Assembly (NCBI GenBank): GCA_035079385.1
Contig: JAVHKY010000028.1
Coordinates: 8,370,001-8,434,000 of the forward strand
DNA: 64,000 nt
From: Aspidiotus rigidus
Lineage: Eukaryota; Arthropoda; Insecta; Hemiptera; Diaspididae
Reading direction: 5' to 3'
Shown here: positions 1-64,000 of the stretch, one piece after another
Numbering within the stretch: the stretch's first letter is position 1
How the letters are laid out: every line of letters starts with the position of its first letter
The notes under the pieces: model-generated
What the model saw: the letters and a program-made list of their open reading frames with translations, nothing else
Databases searched by the model: none
Told to the model about the DNA's origin: nothing
Made by a program: the position numbers and the translations under genes

Positions 1-1139
1 AAAACTGAGGCATCCTATAAGATTTGAAATAATTTGAGGGTCAACATCTATTTAAGAAAAATAATACTCAACTTTTCTGAGTTTTTTTCCTTCATCTTGT
101 GCCATGAAATCCATATCCCCCTCATATAAAATTTGTGTACACTTAGACTTAGGCTATATAGTTTTGTAAAACTAACAAGGGTCGTGCCCAGATACAAAGG
201 ACATACAAAGCTTTCAATGTTGTGTAGGTTATATACTAATAACAACTACCCCCTATTTCCCGTTTCTTCTAAGTCCCCCTTCTATCACATATAGCTTGAG
301 AGTGGAAATTCTTCTAAGTCCCCCTCCTATCATATATAGCTCGAGGGTGGAAATTCTTCTAAGTTCTTTTTTGAACGGCGCCCGGCGCCCTTCATTTAAG
401 ACCCCCCCAATAAAACAGGTTCCCTGTTAATACTAATATTTCATAATTTTGTTGAAGGACAAACAATGACTGACTGGTGAGAAGTAATATTTCTGAATAT
501 TTTTGGTCAAGCTCTTATAATTGCCAAATTTGTTGACTTAAATACAACTTCTGTTGACGTGAGCTCACGCTCTCTTACCATAACATGCCTCCGCCAATAA
601 CACATCAACACGCAAGCACGAATAAGATATTACAAACACGAGGTAACAGCAAGACGAGCCTTCATTCATTCGGACGTCAAGTTCCCTCAACAACTTCTGA
701 TATTAAATTTGAAAATGTCATCATTTTTCATCATCGCATAAGTCATGGTGGAAAAAATGTTGATTTTTATAAAACTAATACTAGAGCCCTACTAATACTA
801 GGAGATTGAAATTTTGAAAATGAAACAAAATATTGATAATACTTGACTTTTATTTAATTCCATCAATGTTTCAAGAACTCAAACAAAACTATTATTCGGA
901 TAAAATTACTCTGAAATCTTGTTCATTTTATCCAGCAAGATTTGATGAATATTTTACAACCATACAACATTGAAAGCCCTATCCCTCTAAGAAGTGCTAC
1001 AACAGCGAACCTATTGGCGTGATTGATAGTTTGGTATGTTCACGGTTGTGACTTGTGCGCTGCGTATCTTGACTTTAGAACGTCAAAACTCAAAACTCGG
1101 AAGCAAAAAAAAAAATGTATTTTGCTCTCCTGAGAACTC
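1..1139. other. AT-rich flank without a recognisable gene
   Basis: Only short open frames occur here and none has a domain, splice pattern or codon character I recognise. Part of it (263-366) is a degenerate satellite, listed separately. I see nothing else that can be supported. Confidence 0.5.
263..366. repeat. Degenerate satellite, two units of about 47 bp
   Basis: Two adjacent units share the pattern CTTCTAAGTCCCCCT, a short CTATCA-TATAGCT stretch, then GAGxGTGGAAATT. The reverse complement of the same unit forms a longer array at 38780-39095, so this is a dispersed satellite family. Copies are diverged. Confidence 0.7.
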
Positions 1140-1850
1140 GTGCCGATTTCATCTTCCGATCAGCTTCCGATTTCAACTTCCGATCAGCTTCCGATTTTAT
1201 CTTTGTAACACATTAAACATGTAAAAGTTACTGGGCACGAACATTGGATTATTATCATACATTGGATTACTATCATTACTGAGTTGGACAAAACGAGCAG
1301 TTCTCTGGAAAGGAGCCGATAAGTTCATCTTCCGATCAGCTTCCGATTTTATCTTCATTAAACTTGTAAAAGTTACTGGGCACGAACATTGGATTATTAT
1401 CACTATCATTACTGATGTTGGACGAAACGAGCAGTTCTCTCGAAACAAGACGGTAAGTTTACTGGTAACCTTGCTGCTTCTATCGTTAACGCTTATTTAC
1501 TTTGGTGATCTTGATCAAATGTAATCAAATACTGTTAAGTAGCTGATCGAATGAAGATAAAGTTGATCGATAACGTATTTCGCTCTCCTGGACTGAAGAG
1601 ACTGAACTCGTGCCGGTTTTATCTTCCGTAACACTAAACTTGTAAAAGTTACTGGGCACAAACATTGGATTATTATCATACATTGGATTACTATCATTAC
1701 TGAGTTGCACAAAACGAGCAGTTCTCTGGAAACGAGACGGTAAGTTTACTCATAACCTTGCTGCTTCTATCGTTAACGCTCATTTACTTTGGTGATCTTG
1801 ATCAAATGTAATCAAATACTCTTAAGTAGCTGAATGAAGATAATTTTTTT
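1140..1850. repeat. Higher-order tandem array with a repeat of about 288 bp
   Basis: A block starting AAAGTTACTGGGCACGAACA and ending near GAGCAGTTCTCT occurs at about 1219, 1368 and 1639. A second block (GGTAAGTTTACT through GTAATCAAATACT) occurs at 1449 and 1737, giving a period close to 288 bp. Short motifs such as CTTCCGATCAGCTTCCGATTT are repeated inside. No coding function is apparent. The array may be multiplied pieces of a decayed exon and intron, since GGTAAGT resembles a splice donor. Confidence 0.75.
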
Positions 1851-2039
1851 TATAAGTTTTTTATTAAGCGACACTGCCGTCGATATAAGGATTAAACGAA
1901 AAATGACCGACGTTTCGATAGTTACGACTATCGAAACGTCGGTCATTTTTCGTTTAATCTTTATATCGACGGCAGTGCCGCTTAATAAAAAACTTATAAA
2001 ATAATTTTTCCCGTCGTGCCGATTCATTTCATTCTTTCA
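1844..2039. repeat. Near-perfect foldback hairpin
   Basis: Arms of about 75 bases (1848-1922 and 1927-2001) are almost perfect inverted complements around a 4-base loop TACG. The arm contains CGACGTTTCGATAG. The block sits inside the upstream array unit and is flanked by a direct repeat GAATGAAGATAA at 1832-1843 and 2040-2051, which may be a target duplication. It looks like an inserted foldback element. Confidence 0.8.
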
Positions 2040-2170
2040 GAATGAAGATAAAGTTGATCAATACTGTCAGATGAGAAAATGAAGCCAAAAGGCTTGATGT
2101 GGATCATAAGTGCAAAAGTTTTTCCTATATGATATAAGTAATATGCTGACAAAATAAATACCTGATATTA

Positions 2171-2551
2171 CACTGCTCAACAATTTTTGGTCATGTTGTG
2201 CAACAAAGACAGCATAGAGTGTTTCTAAAAGTATTTTTGATGCTGAAAACGAACCCGTTTTTTATTTTCCGCTAATACAAACCAATTTTTCGTAATTGCG
2301 TGAAATATTCTCGTTTATTTGCGGCGCATTGTTGCGGAAGGTCGATAGCCGATACTTCAGCTATCAAAAAGGTGTGTTACATTTCGCAACAACGCGCTGC
2401 AAATAAACGAGAATATTTCACGCAATTACAAAAAATTGGTATGTATTAGCGGAAAATGAAAAACGGATTCGTGTTCAGCATCGAAAATACTTTTAGAAAC
2501 ATTTTATGCCGTCTTTGTTGCACGACATGACCAAAAAATTGTTGAGTAGTG
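2171..2551. mobile_element. MITE with long terminal inverted repeats and a TTA target duplication
   Basis: The two halves are long inverted copies. The left end reads CACTGCTCAACAATTTTTGG and the right end, reverse complemented, begins CACTACTCAACAATTTTTTG. TTA flanks both sides (2168-2170 and 2552-2554). A 3-bp TTA duplication fits PIF/Harbinger or CACTA elements; the CACTA-like terminus leans to the latter but does not decide it. No coding capacity is present. Confidence 0.8.
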
Positions 2552-2863
2552 TTAGAGGCATGTAAGAAAAATCAATCAAATATTGTTGATTTCGCATTTC
2601 TATCATTTGTTAGGGAATATTTTGGAAGGTTTCCTTGAATCAATATATTTCAATTTTTAAGCTATATGTGTTCACATGATCAAGCCATTTTGTTGTACTG
2701 GTGTAAGCTTGGTGGCGTAATGAAATTTCAATCCATTGTAATAACATTCTGCTGACCATACAATTGGATTTGGTTAGATATTCAGGGTAGCCACGGCAGA
2801 TATAGCTTGCATCATATCACCATCTCTTCTATTAATGATGAAACTGTTTGAATTCTGATTCAG

Positions 2864-3174
2864 GAAAAGTACTTGATGTGCCGCCTGTAGCCAGCTCATC
2901 ATCTACAAATACTAACCCTAATTCCGTTTCTTCAAACACAGAAGGTCAGGAGGAAAACAAAGAGAAAAACGAAGAGGAGAATCAGGACTGTGCACTTTTT
3001 ACATGTATGTATGATTGAATGTTGTTACTAATATGATGACAATCATGTACCCACATCAATTATTTTACTTTTTTAATAGACTAATGCCCGTTTTTTTCTC
3101 CTTTTCTTTTTCTTCCAGAAGATTTTCCACCTCAACGCAAATTCACGAAGCAAATAACTTTTGAAAACTTCTAA
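2864..3174 (+). other. Possible exon remnants, unassigned
   Basis: A segment after a CAG acceptor encodes a Ser/Asn/Glu-rich stretch with no stop to about 3004. A second segment after TCTTCCAG (3119) ends at a TAA (3172-3174). Joining them in the obvious way does not give a clean frame, so this may be a decayed 3' end of a gene or chance. The rest of 2555-3600 is AT-rich with no feature I can support. Confidence 0.2.
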
Positions 3175-3609
3175 TCAAACTGACCATTGAATTTTTTTTT
3201 TCATTTTCATTTTCTCTTTCGTTTTTTTTTTTTGCATCTATATTTAAAAAAATATATACATATATTTTGTATTTAAACTAATTCATTCATCTACCAATTT
3301 GATTGAATCTTCAACAAATCAATTAATTAATAGACTACATATCTTGAGAATTAATAATGATTGCGCTGCTTTGAGGCTATTCTAGACAATCAGAATTTTT
3401 GTCAATTTTCTCCATCAATTTTTCTTTTTTAAATGTATTTGTAGTTTAGTCTAGTTGATGTTCAAAATTCTAATGGTTTCATAGATAGAATTCAAATCTG
3501 TTTCTTTTACTAATGCAATCTTAGATATTTTCGATAGACTGTATAGACTACAATTCATTTGAACAAAAATTGAGGAAGAAATTGAAGAAAATTTTGACCG
3601 CGTTGTGCA

Positions 3610-3900
3610 TTAAAAAAGAACGCAGCAAAGCGCAGCTGTACTGATTTCGCTGCGAAAAGCAGCAGACAATAATTTTAATAAGACGCAGCGAAGCGCAGCC
3701 ATACAGATTTCGCCGCTAAAATCTGCTATACTATAATTACAATAGAGCGCAGCGATAGGCAGCTATAATGTCTTCGCCGCGACAAGCAGCTGTAGAGTAA
3801 TTATTACAAAACGCAGCGAAAAGCATTACGGGAACACGCTGCTATAAGCAGCTTTAGTGTAATTAATATTCAACGCTGCGAAACGCATCCAATTTGATAC
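3610..3900. repeat. Tandem array of a 63-64 bp unit, about five copies
   Basis: The anchor CGCAGCG/CGCTGCG recurs at 3621, 3684, 3748, 3812 and 3874, a period of 62-64 bases. Each unit contains an inner inverted motif (GCGCAGC and GCTGCG-type) followed by an AT-rich tail ending near AATTATTA. GC content is locally higher than in the flanks. Confidence 0.75.
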
Positions 3901-4134
3901 TTCGCACCGCAGCAGAGCTTTAAAAAGAGTGCCAAAGCGTTAAGACTTGACGCGGCGAAGATAAGTGCACCTTCGCTGCGCGCTTTCCAGCGAGAAAATT
4001 GTCAGAAGGGGCAGGTCGGTTAGTACATTTGCAAATTAATTAAACTATTCCATCACGACTGCTTTCGTTTCCTCTTTTTTATGAAACGTGAACCCAAAGG
4101 TAATGGAATCTATTTTTTTGTACACTTGTTGCAG

Positions 4135-4564
4135 ATGCGTCAAACGACTCCATCCACTAGACAAATCGGTTCCTCTGATACATCAGGCTTAGGCAGCTCG
4201 GTCAGTGTATTTGCAAATTGATTAACCTATTCCATCACGACTGCTTTTGTTTCCTCTTTCTTATGAAATGTGAAGAAAAAGGTGATACAATCAACTTTCT
4301 CCGATTTACTTTTTACAGCTACGTCAACCACTTACTGCTTGGAGGGACACTACAAGTAACACGACACCGCTGTCATCGTCGCTGGAGTCATCAAGTAGCC
4401 ATAGCCGCAGTGCCAGAGGCAGGAAGAAGATGACACCGTTTGAGCGCCCCTCGCTCAGGCCTGAATTGGCGGGCATAAGGATGTTACTTCATCAAATCCA
4501 ATATCAACCGAGTAACAGAACCAAACATATTAAATGCATGAAATTAATTCAAATAACCAACTAA
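4135..4564 (+). CDS. Possible 3' exons of a small Ser-rich gene
   Basis: Two phase-0 exons can be drawn. One is 66 nt at 4135-4200 (after TTGCAG, before GTCAGT). The other is 4319-4564 (after TTTTACAG), ending in TAA, with an AATAAA signal near 4595. The joined frame stays open and is rich in Ser, Thr and Arg, ending in a basic region with the string RGRKKMTPFERP. The intron upstream of each exon is also duplicated, so the exon-intron unit seems to have doubled. I do not recognise the protein. It could be the tail of a host gene or a remnant carried by a repeat. Confidence 0.3.
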
Positions 4565-4683
4565 TTGTACCTTACTGTATGCGTCGTTTATTTAAATAAA
4601 ATACACTGGTCATATGTAATCCACATCAAACTAATAAAATTCATTCTTTCTACTTCCAGTGAATAAAAGAAAATTGTCTGATT

Positions 4684-5373
4684 ATGGATAAATCAAAGAA
4701 AAGGAAAACAAGTAAGTCCTCGTCCTCTTCTTTGACATCATCTAGCTCGTCTGAAACCAATTTATCTCCACCAATCCACGTCCGCGACCGGCTTCTAGCC
4801 AGTCAAACGCAAATACTGGAAATCACAAAACTGTTAGAAACTAAAAACAAAAGTATTGAAACAATGTATTTGGATACTCCAAATTGAGTACAACAATTGT
4901 TCGCCAACTTTATGGAAAACTTCCAGAAGGAAGTAGATATGTATCAGAAACAAAGGGAAACCGCACTAGCAGAAGTTCAAAATCATGCTTCACGCCTGAC
5001 TCAACTTGGAAAATTGATCAATACCGATCATAGCATAATCCAGCAACTTGAAAAGCTTGTTGCTAACCTGATTCCTCCTCCTCCTCCACCCGAGGGACGC
5101 GAAACTACTTTGTCCGGAAACAAAAATTTCACGCTAAATACATCAGTTGATCAGATCTCATCAACCCAAAAATTTGATCCATCTAAGCCAAACTTCAAGT
5201 ATCCACATTTACAACAATGGGTAGATGAAACTACAGACTGGGTACTGGCGCGCCACCAAATCAAAAATGAAATCAAAACCCACGGATGCAAGCCGCTCAT
5301 TGAAAAGAATGGTGCAAAACCTGATAATTGGACGGAATACAAATATAATTGAGCGAAGATCGCAACAATAACA
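4684..5373 (+). pseudogene. Gag-like gene, 5' part, decayed
   Basis: The frame opens at 4684 with a Ser/Lys-rich N terminus and continues in the same frame beyond an in-frame TGA at 4888. A predicted coiled-coil region (Gln/Glu/Lys-rich) and a Pro run follow. A second stop lies at about 5350. The sequence resumes after the pogo insertion at 10089, so the two parts were one gene before insertion. Length and composition suggest a retrotransposon Gag, but no zinc knuckle, protease or reverse transcriptase is attached, so this is tentative. Confidence 0.4.
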
Positions 5374-5925
5374 TAGGGTAACTCGTCCACTTTTGGCCAC
5401 ACTCCCATCTTTGGACACCTTTCTGAATAAATTGACGTAATTAACGTTTGTGCAAGCCTGGAATGAGATCTTTTTTTTGTATGGAAGCTGGAAACACTGT
5501 CTTGTTCTGTGCTTATTTCCTTTTATCAGTTGTTTGAATATTCTATTCTTAAAAAAAAGATCTGTGACGTGACACCAGAAATCGACGATTTGTTATCAAA
5601 AGACGTAAGAAGGAAGTTGATCTGGAGATTCGATTTCAATGATTTTGCCGGGAAAACTCCATGAGGTAAGTTGTTTTAGTGAAAGATTCTACAATTATCG
5701 ATAGAATTAAACGAGAAAAAATGAATTTTAGTTGATTTTTCATTAATTATGGGGTATGGCCACGTGAGGGTGTCAAATTTTATCAATTTACCATTTTTGG
5801 TCACCTCAGTGACCAAAGAAGGTTTAGTGCAAAACTATCAATGGCCATGTGATACTTTTGCGAATCAAAGACAGTCGAGTTTCAGGAAATTACTTATGCT
5901 CTTAATTATGGAATTTTTAGGCATC

Positions 5926-8900
5926 ATGTCACCACCAAAATGCCGGACCAAAAAAATTAAGAAAAATACCGTCCGAAAAACTTTGACAACAAAAAGCGGT
6001 CGAACATTCTTCAATTATGATAAGGACAATCTTCTGGCAGCTCTGAAAGCTGTCGAAAATGGACTAAGCGTAAGTTCAGTTCACCTCCAACTCTGATCTG
6101 AATTTCAATGAAGTAGCGAAGGTAGGCAATACTTCATTCAATGATAACATGTTTTCAGGTGAAAAAGGCATCCTCACTTCATCAGATTCCACGAACAACT
6201 TTACGCCGAAAGTTGGGCCAAAATCCAGAGACGTTAAGTTTTCACGGCACAGGCCGGGCATCAATTCTACCCTGGGATACTGAACTGGAATTGAAAGAGT
6301 TTGTTTTGAAAATGGTACGATGTGGAGCTCCCATTCCAAAATTCGGTCTCTTGTTCTCTGTTCAATATATTTGTCAGAAGAAGGAAATTAAAACTCCTTT
6401 TAAAGATGGATTACCAGGTCAGTATTTCAGTTTTCAGTGTGAACGTGTAGCCTAGCTTTCATGATCTAATTTGTCTAAATGTTAGGTTCTTCTTTTTGTA
6501 TGTTGAAGGCGAGAAATGGTTTAATAACTTCATTGGTCGTCATGAGGACCTGTCATACAAGCGGAAAGAATATCTCAGCAAATCACAAGCAAAAGTTACT
6601 GAAAAGTTTGTGCGAAATTGGTTTGCTGAAACTGAAAAATACCTGGAAGAAAACATTCAGATTGTGACTAGTGGCGAAAGAAATCGTGTTTGGAATATGG
6701 ACGAAACTGCGCTACATTTGAATTCGTCTGGTGAATACGTGATAGCAGAGACAGGACAACCTGCGCTTCAGATTGGTCCTAATGATAAAGAAAATTTGAC
6801 AGTTCTTGTTAGCGTTAATGCTGATGGAGAAGTAGCGGTTCCTATGGCTGTCTTCGCTCGTAAAAGACTCCCATCAGGACAAATACTCGATAGAATGCCA
6901 AAAAATTGGTGCTTTGGCAAATCAGATACAGGGTGGATGACTTCTGCTGTGTTCTACGAATTTATCGCTAACTGGTTTTATCCATATTTGAAATCAAACA
7001 ACGTTAAATTTCCAGTAATCGTGTTCCTAGACGGGCATTCAACTCATTTGAGCTTACCACTGTCACAATTGTGTGATGCCCGGGGCATAATAATTGTCTG
7101 CTTATGTCCAAATTGTACTTTTTTTCTGCAACCTCTAGATGTCGCATTCTTTCGCGCGTTTAAACAACGATGGTCGAAGGTGTTAAGTACTTTTCGAATG
7201 AAGAATGGAGGTCGTAATATTCGGAAAGAGGACATACCACAAACTATGCAGACAATTTTTGATACATTTGATTTCGCTGATGGTATAAGAAATGGTTTCC
7301 GTACTTGTGGACTTTACCCGTTCAACGCGGATGCTCCGAATTATTTGAAACTCATAACAAAGAAAGTAAGGAACTAAATTATTCGACATCTTAGCCTGGA
7401 TGAGGCGAGCTCTAAAAGAGAAATCCATTTTTGTTTCAGAAAATATCTGCTCCTATTGTGCCTGAGCCTGAAAATGAACCTGCTGACGATTCAGTGGAAA
7501 TGATGCTTAAAAATCTTGAAGCTGAAATACCTCGTAATGTGTTAGTTGACTTCTACTGTATGTCTACAGATGCAATTACATACCACGACTTACGTTATCA
7601 AGGTTTATATAATGTGTGGAGGACGTTCTACAATCGTGCGATCAGAAAACCTTGTATCTCTTCAGAATCGGTCATTGAAAGAAATATTGACAGAGACTTC
7701 ATGGAAGACGAGTTTGAGGAACAGTCTCTCTCTGTGTTTGATAATATCGTGCCTGAGCCAGAACCTAATGAGATCGAAGAAGTTTTGATTGTAAATGAAT
7801 CAACCAACCTGCCTGCGCCAGAACGTTATCAGGCCGGAGAACTTTTGAATGAAAACGTCGAATCAACCGTATTTATTTCAGAAGTAATTGTTCCCAATGA
7901 AAAAGATATCAATTTAGAAGCAAGATTGCTTAGTCCTGTGTTCGTTCCTCAATCGTGTGGGCCTCCCGAAGAAAATCTGTCTGATATCTGGAGTACAGAG
8001 AAATGTCTCTTTGCTGAAGAAGAAACAGATATTGAACGGGAAACTATTGAGAACAATGTAGCGGGTGTGAACAAAGATCTAACTCAGGACCAAGAATCTG
8101 TAACTTGTCATACGAGTTACATCGTTGGTGCTGGGGTTAAACAGCCGGAAACTAAAAAGTCTGTTGATGAAATGTTGAGCGAATACCTTTGCTATCCTGA
8201 TAAGCAACTTAATTTCAAAAAACCCAAAGAAAAGCGTCATTCTATCAGCGTCATCACCCATCCTTTATGGCAACAAATGAAAATTGAAAAACAGAATGAA
8301 CATGATGAAAAGATGCAGCGAATTGCTGAACGAAAAGCTAAACGTGAAGCAGCTTCTGAAGCTGCTGCGTGCAAGTCTAAATCTAGCCCCGCTTCCCATA
8401 CAAAGAAAAAGAAGAATTTGTGAGTACTGCTTCAATAAATTGTATATTTATGGAGATATCAGTAATTATTGTTGAAATTTATTCATTTTTCAGAGTTGCG
8501 AAAAAAGTGAAGATTAACGAAAACATGAATCCTGATAAAATTGACCGAGGAAATGAAGTTACTGAAACGGAATCAGTTGGGGCTACATCTCATACTCGTA
8601 ACTTTGGTACACAATTACAGAACACAAGGACGTGAGTAGGCTAGCAATTCTTTCATTCGTATTCTAATATCATCAATTATACCTACCTAAAGATTTATTT
8701 TTTCAGTGTGTCGCGGCCTAAGTCTATTGAAAAACCGCAAAAAACAACGGAATCGTTCACTGATGTTTCTATTGGTGATTGGGTAATTGTTTCATACCAA
8801 ATGATGGAACAAAAAAATCGAACGCGGTAAATTTCTAGGTCAAATTAAAAGAGTTTTGAAAGGTCGTTTCGTCGGAGATTTCGTTAGCCCAGTTTCCACA

Positions 8901-9065
8901 AAAATTAATTCAGGATACGTCTATGGTATTCCGATCAATGAGAAGAACTCGACCAGAATTTTAAAATTTGATTTCAATCAAATTTTGAAAAAAGTGAAGA
9001 AACCTATTGTACAACCACGGGGAAGTCTGCTCTTTAATGTGTCCTCAAAGGAATTGAATTCATAG
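5926..9065 (+). CDS. Pogo/Tigger-family DDE transposase with C-terminal extension (one frameshift)
   Basis: Six exons fit: 5926-6069, 6159-6417, 6509-7365, 7440-8419, 8494-8631 and 8707-9065, all GT-AG with compatible phases, about 911 codons. The N terminus is a psq-type helix-turn-helix (ending in IPRTTLRRKL). Next come a CENP-B-type DNA-binding region (GLPGEKWF) and a DDE_1 catalytic core with WNMDET, VFLDGHSTH and LQPLDV. A long acidic linker and a basic, Lys-rich region follow. The last exon encodes a compact domain beginning near IGDWVIVSY that also ends the related transposase at 23748-27417. An A7 run at 8811-8817 shifts the frame inside that last domain, so the tail is broken unless the run is a sequencing error. 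Binding of the element ends and cut-and-paste transposition in the nucleus are inferred from the family. Confidence 0.85.
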
Positions 9066-9179
9066 CCTATTTGTGATAATTTTTTCAAGTTTCATAAATT
9101 TCTTTTGTTTCCTTCGAATGACGCTATTAGAATAGATGCTTTAATTTAGTTACTAGGCCTACCTTAAGTGAGAAAGTAA

Positions 9180-9640
9180 TATTTTTCTTGTCAGTGAGTA
9201 ATTTGATAGTCCACTAGGTACCTAGTTTTCATTATTTTTCTAAGATAGTAGTAAGTTCTTAACTACCTACGCCTCCAAATTTCTGTTACTTCGAGTGACC
9301 AACCAATTTTTTTTCTTGTCAGTAAATAGGTGTAGGTCCACTAGTTTTTCATTATTTACTTCTAAGACATACCTACATACCAAATTTTTGTTACCTTTGA
9401 TGAGTAAGCAATCAATTTTTTCTTGTCAGTAGGTAGGCCTAATTACTTTTAAGATATACGTGAGTAGCCTACGAACCAAATTTTGGTTACCTTATTTGAT
9501 CGACAAATCAATTTGCTTCTTGTCAGTAATTACTAGTTTTTCATTACTTCTAAGATGTGAGTAGCCTACCTAGGCTACCTACTTGAATTGAGTTACCTCA
9601 GGTGACGAATTAACTTTTTTCTTGTCAATAATTCCTCGTT
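9180..9640 (+). repeat. Degenerate tandem array in the transposon 3' region
   Basis: The anchor TTTCTTGTCAGTAA recurs at about 9184, 9312, 9420, 9520 and 9616, spacing 100-128 bases. Each unit also carries a variant of TTTTCATTA-TTCTAAGA and a GTTACCT stretch. No open frame is present. Confidence 0.65.
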
Positions 9641-10088
9641 TATACTATTTTTAAGTTTAGTTTTCTCATTTGTTTGGACGTATTGTTTCTCGAATACAGA
9701 TTTGTGATTATTAAGCAACTACTTGGAAAAGAATTCAGTTTTGGTAATTTGTAACCCAAATTCATCCTTCAAAAATTTATTTCATGTTAGACAAATAAAA
9801 TTCGATGTCGTTAAGAGAAAAATTTCACATGGCCAAAGATAGACTGAAAAGTGGCCATAAATGGAAAAAAGTGGCCAAAGATGGGAATTTTTATGAAAAA
9901 ATATTAATTTGTTCTACACGCGATTCACTGCGCAAATTGAGTGTATTGAACGATATTTTCCAAGTCTTAAACATCGAACTATGATAATGAAATGATCCCC
10001 TTGAAGAATTACGCGATTTTTCTACTTTTGATCGACATTTGAACTTGGAAAATCTCTTAAGGTGGCCAAAAGTGGACGAGTTACCCTA

Positions 10089-10590
10089 CATTGAAAACAA
10101 CTTCATAATTCCGTTCTTCGAAGTATCGGAAATCAAACATCACCGTTAGAACTACTCGATGCTATAGGGTATGCGATCCAATTCAAAGGTGATGCAGCTC
10201 ATTTCCAATACACAAGGAAACTACCGGTATACAACCTCATGTATGAGAGAGAAATTGCACTGCAAGAATTCTTAGACCAGTTCAACCAAATCATCAATAA
10301 TCTTCGCACTTGTAAATCTCAGTTCACTGTCAAACAGGAAAAACAGGCACTCATAATGGCGGTAGAAGTGTTCGCACCTGAAATTATTACTGCAAATGTT
10401 GCAGCTCTCAAAGCGGATCCGAATTCCAATGGCTTGTCCATTCTTGCAATTCAGAATATTATGATTAAAGCTACATACGCCAGAAAATCGGAATCTAATA
10501 CTCGAACAAAAATCCAAAAAAACGAAGCATTTATTGCAAGCGAATCAAGGATGAGTAAACATCATAAATTGTACCGTCGGGACCAAAATG
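10089..10590 (+). pseudogene. Gag-like gene, 3' part, decayed
   Basis: This is the continuation of the gene begun at 4684, directly after the pogo element. At least one frameshift and a stop lie near 10150. The longest open part runs from 10239 and contains a helical Gln/Asn/Lys-rich region. Homology to anything beyond a Gag-like composition is not evident. The frame runs out close to 10590, where the minus-strand viral-like gene fragment begins, so a deletion or recombination junction probably lies here. Confidence 0.4.
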
Positions 10591-10599
10591 TTACACTGT

Positions 10600-11183
10600 A
10601 TCGCCGTGTAGAACGTGAAATTGTTCACAAATGTTAAAATGATTTTCCTCGCAAAATATTCTCGAAATACGTAAAGGATAAACAGCGGGATACTTTTTAG
10701 AACGTGTAAGACCGTAGACATTTACAGAACATTTATTTATTTTTTCAAAATAATCAATTTCTTTGAACAAAACAGGCCCTTCGAGATTCATACCTTTAAA
10801 AGTGATCTTACCCTCATCGTCAAGTTTTTTCATCAACTCTCTGGTATAACGCGTTTCTTGTTCTTCATGAGGTATAGTATTGGGAAGAAATTTACACATA
10901 ATAGAGTAAAAGAAGCATCTGTTATCATCGTTTTTTATATTTACAACAGCTTTCCGGTCTTCTATAGGTTTTGGTAATGGAATATAAGAAGTAGCTGATA
11001 AAGGAACGAAAGGATTCAATTGTAACTCCAAATCTAATACTTTTTCTATTGCCCAGTTCGAACCTTCCAATTGCGCCTCTCCAAAACGAGTTTCTAAATT
11101 CTCAATTTCCCTACTAAGCCAATCATTCAAATTAGTCGTTTTGTAGATTTCAGAACACTGAGAACGTAGACCAAACTCGGAAT
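10600..11183 (-). pseudogene. OTU-like / viral PolB-type N-terminal region, 3' fragment of a broken gene
   Basis: The minus-strand frame contains the string SYIPLPKPI, then NIKNDDNRCFFYSI and later CSVNVYGL. This combination is familiar from a widespread arthropod family of uncharacterised virus- or transposon-derived proteins whose N-terminal region precedes a polymerase-like part. The N-D-x-x-C-F motif resembles an OTU-type Cys site, which is inference. The frame is continuous with the part at 18043-18179 once the intervening hAT and one copy of its duplicated GTAAAATC are removed. The C-terminal remainder is missing beyond about 10600. Confidence 0.5.
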
Positions 11184-11746
11184 GTAAAATCCAGAGATGA
11201 TAAGCCGAAGCCGTTGATCGGCTTAGCAGCAGCAGCAGCCGAGTTTTGATCGGCTTTTTCAGCTAGCCAATAGCTAGCCAATCAAATCACAATCAGCCAA
11301 AAGCTAGCCAATAGCCAATGTACAAGAGCTACTTTTTCAAAAAATCAATTTTTTTTGTTTTCAACGGCTGGTTGTTATATCAGAATGAAGCATGCAGAAG
11401 CATGAGATCATGAGATGGTGTATGTAATGTATTCGAGTAATTTACTTTTTCGCATAACTGGTATTCTTGTTCATGAACCGTCGGCGTTTTTGTTGATTGC
11501 ACGACGTGTAGGTTGTCAAAAGAAAGTCCAACGAGACTGTTTGAAAAAATACGAGTCGTGACTCGTCTGTGCTTGTGCCGAAAACAATACAATAGTAGTG
11601 TACTGTAGACAATAGTCAATACCATCCACGAGCTGTACTACGCGGCTGTAGACGAGTTTTGAAATTTGAATTCTTAGTTAGATACCGGTACGGTTCAAGT
11701 GGAATCTTAAATATTTAATTATTTATCCCTTGACTAATGCAGGCTT

Positions 11747-13427
11747 ATGGCTCAAGCTCAAGTTGATACATTATTACGAGTTACACTTCTCATCGACGAA
11801 AACCAGAAACAGTGAGTAACTTAATACAATACTACAATTTATTCTTCGTTGGTACGGTAAATTTAAAATCTGGCAAAGTTTCGATCACAACTATTACCTA
11901 GGCCTACCGTATTATTTGCGGTATTTTTTCAACTGATATTGTGATCTGGTACAGGATGATCGACTATTGCGACGAATCGGGGCTTCATTTCAAAGTTAGC
12001 AGCGTGAAAGCGCACCGAAAATTTGATTTCTTGTTCATTTTGGAAACTGAAGATAACCTGGAACTGGAGGAATTGTTTGGCCTGAACGAATTCGCTCACG
12101 TTGGGGAAATTGATACTCATCGAATGTTCGATATTCTTGATCGAATATGGGTCATTCTCCCAATAATCCAATATTTCTGTTATATTGCCCTTAAATATTA
12201 AGAAGTAAATATGTAGAACTGAGGAAGGTGTCTATTGAAAGGTGTGAGTTTTCTCTACCAGATAAATCTAAAAAATAGTCGAGAGTATCGAATACTGAGC
12301 GCCCAAAACTCCTCAACGTACAAAATTTTCCAAATTTTCCATCGTCGTCAACGTAATGAGTTTTTTTACTTTTGATAACATGTGTTGGAGTGACATATTT
12401 TCCGGATAAAAAATTCTTTCAATACAGTCTGCGTGAAAGAAAAACTTGAACACAACTATTTGAGAGCGTACTTGAAATTTTGGACACCCCCCTGGTCTGC
12501 AATGGCAACATAAAGAGGGGTAATCACTTTGATTCCTTCGTAGTTGCTCAATTTTAGTAAGGCTCACTGTGAGAGATATTTGATACATCAGAGGTTGGCA
12601 ACATTCATTTTGGATTGTCAGGACGATAGCATTTACAATCTATCTCGATAATTGAGTTTTCAAAATTCCCAGTTGCCACAAACCACTCTTGTTTAAAGGA
12701 AACTGCAATTTCCGTACTCTAAACTTTCCTTCGTCCGTACTCTAAACTTTCCTTCGTCGACAACGCCGATACTTGTCATGTATAAATATCACGAAGGCCG
12801 AGAAGAAACACAGTCGTACAAGCAAACTGCCTGATTATATTGCCATACCTCTTTTAATGTTTGGGGTACTACAGACGCGCCATGATCGGTACTTTCCAAA
12901 TATTTTCTATCGTCGACAACACGATTTTTTTTCCTTCGTCGTTGCTGATCCGTTTTAGCAACAAACAACGAAGGAACTGTGATAAACAACGAAGGAATAA
13001 AGGAGGAGAAGAGACGTTTGTGGCATGGAATGAATTAGCAGAATGACGTTTGACGATGATTTTCAGAGTCCCTATGTCCTGAAAAAGAAGAGAGGGTTTG
13101 ATTAACAGCTTATCATACGTTCTTATCACGTCATCTACAAAAGTTCCTTCGTCGTCAACAAAATTTCCTTCGTTGTTTACAAACTGTGTACTCCGTCCCG
13201 TGTGGGGGTAATGGGAGATACCTAAACCTCATGTATAGTTTTAGGTACGTATTATGTTGAATATTCAAAAAAAAAAAGTTCAAAAAATTCAATTTCAAAA
13301 TGCAAAAAAATGAGATAGAAATATTGGATTATTGGGAGAATGACCCATATATGTTCTACTAACGGCGAATTGGAAAGATTGGACGATCAATTGGCAAAAT
13401 TGGACGATCGACCAACGAAGTGTTTAA
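11747..13427 (+). CDS. Small two-exon accessory gene of the hAT element, interrupted by a MITE
   Basis: Exon 1 is 11747-11811 (ATG, then a GTGAGT donor). Exon 2 starts at 11955 after GTACAG and reads on in frame. The product is small (about 100-130 aa), acidic and without a recognised domain; it contains the string HVGEIDTHRMFDILDRI. A 1.2 kb MITE at 12148-13347 enters the reading frame. Beyond it the same frame continues from 13350 to a stop at 13425-13427. In the present sequence the frame instead stops inside the MITE at 12199-12201. Function is unknown. Its place between the element end and the transposase makes it a candidate second gene of this hAT. Confidence 0.4.
12148..13347. mobile_element. 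Non-autonomous TA-inserting element, 1200 bp
   Basis: Terminal inverted repeats of about 30 bp begin TGGGTCATTCTCCCAATAAT at 12148, with the exact complement ending at 13347. TA flanks both sides (12146-12147 and 13348-13349). The interior has no transposase. It is full of the motif TTCCTTCGTCG in both orientations (near 12530, 12725, 12750, 12930, 12966, 12985, 13141 and 13168). It interrupts the accessory gene of the surrounding hAT. Confidence 0.85.
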
Positions 13428-13607
13428 GCAATCATAGTAATCAAGTATACGGTACCTACGCATGGTGTATTGCATCGGCGCAACAAAAGTTAACGATCAG
13501 GTAAAGCACGTGTGCAAAAGCGAATGGAATTTCGTACTTTTTCTTCCTATCTCTTCCATTTCATTTTATCCTTTGACCGATACAAATTTCGTGTCTGCCT
13601 GTTAGTA

Positions 13608-16364
13608 ATGCCTGCCTCTAGGAATAAGATTGTACGAAAGTACTTTGAATACAAAAAGTCTGAGAACAAAAGCATTTGTAAAGTGAACGTTGTTGGAGAA
13701 GGTGTTGCAGAAAGAGAAGAAAACCAATGTGGAATTGTACTTAAGGTATGAATGTTGAACTATCCAGACGCAGGTTATTTACTGAACTTGAGTTTACATT
13801 TCTCCGTGTTTTTTGATTTATAATCTTTCAGGATACTAAAGTGAGCAATCTGAGGTCTCACCTTCAAGCGCGTCATAAATCAACGTACGATTTATTGCTG
13901 GCAGAAGAGAAACGAAACTCGGAGCCCATCAAGAAGCAGACGTTGTTGTTGACTTACTCCGATTCTATAAGTTTACAAGTTTCTCGTGTAGAAGTTATCA
14001 GAGGGTTACTTGCGTTAGTAACTGTAGATGGTAGACCATTCAGTGCTTTGCAAGATGAGGGATTCACAATCGCCTTCAAACCCATTCTTCAACGATTGAA
14101 ATTATCTTTCCATCGCTTAAACATCTCCACACTAATTCAATTGGCTGCCGAATACATCAAGTGGAAAATCCGTGAAGTTCTAAAGGATACTTTAGTTTCA
14201 GCAAAAGTTGATGCAGTCAGTAGATTTAGTAGATCGTTTTTAGGCATCAACATTCAGGTAAACTGACAATTCTTCGGTACCTACCTACTGTTTGAAACTA
14301 TATAAATATTTATTTATGGAGATGTACTACTCAAGTGCGGTATTGTTATAAATTTTTCATAGGCAATTATCGATCACCAAATTGAACTCTTTGTATTGGG
14401 TGTCCAAGAAATAAAGTTCGAGCATTCAGGGGCGAACATGAAGATTCTTCTTAACGACTGCCTTGCAAAGTACAACATTTTTCCCAAGCAGTTGTATTCG
14501 GTTACTACCGATAATGGTTCCAATATGATAAAAATGACCGAGCTAGTAGATGCACACTATCGAAACCTTCGTTACCAGAACATTCCTGAGATTAATTTAA
14601 ACGATGAAGACGAACTTACACAATTTGTAGAATGTATTTGCGGTGATGATTGGGCGGATGACGAAATAATTTGTAAGTCAGGAGAACTTTTCTTGTTACG
14701 CACTGATTTCCTGATTTTGTTCTCTTTCTCATTTCATTTTTTCAATTTTTTTGTATTTTTAGGTACTTTGTTCAGTTTTCTTTATTGATTATTGTTTTAG
14801 GTGTGAATTGCATAGCTCATACACTTCAACTCGCTATCCTCGACTCATTACAAAACGCTTGGGAGGACGAAGGTGTTGAGAATTATGTTATACTAATTAA
14901 ATCAGCGAGAGAATTGGTCAAGAATTTGCGTAAACAAAACAATCTGCTTTTGTTGACGGCGAAAGGGATGTGCCGGCCAACCCTCGATGTAAAAACCCGG
15001 TTTGTATTCCAACTTCCTAAAAAAAATCCTAGTCATCAGTACTGTTAAACGAATTAATTTGTAATAATTACTAATATTGGTAATTGAATATTACTATCGT
15101 TATTATATATCTACTATCTCCTATAGATGGGGTTCAACATACAAAATGCTCCATGATTTATTTAAGATGAAGGAAGTATGCGCGGAGGCGGTTGACCATG
15201 GTAACAGAGAATTGTTTTTGCCAGATGATACCTGGAAAGGTATTGAAGAGATAGTACAGACGTTGAAGCCATCGTATATAGCAACTAAAGAACTACAAGA
15301 AGAAAATTTGACCCTACCCAATGCGCGCAAAGTAATTGAAGTATGCTGGATGGAAACATCTGAACTAGGTGAAGGCATAGAATAATAAAATCAAAAGTTT
15401 TTCTTCTACACTCGTTCAAGTGGTGTCAAATATCTAATGGTTTCTCTTGTGTGGATGTTATGTTCCAACAGGAACCCCCCTGTCTCAAGAACTCGTGTAC
15501 AACTTCGAAAAACGGCGAGAACAAATTATGAATGGACATGCTATGCATAATGCTATCTTTCTGGACCCGCGGCACCTATTTCAATTGAGCGAGAGTGAAC
15601 GTGTTGAGACCAAAAAACGTTTAATCGCGCTTCATTCGCGTCTATCAAGTTATAGAAAATAGAAATACTTACCTACATCTACTTCCTTGATTCCCCTTCA
15701 AATTTCCAAATAATACCTCCCTGTCCATTATAACTTGATCCCTGGCAAGAGAGAGAATGTCATGGAAATTTTATTCGTTTTCCATGATAATTTGTATCTT
15801 GCTATCTCTCTCCGCCAGGGGATCAACTTATAATGGACAGACTGTATCTTATTCAATTTGTAATATTTTTAGAACTTCAACTCGAAGAGGCACAAGAAAA
15901 CCCTATGTGTCAACAGTCTGAAAATTCTGATTTCGAAAACTTGGGTGATTATAGTGACGAAGACGAACTTATGTATGAAAGAAGTAAGGGCGGAAAAATT
16001 TAAAAATGCAGCACAGAAGAAAATTTCTCGTCCCGTATCCAAATTCGAAAACGAATTATTGGCTTTTGAAAAACAGTACATATCCCATAGACTGGAAAGT
16101 AGAAGTTCGGTTCTAAATTTCTGGAAAGAAAACATGTCACCTTTCCCAAATCTTCATCGGGTTGCGCTAATAGTACTTGCTGGAGCAGGTACACAAGTGT
16201 CTGTTGAACGGTTATTCTCTCAATTGAAGTTCATTCTGAATGACCAACGCAGTAATTTATCCTCTGAGAATGTGGAGAATATTTTGCTAGTTCGTGGAAA
16301 CTTTCAATACCTTGATGATAAATTCTTCAGAAAAGTAATTCAGGATAAGATCCTGAACATCTAA
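13608..16364 (+). CDS. hAT transposase with BED-type zinc finger (frameshift in last exon)
   Basis: Seven exons fit: 13608-13745, 13832-14257, 14363-14672, 14801-14999, 15127-15368, 15472-15639 and 15873-16364. The first two exons together hold a BED-like finger (SNLRSHLQARH at the exon 2 start). The RNase-H-like core has SVTTDNGSNM and CIAHTLQLAI. The last exon ends with the hAT C-terminal dimerisation domain (GTQVSVERLFS). Near 15970 the frame of exon 7 shifts, so the protein is broken between the acidic linker and the C-terminal domain. The related gene at 61408-64000 has the same intron phases except that it lacks the intron at 14258-14362. Role: cut-and-paste transposition; this copy is probably inactive. 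Confidence 0.85.
15721..15840. repeat. 120-bp palindromic insert in transposase intron 6
   Basis: The left arm starts CTGTCCATTATAACTTGATC and the right arm ends as its near complement (GATCAACTTATAATGGACAG). The block lies wholly within the intron 15640-15872. Size and shape fit a very small foldback MITE. No clear target duplication could be fixed. Confidence 0.7.
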
Positions 16365-17062
16365 TGAATGATTCTGTTGCCCGTATACCTACTTACTATA
16401 CTTACTATCTTCAATTCTAATCTTTATTGTGTTAGCATTATAAAACGATACCTAGTTTTGATGAAAAATACTGATTAGGTAACTATTTGTTTTCCTCTTT
16501 TTTATTATTTTCTAATTTTACTGTGTGATCATTAATTTTTTAAAACTTCATGACGTACTTACTCAATTTAAGGTTGCCTTTATTCGTTAGGCCTACAGGT
16601 CTTCGTTTTGGTAACTTTTTTCTCCTCAATATTATTTTATCAGTCAAAATATTATTAAAAATTGTTTTCGAGGAATTTCACATTATTTTTATTCTTGAAC
16701 GAGACTATCTCTGTAGTTAGGACGGGTAAAATGTAGCGTGAATCAATGTAAATATTTTTATTCCATTTTTCATTTTCTTTTTTTTCTTCTCTGTTGACGA
16801 GTCAGAAGAACAGAATAACGAACGCATTATTTTCGAAACCAGCGGGCAACATTCTTCTGGGATCAAGCAAAATTTCTATTGATTTTCAGGTGTAGATGAC
16901 AGGAAATCAGAATTTTAGATTCATTCCGTTGGGTTGCTCACAAAGTGAGTATTTTGATTAGCTTCATCGAAAGGAGTTGAGAAGGTAGAACAGAAAGAAT
17001 CGAGATTTTTTTAAAGCATTTGTATGAACAATAATTTATATACATGAACTTTTCTATTAATA

Positions 17063-17449
17063 TTAATCGTAGTGGATACCCCTTATACGTTCCGGTGGCT
17101 CGCTTTGTGAATTGTAGTAATGAGAAGCCAAATCCTGTGATTTCAAATCCGGTGTCGTCGGCTCCATTGCTTCTTCATCTTGGACTGTTGATTGTTTTAC
17201 AGGCGTATCAAGTACACTATTTTCATTAGGAGTGCCAAAATAACTTTCTTGAAAAAGTGGAGGGGGTAAATTCGCAATTTTCTGGAGGAAATACGTACAA
17301 AATTGATTCCAATGGGCGACTCTTTCCTCAAGAAATTCAATCCTCTTGTGCAACTTTTCGTTCTCTTTAGTCAAATTTCATCGTATTGTTTGCGCAATCG
17401 ACGGAACTTCATTCTAACGCCCTGACAATAGTTACACGTCGGACTCATA
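17063..17449 (-). pseudogene. Coiled-coil accessory gene of the hAT element, one frameshift
   Basis: A minus-strand ATG at 17447-17449 opens a frame with a CNYC motif and a basic stretch. Near 17375 a one-base shift moves into the longer frame, which starts with a heptad-like coiled coil (KLHKRIEFLEERV) and ends in an acidic Pro/Thr/Ser tail. Total length would be about 128 aa. No family is recognised; a Cys pair followed by a coiled coil resembles a truncated THAP- or C4-finger protein, which is speculation. It lies antisense between the transposase and the right end of the hAT. Confidence 0.4.
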
Positions 17450-18042
17450 GTTAAGTACCTTTATAAAAACTAGTGAAGGAAATTTTTTGAGAAGAGAAAT
17501 CTCAACATACTTGCTCCAGAAAAAATTATCGAGGGCCATACTAGCTGATAATAGACAAATTTCCTCTGATGTCATATAGTTGATAACAATTGGCCAAAGT
17601 ATTTGTTTTGGTGTTTACAAGCCTCTGAATTTCGTGAACTCTCATAAGATACCTCTAAACCCTCGATTTATATATTGTTTTTCCAAGCCAAGACTGACTA
17701 CTCTCTCCTTTGTGCGATTGCCAGTCTGCTACAGACCATTGCAGAGCTCAGAAATTGTTTTAAAACACATAATATTTTTCATTTTTTGTTTTTATCAATC
17801 TGAAATTGATTTTTCAGTAGTTACAGGCTTGTTTTTGAATTCTACGATGAATTCTATAGTTAATCAACACGTCACTTGCAGAATTATCCCAATCTAGCCA
17901 ATAGCCAATCATTAAGAAGCCAATGAAATTATGAAAAGCCGATGAAAAAGTTTTAGCCAATCCTGAGATAAATTTTCAAAAATTGGAAGCTAATAGCCAA
18001 TCACTAGCCAATCACGAATGGCTTATCATCTCTGGTAAAATC

Positions 18043-18179
18043 ACTCCATCGGCGCTCTCTTTACGTAATAGAATGTTTATAGATAAATTAACTTTTAGCG
18101 CGGTGTGTATATCCAAACCCGCTACAAGTCGAGCTGAAATACCTTCTCTATAAAAATTAATAAAGTCGGAAATACCGTA
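18043..18179 (-). pseudogene. Middle fragment of the broken C2H2/OTU-like viral gene
   Basis: Minus-strand coding with the string ARLVAGLDIHTALKVNLSI, matching the position of a beta-rich segment in the same arthropod protein family as 10600-11183. It is bounded by the hAT duplication on one side and a pogo deletion derivative on the other. Relative to the fragment at 19305 the frame is shifted by one base. Confidence 0.45.
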
Positions 18180-19302
18180 GCACGGGGTAATTTTGAAACC
18201 TTGGGGTAAATGTGAATGAAGGAACTGTAGAGCTGTAGCGACCTCTGGTGACATAAAAATGAGTGTGACGCTGCCGGAATGCGTTATCCAGATAGTCCGA
18301 AGGTTAAAATTGATGATAAAAAATAAACCGAAGTGAGTTTTTGTGCCGTTAAAAATTTTCCAAGTTTGTTAAGAATTTGAAGCAAAAATTGAGCCCAAAA
18401 AGTGTTGATAGAGTTCGTATTTTAGTTCGTGATTTGTGGTAAGTAACTTCAGAAAGTATTTCGTTGATCCTTCTTCTTTCCTATGAATATAACTTACCTT
18501 AGTACAAAAATGTCTCTTTTTCAGGTTATCGTATCATTTATGCGGTAGGGTAATTTTGAACACTCTATTTACCTATTTCTTATCACAGGATCTAGTGTTA
18601 GTATTGAATATTAGCATCGATTGATCGAAAAATTGCCTGTAAGTATTCTAATGACGGTTTTAATGGATGAACTGATTAATTTAGGTACCTATCAAAGCAG
18701 TTCGTGATGCCTCGTACGTAATTCGTACAAACGATAGGATGATTCCACGCTCGAGAAAGCTGTTATTGAAGGTCAAGAATTTAGAATGAGTATGAAGAAG
18801 GCGGCGAAAGAATTTGGTATTCCTGTGGGTACATTAAATCGGTTGAACAAAAAGCACGAAAAATTGGTTGGAAGACCTACAGCTCAGTATTTTGATTCTA
18901 AATTAGTTTTTCACGATGTGTTTTCGAGTTAGAAAATTTGTATTTTTGTTAAGAAAGTATCAATTTTTCAGTATGTTTTTGTCACGTTTTATTCCGATTT
19001 CATGTTGATTTCACAGCGTATTCAATCGGTACCTTAACAGATTAGTTATAAAAAGTATAACGAATCCGTTTCTGAACTGAAAACGTGGGGTTTCAAAATT
19101 ACCCCACCGGCGGGTAATTTTGAACCCCAACTTTGAGCTCTTGGGGAGGCTTGACAGTTGAACCAAAAAATTTGAAAAAATTACTGAAGGTAGGTCGTGA
19201 TGAGCTCTGCCCTAAACCGCCTCATTTGGATTCCTAGCACTACCCCCCCCCCATGAACTAGATCGAAAAAACATGAAATAGTGGTTCAAAATTACCCCGT
19301 GC
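18180..19302 (+). mobile_element. Pogo-like deletion derivative, 1123 bp, TA target duplication
   Basis: Ends are GCACGGGGTAATTTTGAAAC and its near complement, with TA on both sides (18178-18179 and 19303-19304). Around 18745-18895 a frame encodes a psq-type helix-turn-helix (AAKEFGIPVGTLNRL) followed by GRPTAQYF, the N terminus of a pogo transposase. The catalytic part is deleted. A further inverted pair of the terminal motif forms a hairpin at 19087-19126. This is a third pogo family, distinct in its termini from those at 5376 and 23434. Confidence 0.85.
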
Positions 19303-19610
19303 TATGGTATCCGCCGGATTAAGATCTCGAACTTGAGAAGTCGTTTGGAGTGGAATTAATTGAGGCGGAGGTCTTTGTTGCGCGCTGTGTCTCTTACTGG
19401 AAAATTTTCTCACTGAATTAATGTACTCATCTAAGCTCGGAAATACGATCAATGTGTGTCGAACATCTCGACTCTGGCGGAAAACCATACCAAATTTCCG
19501 ATGATCGGAAATTGATTTATTGTACAGCTGAACAGCTTTCTTATGTTTGAATGATCGAATGTGCAAATGAAACATTCGCTCGGCATAATCTCCGTCGCAA
19601 ACGTTACAGG

Positions 19611-19852
19611 TGTTGGGATATGAGATTCCTCATCCTCCCAGTTACAAGCTAACAGCCCAAACGACTAACGTTCTTCAAGTGCTGCGCTCTTGCGGGTACC
19701 TGGCCAGTTCCCCAGACAACGCATGCCATGTAAAGTACTGTGCTTACGGATGAACAGTTCAACCAGACGAATCATAATTCATAATGGTTGATAAACTCGA
19801 CCGTAAAGGAACTAACGAAAGTAAAGACGTTTTCCGAATCTTACATCTCACA
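19611..19852 (+). repeat. Copia 5' LTR
   Basis: TG...CA boundaries. It is matched by the 3' LTR at 21595-21830, from which it differs by a small insertion and scattered substitutions. Confidence 0.9.
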
Positions 19853-19940
19853 TCAACCATTAGTGTTATTGTCTTTTTTTTTTTTCTTTTTTTCTTCGTG
19901 TTTTGAAAGAAAAGTTCGTCGATTTCCCTGTTAAGTAATA

Positions 19941-21107
19941 ATGTCGGAGACTTGGAATATCGAAAGCGTCGATGAACAAATGAACGAAAATACAATCAAC
20001 GTATCATCCGGCGGCAACAACAGCATCGTCGAAGTTGCATCCAACCCATCATCTTCTCTTGGCGATCTGCCAAAAAACGTGCAAGACTTAATCAACGAGG
20101 GTGTTCGTACTCAATTAGCTTCGCTTTTACAAGGTACGTTTTCAAATTTATCGAAAGAACAAATTCAAGACAAACAGTATGTCACGCCTCCATTTCAAGT
20201 ACGACAGTTCGCCGAGCATGAAAAGTTATCCGGTCATAAAAACTACAAAACGTAACTTTGAAGTAAAAGAACTTGGAAGACCAACGATATTTGTTGGTTT
20301 TCAGCTAGAATGGAGAGATAATGGAAAAGTTTTATTACTCCATCAAACGAATCATATTCAGTCTTTAATCAAAAAATATAATATTGAAAGATGTGAAGCG
20401 GTACAAACACCAATGGTTCCCTTCTCATCCCAAAAGACGTATTCTAAATGGGAGTGTTCTGCTGATTATAAAAGTATTATTGGTGACCTCCTTTATGTAT
20501 CAACAAAGACACGACCAGATATTGCATTCCCTGTGAATTTCTTGGCACGAGCACAATTTAAACCCCAAGATATTCACTGGGCCCTTCTAAAACGAATTTT
20601 AAAATACCTACAAATGTACCCAAGCTTAGGCCTCCTTTATGCTAACCTAGGATTGCCTAACCATGCATACGTTGATGCCGATTTTGCACAAGAAAGTCAA
20701 CCACTGCTTATATAATAAAGTTTCACAATAATGTAATTTCGTGGTGCTCTCGCCTTCAAAGTTGCATTGCCGAGAGCTCTGCGGAAGCAGAATTCATGGC
20801 AATATGTGACGTTGCGCATGACCTTCTGTTCTACACTCGTCTATATGAAGAAACTGTAGGCACTGTTGATTATCCTATTACACTCTATGAGGATAACAAC
20901 GCTGCTATAAGTCAATGTTCACTACCAAGCTCAAAAAGTCGTGTAAAACATATTGAACTTAAATACATGAAGGTTAAAGAGTATTTTACAAATAAATTAT
21001 TAGAAGTACAAAAAGTTGACACTAATGACCAATGTGCTGATTGTTTAACCAAACCTTTACCCATGGACAATTTTGTCCGACTTCGTAATTTATTCATGTC
21101 TTGCTGA
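19941..21107 (+). pseudogene. Copia gag-pol remnant (gag start fused to RT/RNase H end)
   Basis: The gag start codon lies at 19941 and gag reads to about 20243. There the sequence jumps into the C-terminal half of a copia reverse transcriptase (GRPTIFVGFQLEW, SIIGDLLYVSTKTRPDI) running to a stop near 20715. RNase H resumes in another frame at about 20760 (AESSAEAEFMAI, LYEDNNAAI, KHIELKY). Protease, integrase and the RT catalytic YVDD region are missing. It can only be a passive copy. Confidence 0.88.
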
Positions 21108-21594
21108 GATAATTTCATCGAAAATTGTCAAAAAGCATTTAAAGAATGAGCATGCATGCGACCTTAAAGATAGCTCTAATCACAGAGTGAAAGTAATGAA
21201 TAAGTGTTCTCTTCTTTGTTTGGTTCCAGCGTGAAGTTCAAGCAACAGAAGGATACTCATTAAAGATAACTACATATCCACGTTTTTTTTTTTTTTGTTT
21301 AAAAGTTTTCTAAAAGTATCTATTTAGTGTATAAGTTTTTTCCCAAATCTTTTCTTTCAAGTTTTGAAATATAATGAATATTACGAGAAGAATGTCAATT
21401 CTGTAAGTAATACTAAGTATATAATTATAAGTAAACATTACTAGAAGAATGTAAATTCTGGATGTAATGATAATAAAAAGAAAAGTTCTCGATGTAAAGT
21501 CCTTGTTACTAGAAGAATGTAAATTCTGCATGTGATGAGACTCTACCTTATGTTTCCAAAAGTATAGGAACGGGCTGATTAGCTTGAGAGGGGG

Positions 21595-21830
21595 TGTTGG
21601 GATATGAGATTCCTCATCCTCCCAGTTACAAGCTAACAGCCCAAACGACTAACGTTCTTCAAGTGCTGCGCTCTTGCGGGTACCTGGCCAGTTCCCCAGA
21701 TACACGCATGCTATGTAAAGTACTGTGCTTACGGATGAACAGTTCAACTAGACAAATCATAATGGTTGATAAACTCGACTGTAAAGGAACTAACGAATGT
21801 AAAGACGTTTTCCGAATCTCACATCTCACA
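21595..21830 (+). repeat. Copia 3' LTR
   Basis: Pair of the LTR at 19611. It is preceded by a purine-rich tract (GAGAGGGGG) at about 21586, the likely polypurine tract, and followed by the ACAGG duplication. Confidence 0.9.
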
Positions 21831-22079
21831 ACAGGTAATCATTCTGTACAAGCAAAAAACTTCGTCAAAAAACTATCGAAGGAAGGTTGTGAATTAGAAT
21901 AAAGATGACTGTATTACCGCTGGTTTACACCGTATCCAAAAAGTTTTTTTCTACATTTTGGAAATGCCACACCTGAATCTCGACTCGTTGATGGAGTGTT
22001 GTGAATTTCGATTCTTTTTCTACATCTTACAAGTACAAGAAAAAAAATACGTCAACATCGAAGAATCGTGATAACTATT

Positions 22080-22228
22080 GCTAGGCGGTAGGTTAAACTA
22101 TCGCTATTATAAAAACCATCGATACTATCGATGGCACTATCGATATTATAAAAACCATCGATATATCGCTCACCTTCCATCGCATCGTGTTCAGTAGTAT
22201 AGTATTTCTTCCATCGCATCGTGTTCAA
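22080..22228. promoter_or_regulatory. Divergent promoter region with TATCGAT repeats
   Basis: The stretch separates the minus-strand gene starting at 21842 from plus-strand genes starting at 22241. It has at least five ATCGAT cores, several as TATCGAT, two TATTATAAAAACCATCGATA repeats and two copies of CCATCGCATCGTGTTCA (22177 and 22211). TATCGATA is the known binding site of the insect factor DREF; binding here is inference. Confidence 0.4.
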
Positions 22229-22240
22229 TTGTATTCTAAT

Positions 22241-22348
22241 ATGAATTACTTCAGTTTCAAAAACAACGAAACAAAGGACAAAAACATTACAGCGGAAGAT
22301 TTCTTTCGCTTATTTAAAGTGGAACATAAACCATGTTGGCAAAAGTAA
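22241..22348 (+). CDS. Possible 35-aa protein
   Basis: ATG at 22241 directly after the TATCGAT-rich region, stop at 22346-22348. The product is polar, ending with EHKPCWQK. The stop is immediately followed by sequence reading GTAAGT across the stop codon, so an alternative splice donor is possible, but no good acceptor frame was found. Unknown function. Confidence 0.25.
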   Translation: MNYFSFKNNETKDKNITAEDFFRLFKVEHKPCWQK

Positions 22349-22369
22349 GTACGCCAAACATCTAAGATC

Positions 22370-22974
22370 ATGATTGTACAACGTGATCTTCAAATACCGA
22401 GTAGTAAATGCGATCTTTCTTTGTTTCTCAAAAAAAAAATTATGATTCCTGCGGTATTATTATTCGTATTAATACTTATAGCTTTTATTATGTTTGTGGC
22501 CATACTAGATGAAGATGAGAAAGGTAATTTTTTTTTTTATTTTTTTGGTCTATCGTAGTTTCTTGTTTTTTAAATCGCGCTGTGTATTGTTCTGTAGATC
22601 AAACAACGACGAAATTTGTTACCAAACCCACTACGACGAAAAAACCGAGTACCTACGTCGAAATCCGAACCCACTACGAAAAAATCAACCTCTAAATTTG
22701 CTGGAGAATTCAAACATAGTAAGTTTTTTCAATTCAAGTTTAATCATAGGATCACTTGAAACCATACTTACGTTAGATCGTTTTATTTTTTTAGTTCCAC
22801 CGTCACCTACAATTTCGAATGATAAATTTGTTGGAGAATTGAATAGTAAGTTGTTTTTTCAATGTTCAGTTCCCATGCCACCAATAAATACGGCGGTACT
22901 TACGTCCAATTTCTTTTCTTATTTTTGCAGAAACCACTTGCGTGAAAATAATCGGAAAAAAAAAAAACTGTTAA
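22370..22974 (+). CDS. Small single-pass membrane protein with Thr/Lys-rich tail (exons, one frameshift)
   Basis: Exon 1 (22370-22523) encodes about 25 polar residues and then one hydrophobic helix (MIPAVLLFVLILIAFIMFVA). Exons 22598-22718, 22795-22845 and 22931-22974 follow with phase-1 introns. Exon 2 is Thr/Lys-rich (TKPTTTKKPST). Exons 2 and 3 end with similar peptides (KFAGEFKH and KFVGELN), suggesting a duplicated mini-exon. One base shift is needed inside exon 2. It lies in the viral-like block, so a virion membrane or fusion-associated role is conceivable but unsupported. Confidence 0.35.
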
Positions 22975-23004
22975 TTTTTTATTTCTTTAAATTTTGATCT
23001 CTCT

Positions 23005-23215
23005 CTATGACGATCTTTTTTTTTTTAATATTGTTCTTATACTATAAGTTTTTATATTGTTCCTATACTCCATTTTTATTATTAGGTATACCTCGTATAC
23101 TCCAAGTTTTTCCTAATTTTTTTTTTTATATTGTTCTTATACTATAAGTTTTTATATTGTTCCTATACTCCATTTTTATTATTAGGTATACCTCGTATAC
23201 TCCAAGTTTTTTCCT
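23005..23215. repeat. Two tandem copies of a unit of about 105 bp
   Basis: The unit from ATATTGTTCTTATACTATAA to CTCGTATACTCCAAGTTTTT occurs twice in direct orientation with very few changes, indicating a recent duplication. It contains poly-T runs and no coding frame. Confidence 0.85.
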
Positions 23216-23747
23216 ACAATGAAAACTTGATCAATTTTTTTCAATACATGATTTAAAATACTTTCTTTTCTTCATCCGCCTGAATGAAAACATTCGAAAA
23301 TACGTGAAACAGAAACTGTATTCAACATAAGACGTGAGTGATAACAGAAAACAATTAAGTACTACGAAGAAAAAAAAAAAAAAAAAAAATCCCAGTGCAA
23401 AAGATAAAAAGAAATAGAATAATTTCGCGTGTAGGGTGACATACCCAGTTGCAACGCCTATACCAGTTTGCAACGCGTTTTGCTTTAGACGCGAGAATTA
23501 AGAAAATCGTGTGAGTCAGGAGCTTGGAGAGTTTTTCAATACTTCCGTTTTAGTTTCTCTGTGCAAAGATTCATTCCCCTTAAATTTATCTGTGCTTATT
23601 CGAGTGAAAATAATTCGTTGAAGTTTACGCTGCAAGCCAAATGTTCATGTTATCAGTTTTCTTATAAGAAAATGATAAGCACCGGGATTTCAATTTGGCG
23701 CTATATTTGCCTCAAACGATGCGGAGTGACTGGGGCTAGTATCAAAG

Positions 23748-26700
23748 ATGGTAAGTACACTTCAAATATCAAGAAAAAAAATCATTCGAATTAATTATGT
23801 AAATTTCTAAATAAAATATTAAAGGGTTTCGAAGTGGTTTAAAGAATATCCATATTTCCAGATTGCAACGGTCGTTGCAAAATGGTCTAGTTGTTGTGGA
23901 ATTTCGTATCCCGTTATGCAACATGCTATCATTTTATGAACAAATTGCCTTCTCTTAAGCACTCACATTGATAAATACATTATTTTCAGAGTTCACGTAA
24001 GCCGCAGAAGGGCGATTATTCACCTCGTAAACTCCAGAAATGTCTCGATGGAATAAAAGGAGGTTTATATTCAGTTAGTCAGGCGTCAAGAAACTTCAAC
24101 ATTCCGCGAAGCACACTCAGCTGCAAACTTTTGAAAATTCGACCGGAGAAGAAGGGAAAATGTGGCCCGGAGGCAATTCTTGGTAAAAATCTACTATATT
24201 GTTAGCACTTAGATACTTACCATACTGTCTACTCTAATGATGAGACTCTATCTGAACCTATTTCACAGGAAGTGATAACGAAGAGAAGCTCGTAACGTGG
24301 ATTTTAGAACAAGCCAGACGTGGTTTTCCGATTACAAAGAATGATTTACTGTATAGCGTAAAAAAGTTAGTGGAAGAATGTTATGATAAAGAAAATTTGC
24401 CGTTCAAGAATGGAATGCCGGGTGAAAAATGGTTTCGATCATTTTTAAGGAGGCACCCAAAAGTTGTGCAGAAACGTTCAGAATATCTCAGCTCAGCAAG
24501 AGCGTCAGTCACAGAATCATCAATTCGCGCGTGGTTTGATAAAGTATCAAAGATCCTCAAGGATGATGACGATTTTGATGTCTTAATTTATCCCAATCGT
24601 ATGTACAATTTAGACGAATCTGCGTTCTTCATGAACACGAACGGTAAAGTGGTCCTAGCTGAACGAGGCTCTGCAGTCTACGATATCAACAATAACAATG
24701 ATAAAGACAGCACTACGATTTCTCTGTGCGTGTCTGCGAGTGGCGATCTGGCACCTTCACTAGTCGTTTATAAATATGTACGTTTGCCTGCTGTTTATGG
24801 GTCGTCCTTACCTCCAAACTGGTGCATTGGCACTTCAGAAACAGGTTGGATGAACGGGGAGGTATTTTACGAATATTTCGCCAACGTGTTCATACCCTAC
24901 AAAAAAGAAAAGCACGGCGATGACAAGATCATTGTGTTCTTCGACGGTCATCGATCTCACATCACTTATCAAGTTAGCACTCTCGCGGTTGACAACAACG
25001 TCATTTTCATTTGTCTTTTTCCAAATGCTACTCACATTTGTCAGCCACTGGATGTGGCTGTCTTCAAGCCTCTCAAAGCATTGTGGAAGAAAGAGAGAAA
25101 TCTCTTCGAATTCAAAGAAAAGCGCAACATTTTCAAATATGAGATTCCCAGAATTTTGGATCTTATTTTTGAAAAAAATAGTTTACCTAAGAGCATGATC
25201 AATGGATTTCGGAAATGCGGTTTATCTCCGTGGGAGCCTAATAACGTCGATTATTCGAAATGTGTGTTGAAATCTTCAGCTCCAAAACCTGAATCTGTCC
25301 CACTACCAAGATCGCATATTGTCCTTGATCTATTTGAATCAAAAATAGACAGCAATATATTGAAGGACTTCATGAGGACAAATCAATCCTGGGAGGGGAA
25401 CCAAGAATACGCAGAATTGTTTCGAGTATGGCGCAGTCTTACCCAAGATAACCAGTCATATCTTACTCTCGAATTGGACGATGCAGTTCACAACGAAGCG
25501 AACAAATCTAACAGAGCAAACGTTTCTAACGAAGCAAATGTATCTAACGTAAGTTATTATACAGGCTACCTTAATTTTAGCTTTTTTGCGCTGAAACTGT
25601 AATGAGTAAAATTTTTTTTAGGTACCAGTATCTGAAGATGTTTCAAATATTACACTTGTTGATCCAGAGGATATTCCGCAAGAATTATTGTGGAGGAATT
25701 ACGGTGAAATTTTGACGGGATTGACGGACCCAACAGTGAGTAAATTACCTTGGCTATCCATAAAAGATGAGAAGTCAGTAGACAGTTCTGTATCTTTTTG
25801 CTTATGGGTACCTACTTGAATGTGCATTTTATTTAATTTCTAGGTTTCGGATCGAGAAATTGAAATACCAGTGAATGTGACTGATGTCGACCTAATTGAA
25901 ATGTGCGGAAAAGAAAATTTTGATAAAGACGGACTCGAATCGAACATTGAAAATGTAAGCTCAGAATTAAAAATAAGTCTATTGTGAAACACCACAAATG
26001 TTACAAAAAAAAAACACAAATTCTTTTTTAGGCTATAGATAATTTAGACTCTGTCATTGCTCAAGATGGAGAAACCGAAAAATCTGTCCAAATTTTGGAA
26101 ATTGATACAAGTTCAAAGAAGAATGGGAGCTCAATTGTTGAACTTATTGAAGCAAGTTCAGGCAAAAAATCTTCCAAAAATGTTGATATTGGTTTGGAAG
26201 AAAATGAAAATGTAAGATCGCTTGAAAATACTTTATTTTTGTGCGTGTTGTGAGGTAACAGTTTAAGATATGAATCATCTTTCAGATTTCCAATGATTTT
26301 GACTCTACTATTGAACCAATGGCAGCAAGTACACCCGAAAAATCTTCCGAAAATGTTGATATTGATACGGAACCCAAAGAATATGAGAATGTAAGATCAC
26401 CTGACTTTTGTGTTCTGTGAGGAAATAATTTGAGACATAATCCTATATGAATTTATTTTTCAGATTCCGGATAATTTTGTGTCCACTGTGGAGACGATTG
26501 CAACAAGTACAACTGATCACTCCTCACCCGAGAAATCTACAGGAAATCCTGATTCTGATGTGAGTTGAGAAGAAAAAAAAATGAATATGTTAGCCTAAAT
26601 GATTACATTTTGAAGTGAAAATGATTAGTGCTGGTGGAACAAGGTATTGTGAATTCCTTACATTCTGCTTCCTGTACTCCGATCAGGTCTCATATTTTTA

Positions 26701-27417
26701 CAGGTCAATGTTTCAACTGTTGATGGCATTTTAAAATCTTTATCCCGAGCTGATTTTATAAAGAAAACTGGTCGACAGAAAAGAGCTGCAATGAATAGAA
26801 TTCCTGTGATAACCAGCTCCACCTGGAGATCGATGGAAGAAGCAAAGGTGAAGGAAAAAGAGGAGCTCGCTAAAAAGAAAGAAGAAGACCGCAAGAAGAA
26901 AGAAGAAGACCGCAAGAAGAAAGAAGAAGACCGCAAGAAGAAAGAAGAAGACCGCAAGAAGAAAGAAGAAGGCCGTGAGGAGAAGCTCGCGAGAAGAATT
27001 GAAAAACGATCTTCGTTAGGCATACAGAAAGAAGATGACGGTGAAAAGAAGAAAGTTTTGTTGAAAAAAAAGAAACGGTCTCTCTCATCACTGATTCCTG
27101 ATGAAAAGAAGAAAGTTTCATTGAAGAAAAAGAAACCGGCTGTCCCATCTTTGAAAGATATACCGGATGGCAGCTGGGTGCTGGTGTCGTACAATGCAAC
27201 CCAATATCCTGGGTTGGTAATCAGCCATGACAGCGACGACGACGTCGAGGTCAGCGCGTTAACCAAAGTTCAGATACAAGGGAAAAAAATGTGGAGATGG
27301 CCTGAAAAAGAAGATAGAATTTTTTATACTAAAGAAAATGTTATTGACGTTCTGCCAGCGCCAAAAGTCTCGGAGGGTACAGGACGGAAAGCGGGTTTAT
27401 ACTCGTTCGAAACCTAA
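23748..27417 (+). CDS. Pogo/Tigger-family DDE transposase, nine exons, apparently intact
   Basis: Exons: 23748-23750 (the ATG alone before the first intron), 23990-24182, 24269-25548, 25622-25735, 25844-25954, 26032-26211, 26286-26390, 26464-26559 and 26704-27417. Phases all agree and give about 931 aa. Domains in order: psq-type helix-turn-helix (FNIPRSTLSCKL), CENP-B-type region (GMPGEKWFRSF), DDE core (YNLDES, VFFDGHRSH, ICQPLDVAVFK), an acidic linker made by exons 4-8, a KKKEEDR repeat region, and a compact C-terminal domain starting DGSWVLVSY. Exons 6 and 7 and their following introns are similar (VDIxxEE-EN ends, GTAAGATC donors), pointing to tandem exon duplication. Position of the ATG right at the first splice junction is unusual but keeps the frame. 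Confidence 0.88.
26872..26976 (+). repeat. In-frame 21-bp repeat, about five copies
   Basis: The unit AAGAAAGAAGAAGACCGCAAG encodes the seven-residue repeat KKEEDRK in the last exon of the transposase. Copies are nearly identical, so expansion is recent. It probably forms a charged single alpha helix. Confidence 0.9.
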
Positions 27418-28457
27418 GTCATGAAAACGTACTTATAGTCATTTCTAGAGGTACCTACCTACATTTTTTTTTAAAATTATTTTCATAAAATGTGTTCTGA
27501 ATTATTCAAAATGGGTCCTAGTCTCTTTACTTTCTTATGGTGTTCTTAATTATTAATAAAAATGGGCCCTAGTCTTCTGTTTCTACCTATTACCTATTAT
27601 CAATTTATTTTTCTTATTATTTCATTACTTACTATCAATCTATTTTTCTTATTATTTCATTACTTATTATCAATTTATTTTTTTTATTCTTTCGGAACGA
27701 AAGAAATTTTTTTTTTTGCAATTCTGTCTTTAGCTGAGACAATATCTTTTACATTTGCTTACCAATTTCTCTACCTACCTAATTACCTATCTTTGTTGTT
27801 TCCTTATTTTTAAGTATTTTCGTTTTCTTCGGGTTTGACGTAAATAAATTTTCACTTTCCAGCTTTTCATTGCTGAGTTTTGAAAACAATGGAAAAAAAC
27901 TTTGTCTGATGTGAAAAATATGGAATTTTAGTGTACCAAAAAAAATTCGCACAACGAAGCAGGAAATTTTCCGGAGGGTTTTTAGTAGAATTCTCTGCAA
28001 AGTAGGAAATTTTTCAGGAGGGGTTTTAGTAGAAATCTCTGCGTTACTATGCTCAATCTTTTTCCTACAAAAAGGTTTGCGATGATTTTTCATTTTGGGG
28101 GGAGTTCACACCTCCTCCTTTGGCTACGTCGCGAAAAAAACAATTGTATTTCAGAAAGAAACCTGTTTAAATAAAAATCTTTGAAAAAATTCGAAAGCGT
28201 TGCAGACTGGTATTGTCATATGTTGCAAACTAGACTTCAGATGTTGCAAACTGGTAATTTCAATTTTTTTCAATTATTGATAAATATATCTTATACCAAG
28301 TGAAAAAACTAGAAGAAGGAAAATAAATACAAATACTAGACTCTTTCACGAAGCTATAGAACCTAATAACTCTTAATTTGCTTCAAAACTAAATGAGAAA
28401 AATTAGTTTGAAGTTGGTGAAGTCCTTAACCCGTTGCAAACTGGCTGATTTACCCTA

Positions 28458-28814
28458 CTTGAATAACATAAACCTTCTACCTGTATACTAATGAATCAAG
28501 AACCCACACACCTAATTAATTTTAAACAAATCAAGCTGTTTCTTCTTCTGGGTGGTTTGATGTCGCAACACCTACTCCATCATCACTAGTTGTTTGAGTT
28601 CCCACCGATTTTGTTTCTATATTGGAAGATTGATTTACAGGAACCTGGATAATCGTTGATGTTGATTCAGTAACTCCTGATGTCGCACCTCGTGGACACG
28701 GAACTGATTTTCATTTCGCACATCTCACAGTCACTCACAGTCAATTCCAGCGCACCACATTGTCGTACTAACTCACTTCTTTTTGCTTGCATTTTTTTCA
28801 AAAAAGTGAAAATA
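28458..28814. other. Viral-block spacer with a possible minus-strand exon
   Basis: On the minus strand a frame from about 28700 to a stop near 28538 encodes a Ser/Thr/Val-rich peptide with SVGTQTTSDDG. It has no ATG and could be a terminal exon. Nothing else is seen here. Confidence 0.2.
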
Positions 28815-29057
28815 ATGGAGAAACGTTCAAAATCGCTACCTGTATTATTTGTTTGTAATGGAAATTCCAACAGGCTGTCTGATTCCAATAAGGAGAACAT
28901 TCCACCGCCGGGATTGAACAGGCGTTGGCATTCAATGCCTATCATTACCACACCTCTTGATGATGAAGAAGAAGAAGATTCCATCGTATTATACAAACCG
29001 CCACCACCAGTTTCTTTTGAAGTCTTTCACGACTCTTGGGTGGCTGAAGAAAATTAA
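28815..29057 (+). CDS. Unknown acidic 80-aa protein of the viral-like block
   Basis: ATG at 28815 preceded by AAAATA, stop TAA at 29055-29057. The product begins with a basic segment (MEKRSKSLP), holds SNKENIPPPGLNRRWHSMP, and then DDEEEEDS. The RRWHSMP string resembles a phosphorylatable basic motif and the E/D run an acidic patch. The frame is open upstream to 28680, so a longer start is possible. No family is recognised. It is immediately followed by the TATA box of the next plus-strand gene (44404). Confidence 0.45.
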   Translation: MEKRSKSLPVLFVCNGNSNRLSDSNKENIPPPGLNRRWHSMPIITTPLDDEEEEDSIVLYKPPPPVSFEVFHDSWVAEEN

Positions 29058-29137
29058 GTTGTAATTGAAGAAAATTAAGTTGTAAGATTACAAATTACAT
29101 ATATTTTTTCAGACTCATTTTCCAGTCTTCGCATTTC

Positions 29138-29145
29138 TATAAAAG
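29138..29145 (+). promoter_or_regulatory. TATA box of the zinc-finger gene, now 15 kb away
   Basis: TATAAAAG at 29138. Without the gypsy element (29156-44380, counting one target copy) the distance to the ATG at 44404 would be about 41 bases, the same spacing seen for the TATA boxes of the capsid-like, small-protein and ATPase genes. Confidence 0.6.
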
Positions 29146-29155
29146 TCCGAGTAAG

Positions 29156-29284
29156 TGTAACAACATGCGCGCTATCTATAATTCTGCTGTCATTATCACT
29201 ATGCATTATCATAAATAAAGTCATTCCTTCTTTGTTAGTGCTCAAATGATGTACTTAATTTGATAGTATTTACTATGCTAAACA
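29156..29284 (+). repeat. Gypsy 5' LTR (129 bp)
   Basis: Very short LTR. It contains the CATAAATAAAG stretch that may act as polyadenylation signal. It differs from the 3' LTR mainly by a 13-base segment after ATAAA and a few substitutions. Confidence 0.9.
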
Positions 29285-29575
29285 TGGTGTCAGGTGAAAA
29301 CCTTAATTTTTTTTTGAGAAAGTGAACCAAGCAATTCCCGATGTGCAAGATAGAAATTTTGTAACAAAATTTTTTGTTACTTTGTTGCATCTCGTGTTAC
29401 AAAGTAGCAAAATTATTGTTCAAGAATTTTCCTAATGGGAAATGATAGATAGCGTTGTAGTCAAAATGTTACACGACAAAGAGAAGCATATTTGTCACAA
29501 TTTTGTAACTTTGTCACAATATTTTTTCATTACATTGTTACAAAAATGATTGAAAATTTGTTACCGAGTGATAAT

Positions 29576-30958
29576 TTCGCGCGTAGTTAGCGATCCTAGC
29601 GGGTGGCTGGCCTGAATAATGTTGAGCCGCGATGGGCGCCTTCCAACTCTTTCGCGCATGCAATGCCAATCCATTTAATTTTATTCTCTTAATTAAGATA
29701 ATTATCTCGTACCGGCACGTGAAGGCGAGAGGTGAAAAAAAAATACGAGTTTGATTTTAGTTCGAGTTTGATTTTAGTTCGAATGAACGAAGTTAAAAAA
29801 TTATTGATGTAAATTATCTTTGTGGAAATACTCCTTAGAAATACTTATTCGTTCATAATTATTTTCATTATCGTTGGAGCTGGAACTTGCGGTGCTTCAC
29901 CTGTTGCTCTGGAAGAGGTAAGATTTAATTTTTTTTTCCATTACAATGAAGAATCAACATTAGTTTTAGAATGTGAGATGATCATTGATCAAAATACCCC
30001 ATCAAAAACTGAAAAGAGGTGAATGTACCTACGTTTTAAACAATAATCTCACAGTCGTAAACGTATTTTGTTGTTGGTACGTACGTATCTGGTACGCACG
30101 TATCGTAATTCTATCTTTTGTACGTCGTTTTTTAAAAGTTACTGGACAGAGATACCCAAGCTTTCATTTTCTTTTCGTTATAATTTTTCTGAACAATGTG
30201 CTATCATGATGTGAATGTACAGTGTATCTACGCTTTCGTTCTAGTTTCCGGACTTTATGGACCTTCAATTACTTTCGATTACTTTCGATGGTCATGTCTT
30301 GGATGCATATGACAGTTACTCGTACCGGTACTTCATGAGGACATGAGAGTTGGGTTACGGAGAATTACTGGAGGTAAGATTGATGCTACAGTTAGTCAAC
30401 AATATGATTTTTAATTTCATTATCCCACGTTGAGAATGTTTTTTCCTCCCCTTCGTCGTCCTTATCTCATTTCCGAAATAATTTCCATCTAGTTAAATTT
30501 GTTATTTCATGCCTTTCGTTGTTTTTCATTAATCAGTCGTAATTTGTACCCCTTTTTTGATAACTTCATTTGAAAACTCGCGTATACAGGGTATGTATGT
30601 TTTCGTTTCAGGTTTCATTGTTAGTATGGTACTCGCCGGTCTTATCATTGCGCGTTTTTGCTTAATTTGTTCTTATTATTCATGCACGTAAAAGCTTGAA
30701 GTAATTAGTGATTATGAAAAATAACACCACACAACTAAAAAGAAAATTCGAAAATGCATGAACGAATGTCCACGATTCTCGAAGTACTTTTGACGCCAAC
30801 CACAATGCCGTTGTGATCTAAATCGCGGGAACTTTATACGATCATTGCGCGATAACCGGAGCCAATTTTGGAAAACGGTGAACGATATTGTGATGAGCGC
30901 CAAAAACACCGCCAGAATTGTATGATTTCGTTAATGCATTTTTCAATGGAATCGATCC

Positions 30959-30991
<33 letters not shown>

Positions 30992-31150
30992 TAGTGTAAT
31001 GTAAAAAGAGTGAAGTTGATAAAATTGCATGTTTCGTAAATGCACGTTATTTTCGATTAATTTTTCCTCAATTCAAGTCCTACTATCCCATTAGGAAATT
31101 CCTAATGATTAAAGTTAGTTGTAGAATTTCAACCTCCAATCCACATCATA
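29576..31150. other. Non-coding or unrecognised 5' part of the CMC-type element
   Basis: Short frames only. One at 29822 starts with a hydrophobic stretch resembling a signal peptide (IIIFIIVGAGTCGASP) but ends quickly at a splice-like GTAAG. Poly-T with (GT)n lies at 30957-30995. Nothing else can be supported. Confidence 0.3.
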
Positions 31151-31164
31151 CATTCAAAGAATAC

Positions 31165-31245
31165 CTACATTAAGATCGATAAATTTTATCGATTTCGCGA
31201 CGTTTCGGACTATGTAGAGTCCTTCTTCAGGCGACGATACGAACG
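31165..31245 (-). repeat. Penelope-like or hammerhead-core remnant (tentative)
   Basis: On the minus strand CTGAAGA is followed by a GGACT...AGTCC stem and then GAAACGTC, the order of a hammerhead core (CUGANGA, stem II, GAAA). Such cores with ACGTTTCGG flanks are known from Penelope-like elements. No pairing partner for stem I is seen downstream, so it is at best a fragment. A neighbouring ATCGATAAA-TTTATCGAT hairpin lies at 31172-31192. Confidence 0.3.
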
Positions 31246-32567
31246 AACTAGAAAAAAAAGAAAGTTCTCTTTATTTGTAGAAAGATCCTTGCACAAATAA
31301 ATTATCTCATAGAATTAACACGGTCCGATATGTTACGGCTCGACATAATTACATAATCAATTTTTTCGCTTACTCTTTGAGTAGTCTGTAATTAAATTAT
31401 CTCAGTTGTAATAACACCACGTTTATCGCCACTAGTGAAAATAACTTCTGAGTTTTCTCTATTTGGCGGATAAAGACGCGTTTCCGCTGATTCGTTTACT
31501 GCAGAAAAATTGTTTTTCCGTGCACATATAAAAAATCTAGACATCGCCCTTCAGTTTTTACCGACTTTAGGAGGTACTTGCTGTCTTGCGCGCGGTGGAA
31601 TTTTTGGTGCAGGGTATGTTTTCTCGGCGTTTTATAGGGTCTAGATTACGATTTTGATACTCAATTAAATTCATATGTATGTACGTACGTATAATAGGTG
31701 ATTAATATTTAATTTAAATAGTAGGGTGGCTCTGGTAACAAGTTTTTGATTCAGTCATTTGCCGTTGTTAAGTAACGATTTCATTTTTATGAAAACGATA
31801 TTCGTTGATAATGTTTTTATGAAAACGATATTTGATAATACAGAAGGAGAGCCATTTAACGAGCTCCAAGCAAGCGCGAGCCAAAAAAACGAGTGCGTAG
31901 TGTTCGGCAAAAAAAAGAGGACGATGTCAAAGTAGGTGGATGAAATTTTAATGAAATTTTTTTGGTTTACATGAATAAAAACGCGTTCCTTCGGCGATAT
32001 GTTGTACGATGCAAGGGTGCGTTTTGTTTTCTAGGTTGACATGCATGCGTGTATTTAATTTTACTGAATTTTCAAATTTTTTTTTATTGTCAGGCTAATG
32101 TTGATGTAAATGAGAAAATACTTTTTAAAGTCGATGAAAGTCGATCTCGTCATTACAAAATTGATATTTTGTATCAGAAGGAACGCGGAATGTATTTAAT
32201 TCACGTGAACTAAAATATGGCATACGGCCCATATAACGGAGAAAAGCGATTTACTCATGGGGCATTGCGGTTCTCGATAGGAATTGAGTCACCAAGGTGC
32301 TTGTATACTTGTATAGATATCGCTTTTTTCCATCATCCCTTTGAATAACCTATGATGTAAATAATCAAGGATTTCGACACTCCCCCCTACTCAAAAATAA
32401 AAATTTACTTGTATATTAATAACGTATTCAAGGAGAAGTCGGTTATACTTTCGCAGCGCGAAAGCTTTTTTTTGGTTTAGATCATCCCAAAAAACGAGTT
32501 TTATAAAAATTTGAGGTAATGAGGTTTGAATTTGAAGAAAAATTAGTCCAAAGTACCCCGCACTTCA

Positions 32568-32570
32568 TTA

Positions 32571-32601
<31 letters not shown>

Positions 32602-32922
32602 GCTGCATGGTGCACCTTAGTGACCAGTAATACTGGTCTATAGAGGAACAAACGTTCATGTCTATAGACAGTGTATACTTATTATTCTCCTAGAAATTTA
32701 CGGACTGTATGTGTCGTGTGCAGGATTGTGGCCTTCTGCATCAGCCTGAGTTCTGTTCTGCCGCACCCAAGTTCCATTACATTTTGAGTCGTCATCTTTG
32801 GGTACATTCCAGTGGTAGTTATTACTATCGGTACTGTTTTCATTTTCATTTTCCACTGCCTCTCCAGCTCCATACTTAGGTCTCTATATTTTTCTACTTT
32901 CTGGTGTACTGTCTTCGTCATA

Positions 32923-32971
<49 letters not shown>

Positions 32972-32975
32972 ACTA
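32568..32975 (-). mobile_element. 3' tail of a non-LTR retrotransposon with ATT microsatellites
   Basis: The minus-strand frame 32682-32921 encodes the C-terminal end common to many LINE ORF2 proteins (a YRDL-x-ELERQW string, then PIVITTTGMYPK and a final VRKFLGE). The 3' end runs into a TAA/ATT microsatellite at 32568-32602, and a second ATT run (32922-32971) lies on the other side. The rest of ORF2 is missing, as in a 5'-truncated copy. Confidence 0.65.
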
Positions 32976-33582
32976 TTATTGTTTTTTTTTTGAGGGGGGA
33001 GGATCTAGGGGTGATATTGTAGGAAATTTGAAGTAATGGATCTAAATTTCCATATATTATGCTTTTGTATGTGAATTGCAAACAATGTAGAATGTCAACA
33101 ATAATGGATAAATGAAATTTCCTAACTGCGTGTATCACTTGGGCGCTGATGTTAAACTATGAGCAACACCAAAGAACGACCGTAGTCTCCACTTTCAATT
33201 TATTTCACAACCTTCAGCCGGAGAAATATGGTGTGAGGCTTGCTTGACTTTTAATTGCTTCTCTGCTCTATAATATGAAAGAACAAATATTGCGTACGAT
33301 TAGCTTCTTTTCCATTACCTTATCAATCAATATGACAGCATGCACATATCAACTTCTTTATATTTACGGGCACACAGTTTATTTGTGAGGCCATCTCATC
33401 TTGCATGTCATTTTGGAAACTTATTTCGAAAAGCCATACGCTTTCATTGTCCATTTCACGCTTTTGTGATGCACCAATAAAATCTGATTGAATTGTATTG
33501 ACTTCTTCCCAAACATTTATTCGCGTATCTTTTTTTTTTTGCTTTCTTCAGTAGAAGGTAGAATTTACTGCAGTGATTCAGT

Positions 33583-36372
33583 ATGGACAGTCAAGACTCG
33601 AGTGATGAGGGGCCATCGTCTCCAAAGAAACTAAAGTACACAATCAATGGAAAATCATGTTCGAGAGCAACTTATTATAGAAAAGAAAAGAAGGAGCGAG
33701 ATGTTCGTAATGCTGAATGTAAGGCAGATTTAGAAAAGGTGTGTATAACAGTATCTATATCCATGGTGATGGTGCTTACTTCTATGTGTGTGGTAATGGA
33801 ATGAGTCATAGTTCAGTGTACTAATTCTACATTGTAATATTGTTTGTACCAGCGTGTGCAATGGCTTGAATTACGCAAGAAGTTAGCAGAACAGATGGCT
33901 GAACGGCGTCGTCTTTGTGAACTTGGCTCAATTTCAACTGAAAGTCTTTCCTCATTTTTGCCCCCGAGCACTCATAGCGAAAATCATTATGAGAGCGTCT
34001 CTTCCAATTCACAATTTCCTTCGTCTTCCTCTGAACTGTTTGTCTGTCCACCTGATGCGGGCAATATCACTACGGGTGAAAATACAAGTCCTGAGCCCGG
34101 TGAAACACTTTTGTCCTCTGCGTCCAATAATCTTTGCAGTGGTGATCATGATCCCGATTATATCAGTGATGATGAAGTATTTCCGGAAACTCTTGACATT
34201 GGTGTCAATAATGATGCTAATGAACCTTCACCAGAGGCTATGACTCCAATAAATTCACTGAGGACTTCAAAAAATTTACTGAGGGAAAAACTCACTGAAT
34301 TACATGGTATATTTGCTGTCAATGGTGTAACTTTGAATGCGCAGAAAACGATTTTAAATTTTTTTAAATCTTTACCTCAGGAGTTGTTGGAAAAGCTCCC
34401 AAAAGATGGGCGTACATTACGTCCACCCCCGATCAAATATTTGCGCAGAAAAGTGCACCCAGGGGTAGTAGCATATTGGGGTATTGAGCAGATGCTCAAT
34501 TTATCAGGGAAAATTCTTTTCGACGAGAATTGTAATGTAATTGAATTGGAGGTGAACATGGATGGTCTGCCGCTCTATCGTACCCCTCGCGGCAAAGGTT
34601 TTTGGCCTATGTTGGCGTGTGTCAATGACTACCCTGTGTTTGTCATTGGAGCCTATGAAGGTCGTAAGGAACCAGAATGTGCTAACAATTACATTCGAGA
34701 TTTTGTTGACGAAGTGAAGAAATTAATTAGGGAAGGTGTCACTATTGGCGATCGAGTATATAGATTTCGGCTTCATATGATGATCTTGGATAGCCCTGCA
34801 ACAGCCTTTTTAACAGGTGTCAAACAACACGGAGGGTATTGCGCTTGTCGTCGTTGCAAGGTTGAAGGGAAATATGTCTGGATGATTGTTAGAGACAAGA
34901 AAGGTGTTGAGAGACGGCGACGTGTAGGTATACGTTATCCAACAATTGATGACAATTTGCGTTATCATGAAGACTTTGTTCGATTTGCTGAAATTACTGC
35001 GGAACCGCATAAACAAAATTATATTTCCACAACAAATGAAGTCACTGAAGACAAAGAGGAGGATCTAGCAAACACCAGTAATAGTGATGCGGCTCCGGCC
35101 AGTCGTAAGAGAAGGCGTAAAAAGAAAGTTGATAATAAGGTATACCATTTACATCCAACCATCCTCACAGAGATCCCACATTTTGATATTGTACGTGATA
35201 TGGTGCTAGATTTGATGCACAAGTTGGGTGGTCATATGAAAACTGTGTTACAGTATCACACTGGTACCACCCGAGTGGGTGCTATATATAAATTGTCTGC
35301 GGATACTCTGAAGATTATAGACATGCGATTGATGGAAGCCTCCAAGTATACCCCAAACGAGTTTCAGCGGAAACCTGAGTCAATCAATGAATTACCATCT
35401 TGGAAGGCGACTCAATTTCTCCAATTTGTGTTGTATGTTGGTGCGGTTGTTTTCCATGAAGTTTTGGACCACTCAAAATTGCATCACTTTCACCTTCTAG
35501 TAGTGGCCATGCGCCTTCTTTGCAGGCAGTTACCTCGTGAGCCATCACCTGAGCGCACTAATACCGTGAGGAAAATTGCGGCCATGAGCAGAAAATTACT
35601 GAGGAAATATTTTGAATTAGGTAACATTTTGTATGGTGAAAATTTTTCGCGCTATCTAGCCCATCACATTCCACACATGCCGGATGATTATGAACGGTTT
35701 GAGAGACCTCTAATTCGACTTTCAGCTTTTAAATTTGAAAATGCTAATGGTCAAATCAAACGTTTGATCACCGGCCATTTTCAACCGTTGACACAGTTAA
35801 TCAATAAGGTCAGCAGTTTGCTGTACACAAAACTATATGGACGGTGCGAGAAAAATAAAGTTGTTCACAGTGTTGAAGAATATTACGAGGAACCTACATT
35901 ATCCCTGCCAAAGAAGGTGGATGACAGTAATAAGTATCTGGCTGAACATGAAGCAGGTCCATGTATGAATGCTGAACGTACTCGGCGACTGGAATGTTTT
36001 CAACAACTTCAATTTAAGAATTTTAGAGTGCGGACCAACTTACCCGCGGACGCCTATTTTTTAATGGTCCATGATGGCAAAGAGAGTTATATTCGCGTTG
36101 AAAAAATATTGAGGGATAAGGACACGCTCGAAATTTTTCTTGTTGGTAAATCATTTGAAGACGTGGAACCGTTTTTCAAACTAGGGCCTTCCCCGTCAGA
36201 CATATCTTCATCAAAAGTTGGTATCAGTCTTTGTAAGCAACTCTCTCAATGCTCGCATAGTTTCCCTTTGGATAGTCTTTTTGAGAAATGTTTTGCTCTT
36301 CCTTTAAATATGAAGGAAAATGTGCTTGAATCAGAATACACTGAATGGGTGCTCACAAGATTTCTACACTAG
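33583..36372 (+). CDS. Tnp2/CMC-like transposase, two exons
   Basis: Exon 1 is 33583-33738 and exon 2 33853-36372, phase 0, about 891 aa with no internal stop. The N terminus is Ser-rich and then basic; the first intron falls in a predicted coiled coil. A conserved core follows: MDGLPLYRTPRGKGFWPML, then FVIGAYEGRKEPECAN, then a Cys-rich string GGYCACRRC and the later DLMHKLGGHMK. This arrangement is typical of the transposases (tnp2-like) of CMC/Plavaka-type elements and of many uncharacterised insect proteins. An Asp in MDG, an Asp in the LDSPA string and a late Glu could be catalytic, which is inference. An acidic/basic linker splits the core near residue 395. Confidence 0.75.
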
Positions 36373-36529
36373 TTTTCTTGACTCTACATTCTGAGCTAGG
36401 TATATGTCACTGCTTATCCTATGATGATCTGTTGTGCGTTCTGAATTCATAATAATTCTGTTTATTTTTTCATTAGAAATCGCTATAAGAACAGAAATTT
36501 AAAGTTGCTTGAAAATCATCGAAGTTAGT

Positions 36530-39500
36530 ATGGAAAATGCAAGCGAAGAAATTGTTCACGAAGACGACAAAGGTCGTGGTTTTGTGATAGTCAAGGGAGC
36601 ACGGTGTCATTTCAAAGACTATACTTTGTCGCTTAGGGAAGAAAACGTTGACTTGCTGAGGTTTGTAGCGCTCACAGATTGTTCGGCTAAAAAGCAATGT
36701 TTTGCTGCACCACGATACTTCCTTGATATAAATGAAGGTGTGGTCTATTGGCCAATGAGTGCAACCAGACCTCCTCTGCCTAAAGGAGAATACGACGCCT
36801 TCTGCGATTTCCTGGTTAGACAAGATGATGTAACACCCTCAACGGAGGTCTATGAATACAAGGGTGTCAATTACAAAATAATGTGGAAAAAACACGCAAT
36901 AAAAGCGGTCTACAAAGATTTTGGTAAGTAATAAAAGCTAATGGGTGTAACTTTTATAACCTCGTCCTTTTCATTGTGTATCATTGTTGTCAGCGAAGCA
37001 ATGTATTAAATTTTGTGTCGGGAAAGATAAAAAGTAAGAAAATGACCCCTCTCTCAAATCCTCTAATTTACATCCCCCCCCCCACATACGAAATATTCTA
37101 AGATGAAAGAACAATTGAAGTGTACCAGGGAAGGTCAACTATTGCTTAATTATCAGTTCCAGTTTTCTTTTTTGTTCAACTCTTTACATATAAATGATGT
37201 GATTTTAATGAACGTGTATGTTGGTAGCGACAATTGAACTTGCAAATGAGTTTGTCGATGAAGCTGGTGGTATTGCCGATGATTGTTCCACTTTGCCAGA
37301 CAAGTCGATGGCAGAAAAAGATATGTTGAGCGTGGATGGAAAAAAACGCATTCCTCGTCCACGTCCATCGATGTCACCGCCAATTCCAAAAAAAAAAAGG
37401 AAATCAGAGTACGCTTTCACTTGATATTAATTTTATGCCATTTGACTAGTTGTGTAGCAACGCGAGTATACTAATTTTGGTTTGAACTCTTTCTCAGTTC
37501 TTTACCGCAACAAAAAGAAGTAATTAACCGTTCTCCGCCACCACCAACAGAAGAGAATCCGTTAGCGCCCAATGACACCAGTGATATAAACTGGGATGAA
37601 GATATTGGAATCTTCAACTCGTCAGAAATTTCAATGGAAGGCGGATCGTCTCTCACCTCCAATTCATTTCTAAGAGATACCCAATGCTCGCATCATTTAA
37701 CTCCCGCTCGCAAACGGGCTACTCATGCCGAAATTGAGGTTCGTAAAGAAGTGAAAGAATCCGTAGCTATACTGTCTGCTGATGTTGAAGAATTGTCGAA
37801 CAAGGTTGAAAGATTAGAAAAGAAAATCGATTCAGCGAATGCGCTGTTGGAGACTATCGCCCAATTTGTCCAGTTACTAGGAACAAACGGTAATTTCAAA
37901 TGCTTTACTCATCTCCATATTTTTTTCGAAAATTGTCTAAAAAATAGTTTTTGTTCATGTTCAATTTTTAAAGGAGTAGAAAATCTACGACAGGTTCCCA
38001 ATCCGCCCACCAATGTTGTTCTATTGAATCGGACGCCAGACAAAATGCGAGACTTGGGAAATCTCAAGTTTCCAATAATAGATATGAGTGGCCTTCAAAA
38101 AACTATCGCAGCTATCTCCGAGGTTCCCGAGAGTGAGGGCGCGCTACACCATTATATTAATGATAATCGTACTAAAATTGTGAGTATACAATATTTTCTT
38201 TATTACTGTTGGTATTGTTGCTGTTATTGCACTCCTTATATTTTTGTTTTGACAGGGTCATATGATTGCGATTTATAAAAATAATTGTGACCTTTATGTG
38301 CTCTTTGAGGCCATATTTGATAAAACATTTGCCAATTCTGTGAGTATTGTTGTCCTCAAGCGGACGGAGTTGTACTTCATGTTGAGAGGTACGTATAGAC
38401 GCGTTATAGATTTTGGCGTCTAAACATTAGCATGCAAATTCTATACAATTCCTTCAGCCTCATTGTGTCCTTGAAAAAAAAAAAAATATGGGAAAAAAAT
38501 TCAGAGCTAAACCCCAAAAAAAGATGATGTTTCATTCTTTTCATCGAAATGAAATTACAATTAATGGGGGAGGACTCGGAGGGAGTCCCCGAGTCCTAAG
38601 AATTTGAATTGCTGGCGTTCCAAAGACGGGGTCACCCTCAATAAAAGCAATATCATCGCTCCCTTTGTTGGATTCTCGCTGAGCCTGGAAGTAAAGAGAT
38701 CCACTCAGCTCAGAATTTTAATAGGAAACCTGTGCCATGTTTTTTTTTTTTTAATTTCCCGCACGCCATGCGCCGTCCAGCCTCGAGCTATATATGATAG
38801 GAAGGGGCCCTCGAACAAATTCTGACTCTTGAGCTAATTATGATGGGAAGGGGACTTGGAAAAATGTCAACTTTCGAGCTATAATGTATGTTAGAAGGGC
38901 GACTTATAAATTTTCTGACTATCGAGCCATAATATATGAGGTGAGGGACGAGGAAATTCCGACTCTCGAGGCATAATGTATGATAGGAGGGGACTTAGAA
39001 AATTTCCGACTCTCGAGCTATACATACAGTTTATTATGATAAGAGGTGGATGTAACAAAATCTGACTCTCGAGCCACAATATTTCCAAATCCTACAGTCA
39101 ATGGGCTATCTCTCTATCGAAGGGTGAACTCGCGAATTTTGAAGTCAGTATAGGTGGGACTCAGGAGAGACTCATGAAAACATGTGAACTTATGTGGCTC
39201 GAGATGAACGTGAGCCCCTGATTCCTCTAATTGATCTCGTTTTTTTCCTGTTTTCAATTGTCTTATAGAAGAAGTATCCAAATGGAGTACCGTTTTGGAC
39301 GCCACATGGAAAAAGAGAAAAATATCGAATCAGAAGAAAGGTGAAGAAGATGATACAAGTAACATCTCTGATGAAAAGTGGGCCTCTTTCAGTGGTCCGG
39401 AGAAATTTGATAAGCTAATAAGAATGTGGATGCGCGCAAGAAAACAGACAGGTCGGAGAGTGAATAAAAAACATACTCGTAGTACTCAAAATGAATCAAC

Positions 39501-39792
39501 GTCCAGTATGACGTCCAGTGTGACTGGAGATGGATCCTCCCATGATACTCAAAATGAACCATCGTCCAGTGTGACTAGAGATGGGTCCTCCCATGATACT
39601 CAAAATGAACCATCGTCCAGTGTGACGGGAGATGGGTCTCCCCGTATGGTACAACTCTTCGATACATTCCCGACTCCTTTGCAGCCGACTTCTCCAATCA
39701 TGAGTCCTGCGGATATTGCCTTATTGTCAAATGACCTTGGCCCGGAGTACACACGGTTTATTGAGAAGAGTGAGAACAGTCGTTCAAAGTAA
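36530..39792 (+). CDS. Second gene of the CMC-type element, six exons (DUF4806-like, tentative)
   Basis: Exons 36530-36923, 37228-37408, 37498-37889, 37974-38179, 38256-38388 and 39269-39792 have agreeing phases and give about 609 aa. An earlier in-frame ATG exists at 36509. The N-terminal region includes GRGFVIVKGARCHF and VVYWPMS. A Pro-rich nuclear-signal-like stretch (PKKKRK), a coiled coil (SNKVERLEKKI) and a region around LKFPIIDMSGLQKTI follow. The order resembles DUF4806-type proteins found beside such transposases. The last exon has three copies of a TQNEPSSSVT-type 17-residue repeat. Intron 5 (38389-39268) holds a satellite array. Function unknown; a DNA-binding partner of the transposase is likely. 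Confidence 0.55.
38780..39095. repeat. Satellite array in intron 5, units of about 50-60 bp
   Basis: Degenerate units contain CTCTCGAGCTATAATGTATG followed by ATAGGAGGGGACTTAGAAAA. The reverse complement of the same unit makes up 263-366. About six copies are visible, each with small indels. Confidence 0.7.
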
Positions 39793-40461
39793 TTTTTTTT
39801 TTTTTTAATATTGACTTGAAATTGTGAAATCTCTTTGTTTTTTCTCTTTTTTTAATTTTTTGTGTTTGTTGTAATACAATTCATAAATATCGTGCTTCAT
39901 CTGTATTGTGTCTTATAGATACATAAGAAATTGGTTTTAGGCGGATTGTGAATCATGAGCGCAATATTTCTGGAAAACTACTGAGTACACAAAAAATGAA
40001 TAAGGAAGCAGTATTACTTAAAATTGGGTTTTCTGGTACTTGTTTCAATCATCTTGCTCCCCCTTAATTTTTTTCATGTACATCAGTAATTTTCCTTAAA
40101 TAATACCGCTATCGCAATCCTTCTACAGTGAATTCTTATGGGGTGCTTATTGCTACATTGTAACAAGAAAAACAAAAAAATTTGTTACAATGTAGCAATA
40201 GAGGCGGAGCTTGGGATTGTTACAAAGGAATAAAAAAATTGTTACAAAATGACAAATATAATTGCGACAAAGTTGCTAAAAAAAGACTACAATGTAACTA
40301 AAAAATTGCGTCATTGTCGCAAATTATTAAAAATTGCTACACAACTCCCTCTTCTCTGATTGGTCGAAATTTTGTTACAAAGTTGCAAAAACTGTGTTAC
40401 AAATCTCAGTGTTACAAAGTAACAATTTTGACTTACATTTTGCACATCGGGTTACTACGCG

Positions 40462-43400
40462 ATGTCAACTCAAAATACCGATTTGTTGGCTGACCTCAAG
40501 CCTGTGTCGTTCACAGCTGAAAATGCGCTAGAAAACTGGAAACGTTTCAAGCAGAAGATTCAATGGTATGTTGACGGATTAACAAAACCATCGAACAAGA
40601 AGCAAGTTTCGGTCCTTATGACGAAAATCGGAGATGAAGGTATCGACCTTTTCAATACGTTTCAACTAGGAGATGATCCCCAGTTTGCAAAAATACTAGA
40701 AGCGTTTGATAATCACGTTGCTGAACACACGAATTTAGTTTTCGAGGATCACCAATTTCTTAGGTCATCACAAAAGTCAGGTCAGTCGATAGATGCTTTT
40801 GTTCTTCAGTTAAGAAAGAAAGCTGCGAAATGTGAATTTTGTTCCGATGATACTCAGCGATTGATAAGAGACGTTCTTGTCATGGGAATTCAGGATAAGA
40901 AACTTCAGCGAGATCTCCTGAAGGACAAAGATCTTACATTAGACACTGCGATATCAAAATGTAAGATCTGGGAAAAAGCTGGTCATGATTCTGAAACATT
41001 GACAAACCAGGTCAAAGAGAATATTCCCGTTCCCATTGATCAAGTTGCTCGAGAAAAGCGATATCCGGATAATCGCTATTCTAAAAGAACAGAGAATAAA
41101 ATGAATTGTACTGGGTGCGGTTCTCAACACTTGAGAAGACAATGCCCTGCATACGGTAATAAGTGTGGTCATTGTCAGAAGTTAAATCATTTTGTAACTG
41201 CATGTAGAAGTAAACTTAATGGCTTTCCGCCTGCTAAAGCTGATAATATTGAAGTTTCAACTGCTAATGATGAGAATAAAGCTGATAGTCTTCAAATTCT
41301 GAATACATGTGCAGTAGAAGGAAACGTAAAGAAGAAAAAGAAGCCGCGTCGATGGTATGTTCAAATGAAGTTACGTAATGCAGACGTTCGCTTCAAAGTG
41401 GATACAGGCGCCGAGTGTAATACCCTAAAATACGAAGATTACAAGAAAATCGAACCGCAACCACCTCTACTGCCTACAAATGTAGCTTTGCGGCCATACA
41501 AGTCCAAAAATCTCATTTTTCCTCTTGGAAAAATTACAATTCCACATGATGAGCAGCTGTTGTTTGAATATTATGTGTTGAAACCAGGTGAGAAAATTGA
41601 TAACTTACTCTCTTTAGAAACTTGTGAAGAGTTGGGTCTCATCAAAATTCCGGATGAAGTTACTATTAATCAAGCAAATAAAGATCTTTTTGAAGGTCTT
41701 GGCAAAATTCCCGGAAAAGTATCGTTAGACTTAGATCCAAAAGTAAAACCTGTGATAGCGCGACGCAGATGTTTTGCTAAAGCTATCTTACCTCGTTTAA
41801 AAAATACATTGAATGAAATGGAAAAATTACGAGTGATAGAAAAAGTCACAAAGCCAACTGAATGGGTATCCAACATATTAGCAATTGAAAAGAATAATGC
41901 TAGACGAGATTTACGAATTTGTCTAGATCCAAAGGAACTGAATAAAGCCATCAGAATTCCCAAGTATACAATTCCAAAAACTGAGGAATTGATTTCTGAA
42001 CTAACTGGTAAAAAAATATTTTCTGTTCTGGACATGTCATCAGGATTTTGGCATCTAGAACTTGATGATGATTCGGCTTCAGCAACTACATTTCAAACAC
42101 CTTTTGGACGCTATCGATTCAAAAGAATGTGCTTTGGTCTTAGTAGTGCTCCAGAAATTTTCATGAGAAAAGTTGTTGAAATTTTTGGTGATTTGGATGG
42201 TTGTACCCCTTACTTTGACGATTTAATCATAGCAGGTGAAACTGAAGAACAACATGATAAAATCCTGGCTAAAGTGTTTGATCGCGCCCGTCAATATAAT
42301 GTTCGTTTCAACGCTGACAAATTACAGTATAAAAAACCAGAAGTTTGTTTTTTAGGACTTATAGTAAATGCCAGCGGTATACAGATAAACCCAGAACGCA
42401 TAAGAGCTATTCAAGAATTCAGAACCCCTGAAGACAGCAAAGCAGTTCATCGATTTTTAGGAATGGCAAAGTTCTTGAATTCGTTTATTCCTAATCTGTC
42501 AAGTCAAACGCAAGAACTGCGTAAGTTAACTCGACCGGATGTGAAATTTGAGTGGAAAAAGGAACACCAAATAGAATTTGATACAATTAAAAAGCTGATA
42601 GCGACTGCACCAGTTCTACGAATTTTTGATTCATCCTTGCCTATTGTAATTCAAACTGATGCATCAAAAGCTGGTATTGGATCCTGCCTTCTGCAAGATA
42701 GTCAACCCATTGCATTTGCCTCGCGGGCACTTGCAAAAAGTGAGCAAAGATACTCACAAATTGAAAAAGAACTCTTAGCAATTGTTTTTGCAGTGGAAAA
42801 GTTCCATTATTACGTTTATGGTCAACCTATTGTAGTCCAATCTGATCATAAACCACTGCAAACAATATTGAATAAGCCATTTGATAAAATATCAAGTCGA
42901 TTACAACGCTTATGCCTGCGTTTGTTGAAGTACAATCTTAAAGTGGTGTACACACCAGGTAAAGAAATGTTCATAGCAGATGCCTTATCTCGTGCCTTTA
43001 TTCATAGGATCCCTGAAGAAGATATTGTGCAAACATTTCATGTCCATTCTAATACAAGAGTTGTTGCCACAGCAGAAAGAAAGAGTCAGCTAGTGGAAGA
43101 AACAATGAATGATCCAGATTTGAAGATATTACTGCAATATGTAACACAAGGTTGGCCAGAGTCCAAAAATAAAATGAATCCTTCTTTGGCTCAATACTGG
43201 GGTTTGCAACACGAAATAACAGAAGCTGATAATCTTTTATTCTTAGAGAACAGATTAATGATTCCTCAAAAAATGAGACCTGAGTTTCTACGTATGCTTC
43301 ATGGAGGTCATTTGAATGAGCAAAAAATGAAAAATCTTGCTCGAGCAACTGTCTATTGGCCAAAAATCACATCAGATATCCATAATTTTGTGTTGGCCTG

Positions 43401-44215
43401 TAATGTCTGCTTGGTACATCAACAAAACAACCCTTCAGAACCACTGATGGCATTACCTATTCCAGAGCGTCCTTGGCAGCGAATCAGCACGGATATATGT
43501 ACCCATAACAATCATGATTATCTTGTGGTTTATGATTCCTACTCATATTGGTTAGAGGTATTGCACATAAAATCTAAAGCAGCCTCAGAAATCATCAGAC
43601 ATTTAAAAAAAGTTTTCAGTCACCTAGGAGTTCCAGAAGAAGTCATGTCAGATAATGTTCCTTTCAATTCAGAAGAATACCTTCAATTTGCTAAAGATTG
43701 GGGCTTTAAACCAACTTTTAGTAGCCCCAAATATAGCCAGAGTAATGGATTTGCAGAAAAAGGTGTTGCAATAGCCAAAACGCTTCTTGCAAAGAATAAG
43801 GATCTGGAATATGCTCTTCTGCAGTATCGTGTCGCTCCCATGCCACACATGGGATATTCCCCATCACAGATGTTGAACAATCGAACTCTCAAATCAATCA
43901 TGCCAGTACCCTCCTCAACCTTGCAGTCATCTATACCGGACAAACTGGAAGTTCAAGGAAGAAAGAACGTTGCTAATAGAACAGCTACCAATTATTTCAA
44001 TAGAACAACTCGCAATCTACCACCTCTTCAACCTGGTGATGCTGTCCTCTTGAAACGTCAACTCACAGATCCGGTATGGAAGAAAGGAACAGTACTACAA
44101 GCAGCAAATGAACCAAGGTCCTACACCGTTCAAGAATCAGATACAGGAGTTACCTTGCGTAGAAATAGACGTTTTTTGCGGCCCATAAGAAAGCCTAATA
44201 GATTAATAGAAACTA

Positions 44216-44220
<5 letters not shown>
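40462..44220 (+). CDS. Gypsy gag-pol polyprotein, one intact frame of 1252 aa
   Basis: Gag occupies about residues 1-200. Two CCHC knuckles follow (CX2CX3HX4C at about 215 and CX2CX4HX4C at about 234). A retroviral-type protease has VDTGAEC near 312. The reverse transcriptase has LRICLDPKELN, then FSVLDMSSGFWHL and YFDDLIIAG near 583. RNase H follows (IQTDASKAGIGS near 731, then IEKELLAIVFA and IADALSRA). The integrase has an HHCC-type region (HGGHLNEQ, then CNVCLVH) and the D,D-35-E residues near 1009, 1062 and 1097. Gag and pol are fused without a frameshift, and no env is present. The frame has no stop, so the copy could have been active until the CMC-type element entered its leader. Confidence 0.93.
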
Positions 44221-44249
<29 letters not shown>

Positions 44250-44259
44250 AAGAGAAGCG

Positions 44260-44375
44260 TGTAACGACATGCGCGCTATCTATAATTCTGTTGTCATTAT
44301 CACTATGCATTATCATAAATAAAGGTGCTCAAATGATGTACTTAATTTGATAGTATTTACTACGTATGCTAAACA
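44260..44375 (+). repeat. Gypsy 3' LTR (116 bp)
   Basis: TG...CA ends matching the 5' LTR, preceded by a purine tract and followed by the GTAAG duplication. Confidence 0.9.
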
Positions 44376-44403
44376 GTAAGTACAATCTTTTCTCGTCATA
44401 ATC

Positions 44404-45079
44404 ATGTCTTTCACGTGCAATATTTGTCTTCAAAATTTTGATCATTGCGGCAACTTGATGAAGGATTTACAAACGATATATAAAGATTCTCCTCAACCAG
44501 AAGTAATGTATTTTTGTCAAAAATACGAAAAATGTAATTTGAGTTTTAGGACGGAAGAAAGTCTACAATTACATGAGAAAATTCATGAAATAAGGTACGT
44601 TTGTGACGTCTGTGTGCTTCGTATCTATCGTTGTCAAGTACACGGCTATTGTGAACACGATCGAATTTACTGTAGGTGTCCTGTATGCTGGAATTTGGTT
44701 CTTAGAAAGATAGAAAATCGTCCTGTGCATTGTAATTACATTGTGAAAGGTAGGAGGGAATCTTATCAGTATAAATTTGAACTTGGTGTTCCAGATGATA
44801 CGATTGTAAAGGGTTATTATAATTTGATTGATTCTGTTATTCATAAAAATACGTACGCGACAGGTAGGGGTGAAATTGGGTCAAAATTTGAGCTCACAAA
44901 AAACAAAGGTTTCACGGGATTTTCTTGAAGCCTACAAAATACACAAAAAAAGAGAAAGTGCTTTGTTAGAAATGAAGACAAATGATATGAACACAAAAGA
45001 TCCAGCTCAGCGCACTGCCACATTCGACTTGGAAGCAGTTTCATCTGTGCCTCAGGCAGAGAATACTGAATTGTACTAG
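44404..45079 (+). pseudogene. Zinc-finger protein of the viral-like block, one frameshift
   Basis: ATG at 44404 opens a Cys/His-rich protein: CNICLQNFDHC, a second finger-like pair (CQKYEKC with HEKIH), then a C-x2-C-rich stretch with CDVC and CRCPVC. Near 44910 a one-base shift passes into another frame that continues to the stop at 45077-45079. The total would be about 225 aa. It looks like a small C2H2/RING-like nucleic-acid-binding protein; no specific family is recognised. It converges on the capsid-like gene at 45262. Its own TATA box now lies beyond the gypsy element (29138). Confidence 0.5.
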
Positions 45080-45100
45080 TAGTAGGAAAGGACGTCTGGC

Positions 45101-45214
45101 CCACTTTTGAAAATGAGTAGACCGGACGTCCCGTGTGTGTGAGAGAATATTTTTTGGAGTTCACTTTTGAAAATGAGTAGACCGGACATCCCGTGAGTGT
45201 GAGAGATAATATCT
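45101..45214. repeat. Two tandem 60-bp units between convergent genes
   Basis: CACTTTTGAAAATGAGTAGA occurs at 45102 and 45162, exactly 60 bases apart, with nearly identical flanks ending GTGTGAGAGA. The units lie between the ends of the zinc-finger and capsid-like genes and could serve as terminator or insulator, which is speculation. Confidence 0.85.
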
Positions 45215-45261
45215 GAATGTAACTCCATTTTTTAAGGGCCCTGGAACGGGGCGGTTTTAAA

Positions 45262-47041
45262 TTAAGGAATGTGTTGTACAAACTGGATGAGTTTATCTAC
45301 ATCATTCCTGTAAGAAAGCCATAAAGCATTGTGGTGTGCTGTGTAATGTATATTTTTCAGTATTTCATTTCGTACTTTCGTCTCATACTCTAGGTTAAAT
45401 TTTACTTGAGGCATTCGCCACACAATATCTTTTAAAGTTAAATTTATTAAATGATCGTTTCCTAAAGAAGTCACAAAACAATTACTATTGTTCCCTGTAT
45501 TCCTGAAGAAGACCAATTTCTGTGGCATACGAAATAGAAAACGTTTGTAATCCTCAAAAAATCCCATCACTATTGAGAGAGGTATACTTTGAGAAAAATA
45601 TCCACTCTTGTTTATCATGAGATTACCTGGAGAACTAATGTTCCATCCTGCATTATTGTAGGGTGACTGCGCCAGTTTGCAACGCGTTAAGAGAATTTTC
45701 CACTCCAACTTCCCATCAGAAATTCGGTATTCATGCAAATGTGATGAACGATACATATTTAGAATCTGTATGACGTAATTTTTCAAAAACATTGATAAGA
45801 AAAACATTCTAATGCATTGAATGTTCTAAATTTTGTAAATAAGTCGAAAAAATGCAAGTGTACCAGTTTGCAACGCAAGTTCACCAGTTTGAAACACTCC
45901 TGACACCAGTTTGCAACGCTTTCTATAAACAATGCTTTAACACCAATTAGGGTACGAAAACAGTTCGTTTCATGAAGGTGAACAGTTAGTGTCATACCTC
46001 TTATCAGTCAGTAGCCTAAATGGAATTTTTCACTCGTGTAATGAACCAATAAAAAATAATTTTTCATTAATTTAATCATTGATGATGTATAAGAGAAGTC
46101 AATATTTTCTCAACAAAACTGTAGAATATAGCCTATAAAAAAGAAATGAATACCTAGGTACTTTTAGCTAGCCATCAGCTTAATAGACTAAAACAGTGAT
46201 AGGGTGATAAAATGTGTGCGTTGCAAACTGGAGCACACTTGATCACCAGTTTGCAACGAAGTGTTGCAAACTGGTGAAGTACTGCTCTGTATGGAATGTT
46301 TGCAATGTATCCAAATAAAATAAAATTATTCTCCTTTTTTCGGTCAAACGTTATTATTTATTTGAAGTTGGATACCTTACTTACCATTATGACAAAGGAA
46401 TATATAATCCAACGTTAAATAATCCATCTAAAATCTCATTTCTTCACCAAGCTTTCCGAAATTATCTAGTTATTTTTTCATGGGATACGGCATACTGAAC
46501 TTTGAAACGTTGAAGTGATAACAAAAACCACAGATAATACCGTGAGGGTAGGTTCACGTTAAAACGGATACATTGAATTTTTTTTTTTTTTTTTTTTGCT
46601 TTTATTCCACAGCTACTCATTCTCTTATTTTTTAAGAATCTTTACAAAATGATGCAAACTGGTGGTGCGTTGCAAACTGGCGCAGTCACCCTACTTCAAG
46701 TCATTTTCAAAGCAAACAAGCCCTTTCATTGTTGTTGAAATACCTGGTTTACGAATCGAGTCTATTTTGTTGTCGCCTATGTAATAATCAATACGGTCGA
46801 ATAGATGTAGAAGCCCATTTGTGACAAAGTTAAATACATTCACATCTTGCGGAATCTCTACATGCGCTCCTGTTTTTTTAATCTCAATTTGGCCTCTAAG
46901 CACAAGTAAACTTTTACTCGGTTGAGTTACAATATCCTCGTTATACGCTGTAATTGGAAATTCTGTTCCAGGAGTGTCAAATTTTTCAGACATGGGTGGT
47001 CTGTAATCGTAAAATTCAATGCTCTCAATAACATTCTCCAT
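45262..47041 (-). pseudogene. Capsid-like (double jelly-roll type) gene, interrupted by a MITE
   Basis: The N-terminal part is 46694-47041 and the rest 45262-45658. Between them a pogo MITE entered at a TA; the frame on the two sides is the same when one TA copy is counted. The N-terminal part starts MENVIESIEFYDYRPP and has an aromatic/Asp region (LFDRIDYYIGDNK). The later part contains NLTLKDIVWRMPQVKF, a pattern I associate with the major capsid protein family of arthropod Polinton/adinto-like elements. Only about 247 aa are present, much shorter than a full double jelly-roll capsid, so the C-terminal half is missing or lies elsewhere. Assignment is by resemblance and gene order next to an A32-like ATPase. 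Confidence 0.45.
45661..46691 (-). mobile_element. Pogo-family MITE of 1031 bp in the capsid-like gene
   Basis: Perfect ends GGGTGACTGCGCCAGTTTGC and complement, TA on both sides (45659-45660 and 46692-46693). It shares CCAGTTTGCAACG with the pogo element at 23434 and has at least six internal copies in both directions (45862-45921 and 46219-46280). No coding capacity. It was probably mobilised by a transposase of the 23434 type. Confidence 0.9.
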
Positions 47042-47072
47042 TTTTAAGTTACTTTCTTCATATCTCGCTCGG

Positions 47073-47080
47073 TATTTATA
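47073..47080 (-). promoter_or_regulatory. TATA box of the capsid-like gene, overlapping the previous stop codon
   Basis: On the minus strand GTATAAATA overlaps the final Val codon and TAA stop of the 93-aa gene. It lies about 39 bases ahead of the capsid-like ATG. Confidence 0.6.
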
Positions 47081-47357
47081 CTTTTTCTGAAGGGAATTCT
47101 ATCTTGGCGTAAGAGAACTCTGTATTACCTTTACACTGCTCCATACCTTTGAAACAAAAATACTTCTTGTCTTTCAAAAAATCGTCATCAAAGTGTTTCT
47201 TCGCAAACCATTGAGGTAAGTTAAGTCGTATCGGACCCTCCAAGTCAATTGTGATAGTTTGTTGTCCAAATTTGTTGTAATATTTGAAGTGATTGGTAAT
47301 TGTATAAACAACACCAACTTGTAAATCTGCAAACTTCACATATGTTACTTCAGCCAT
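47076..47357 (-). CDS. Small 93-aa protein, possible ssDNA-binding (OB-like)
   Basis: The frame starts MAEVTYVKFADLQVG and has alternating hydrophobic/charged strands (YTITNHFKYY, QQTITIDLEG), a pattern compatible with a small beta-barrel. A protein of this size between the ATPase and capsid genes would fit an ssDNA-binding or scaffolding factor of a protein-primed replication system. I do not recognise a named family. Gaps are 15 bases to the ATPase and 34 to the capsid-like gene. Confidence 0.4.
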   Translation of the reverse strand: MAEVTYVKFADLQVGVVYTITNHFKYYNKFGQQTITIDLEGPIRLNLPQWFAKKHFDDDFLKDKKYFCFKGMEQCKGNTEFSYAKIEFPSEKV

Positions 47358-47372
47358 GATGCAAATGATACT

Positions 47373-48071
47373 CTATGAAGGTAACTGAGCTTCCTTATAT
47401 ACTAATTTGAACTCGAAATTCTTCTTGAATGTATAATCATCTAGATCAATAGTGATGAAACTGAATTTTTCACGCCAACAGTAATCACACATTTTCTTGA
47501 AAGTAGCAAAGTCTGTGAAACCACTAATGTATTCATAATACACTTGTCTCAGATTCACACCATCCAGTTTGAAGAGTATTAAGAAATTCATATTTCCTCT
47601 AATTCCCGATTTTTTAGGTATTTTTGTATAACTCTGTGTCAAATAGAAACAGGAAATACTACGATGACGCCCTCTTAAGAAGTAGTTTGCAATTGGATCT
47701 TGGTCTTCTGTTAATATATCGTCAAATATTATAGTTGAATTAATTTCTATTTTTTCAGGTGGCGGTAAATTGTCAATATCTGTAATCACATGATAACCAA
47801 TCTTTTTCTTACTTTTATTATGACCCTCCACCAATTCCTCCAACAGTTTGTACTTGGCTTGATCAGCAGTCTTACAACAAAGGTAAATGTTAGTTAGCGG
47901 TTTTTTGTGTAGCAGTATTGTCAACACTACATTAGTTTTCCCAGCTCCACTACTCCCTGCTATAACAGCACGCATTACATTAGGAAACATGGGAACTTTA
48001 CATTTTTCTGGTGGTTTTGTGTCTAAATTAAGTACAGGAATACTTGTTTTCAGTTTTGTTGCAAATTCCAT
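47373..48071 (-). CDS. A32-like DNA-packaging ATPase
   Basis: 232 aa, intact. Walker A GSSGAGKT at residues 39-46, Walker B IIFDD at 114-118, and a polar sensor-like region with YLTQSYTKIP. Length and order of motifs fit the FtsK/HerA-type packaging ATPases of Polinton, adinto- and poxvirus relatives, which power DNA entry into the capsid. It starts 27 bases after the polymerase stop. Its TATA box is formed by the last polymerase codons. It belongs with the polymerase and capsid-like genes as a virus-type module. Confidence 0.75.
   Translation of the reverse strand: MEFATKLKTSIPVLNLDTKPPEKCKVPMFPNVMRAVIAGSSGAGKTNVVLTILLHKKPLTNIYLCCKTADQAKYKLLEELVEGHNKSKKKIGYHVITDIDNLPPPEKIEINSTIIFDDILTEDQDPIANYFLRGRHRSISCFYLTQSYTKIPKKSGIRGNMNFLILFKLDGVNLRQVYYEYISGFTDFATFKKMCDYCWREKFSFITIDLDDYTFKKNFEFKLVYKEAQLPS
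47393..47401 (-). promoter_or_regulatory. TATA box of the 93-aa gene, within the ATPase 3' end
   Basis: TATATAAGG on the minus strand encodes the Val-Tyr-Lys codons near the ATPase C terminus. It ends about 36 bases from the next ATG at 47357. Confidence 0.55.
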
Positions 48072-48098
48072 TGTTGTTGTTGTGGTTAGATTGCCACT

Positions 48099-48107
48099 CT
48101 ATTTATA
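48099..48107 (-). promoter_or_regulatory. TATA box of the ATPase gene, formed by the PolB stop region
   Basis: TATAAATAG on the minus strand reads as the last two polymerase codons and the TAG stop. The ATPase ATG (48071) lies about 36 bases from its upstream edge. Confidence 0.65.
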
Positions 48108-51100
48108 GTATCCCCAAGGTAGTGTGTCGTGATTTGTCTGAATAGCACGTTTGTCAAACTTGAATGAAAAAGTCTTAGTCACATCTTTGTTCACCAAGTT
48201 CTTTGTATTTTTGTCGCGTACTATTTGTCTGTCTGTGACTAAGACTTTATGTACATTTCCGTCAATTATATCCTCCATCGCCTTACTCGAGAGCTTCTCA
48301 ATATTCTGGTGGTGTAATGTGAATCCTTTAATTTTGGTGCACTCTTTATTTGTATTTGTCTTGTAATAGTATGATTTAGGTCCAGTGCACAACCATTTGT
48401 TAATGTACACTCCCGGTCCAAGTTCATCAGTCCACTCACCCAACGAGTCACCAATGTTCACTCTTTCTGTCCCATCTGATTCATAAACAATAGAATCTGT
48501 ATCGCAGTAGATAACTTTCTGGTCTAAAGTACTCATCTGTCTGTATAAACGTAAACGCGCGTTTGCTGTAGTGAAAGCGGCAACATATAGATTAGTGTTG
48601 TAAGAAGTCTCTACAAACTCTTCCTTTGACTTGTAGTTCATCTGGACCATTTCTTCTGTTAGGAAAAGAGTACTGGATACTTCCAGTTTATCATCAAGTA
48701 GTAGATTGTAGAATGTTGAACAGTCACTCACATACTGTGTCTTAGTCATATTTTGTCGCATTGCAAACCGTCCCCACAGGTTATTCAAACAGTTTTTTGC
48801 AATTGTCCGTCGTCCTGAATTAGGTTCAATTTTTCCCAAGTCCAAGTCAATACCCAGTTTTTCTTTAATGTCTTTAGCATACTCTTCTTTACTAGCAAAC
48901 GAGTGTGGACTACTTTCCAATTTTATTTTCAAAAAGTTCTTAATATAATCTTTCCACAAGTCGTAAGTACGTTCAAAGTGCCACACTTCATAGATTTTTT
49001 CTACTTGGTAACCCTGTATCATAGCTTCGTGTACTTCAACGGTCGTCCATGTACCAACAAATGATCTTTCATCATCCGAGTGAGTATATCTAGTTTGTGT
49101 TGATGCTGCGCACTTTACACACAATGGGAAGACTAACTTTTCATAATTGTCAATTTTAACTTTAACTGGAAGAACTGGCAAGTACAAGTCACGCGGTGGA
49201 AGAATTTTACATTTTATGAAACCAAACCATTCAAGATCATATGCCCTTGGTTTGTAAATTTTCTCTGCATGTCCCAATGGGTATGCGTCATAGTACATAA
49301 CACTCGGATAGAGTGACACAACGTCGATGTACTTTATGTTGCCCTCTGCTTTCAATTTGAAACATTCAGTTCTACCACCAAAGAATGCATCACGAGGATT
49401 CAACGCTTCAATAATTTCAGGGTTTTTATATATTTTGTACAACTGTGATTTCTTCCATTGACAAGAGTAAATTTCAACAAGTTCATACCCGGCACCCTTA
49501 ATTGCAGCTGATCTATTAACTGTAGCTTGGTGTAAATCAGCCATTTTTGTTTTATTCACCGGGTTCACACTGTCAGCTTCAAAGCAGGTTGGACAACCAT
49601 GGAAAAAGCATCCTTGGTACTGATAGACTGTATTTGTTGTCTGGTCAAAACCATCAACCCGTTCACCAAGAATTGTAACTTCACGTCCATTCAAAGCGTG
49701 TCTTATGTTTGAGTCTTCAAATGAGTTCAACCAACCAATACTCTCTTTAGAGTACTCGTCTTTGGGTGTTTCATTAATAACGGCTATCGCGTCTGTGGGT
49801 AAAAATTGACTACGGTAGGTGCTTAAACAGACTGAAGCAATGGTGATGTATTGTAGAGGATCAATGTTAGCAATGTCCAAGAAGTCTTGTCGGAAAGTCA
49901 TCATTCCTCGTCGCAACAGATCCACATCAGAGTGACAATATGAGAGTCGTTCTTCTTTCAAATTAAAAATATGATTATCAGCGACACGTTCCTGGTGCCA
50001 TTTCATAAATGCTGCACGTTGGTCTGGTTTCATTGTATTGTAGCCATAAAATTGTTTGTCTGGTATAGGTCCAACATAATCAGCATTCGCGGTAGTATTG
50101 AAGAAATGCGGGAAGTATCCTTTCTTCAGTTTTTTGAGACCAAATGTTTTTGGGAATGAAGAGAGCGGAGCAGGGACAAAGTTATGACTGTCGATAATTC
50201 TCAATTTCAGTTCTTTTATTTCCATGTACATTATTTTTGTACCGTTGTTAATAACAATTGGTTTGATGGTGTTGTTTATACAGTACTGTAGAATAAATTG
50301 TGTGTCAAACCCCTTGGCATAATGCGCTACACAAGTATATTTGATGTGCCGTTCATTAATCAACCACTTGCAAAATTCATCGTTAGTTTCAAAGTCAAAT
50401 TTAGTACCGTCAAAGTAATGCGCGCATACACAGTTGGGGATATGTGTACCTGTTTCCTGCTCAGTCTCATAGTCAAAGAAGATGTATTTCTCAGTGTATT
50501 GGCAATTTTTAGATACAGGATATGGAAGTTCAATTTGAATTTCAGTTGTTTGTTCGACTGTTTCTTCATTTTCACATTCTATACCCAACATTTTAAATTC
50601 TTCAATGTGTGAGTGGAAGGCTTGACACGATATATTAGACATATTTTTTATTTTCTCGTATGATGAGAGAAATTTAACACAAGTCTCGTGGTTTCCACCT
50701 TTATCGGGGTGTTGACTTAATAATAATTTCTTAAAATTTTTCTTAACTGTTTCTTCAACATTCATATTGTATACCACACAATTGTGAGTTGTCACTGTTG
50801 TAGGTAAACCCAAAGATATTGTAATTATCCGCGGTGGAGCGCAATTTCCACAACCGTACATACATTTCCCACCTTTTTGTTCCACAGGTTGCATATAACA
50901 CTTGTGATGTCTGAGATCGCATATTCTTAAACAATTACGGCATTTACCATAACCACATTTATGATACATTCTATCGTATAGTACACGTTTCACAATCTGA
51001 TTACATCCCTCACACTTCAAGAGAATAGGGCAAACATCTTTCTTGTGATTGTCCATACATTCTTGATTGTACACAAATCGATTACAATCCACACAGTACA

Positions 51101-52886
51101 ACCGTTCTTTGGTCTCAATTGTATGTTTGGGTTGCATACATAGCCTACATGTAGAATTTTTTGGCGGTGAACACTTATGGGGTTTTATTTCATATTTTTG
51201 GTCACATTTGTCGCAGTAATATGATGCACTTAGAAACGCAGCCATACTTGTTATTAAGTCAAAGTGGTTTTTCTGTTTGTACAAATAGATTTTCCAGTCT
51301 GCATTGTTAGCCCCTTTGTACTCGATAGAGTTCATACTCTCGCTTGAGATGACTGTTATTTGTACATTCAGTTTGTCTTCGCAATTTTTCAAGTCCTCAA
51401 AAGTAAATTGGTCAATTCCGTTGTGTCCAATTAATTGGCATAATTTTTTAGTCAATGTGTCCTGAGCCTTTCGACCATCGCGAATACTTTTTATTTGTCT
51501 GTGAGTATATTTCTGTCCAAAAAGTGTATCTGTGTGATATGTCAGTCCAACTATCACCGCACGGCCACCACACAAGTTGTCAGAGTTACTTATCTGTCGA
51601 ACACATTTTTTGGTGTGTTTAGCATCTTTCAAGTTCAAGATTCGCGTTCCCTTTCCGCCTTTAGGTATGTGAGCCACATCTACTTGAAATATACATTCTG
51701 TGAAGACTACAGTCTGGTCACTCGTCAATATTTGAATTATTTTTCTAATCAGGTGTTCCACTATACCAGTATTGTTGCAGTATCCTGTAGAAATTTCCTG
51801 ATGAAACTTTTCATTTTTCACGGTGATACATAGTTTATCTTTGCGTGAAAACCCAGTCTTATGTTGTACAAAGTCTATCAGTTTGTGCAGAGCATGAGTT
51901 ACCAAGTCTTCCATACTCATTGCAGGCAGAACACGCTTCATTGTAATCTTAAAATTAAACTCTTCTATGTTGAACTTCAAAATTTTTTGCGAGCTTAATT
52001 TCTGGACATTAATAAATTTTAATTTCAACTTATCTTTTCCCTGTTCAAAGATATCTTTATGAAACTTGAAGACCATACCACCACCGATGATACAATCATT
52101 AGAAAAGATACTCGAGTCAAAAGGGAAGATATCGTCACAGTTTTTTCTGTTCTTCATTTTAGCAAAGAATTTCTCAGTCTTGTCATTTTCCTTCAACAAC
52201 TGGATCATCGCAAGTTTGGTAAAGTCAAAATATTTTCTAAGTCCTCGTTGCTTGGCCAAGTCTTTCAGTTCTTTGAGAGTCATAGTTTCATAGTTAGTGG
52301 TAGAAAAAAGGGCCCCGGAACAGGGCCCTTCCAGAAGAGCAATCAGTTCAGCTTTCCTAAGTGTGGAATATTTTTCAAGTCCACGCTCTTTAGCCAGCTC
52401 TTTTAATTTTTTCACAGTCAGTTTCATAAGGTCACAATTGGTGGTTTCAGAGACACAATCAGTGGTTTTAATGTCATCATTCAAGAGGGCTATCAATTGA
52501 GCTTTCCTAAGTGTGGAATATTTTCTAAGTCCACGCTCTTTAGCCAGCTCTTTTAATTTTTTTACAGTCATTTTCGTGAGGTCACAATCGGTGGTTTCAT
52601 TATTTACAGCTAGTGGGTAAAAATTTTCTATGATTAAATTAAATACTCTATTTACATCCTCGCTAATATCACACTCGTTCTCTTGGATTTCCCACTCAAT
52701 AACACCAAGGGAACGAACGTGGTTGCGAAGTTCATTAAGAGGCATATTAAACAAAGCTAAATCTAAATTTTCTGTTTTTGTATTTTTTTTGGAGTTAGTA
52801 TTATTTACAAGTGTGTTAGTATTTACAGGTAGTTGGTCTTGAGAAAGACCGTTTTCAAAATCGCAGTCAACAATAGGCATATCCAT
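48099..52886 (-). CDS. Protein-primed family B DNA polymerase with SAP-like repeats and J-domain-like motif, intact
   Basis: 1595 aa in one frame. Residues 100-235 hold three SAP/Rho-N-like repeats (KKLKELAKERGL...LIALL). A region near 430-540 with NLCGGRAVIVG and KNHFDLI may be OTU-like. Residues 555-680 are rich in C-x2-C pairs. An HPDKGG motif with helix-like flanks lies at 726-731. 3'-5' exonuclease motifs: FFDYETE near 803, YAKGFDTQF near 855 and YCHSDVDLL near 980. Polymerase motifs: DVVSLYPSVMY near 1188, KNCLNNLWGRF near 1364 and YCDTDS near 1459. This matches polymerases of Polinton/adinto-like elements, which copy a linear genome with a protein primer. The SAP repeats are also duplicated at DNA level. 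The start is the first ATG after a TATA box at 52968; a second ATG follows two codons later. Confidence 0.88.
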   Translation of the reverse strand: MDMPIVDCDFENGLSQDQLPVNTNTLVNNTNSKKNTKTENLDLALFNMPLNELRNHVRSLGVIEWEIQENECDISEDVNRVFNLIIENFYPLAVNNETTDCDLTKMTVKKLKELAKERGLRKYSTLRKAQLIALLNDDIKTTDCVSETTNCDLMKLTVKKLKELAKERGLEKYSTLRKAELIALLEGPCSGALFSTTNYETMTLKELKDLAKQRGLRKYFDFTKLAMIQLLKENDKTEKFFAKMKNRKNCDDIFPFDSSIFSNDCIIGGGMVFKFHKDIFEQGKDKLKLKFINVQKLSSQKILKFNIEEFNFKITMKRVLPAMSMEDLVTHALHKLIDFVQHKTGFSRKDKLCITVKNEKFHQEISTGYCNNTGIVEHLIRKIIQILTSDQTVVFTECIFQVDVAHIPKGGKGTRILNLKDAKHTKKCVRQISNSDNLCGGRAVIVGLTYHTDTLFGQKYTHRQIKSIRDGRKAQDTLTKKLCQLIGHNGIDQFTFEDLKNCEDKLNVQITVISSESMNSIEYKGANNADWKIYLYKQKNHFDLITSMAAFLSASYYCDKCDQKYEIKPHKCSPPKNSTCRLCMQPKHTIETKERLYCVDCNRFVYNQECMDNHKKDVCPILLKCEGCNQIVKRVLYDRMYHKCGYGKCRNCLRICDLRHHKCYMQPVEQKGGKCMYGCGNCAPPRIITISLGLPTTVTTHNCVVYNMNVEETVKKNFKKLLLSQHPDKGGNHETCVKFLSSYEKIKNMSNISCQAFHSHIEEFKMLGIECENEETVEQTTEIQIELPYPVSKNCQYTEKYIFFDYETEQETGTHIPNCVCAHYFDGTKFDFETNDEFCKWLINERHIKYTCVAHYAKGFDTQFILQYCINNTIKPIVINNGTKIMYMEIKELKLRIIDSHNFVPAPLSSFPKTFGLKKLKKGYFPHFFNTTANADYVGPIPDKQFYGYNTMKPDQRAAFMKWHQERVADNHIFNLKEERLSYCHSDVDLLRRGMMTFRQDFLDIANIDPLQYITIASVCLSTYRSQFLPTDAIAVINETPKDEYSKESIGWLNSFEDSNIRHALNGREVTILGERVDGFDQTTNTVYQYQGCFFHGCPTCFEADSVNPVNKTKMADLHQATVNRSAAIKGAGYELVEIYSCQWKKSQLYKIYKNPEIIEALNPRDAFFGGRTECFKLKAEGNIKYIDVVSLYPSVMYYDAYPLGHAEKIYKPRAYDLEWFGFIKCKILPPRDLYLPVLPVKVKIDNYEKLVFPLCVKCAASTQTRYTHSDDERSFVGTWTTVEVHEAMIQGYQVEKIYEVWHFERTYDLWKDYIKNFLKIKLESSPHSFASKEEYAKDIKEKLGIDLDLGKIEPNSGRRTIAKNCLNNLWGRFAMRQNMTKTQYVSDCSTFYNLLLDDKLEVSSTLFLTEEMVQMNYKSKEEFVETSYNTNLYVAAFTTANARLRLYRQMSTLDQKVIYCDTDSIVYESDGTERVNIGDSLGEWTDELGPGVYINKWLCTGPKSYYYKTNTNKECTKIKGFTLHHQNIEKLSSKAMEDIIDGNVHKVLVTDRQIVRDKNTKNLVNKDVTKTFSFKFDKRAIQTNHDTLPWGYYK
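52316..52600 (-). repeat. Recent 150-bp duplication of the SAP-like repeat
   Basis: Two segments about 150 bases apart share long identical runs such as CTTTCCTAAGTGTGGAATAT and CCACGCTCTTTAGCCAGCTC. The third, diverged copy lies at 52180-52290. The duplication added one DNA-binding repeat to the polymerase N terminus. Confidence 0.85.
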
Positions 52887-52967
52887 AATATCAGTATAAT
52901 AGGAGAGAGAGAGATGTGAACAGGAGAGGAGCCTGAATAGGCAATGACTATTTCTTAGGATGCGATT

Positions 52968-52976
52968 CCTTATATA
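52968..52976 (-). promoter_or_regulatory. TATA box of the PolB gene
   Basis: TATATAAGG on the minus strand about 85 bases ahead of the ATG. It is preceded by CGTC, as is the TATA box of the SAP-repeat gene (53971), so the two may share a promoter type. Confidence 0.5.
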
Positions 52977-53026
52977 GACGTTTTAGGGGTGCAGTGCAAC
53001 CTAAAAATCCATACGCAGTAGCGCTC

Positions 53027-53873
53027 CTAGTGGTGACGCGCGCAACTAAAACGTTGTCTATGTAGAGGTTCAAGAACAGAGTTTATCACGGGTGCTATTT
53101 CCTCAATTTTTCTCTTCATTCTAAGATGGTCTGAAAAATAAAATGATCTGACCGGATCGTCAATAATATTATCCAAAATATTATATTCTTGAATATGATC
53201 GGAAAATGTTACTTTTCTCATATTCGAAAACAACGCATTCGCTACGAAATCGGGATCAAAATTATCATCATCGTCATCTGAGAGGTAATAGATCTTCTTC
53301 TAGTATTTTTTTCTTTTCTTCCAGAGTCATTTTCTTGGGATAATATCTGGAAACAGGCATCGGACGTGTTTTCTTTCGCGAAAACATTTCGTCACACGCA
53401 CTACTATCGCAACCTAAGGGAGATATTTTTTCGAGTTCGAATGGTTTATCTTCGGTTCTTCGAATTTTCATTTTATGACCTAACTTAAACAAAGATTTAG
53501 GCGGAATACATTCGGGTTGTCGTGGTACCTTCACGCGCAGTTTCTCAATAGGACACTCACTTTTTAATTCATTCACTACGAGTATACTGTCACTTGCGAG
53601 AATAGATGAAATCAAATCTTCCTTCTTCAATTTGTAATATTTTTCGATACCGTACGCTCGCGCGATATCTTTCAACGTATTTACAGATTCTAACCCTAAA
53701 TCAAAATTACGAATATCTTTGATGTTACTATTTTCTAAAGCTGAGATTAATTGTGTCTTAGTTAACTTATAATAATATTTAATATTATTTTCACGCGAGA
53801 TTTCGCGAAGTTTATTTACAGTGTAGTTATAAAAACAACTATTCATAATTGATTTCACATAAGCTTGAGCCAT
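53027..53873 (-). pseudogene. SAP-repeat protein of the viral-like block, frameshifted
   Basis: The frame from an ATG at 53871-53873 runs to 53274 and has two SAP/Rho-N-like repeats (VNKLREISRENNIKYYYKL and a second at LKDIARAYGIEKYYKL), then a basic stretch. Near 53285 a one-base shift leads into the other frame, which begins with an Asp-rich segment and ends at 53027. The whole would be about 280 aa. An open frame continues upstream to 54032 but the TATA box near 53975 supports the later start. It resembles the repeats of the polymerase N terminus, so the two proteins may bind the same DNA. Confidence 0.5.
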
Positions 53874-53970
53874 CCTAACGTGGATGATAAGATCTTTTTC
53901 AGAGAGCAAAAAAATTAGATGCGAATAGTTCAATAGCCAAACGGCAACAGAGGTCGGAGCGCTAGTGTAC

Positions 53971-53981
53971 CTATATTTATA
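53971..53981 (-). promoter_or_regulatory. TATA box of the SAP-repeat gene
   Basis: TATAAATATAG on the minus strand, preceded by CGTC, about 100 bases ahead of the chosen ATG. No gene is seen between here and 54266. Confidence 0.5.
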
Positions 53982-54497
53982 GACGAAGCCTTCCAAGCGG
54001 TATTCCAAGCTGACTGTTGTCTTATAGCGCAACTAGCGGTGTAAACCGGAAATGACTAATCGTGCAAGTCAGGACTTGTCTGGACTTACGTACGTACTTA
54101 TGCGTATTTGCGTTTGAACAGTGGATGATTCATAGCGACCTGTTGCGTTCCTATCAGTTTGTTGTTGTGATAGTATATCTTGTTTTACCGCGTAAAAAAA
54201 TCGTACTCCATTCTTAAAGAAAAATATAATACTTATTTCGAATACAATATAGGTGCTAATCTAAATCAGGGCTGCCAAGTTGGGCGATTTATTGCAAATT
54301 GGGCGACATAAAATCCGATTTTGCGACTAAAAAATTGAATTTGCGACTTGTCCCAAATTGGGCTACTTGGACTGAGTCTTGTCGTAAATTGGGCTACTTG
54401 AAGAATTTTCAACCGAAATAAAATTTCTTTCTTCTCTCATGTTGTCGTCATGTAATTTATCAGTAATAACTAACTTTTCTATTGATCCGACTGCAGT

Positions 54498-56767
54498 CCA
54501 GTGTTGCCAGATTATTTTTTCAAAAATCCGTATCCCCGCCATTTTTTTTCGTGTGCGTACGGATTTGTACGGATTTTTTTTCCCCAGTACGGATTTTGTA
54601 CGGATTTTTTTCAATAATGATATCAAGGTCTATCTGGTTTGTATTTGTCATACAACGAATTCTCTTGATCATCTCCTTTAATAATTAAGCTGAAGTCAAT
54701 CGTATTTATTCCCCATTATGATCAAAATTAGTTTCCGAGTTTCATTTTCATCATTCAAGAATATCAATAAGATGGATTAATAAATTAAAGGGAAAATTCC
54801 GAGTCAATCAGTTAATTGAATTAAAATAATATACAATATTTTCGCCTTATCTAAGGATAGTGTTATTATTAAGACTTATAGAAAAAAGCGGTATGCTTAT
54901 CTTCTTGCCACTTTGGTTGGAGTAAGTTGATTGAAATAATGAATCAGTTATAGAAGAAGGAAGGAACTGATGGAGATAGTTTTAGTTGTTACATAGTCTC
55001 CTTCGAATCCATTACGATTAAGCGATTCTCTCTTCAAGTAGTTTCTATGTATTGTAGATATAGTGTGACACTGACAACTAGTATAAATTGTACTATCTTT
55101 TCGAGTAAGACAGCACTATTGTTTTATGGGTAGAACTTTCATTAATTTTTCTCGATAAAATCATGAATTTTACTGTTCCAACTGTGAATCCCTTGATGAA
55201 GCCGTTGAAAAGACCATGGGAATATCATTTACTCTTGGTTGTGGATTATTCGGGCGAAGATTTGTAAGTACTTAACTTTTGACGATTAATCTTGAAAATT
55301 GTAGCTCATCTCCTAATTTGTGAAAATAACCTCGTGATACAGGGTTCAGAAATATCTAAGGGAAAAGAAGATTCCATTTTCATTATCGAATTTACAAAAC
55401 AAGCATACGTGTGTATGGAGAATGATCCGAGTTACTGATCCTGAGCTCAATCCAGTGAGTGGTTTGCCGAAAATGAGTTACGTGGAAAAAATTGTTCGTG
55501 TCCTTCCAAAGAGTCTAGAAAGAGTCCATGAAGGCAATATTGAAAAGAGGGTAGATCTAATCCTCAGCATTACAGAACAATTGAACGCGGATAAAACTAT
55601 GTGGATTGACGAAATAGCAGCAATTGAACAGGAAGATATCAAGAAGAGGAGTGTTCGTCCAACAGCGGAAATGATATTTGGAGCCGAGTGGTGGAAATAT
55701 TTCTAATAGTGACAAATTTTGTTTCACCTTTCAATCATTGATTACTGTTCAGTTTTAAAACTAAATTCTTCGGGTTTGAAAATTATTCGTATTGAAAAAT
55801 TATTCTAAAAATTTTTACAAAATTGCCGTAATACTTAGCATTGGTAGTCCTATATTTTGACTGAAATTCTCGTTGAAATGAATAAATAACTTTCGAATTT
55901 TCATTTTAAGAATTTATTATTCATTTGTAGGAAGATCAGAAATGAAAATAAAGTACAAAATGAGAACTTCAATTACTAATGTGCGCATTACATCAATCAG
56001 AAAGTCGATCCAGTATTTTGATTTCTTCAACAATTTGTTCTTCTTCAATCCACGTAGCTGTACTGGAGAACTTCAAGAACAAATGTAGGTATTGAAAACA
56101 GATAATATAAGGAGCTATAATATATCTCATATGAATACTAGCAAGTAGCAACGGTACCTTTAAAGAATTTTTCCATCCACGAAAATTCCTTCTCCCAATT
56201 AATATTGTAATACACCTCAGTGGTTTTACTAAAACCACTTTACAGTTAGATCAGGATTTGGTAGAGCAGTGGTAAGATCATCGATTAGAAAGTGACCTGG
56301 AGTTGGAGCCTACGGTTCATTGGTATCAGTCGATTCGAGAATTATGGACCACTGCTCCTCTCTGTCTCGTCGTCGTTCGCGCTAAAATTTTTTTGCTTGT
56401 TGTTGCGAGTTGAGTAACTGAACTAGCACAGCAGCGAGAAGGCTTGCCGCTCTTTTGTTCTTCATTACTGCCCGGGCCGTACGAAGCGATATTGACAGCG
56501 ATATTGACGTATCTACAAAATAATGATCTGCAGAAATGTTGTTATTCAGTGGTTGAGGGAGACCTTCTCTAGATCGTTATTCTGTAGATACGTCAATTTC
56601 GCTTTGTACTGGTTTCTTTGTTTAATTGTAAAATAGAAAACTTAGTCTGCTTAAAAAATCCGTACAATCCGTATTTTTCCCAAAAATCCGTACAAAAATC
56701 CGTACATTTCTACAAACTCCAAAAAATCCGTACATGTACGGATAAATCCGTACGTCTGGCAACACTG
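54498..56767 (+). mobile_element. Non-autonomous hAT element, 2.27 kb, carrying a small gene
   Basis: The left end is CCAGTGTTGCCAGA and the right end TCTGGCAACACTG. Flanks ACTGCAGT (54490-54497) and ACTGCACT (56768-56775) are an 8-bp duplication with one change. Both termini carry dense TCCGTAC/GTACGGA motifs (54520-54610 and 56655-56755), likely transposase binding sites. It has no transposase but a two-exon gene at 55163-55706. 55710-56640 has no gene I recognise. Confidence 0.8.
55163..55706 (+). CDS. Orphan 154-aa gene inside a non-autonomous hAT
   Basis: Exon 1 55163-55263 and exon 2 55343-55706, GT-AG with agreeing phase, no stop until TAA at 55704-55706. The product begins MNFTVPTVNPLMKPLKRPWE and has a helical charged middle and a C terminus with FGAEWWKYF. 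No transposase motif (no DDE, BED or hAT C-terminal domain) is present and no family is recognised. An intact frame inside an element without transposase suggests either recent capture or selection for a role in transposition. Confidence 0.5.
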
Positions 56768-56900
56768 ACTGCACTGAATCTATAGTTCTATACGAGGCTG
56801 CACTTGTATCGAAGTGTGCATGTGCAACAGGGAACAGGGCAACACGCAACAGTCTGCTCTGTGCAATGAATGTTCCACGCAAAATTATAAGAAAGAAAAA

Positions 56901-57315
56901 ATGATTCTTGACAGAAAGAGGAATACAACAAGAAATGATAAATACGATCTGAAATTGTACGTGAATAATGATGAAGAACGGTAAGTGAATTTTCAGTTCT
57001 ATGAAAGTTGAAATTTCATATCCTGTTTCGATACACATATTCAGAAGTCGGAACTACTGCACTACAAGATTGCTTCATAATTTTATAGGCTAATTCGTTG
57101 GATTCGCCATAATAACTTTGAAACACGTATGAACATCGATATTTCGAATCTTCCTCCCCAGCTTCTACATCTGAGCTGCGTGTGGGTTGCCATTCCTCGA
57201 AGTACAACACAAACCAGTCGCCAAACTTTACAACGTACCGGTAGAATTTACGCACGATTTTCCAGGATAAGTTTTCAGTCCCTTGTTGAGACACTGGATG
57301 AAGCAAAGGCTTCAA
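56901..57315. other. Unassigned frames in the 5' region of the hAT element
   Basis: On the plus strand an ATG at 56901 gives a short exon ending at a GTAAGT (56983), with an acceptor near 57044 and a stop soon after (about 42 aa). On the minus strand a 99-codon frame 57016-57315 is open (contains YVVKFGDWFVLYFEEWQP). Neither is recognised, and only one is likely to be real. The rest of 56776-57610 is untranslated. Confidence 0.2.
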
Positions 57316-57610
57316 GAATCATAGTGAAACTTCATTTAACTTTTTGTCAGCGGAGCTTATTCAACTAATTCTTACAACTTTCTACCAGTACGTAATAAGT
57401 TATTACAAGAGCAATGCAATAATTTCTTCATTTGTGATGATTGCTAAGGAATGATACATTTCTACAATGAATTTTTTCTACTTTTCAGAAAATCATTTAC
57501 AATCGCCTGTTATGATCTGTAATCCTTATCAGTTCGCAAATTTAGGGAAGACGCTGGTGAAGAATAAGTTACTGATTTTTATTCTACTTACTTTGCTGAT
57601 TGCTGAAAAC

Positions 57611-59989
57611 ATGGGGAAGTACGGAAAGTACGAAAAACATTACAATAAAGAATGGGAAGAAATGAAAGAATTTAAAGGTATGAAAGTTTCAATGTTTATT
57701 CTTCTCATGAGAATAAAAATGGCTTACAATGTCGAGCACGTATACTCATACTAATTAGTCTCGATGTTTAATTCTGCTCTGAGTATTGAAGTTTTGAAGA
57801 GTGGAATGAGTATAAATTTTTCTGGTATATTACGTTGAAGGTTGGTTGCGTCCTGTTCAAGATGATCGAACAAAAGCTTCGTGTACAGTATGCCGCAAGA
57901 CACTTCGAGCGCACAAAACAGATTTAAAAAAGCATTCGCGTACATCGCTTCATACAGACAAGATAAAAGCTTTAAATCCTCGAATTCAAGCAAGTATAGG
58001 TGAATACGAGTAACTCTTGCCCGCATTATTTTTGTTCAATGTTATTTGATGATTACCCATTTTCTATTATTCATTCGTATTACTTGTTCAGCTCCTATTG
58101 TAGTGATTTCGGAAAACTCTGTTATGAAGCGACGCGATCTGAGATTAGCAGCATTCATTGCATGTCATTCGTCAGTCCGTAGTATCGATCATCTAACGCC
58201 GATCTTGAATGAAGATTACAGTTTACCATCACGGGCTGAAGAATTACGTCTTCATCGAACAAAGTGCTGTGCTCTTACAGTGAATGTAATTTCACCCTGC
58301 CTATTAGAAGAAATCATATCTGAGGTAGGTGACCGGCCATATTCCATACTGTTAGATGAAAGTACGGATATATCAGACCAAAAACTCATCGCTTATTGCA
58401 TTCTTTACTACAACAATAAAATGAAAGATATGGTAGTCGACTTCTTAGGATTTTTGCAAGTTATATCCACTACTGCAAATGATCTATACGAGAATTTTAC
58501 CAGTTTTATTTCTAAAATGGGTTTGGATCTGAAGAAACTAGTCGGAATTGGAACAGATGGAGCTTCGTCCTTGTGTGGTAAAAATAATTCTTTATATACA
58601 AAATTGAGAGAACGGCTACCGAAATTGATCCTGATAAAATGTGTTTGTCACTCCTTACATCTGTGCTCAATGAAAGCTATGGCATGCATGCCAGCCTGTA
58701 TTGAATTTGTGATCAGAGAGACGCACAATTGGTTTTCACGCAGCGCCCTACGTTGGCACAAATATGAAGAAATATACAAATCGCTGAATAATAATGATGT
58801 ACCTAAAAAATTTCCAAGAATTGCTGCTACCCGTTGGTTATCCCATGAATCTTGTATCAAAACTATCTGCGACCAGTGGGACACTCTCATGGTGTATTTT
58901 CAGTCAGTAAAGAATGATCCAGCCATTCGTGAGGAGGGTGTATTTAAAGCAAGATTATTGGCGGATATTTTCAGTGACAAATCAAATTATTTACTCATGC
59001 TTTTCTTGAAATCTATTTTACAAGAAGTAAATAATGTCAATATCGAATTCCAGTCATCGAATGCAGAAATAACTAAACTATATGCAGATTTACATAAATT
59101 ATTGATCCAGTCAGCCCGGAAGATAATCCAACCGAAATATCTGAAAAGTACTGATTTTGTTGCACTTAAGAATGCTATTCAATTTACCAATAAACAATTT
59201 GGTAACTCACTTCTAAATTTAACTGATGTGGATTATGGAGATTCCTTTGAATCTGCTGTTAAGAATTTATCAAATATTCTAAAAAAAGAAGATATTCAGA
59301 AAGTGAGAGAAAGATGTCGCGATTTTATCAAGATTTTATGTCACAAAATGATTGAACGATTCCCAAATAATCTGCAAACAATAGAGAAACTGATAATATT
59401 TTTACCCAAAAATTGTTGTGGCCTGAATCAAAAACGTATTGAAGATCTTCCTTTAGAATTATCGAAGCAAGAAAATTCAGATATTATCAAAATCCAATGG
59501 AGGAAACTGGCATCTTTTTCCTTGGAAGAAATTTGTCAAGAAGCCAGTGTTGACCAAGATACAATATCTTCGGTAAAATTTTGGAATATAGTTGGTAACT
59601 TGACCAACGCTGTTGGAGAGAAATTTTTTTTGGAATTGGCAGATTTTGCCCTCACATGCCTAAGCATCCCAACCAGCAACGCAGCTGTTGAGAGAATCTT
59701 TAGTATTATGAATGCAGTCAAAACCAAGGCCAGGAACAGGTTGCAACTGAAAGCAATCAATGCAATTGTACGGATAAGAAACTATTTCATGGTGAGAAAC
59801 ATTTGTTGTAAGAAATTTGAACCATCTTCAAGGATGGTTCAAAAGCACAATGTCAACATGTATTCATATGGTCAGCATGTGGATGTGGAGGTGGAGAATA
59901 AAATAGATGAAGAAGAAGAAATACTAACGGCAATGGAGGAAGCTGCTGAGGTGATGGAAAGAATTCATAATATTGTTCAATGTGATTGA
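57611..59989 (+). CDS. hAT transposase, three exons, intact (707 aa)
   Basis: Exons 57611-57677, 57841-57999 and 58092-59989 have agreeing phases. Exon 1-2 carry a KYNKEW-like start and a BED-type finger (CTVCRKTL with HSRTSLH). The RNase-H-like core has ILLDESTDISDQ, GIGTDGASS and KCVCHSLHLC, and the hAT C-terminal domain has TSNAAVERIFSIMN. No stop or frameshift is seen, so this copy could encode active transposase. The stop codon lies within the first unit of the 100-bp array that follows. Confidence 0.9.
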
Positions 59990-60765
59990 TTATTAATTTA
60001 GTCTTAAGGAAAAAGCCATTATTATAGTTCTCAAAAATTTCTAGTTTTTTTTAGTGTTAAGATTTTATAATATTGTTCAATGTGATTATTAATTTAGTCT
60101 TAAGAAAAAAGCCACTAGGTATTATAGTTATCGGAAATTTCTAGTTTTTCTTTAGTGTTAAGATTTTATAATATTGTTCAATGTGATTATTAATTTAGTC
60201 TTAAGAAAAAAGCCACTAGGTATTATAGTTATCGGAAATTTCTAGTTTTTTTTAGTGTTAAGATTTTATAATATTGTTCAATGTGATTATTAATTTAGTC
60301 TTAAGAAAAAAGCCACTAGGTATTATAGTTATCGGAAATTTCTAGTTTTTTTTAGTGTTAAGATTTTATAATATTGTTCAATGTGATTATTAATTTAGTC
60401 TTAAGAAAAAAGCCACTAGGTATTATAGTTATCGGAAATTTCTAGTTTTTTTTAGTGTTAAGATTTTATAATATTGTTCAATGTGATTATTAATTTAGTC
60501 TTAAGAAAAAAGCCACTAGGTATTATAGTTATCGGAAATTTCTAGTTTTTTTTAGTGTTAAGATTTTATAATATTGTTCAATGTGATTATTAATTTAGTC
60601 TTAAGAAAAAAGCCACTAGGTATTATAGTTATCGGAAATTTCTAGTTTTTCTTTAGTGTTAAGATTTTATAATATTGTTCAATGTGATTGATTATTAATT
60701 TAGTCTTAAGGAAAAAGTCATTACAGTTATCAAAAACTTCTAGTTTTTTTTTAGTGTTAAGAAAA
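59966..60765. repeat. Tandem array of a 100-bp unit, about eight copies
   Basis: The anchor AGTGTTAAGATTTTATAATA recurs at 60053, 60154, 60254, 60354, 60454, 60554 and 60655. The five central units are almost identical and exactly 100 bases long; the end units are diverged. The first unit covers the last codons of the transposase gene. Confidence 0.95.
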
Positions 60766-61130
60766 AATATTGTTATTGTTCAGGTTGTGATTGCATGATT
60801 TATAATAAAAATGATAAAAATCTTCTGACCTGCGTAATTATTAAGAATTCTCTTTTTTGAGGTTTGCATCAGATAGAGCGTGAAATCAGAGTATTGCAGC
60901 CAGCCGAAAGCCGAAAGCCGAAAGCCGAATTCAGCCAAATTCCCGGCCATTAAGCCGAAAGCCGAAAGCCAGCTTTATGTTTACTCTTGGAAGCCGAAAG
61001 CCAAATTCAGCCGAATTTTTCCGGCTGATTTTCGGCTTATTTCTCATAGGCACAAAATGACGTGTGACACGCAGTTCTCGATCTTGTAGGCTGTAATCTG
61101 TATAGCAGGCTAGTAGCATGGATCTGAACT

Positions 61131-61265
61131 GAACCGCGTTATGCAAAAGCCATCCAAGCGACATTTTTTAAATCTGGTGAATGGGTACACTGTCGTAATG
61201 CATTTAAAGGTCTTTTCCCCAAAACGATGAAGTGTCGCTTGGACGGCTTTTGCATAACGCGGTTC
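61131..61265. mobile_element. 135-bp MITE with AACT target duplication
   Basis: Left arm GAACCGCGTTATGCAAAAGC, right arm its complement with one change over about 33 bases. AACT flanks both ends (61127-61130 and 61266-61269). No coding content. Confidence 0.85.
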
Positions 61266-61407
61266 AACTGGTGATCCCTGTTATTAGAGTCTACCTGTTA
61301 TAACCGGTACCATTAAATATTAATCGTGTTTTTGACATACTGTCTGCACTCCGTTCTCTGTTGCGTGCTTGTGTTGTGTGTATTCCCGGGCCCCGGCGAT
61401 TTTCAAA

Positions 61408-64000
61408 ATGGGTCGTCATAAAGAATCGACAATCAGAAAATTCTTTATTTACGAAAAGAATACTAATAAAAGCAGGTGTCAATTAACAGTTGAAGAACTT
61501 ATTGACGAAAACGCAGAGGAAGATGATGTTCAACCACCTTCAAAATGCGACGTCAGCTTGAACGTAAGTTAATTCATAATTGCTACTTTAATGTACCTAA
61601 CACAATTGAGATACTAACGGTATACTTTTATGCGTACTTACTCTCTATCCATATTTTCAGGGGAGTAAAGTGACAAATCTGAAGCACCATGCTCAGAGTA
61701 AGCACCCAAAAGCCTGGGCTAAGTACACTCAAGAAGAAGAAAACACTTTGCCAAAAGCTAAGAAATTCAAGTCGTCAAACCCGTCTGATGATCAGACTAA
61801 TAAAGGTTTAATCACTTCTCACTTTCAACTGTCCTCAAAAGTCGTAAAAGTGCAGCTAGATGAAAATCGTCTAAGAGAATCTATCGTGAAAATGGTGACA
61901 GTTGACTCTAGACCTCTAACCATGGTGAACGACGAGTGGTTTCGTTTATTCGTGGAGCCTTATGAGAAAAGCCTTCATATAACTGTAAACTATCGTTATG
62001 TGCTGAAATGTATTGATGATGCGTACGAGAACTTGGTTTCATTTTTGAAAAAGATAATGGCGAATAAGTTGTTTTCGCTAAAAGCTGATTGTGTGACAAG
62101 ATTAGATCGATCGTTCATCGGAATAAACATTCAGTTCGTACATGAGGCCGGAATTGTCATCGTTACACTCGGAACCACAGAGTTACTGAATCGCCATACC
62201 CAAGGCTACTTGAAAAATACAATTGTTAACGCGTTAAAAAAGTACGGTATGACTATACACCAGGTATACACCATAACCACGGACAACGGAGCTGATCTTT
62301 GTGCTGCGGCTAGATTAATACAGAAAATTTCAAACGCAAAGCCTTCATCTTCATCTTCGACAGAAGTTCCTTCCAGTGACAATATTTCCGCTTTGCTTTC
62401 CGATGATGAATGGGATGATGATTTAGAGTACAATTATCATGATCCAGATGAAGGAGAGCTGGAAAAGCTAATAATGGATACGGAATTGGAAGGTAATAGT
62501 AACACTGACGCTGAAGAAACCCTTAACAATATTGAGAATGTTTTATGTGATGGCAATGTAATCATCAGTAAGTTTATTATTTTATTTTCTACTCTAAGTC
62601 TGAATTGTGTCATTTAGTAATTCACATATTTGCTTTCTTCAGACGTACGTTGTGCTTCTCATAAACTTCAACTGGCGGTCCTGGACCTATTCAAGAATAA
62701 AGACAATCCTCTGATTGAAAATCATTTGAATATCGTTGCCAAGGGTAGAGCGGTTGTCAAATCTCTGAGAAAGCCTACAATGGCTAGTTTACGAAGAAGA
62801 CATAAACTACTGAAACCTAAACTTGACTGTGATACAAGGTAGGCTAGGAAGGCTATAATTCAGCGGATTGCTGTAATCATGATTTACAATCACATTGTAC
62901 GTGAGAATATATTCATATGTATTGTATCCTTCAGATGGAGCTCGACGTATGAAATGTTGAAGATATTGTTCACACATTATGAGCAGTTTTGTAAAGATTA
63001 TTCTGCGGTGAATTCGGAATTGTTTCTTAGTGATACAGATTGGAGCATCATTGGGGAAATAGTCATATGTCTGGAGCCAGTTGCTAAAGCATGCACCAAA
63101 TTACAAAGACATGATATAACTATAAGTGACATTTACATGATTTTCAACGTGTGCATACTGGAAATTGGAGAAATAGGTACGTTTTTCTAGTCTGTTTCAA
63201 TCAGTTTGTTTGTATTATTGTAATAATGGTACTTGGATTAGTAATATAACGGCAGTCAACTTTAGGAAGTGCTTTTGGACAAGAAATGGTGAACTGTTTG
63301 ATCGAAAGAAAAGAACAGGTATTTGACCACAACGTTTTCAAAGCAGCCATATACCTCGACCCCAGGTTCCACTTTGAGTTGAGTGATATAGATCGAGAAT
63401 GCGCGATTCAGCATTTAATTTGGCTGCATAAGAAGATAAAAGGTCTTAACTTCATTAAGAGGAAGTATTTTACTTCTATTATTCTATATCATTTTAAATA
63501 ATTAATAAGATATATTTTCCTTTCCTGGTAGGTTTGGACAGTATGCAGCAGGAGAGCGTAGTAGAGAATGAGGAAGTTGTTTCAGAGTCAGAAGAATCAA
63601 GTTCATTACCTGAATTAGATCACTGGGAAGCGCGATGGGAATCCATATTGCATTATAGACGTGCAAAGAAGATAATTGATGAACGCTGCATACCATCATG
63701 CGAGGATTTTGAAAGTCAGTGTCGGACTCTCAAATTCCCAGAGAAAGTAAAATTGACTGTAAATGTTCTCCACTTTTGGGAGAGGTACCAAGAAAAATAT
63801 CCTTTCCTGTATAAAGTCGCCCAGGTGGTGTTTGGCGCCCCTGGAACACAGGTGAGCGTTGAAAGATTATTTTCTCTGCTTCATGACCTGTTGTCTCCCA
63901 GGAGGTACAATTTAAAAGCCGAGCAAATTTGTAAGATTCTATTCCTAAAATTGAATTTAAAAGCGTTGTTCAAGTTGCGAGGAGGGGAAAATTTTTACCG
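61408..64000 (+). CDS. hAT transposase with BED-type finger, partial at window end
   Basis: Exons 61408-61563, 61661-62567, 62643-62838, 62935-63176, 63266-63442 and from 63532 onward, all in phase with no stop. It starts MGRHKESTIRKFFIYEKN, with a BED-like finger completed by exon 2 (KVTNLKHHAQSKH). The core has YTITTDNGAD and CASHKLQLAV. The hAT C-terminal domain (GTQVSVERLFS) is reached at about 63850. The stop codon lies beyond the window. Intron sites match the transposase at 13608 except for one missing intron. It appears intact over the visible part. Confidence 0.88.

What the first reader, a model, noticed from the sequence alone, without database searches (positions are those of the whole stretch)
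10600..54000. A virus-like element of about 12 kb can be reassembled from pieces separated by six main insertions
With the precisely bounded insertions at 11192, 18180, 19611, 23434, 29156 and 45661 removed, about 12 kb remains. Its order is C2H2/OTU-like gene, membrane protein, acidic protein, zinc-finger protein, capsid-like gene, 93-aa protein, packaging ATPase, PolB and SAP-repeat protein. Frames are continuous at the hAT and MITE sites. PolB plus A32-like ATPase plus capsid-like gene is the core set of Polinton/adinto-like viruses, but no integrase or protease is seen. That several accessory genes belong to the same element is inference.
Basis: partly seen in the sequence, partly recalled or inferred. 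Interest (0 to 1): 0.88.

Follow-up and report, generated by a model that had tools for sequence, protein, structure and literature searches.

The report
Two nested Polinton viruses, not one
An insect chromosome carries a young, partly deleted copy of a virus-like giant transposon (Polinton/Maverick) that landed in the remains of an older relative, so the pieces read as one 12-kb virus come from two elements of a known kind.

Summary
The pieces and nearly all insertion borders are real, but they are not one element. The window lies in a 441-Mb genome that holds 11 near-full-length PolB genes at 98-100% identity (window's included) plus one broken copy. Three copies measured end to end are 17.5-18.0 kb, with inverted terminal repeats and 6-bp duplications. 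Scanned in copy C66: A32-like ATPase, a whole double-jelly-roll capsid gene, rve integrase, PLA2-like and BRO-N proteins. These are marks of a Polinton/Maverick.

The window's copy begins at 45078. It keeps the outer 130 bp of the left repeat, lacks about 6.6 kb (integrase, BRO-N, PLA2, capsid C-terminus), resumes at 45351, carries a 1-kb MITE and stops at 54236 at a 14.8-kb interruption. It ends 8.5 kb beyond the window, at C28:8442551, with the same duplication TGTACT on both sides.

The acidic and zinc-finger genes lie outside this copy. They belong to an older, diverged relative whose zinc-finger gene the young copy entered. The C2H2/OTU gene is probably the front of that relative's own PolB; this last step is inference on weak scores.

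The parts
45078..54236 (-). Young Polinton copy, part inside the window (PolB on minus strand); its right part lies outside the window at C28:8439037-8442551
   Evidence: Terminal repeat start at 45078 and homology to copies C66, C15, C16, C56 over 45351-45660, 46692-48098 and 52983-54236; same 6-bp TSD TGTACT left (45072-45077) and right (L042)
45078..45206 (+). Outer 130 bp of the left inverted terminal repeat
   Evidence: 100% over 130 bp to the left terminus of copy C66, exact 24-bp terminus at 45078
45207..45350 (.). Scar of an internal deletion of about 6.6 kb (integrase, BRO-N, PLA2 and other genes, capsid C-terminus); origin of these 144 bp unknown
   Evidence: C66 620197-626816 has no counterpart here; no match of these 144 bp to the C66 pieces at E<=1e-5
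45351..45660 (-). Middle part of the double-jelly-roll capsid gene
   Evidence: PF21738 1.6e-11, profile positions 52-132 of 316; 100% to copy C66 over 310 bp
45661..46691 (.). MITE with TIRs shared with the pogo-like transposon at 23434-28455, inside the capsid gene; absent from the four other copies compared
   Evidence: Inverted repeats, TA duplication, homology gap
46692..47041 (-). N-terminal part of the capsid gene (first Met at 47041)
   Evidence: Homology to the 419-aa ORF of C66, which matches PF21738 positions 5-313 of 316, 1.1e-51; this piece alone has no Pfam match
47076..47357 (-). 93-aa protein of unknown function
   Evidence: ORF; no Pfam, NCBIfam or PHROG match; fold model unusable, pLDDT 42
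47373..48071 (-). A32-like packaging ATPase
   Evidence: Pox_A32 8.3e-5, 22.6 bits against cut-off 22.8; 26% over 117 aa, E 7e-6, to an A32-like ORF directly downstream of PolB in L004
48099..52886 (-). Protein-primed type PolB with N-terminal Rho_N/SAP repeats and vOTU-like region; open frame, exonuclease and polymerase motifs present
   Evidence: PF03175 5.6e-49; motif positions; 800 relatives at E<=0.001 among 4613 candidates for residues 700-1600; tree of 62 rows
53027..53221 (-). Small ORF resembling a stretch of a relative's PolB N-terminus
   Evidence: 15 aa at 67% to P0037, E 0.26 and 0.008 by database size: weak
53274..53873 (-). Rho_N/SAP-like ORF; its N-terminus resembles the N-terminus of PolB itself in relatives P0004 and P0008
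   Evidence: Rho_N 1.2e-14; 44% over 108 aa to P0004, 38% over 105 aa to P0008; same place in C66, 305-aa ORF with Rho_N 2.1e-14
54237..64000 (.). Window part of a 14.8-kb stretch that separates the two parts of the young copy; holds a hAT-like element at about 54503-56767 and a hAT transposase ORF 58004-59989
   Evidence: 54503-56767 read by eye, no exact TSD found
44376..45077 (+). Zinc-finger gene (ORF from 44404) of the older relic, cut by the young copy at 45077/45078
   Evidence: 77% and 91% nt identity to the zf gene of C66 over 44375-44906; protein 65% over 84 aa and 86% over 94 aa
29087..29143 (+). Stretch upstream of the older relic's zf gene, separated from it by the LTR element at 29156-44375
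   Evidence: 81% over 58 aligned columns to the stretch upstream of zf in C66
28698..29057 (+). Acidic protein of the older relic (first Met at 28815; similarity begins upstream of it)
   Evidence: 45% over 116 aa, E 3e-18, to stretches directly upstream of zf in copies C15 and C16
22444..22960 (+). Possible membrane protein with GT-AG gaps; membership in the relic not shown
   Evidence: Read by eye; best match to the three element loci tried (L030, L032, L042) E 0.05
19305..19610 (-). C2H2/OTU gene, piece 1 (by eye a start codon lies at about 21842, across the copia-like remnant)
   Evidence: P0121 residues 2-72 at 56%
18043..18179 (-). C2H2/OTU gene, piece 2
   Evidence: P0121 residues 86-132 at 66%
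10630..11191 (-). C2H2/OTU gene, piece 3; similarity ends at 10630
   Evidence: P0121 residues 131-317 at 61%, E 7e-80; P0121 goes on to residue 364
11192..18034 (.). hAT element
   Evidence: 8-bp TSD GTAAAATC, TIR CAGAGATGATAA
18180..19302 (.). MITE
   Evidence: TA duplication, TIR GCACGGGGTAAT; frames differ by one across it
19611..21830 (.). copia-like remnant with LTRs
   Evidence: LTR pair 228 of 235 aligned bases alike, gaps apart; TSD ACAGG; RVT_2 4.6e-4, under its cut-off
23434..28455 (.). pogo/Tc5-type transposon
   Evidence: DDE_1 3.2e-20 and HTH_Tnp_Tc5 1.6e-6; TA
29156..44375 (.). 15-kb LTR element with Ty3-like pol at 40432-44220
   Evidence: LTR pair 109 of 117 aligned bases alike, gaps apart; TSD about GTAAG; RT, RNase H, integrase domains

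Best explanation
Two Polinton/Maverick-type elements lie nested here. An older, diverged one left its PolB-upstream side in the window (probably the N-terminal part of its PolB, then acidic and zinc-finger genes); five later transposons hit it. A young copy of another family, about 18 kb when complete, inserted into the old zinc-finger gene at 45077/45078 with a 6-bp duplication. That young copy later lost about 6.6 kb inside, gained a MITE in its capsid gene and was interrupted by a 14.8-kb stretch, so its PolB and ATPase frames are open while capsid and integrase genes are cut or gone. How it works: by homology the full family copies its linear genome by protein-primed PolB, packages it with the A32-like ATPase in a double-jelly-roll capsid and integrates with an rve integrase, which makes the 6-bp duplication. 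Shown here: termini, duplications, gene content of one copy, copy number, nesting. Inferred: replication, packaging and integration, and that the OTU piece is the relic's PolB front.
For:: 11 near-full-length PolB loci at 98-100% (8 of 11 without stop codons) plus one broken one; the four other copies fetched are 99.5-99.95% alike pairwise over 6.4-6.5 kb downstream of PolB and share 45351-45660, 46692-48098 and 52983-54236 with the window; inverted terminal repeats (538 bp, 100% in C66) and 6-bp duplications in 3 of 3 copies whose both ends were fetched, and TGTACT on both sides of the window's copy. (copy C66): capsid profile 1.1e-51, rve 2.3e-8, PLA2-like 7.8e-12, BRO-N 6.9e-25; zf and acidic genes of the window are diverged relatives of genes upstream of PolB in full copies, in the same order; a zf gene starts 2.2-2.4 kb from the upstream side of PolB in 9 of 10 other near-full-length copies; one 991-bp stretch of the right part (L042) is 99.7-99.8% like C15 and C56.
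Against: The right part of the young copy (L042) is 97-98% like C66 in its main stretches, less than PolB is in 7 of 10 comparisons (99.3-99.7%; the other three 98.0-98.8%), though the window's own stretch 52983-54192 is also 97-98%. The family is not uniform: the left 1.3-1.4 kb compared in C16 are only 85-86% like C66 and C15. The search for the rest of the old zf gene to the right of the young copy (949 bases) found nothing. The C2H2/OTU gene as a PolB front rests on weak scores: blastp 0.002 at best; hhalign E 0.019 with probability 2.5%; profile 10.9 bits for the window piece against 7.9 for the best of 500 shuffles, and P0121 itself was not among the 40 rows printed; a model of pLDDT 48. 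No OTU-gene copy was located in the genome, because the genome search did not complete.
Confidence: 0.92

Rival explanations
1. One 12-kb element, split by six insertions.
For: The segments abut at insertion borders and sum to 12,390 bp; acidic and zf genes are of the same kind of element.
Against: Terminal repeat at 45078 with a TSD that recurs at the right end; three full copies are 17.5-18.0 kb, and 9 of 10 others have zf on the other side of PolB; zf is only 77-91% alike while PolB is 98.0-99.7%.
Confidence: 0.02
2. Two elements are nested as described, but the C2H2/OTU and membrane genes belong to neither: a third element or host genes that were neighbours before.
For: No match of P0121 or of the three OTU pieces to the loci L001-L042 at E<=1e-3; the membrane gene looks intron-bearing (by eye).
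Against: Order and strand (OTU minus, acidic plus, zf plus) fit PolB minus, acidic plus, zf plus of full copies; the OTU gene aligns co-linearly, though weakly, with PolB N-termini.
Confidence: 0.25
3. The terminal repeat at 45078 and the PolB block come from two different insertions that only lie side by side.
For: 144 bp between them match nothing in the C66 pieces at E<=1e-5; 6.6 kb are missing.
Against: The TSD TGTACT pairs the 45078 end with the right end in L042, whose element sequence resumes 43 bp (in C66 coordinates) after the point where the window block stops.
Confidence: 0.04

Closest known systems
Insect Mavericks/Polintons of Spodoptera frugiperda cells (Sf-Maverick 1 and 2; PMC5803895, passages seen)
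   Same: PolB, A32-like ATPase, rve integrase and a PLA2-domain protein in one element
   Different: Sf integrases carry a chromodomain, not found here by Pfam in the 165-aa C-terminal part; here a BRO-N protein and N-terminal Rho_N/SAP repeats on PolB, neither mentioned in the passages seen; the paper's protease has only a motif-level candidate here
Adintoviruses / Eupolintoviridae (PMC11071296, passages and section 16; PMC8363768, passages)
   Same: PolB with N-terminal OTU-like region, integrase and double-jelly-roll capsid in a linear element of 13-18 kb; contigs L001 and L002 with PolB relatives at 37-40% also carry an rve ORF (L002 4.2e-10; L001 2.2e-4, under the cut-off)
   Different: The capsid here matches PF21738, which the candidate capsid ORFs of L001 and L002 do not; no chromodomain found
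pPolB with vOTU-like D2 domain (PMC11071308, passages and section 9)
   Same: vOTU-region Cys and His found in this PolB (NSDNLC at 466, NHFD at 572)
   Different: Rho_N/SAP repeats are not mentioned in the parts of the paper that I saw

Membership tests
[quoted passage not shown]
   PF03175 5.6e-49; motifs present. Priming itself not testable.
Polinton/Maverick | rve (retrovirus-like) integrase | tested here: met
   In full copy C66: PF00665 2.3e-8, 34.6 bits against cut-off 32.6 (L031:3-317). Missing from the window's copy, whose internal deletion covers its place; none in 82 further window ORFs.
Polinton/Maverick | FtsK/A32-type packaging ATPase | tested here: met
   Pox_A32 8.3e-5, 22.6 bits, just under the cut-off of 22.8; similar to an ORF of L004 that passes the cut-off with 25 bits
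[quoted passage not shown]
   419-aa ORF in C66, PF21738 1.1e-51 over positions 5-313 of 316; cut and interrupted in the window
Polinton/Maverick | Ulp1/adenain-type protease | tested here: inconclusive
   No Pfam match; a 133-aa ORF L031:1004-1405 has only a Q..CG-like motif
Polinton/Maverick | Minor capsid (penton) protein | not tested
   Several ORFs without Pfam match; no fold compared
Polinton/Maverick | Inverted terminal repeats | tested here: met
   538 bp, 100% in C66; shorter or broken matches in C15 and C16
Polinton/Maverick | 6-bp target-site duplication (hallmark recalled, not from a call) | tested here: met
   TAGTGT, GCCATC, TGAATT in 3 of 3 copies with both ends fetched, TGTACT in the window's copy
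Adintovirus (definition in PMC11071296) | Integrase with C-terminal chromodomain | tested here: not met
   No match at all in the 165-aa C-terminal ORF part at E<=10, though HMMER's filters drop most above 0.1; the ORF was scanned in two parts, in one copy
Adintovirus (definition in PMC11071296) | Hexon recognisable by BLASTp from adintovirus hexons | not tested
   No reference hexon was available; window capsid pieces gave no tblastn match to L001-L004 at E<=1e-3
Adintovirus (definition in PMC11071296) | PolB with N-terminal OTU-like domain | tested here: inconclusive
   Cys and His motifs in place; no fold

The most novel reading that the evidence does not exclude
The neighbourhood is a trap for this kind of element: 8 of about 35 places with the zinc-finger gene in the 441-Mb genome (67 rows, grouped by me) fall in 197 kb of C28 (8,364,115-8,561,396), and the young copy sits inside an older relative. 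The locus could be a small-RNA-producing cluster that keeps a record of Polinton invasions, or a site that these elements prefer.
Probability: 0.25. Interest if true: 0.6.

Novelty: new member of a known kind. Interest (0 to 1): 0.35.

Why it matters
It turns a doubtful mosaic into an ordered series of events and shows a recently multiplied Polinton family in one insect genome: over 4584 PolB positions compared, the window differs from 9 of the 10 other near-full-length loci by 12-18 mismatches and from the tenth by 55, gaps apart. It also warns that taking out insertions and reading the rest as one virus can fuse two elements; terminal repeats and target-site duplications should be checked first.

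Tried and rejected
Rejected: (1) one reassembled element, see rivals. (2) An integrase-less new virus type: full copy C66 has an rve ORF. (3) OTU gene as a part of the 51%-identical PolB family: no match in the eight loci of it that were held, L017-L024, with 1.5-kb flanks. (4) Terminal repeats within the window between left gaps and the right side: only 12-14 bp matches; the true right end is outside.
Led nowhere: five scans of viral contigs gave no relative; PDB by sequence none; phage collection only remote PolB; protein search with the zinc-finger gene found nothing, although the genome has many copies; fold models too poor to use, so no fold search was run. The uniform-placement estimate for the six insertion sites (0.0026) was made after seeing the data and is explained by the left part being an older element.
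Full report
What the window is. The window is C28:8370001-8434000 of a 441-Mb assembly in 102 contigs. It is an insect by inference: among the PolB relatives that bear a name, those nearest in a tree of 62 rows are from the scale insect Parthenolecanium corni, with beetles, a psyllid and aphids further off. No species name was obtained.

The observation. The minus-strand block SAP/Rho_N, small ORF, PolB, ATPase, 93-aa ORF and capsid pieces is real. ATPase, 93-aa ORF and capsid start 15-34 bp after the previous stop (coordinates), a compact viral layout. PolB is one open frame of 1627 codons from stop to stop, with exonuclease motifs at 835, 887 and 1015, polymerase motifs at 1220, 1400 and 1494, and the vOTU-like Cys and His region at 466 and 572. 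The insertions have target-site duplications and terminal repeats as listed under parts. Frames continue at two of the three tested sites; the 18180 MITE site is off by one.

Why it is not one element. Search of the genome with PolB gave 30 matches, the first look naming 497 candidates of which 29 were scored. Eleven are near full length at 98-100% identity (8 of 11 without stops), two more rows are parts of one broken copy, and 17 belong to a family at 50-53%. Flanks of four of the ten other near-full-length copies were fetched. Downstream of PolB the four are 99.5-99.95% alike over the 6.4-6.5 kb compared; upstream they match in several pieces, mostly 99% with some at 94-98%. The window matches them downstream only over 46692-48098 (99.86%) and 45351-45660 (100%), with the MITE between, and upstream over 52983-54236 (97-98% over the main stretch). 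With further stretches of three copies, both ends were found: inverted terminal repeats (538 bp, 100% in C66; shorter or broken matches in C15 and C16), termini beginning AGTAGTAGG, and 6-bp duplications TAGTGT, GCCATC and TGAATT. Lengths are 17,979, 17,676 and 17,541 bp. The copies are not uniform: near the left end C16 is only 85-86% like C66 and C15 over 1.3-1.4 kb.

In the window the exact terminus begins at 45078 and 130 bp of repeat follow at 100%. The next element sequence is at 45351, so 6,620 bp of the C66 arrangement are missing between. On the right the window's element stops at 54236. A stretch fetched beyond the window (L042) resumes the element 14.8 kb further on, 43 bp later in C66 coordinates, and ends with the right terminus at C28:8442551, followed by TGTACT, the same six bases that precede 45078. 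The paired duplication is what one expects if both ends come from one insertion event. L042 is 97-98% like C66 in its main stretches, and 99.7-99.8% like C15 and C56 over 991 bp.

Gene content of a full copy (C66, read piece by piece, ORF lengths from stop to stop). From the left: repeat; BRO-N protein (6.9e-25, with DUF3627); an ORF with rve (2.3e-8), scanned in two parts because a fetch border cuts it; ORFs of 120 and 133 aa; PLA2-like 289 aa (7.8e-12); 259, 257 and 168 aa; capsid 419 aa (PF21738 1.1e-51 over positions 5-313 of 316); 93-aa ORF; ATPase; PolB; a 305-aa Rho_N ORF; then on the other strand acidic, zinc-finger and a 301-aa ORF; repeat. The protease is uncertain. The window's copy keeps about 57% of the capsid ORF length.

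The left genes. The acidic ORF is 45% identical over 116 aa to stretches directly upstream of the zinc-finger gene in copies C15 and C16. The zinc-finger gene (44404 on) is 77% and 91% identical in DNA to that of C66 and 65% and 86% in protein. In 9 of the 10 other near-full-length copies such a gene starts 2.2-2.4 kb upstream of PolB and ends within 3 kb of it; in the tenth the nearest is 15 kb away. So both genes are Polinton genes, but of an older, diverged element, left of the young copy's end, and the young copy cut its zinc-finger gene at 45077/45078. The remainder of that gene was not found in the 949 bases held to the right of the young copy. The C2H2/OTU gene is one gene split by a MITE and the hAT: P0121, its only relative among 62 length-limited candidates, aligns to its three pieces in order, and similarity ends at 10630. 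It looks like the front of a PolB: a C2H2 finger near the N-terminus (the pattern search returned 9 of 120 relatives, of which I count 7 as N-terminal fingers), an N.DN.C...HF[DN] layout like the vOTU region, blastp E 0.002 to P0011 and a co-linear alignment to P0114 at E 0.25, hhalign E 0.019 with probability 2.5%, and a window piece at 10.9 bits against 7.9 for the best of 500 shuffles in a profile search (P0121 itself is not among the 40 rows printed there). These scores are weak; the place and strand in the gene order are the better argument. The membrane gene is unassigned.

Relatives elsewhere. Four contigs binned in bacterial MAGs encode PolB relatives at 34-40%. L004 has an A32-like ATPase directly downstream of PolB, as here; L002 carries a clear rve ORF and L001 a weaker one. 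So the PolB-ATPase pair recurs in another contig, and an integrase is found among the kin.

Mechanism. By homology to Polintons: protein-primed replication, packaging by the ATPase in a double-jelly-roll capsid, integration by the rve integrase. Direct support here is limited to termini, 6-bp duplications, near-identical dispersed copies and gene content. Over 4584 PolB positions (the first 300 bases of the frame left out) the window differs from the other ten loci by 12-18 mismatches in nine comparisons and by 55 in one, gaps apart; identities with gaps are 99.3-99.7% in seven and 98.0-98.8% in three. So the spread is recent; no rate was applied. Nonsynonymous differences outnumber synonymous ones in 7 of 10 comparisons (7-11 against 4-5), tie in one (9 and 9) and are fewer in two (8 against 10, 20 against 35). 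All comparisons share the window as one side, so they are not independent, and they do not show purifying selection.

Known or new. PLA2-domain proteins, A32-like ATPase and rve integrase in insect Mavericks are in print (PMC5803895, passages). The adintovirus definition was read in PMC11071296 (section 16); the chromodomain was not found here, so I file the element under Polinton/Maverick and not under adintoviruses. In the listings of nine searches I saw no paper on this element in scale insects or mealybugs; most subscription papers are not in that library.

Noticed in passing
C28:8364115-8561396 (window included): 8 of about 35 zinc-finger gene places of the genome lie in these 197 kb (67 rows, grouped by me): a cluster of Polinton genes and relics.
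   Followed up: partly
C62, C72, C54, C52, C20 and others: A second PolB family at 50-53% identity, 17 rows, 14 of them without stop codons in the match, open frames listed as 1183-2038 aa; two lie tail to tail on C52 at 5703722-5714808.
   Followed up: no
L041 against L039 and L040: Near its left end copy C16 is only 85-86% like C66 and C15, while downstream of PolB it is 99.5-99.7% like them: a mosaic copy, perhaps by recombination within the family.
   Followed up: no
29156-44375: The 15-kb LTR element has LTRs of only about 120-130 bp; besides Ty3-like pol it holds an 844-aa ORF with a Transposase_21 match under its cut-off (3.4e-4), perhaps a nested CACTA-type element.
   Followed up: no
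59945-60753: Tandem repeat of about 100 bp, inner copies 99-100% alike, beside a hAT transposase ORF 58004-59989.
   Followed up: no
L002:7189-7725: The adintovirus-like contig L002 encodes a TATA-binding protein (TBP 1.5e-27) close to its rve ORF.
   Followed up: no
53274-53873: The N-terminus of this stand-alone Rho_N ORF resembles the PolB N-terminus of relatives P0004 and P0008, while this PolB has its own Rho_N repeats: shuffling of N-terminal modules.
   Followed up: partly
44404-44928 and L001:303-1805: 32 aa of the zinc-finger protein resemble the N-terminus of the 500-aa ORF of L001 at 41%, E 0.016 in a 27-kb database: possibly chance.
   Followed up: no
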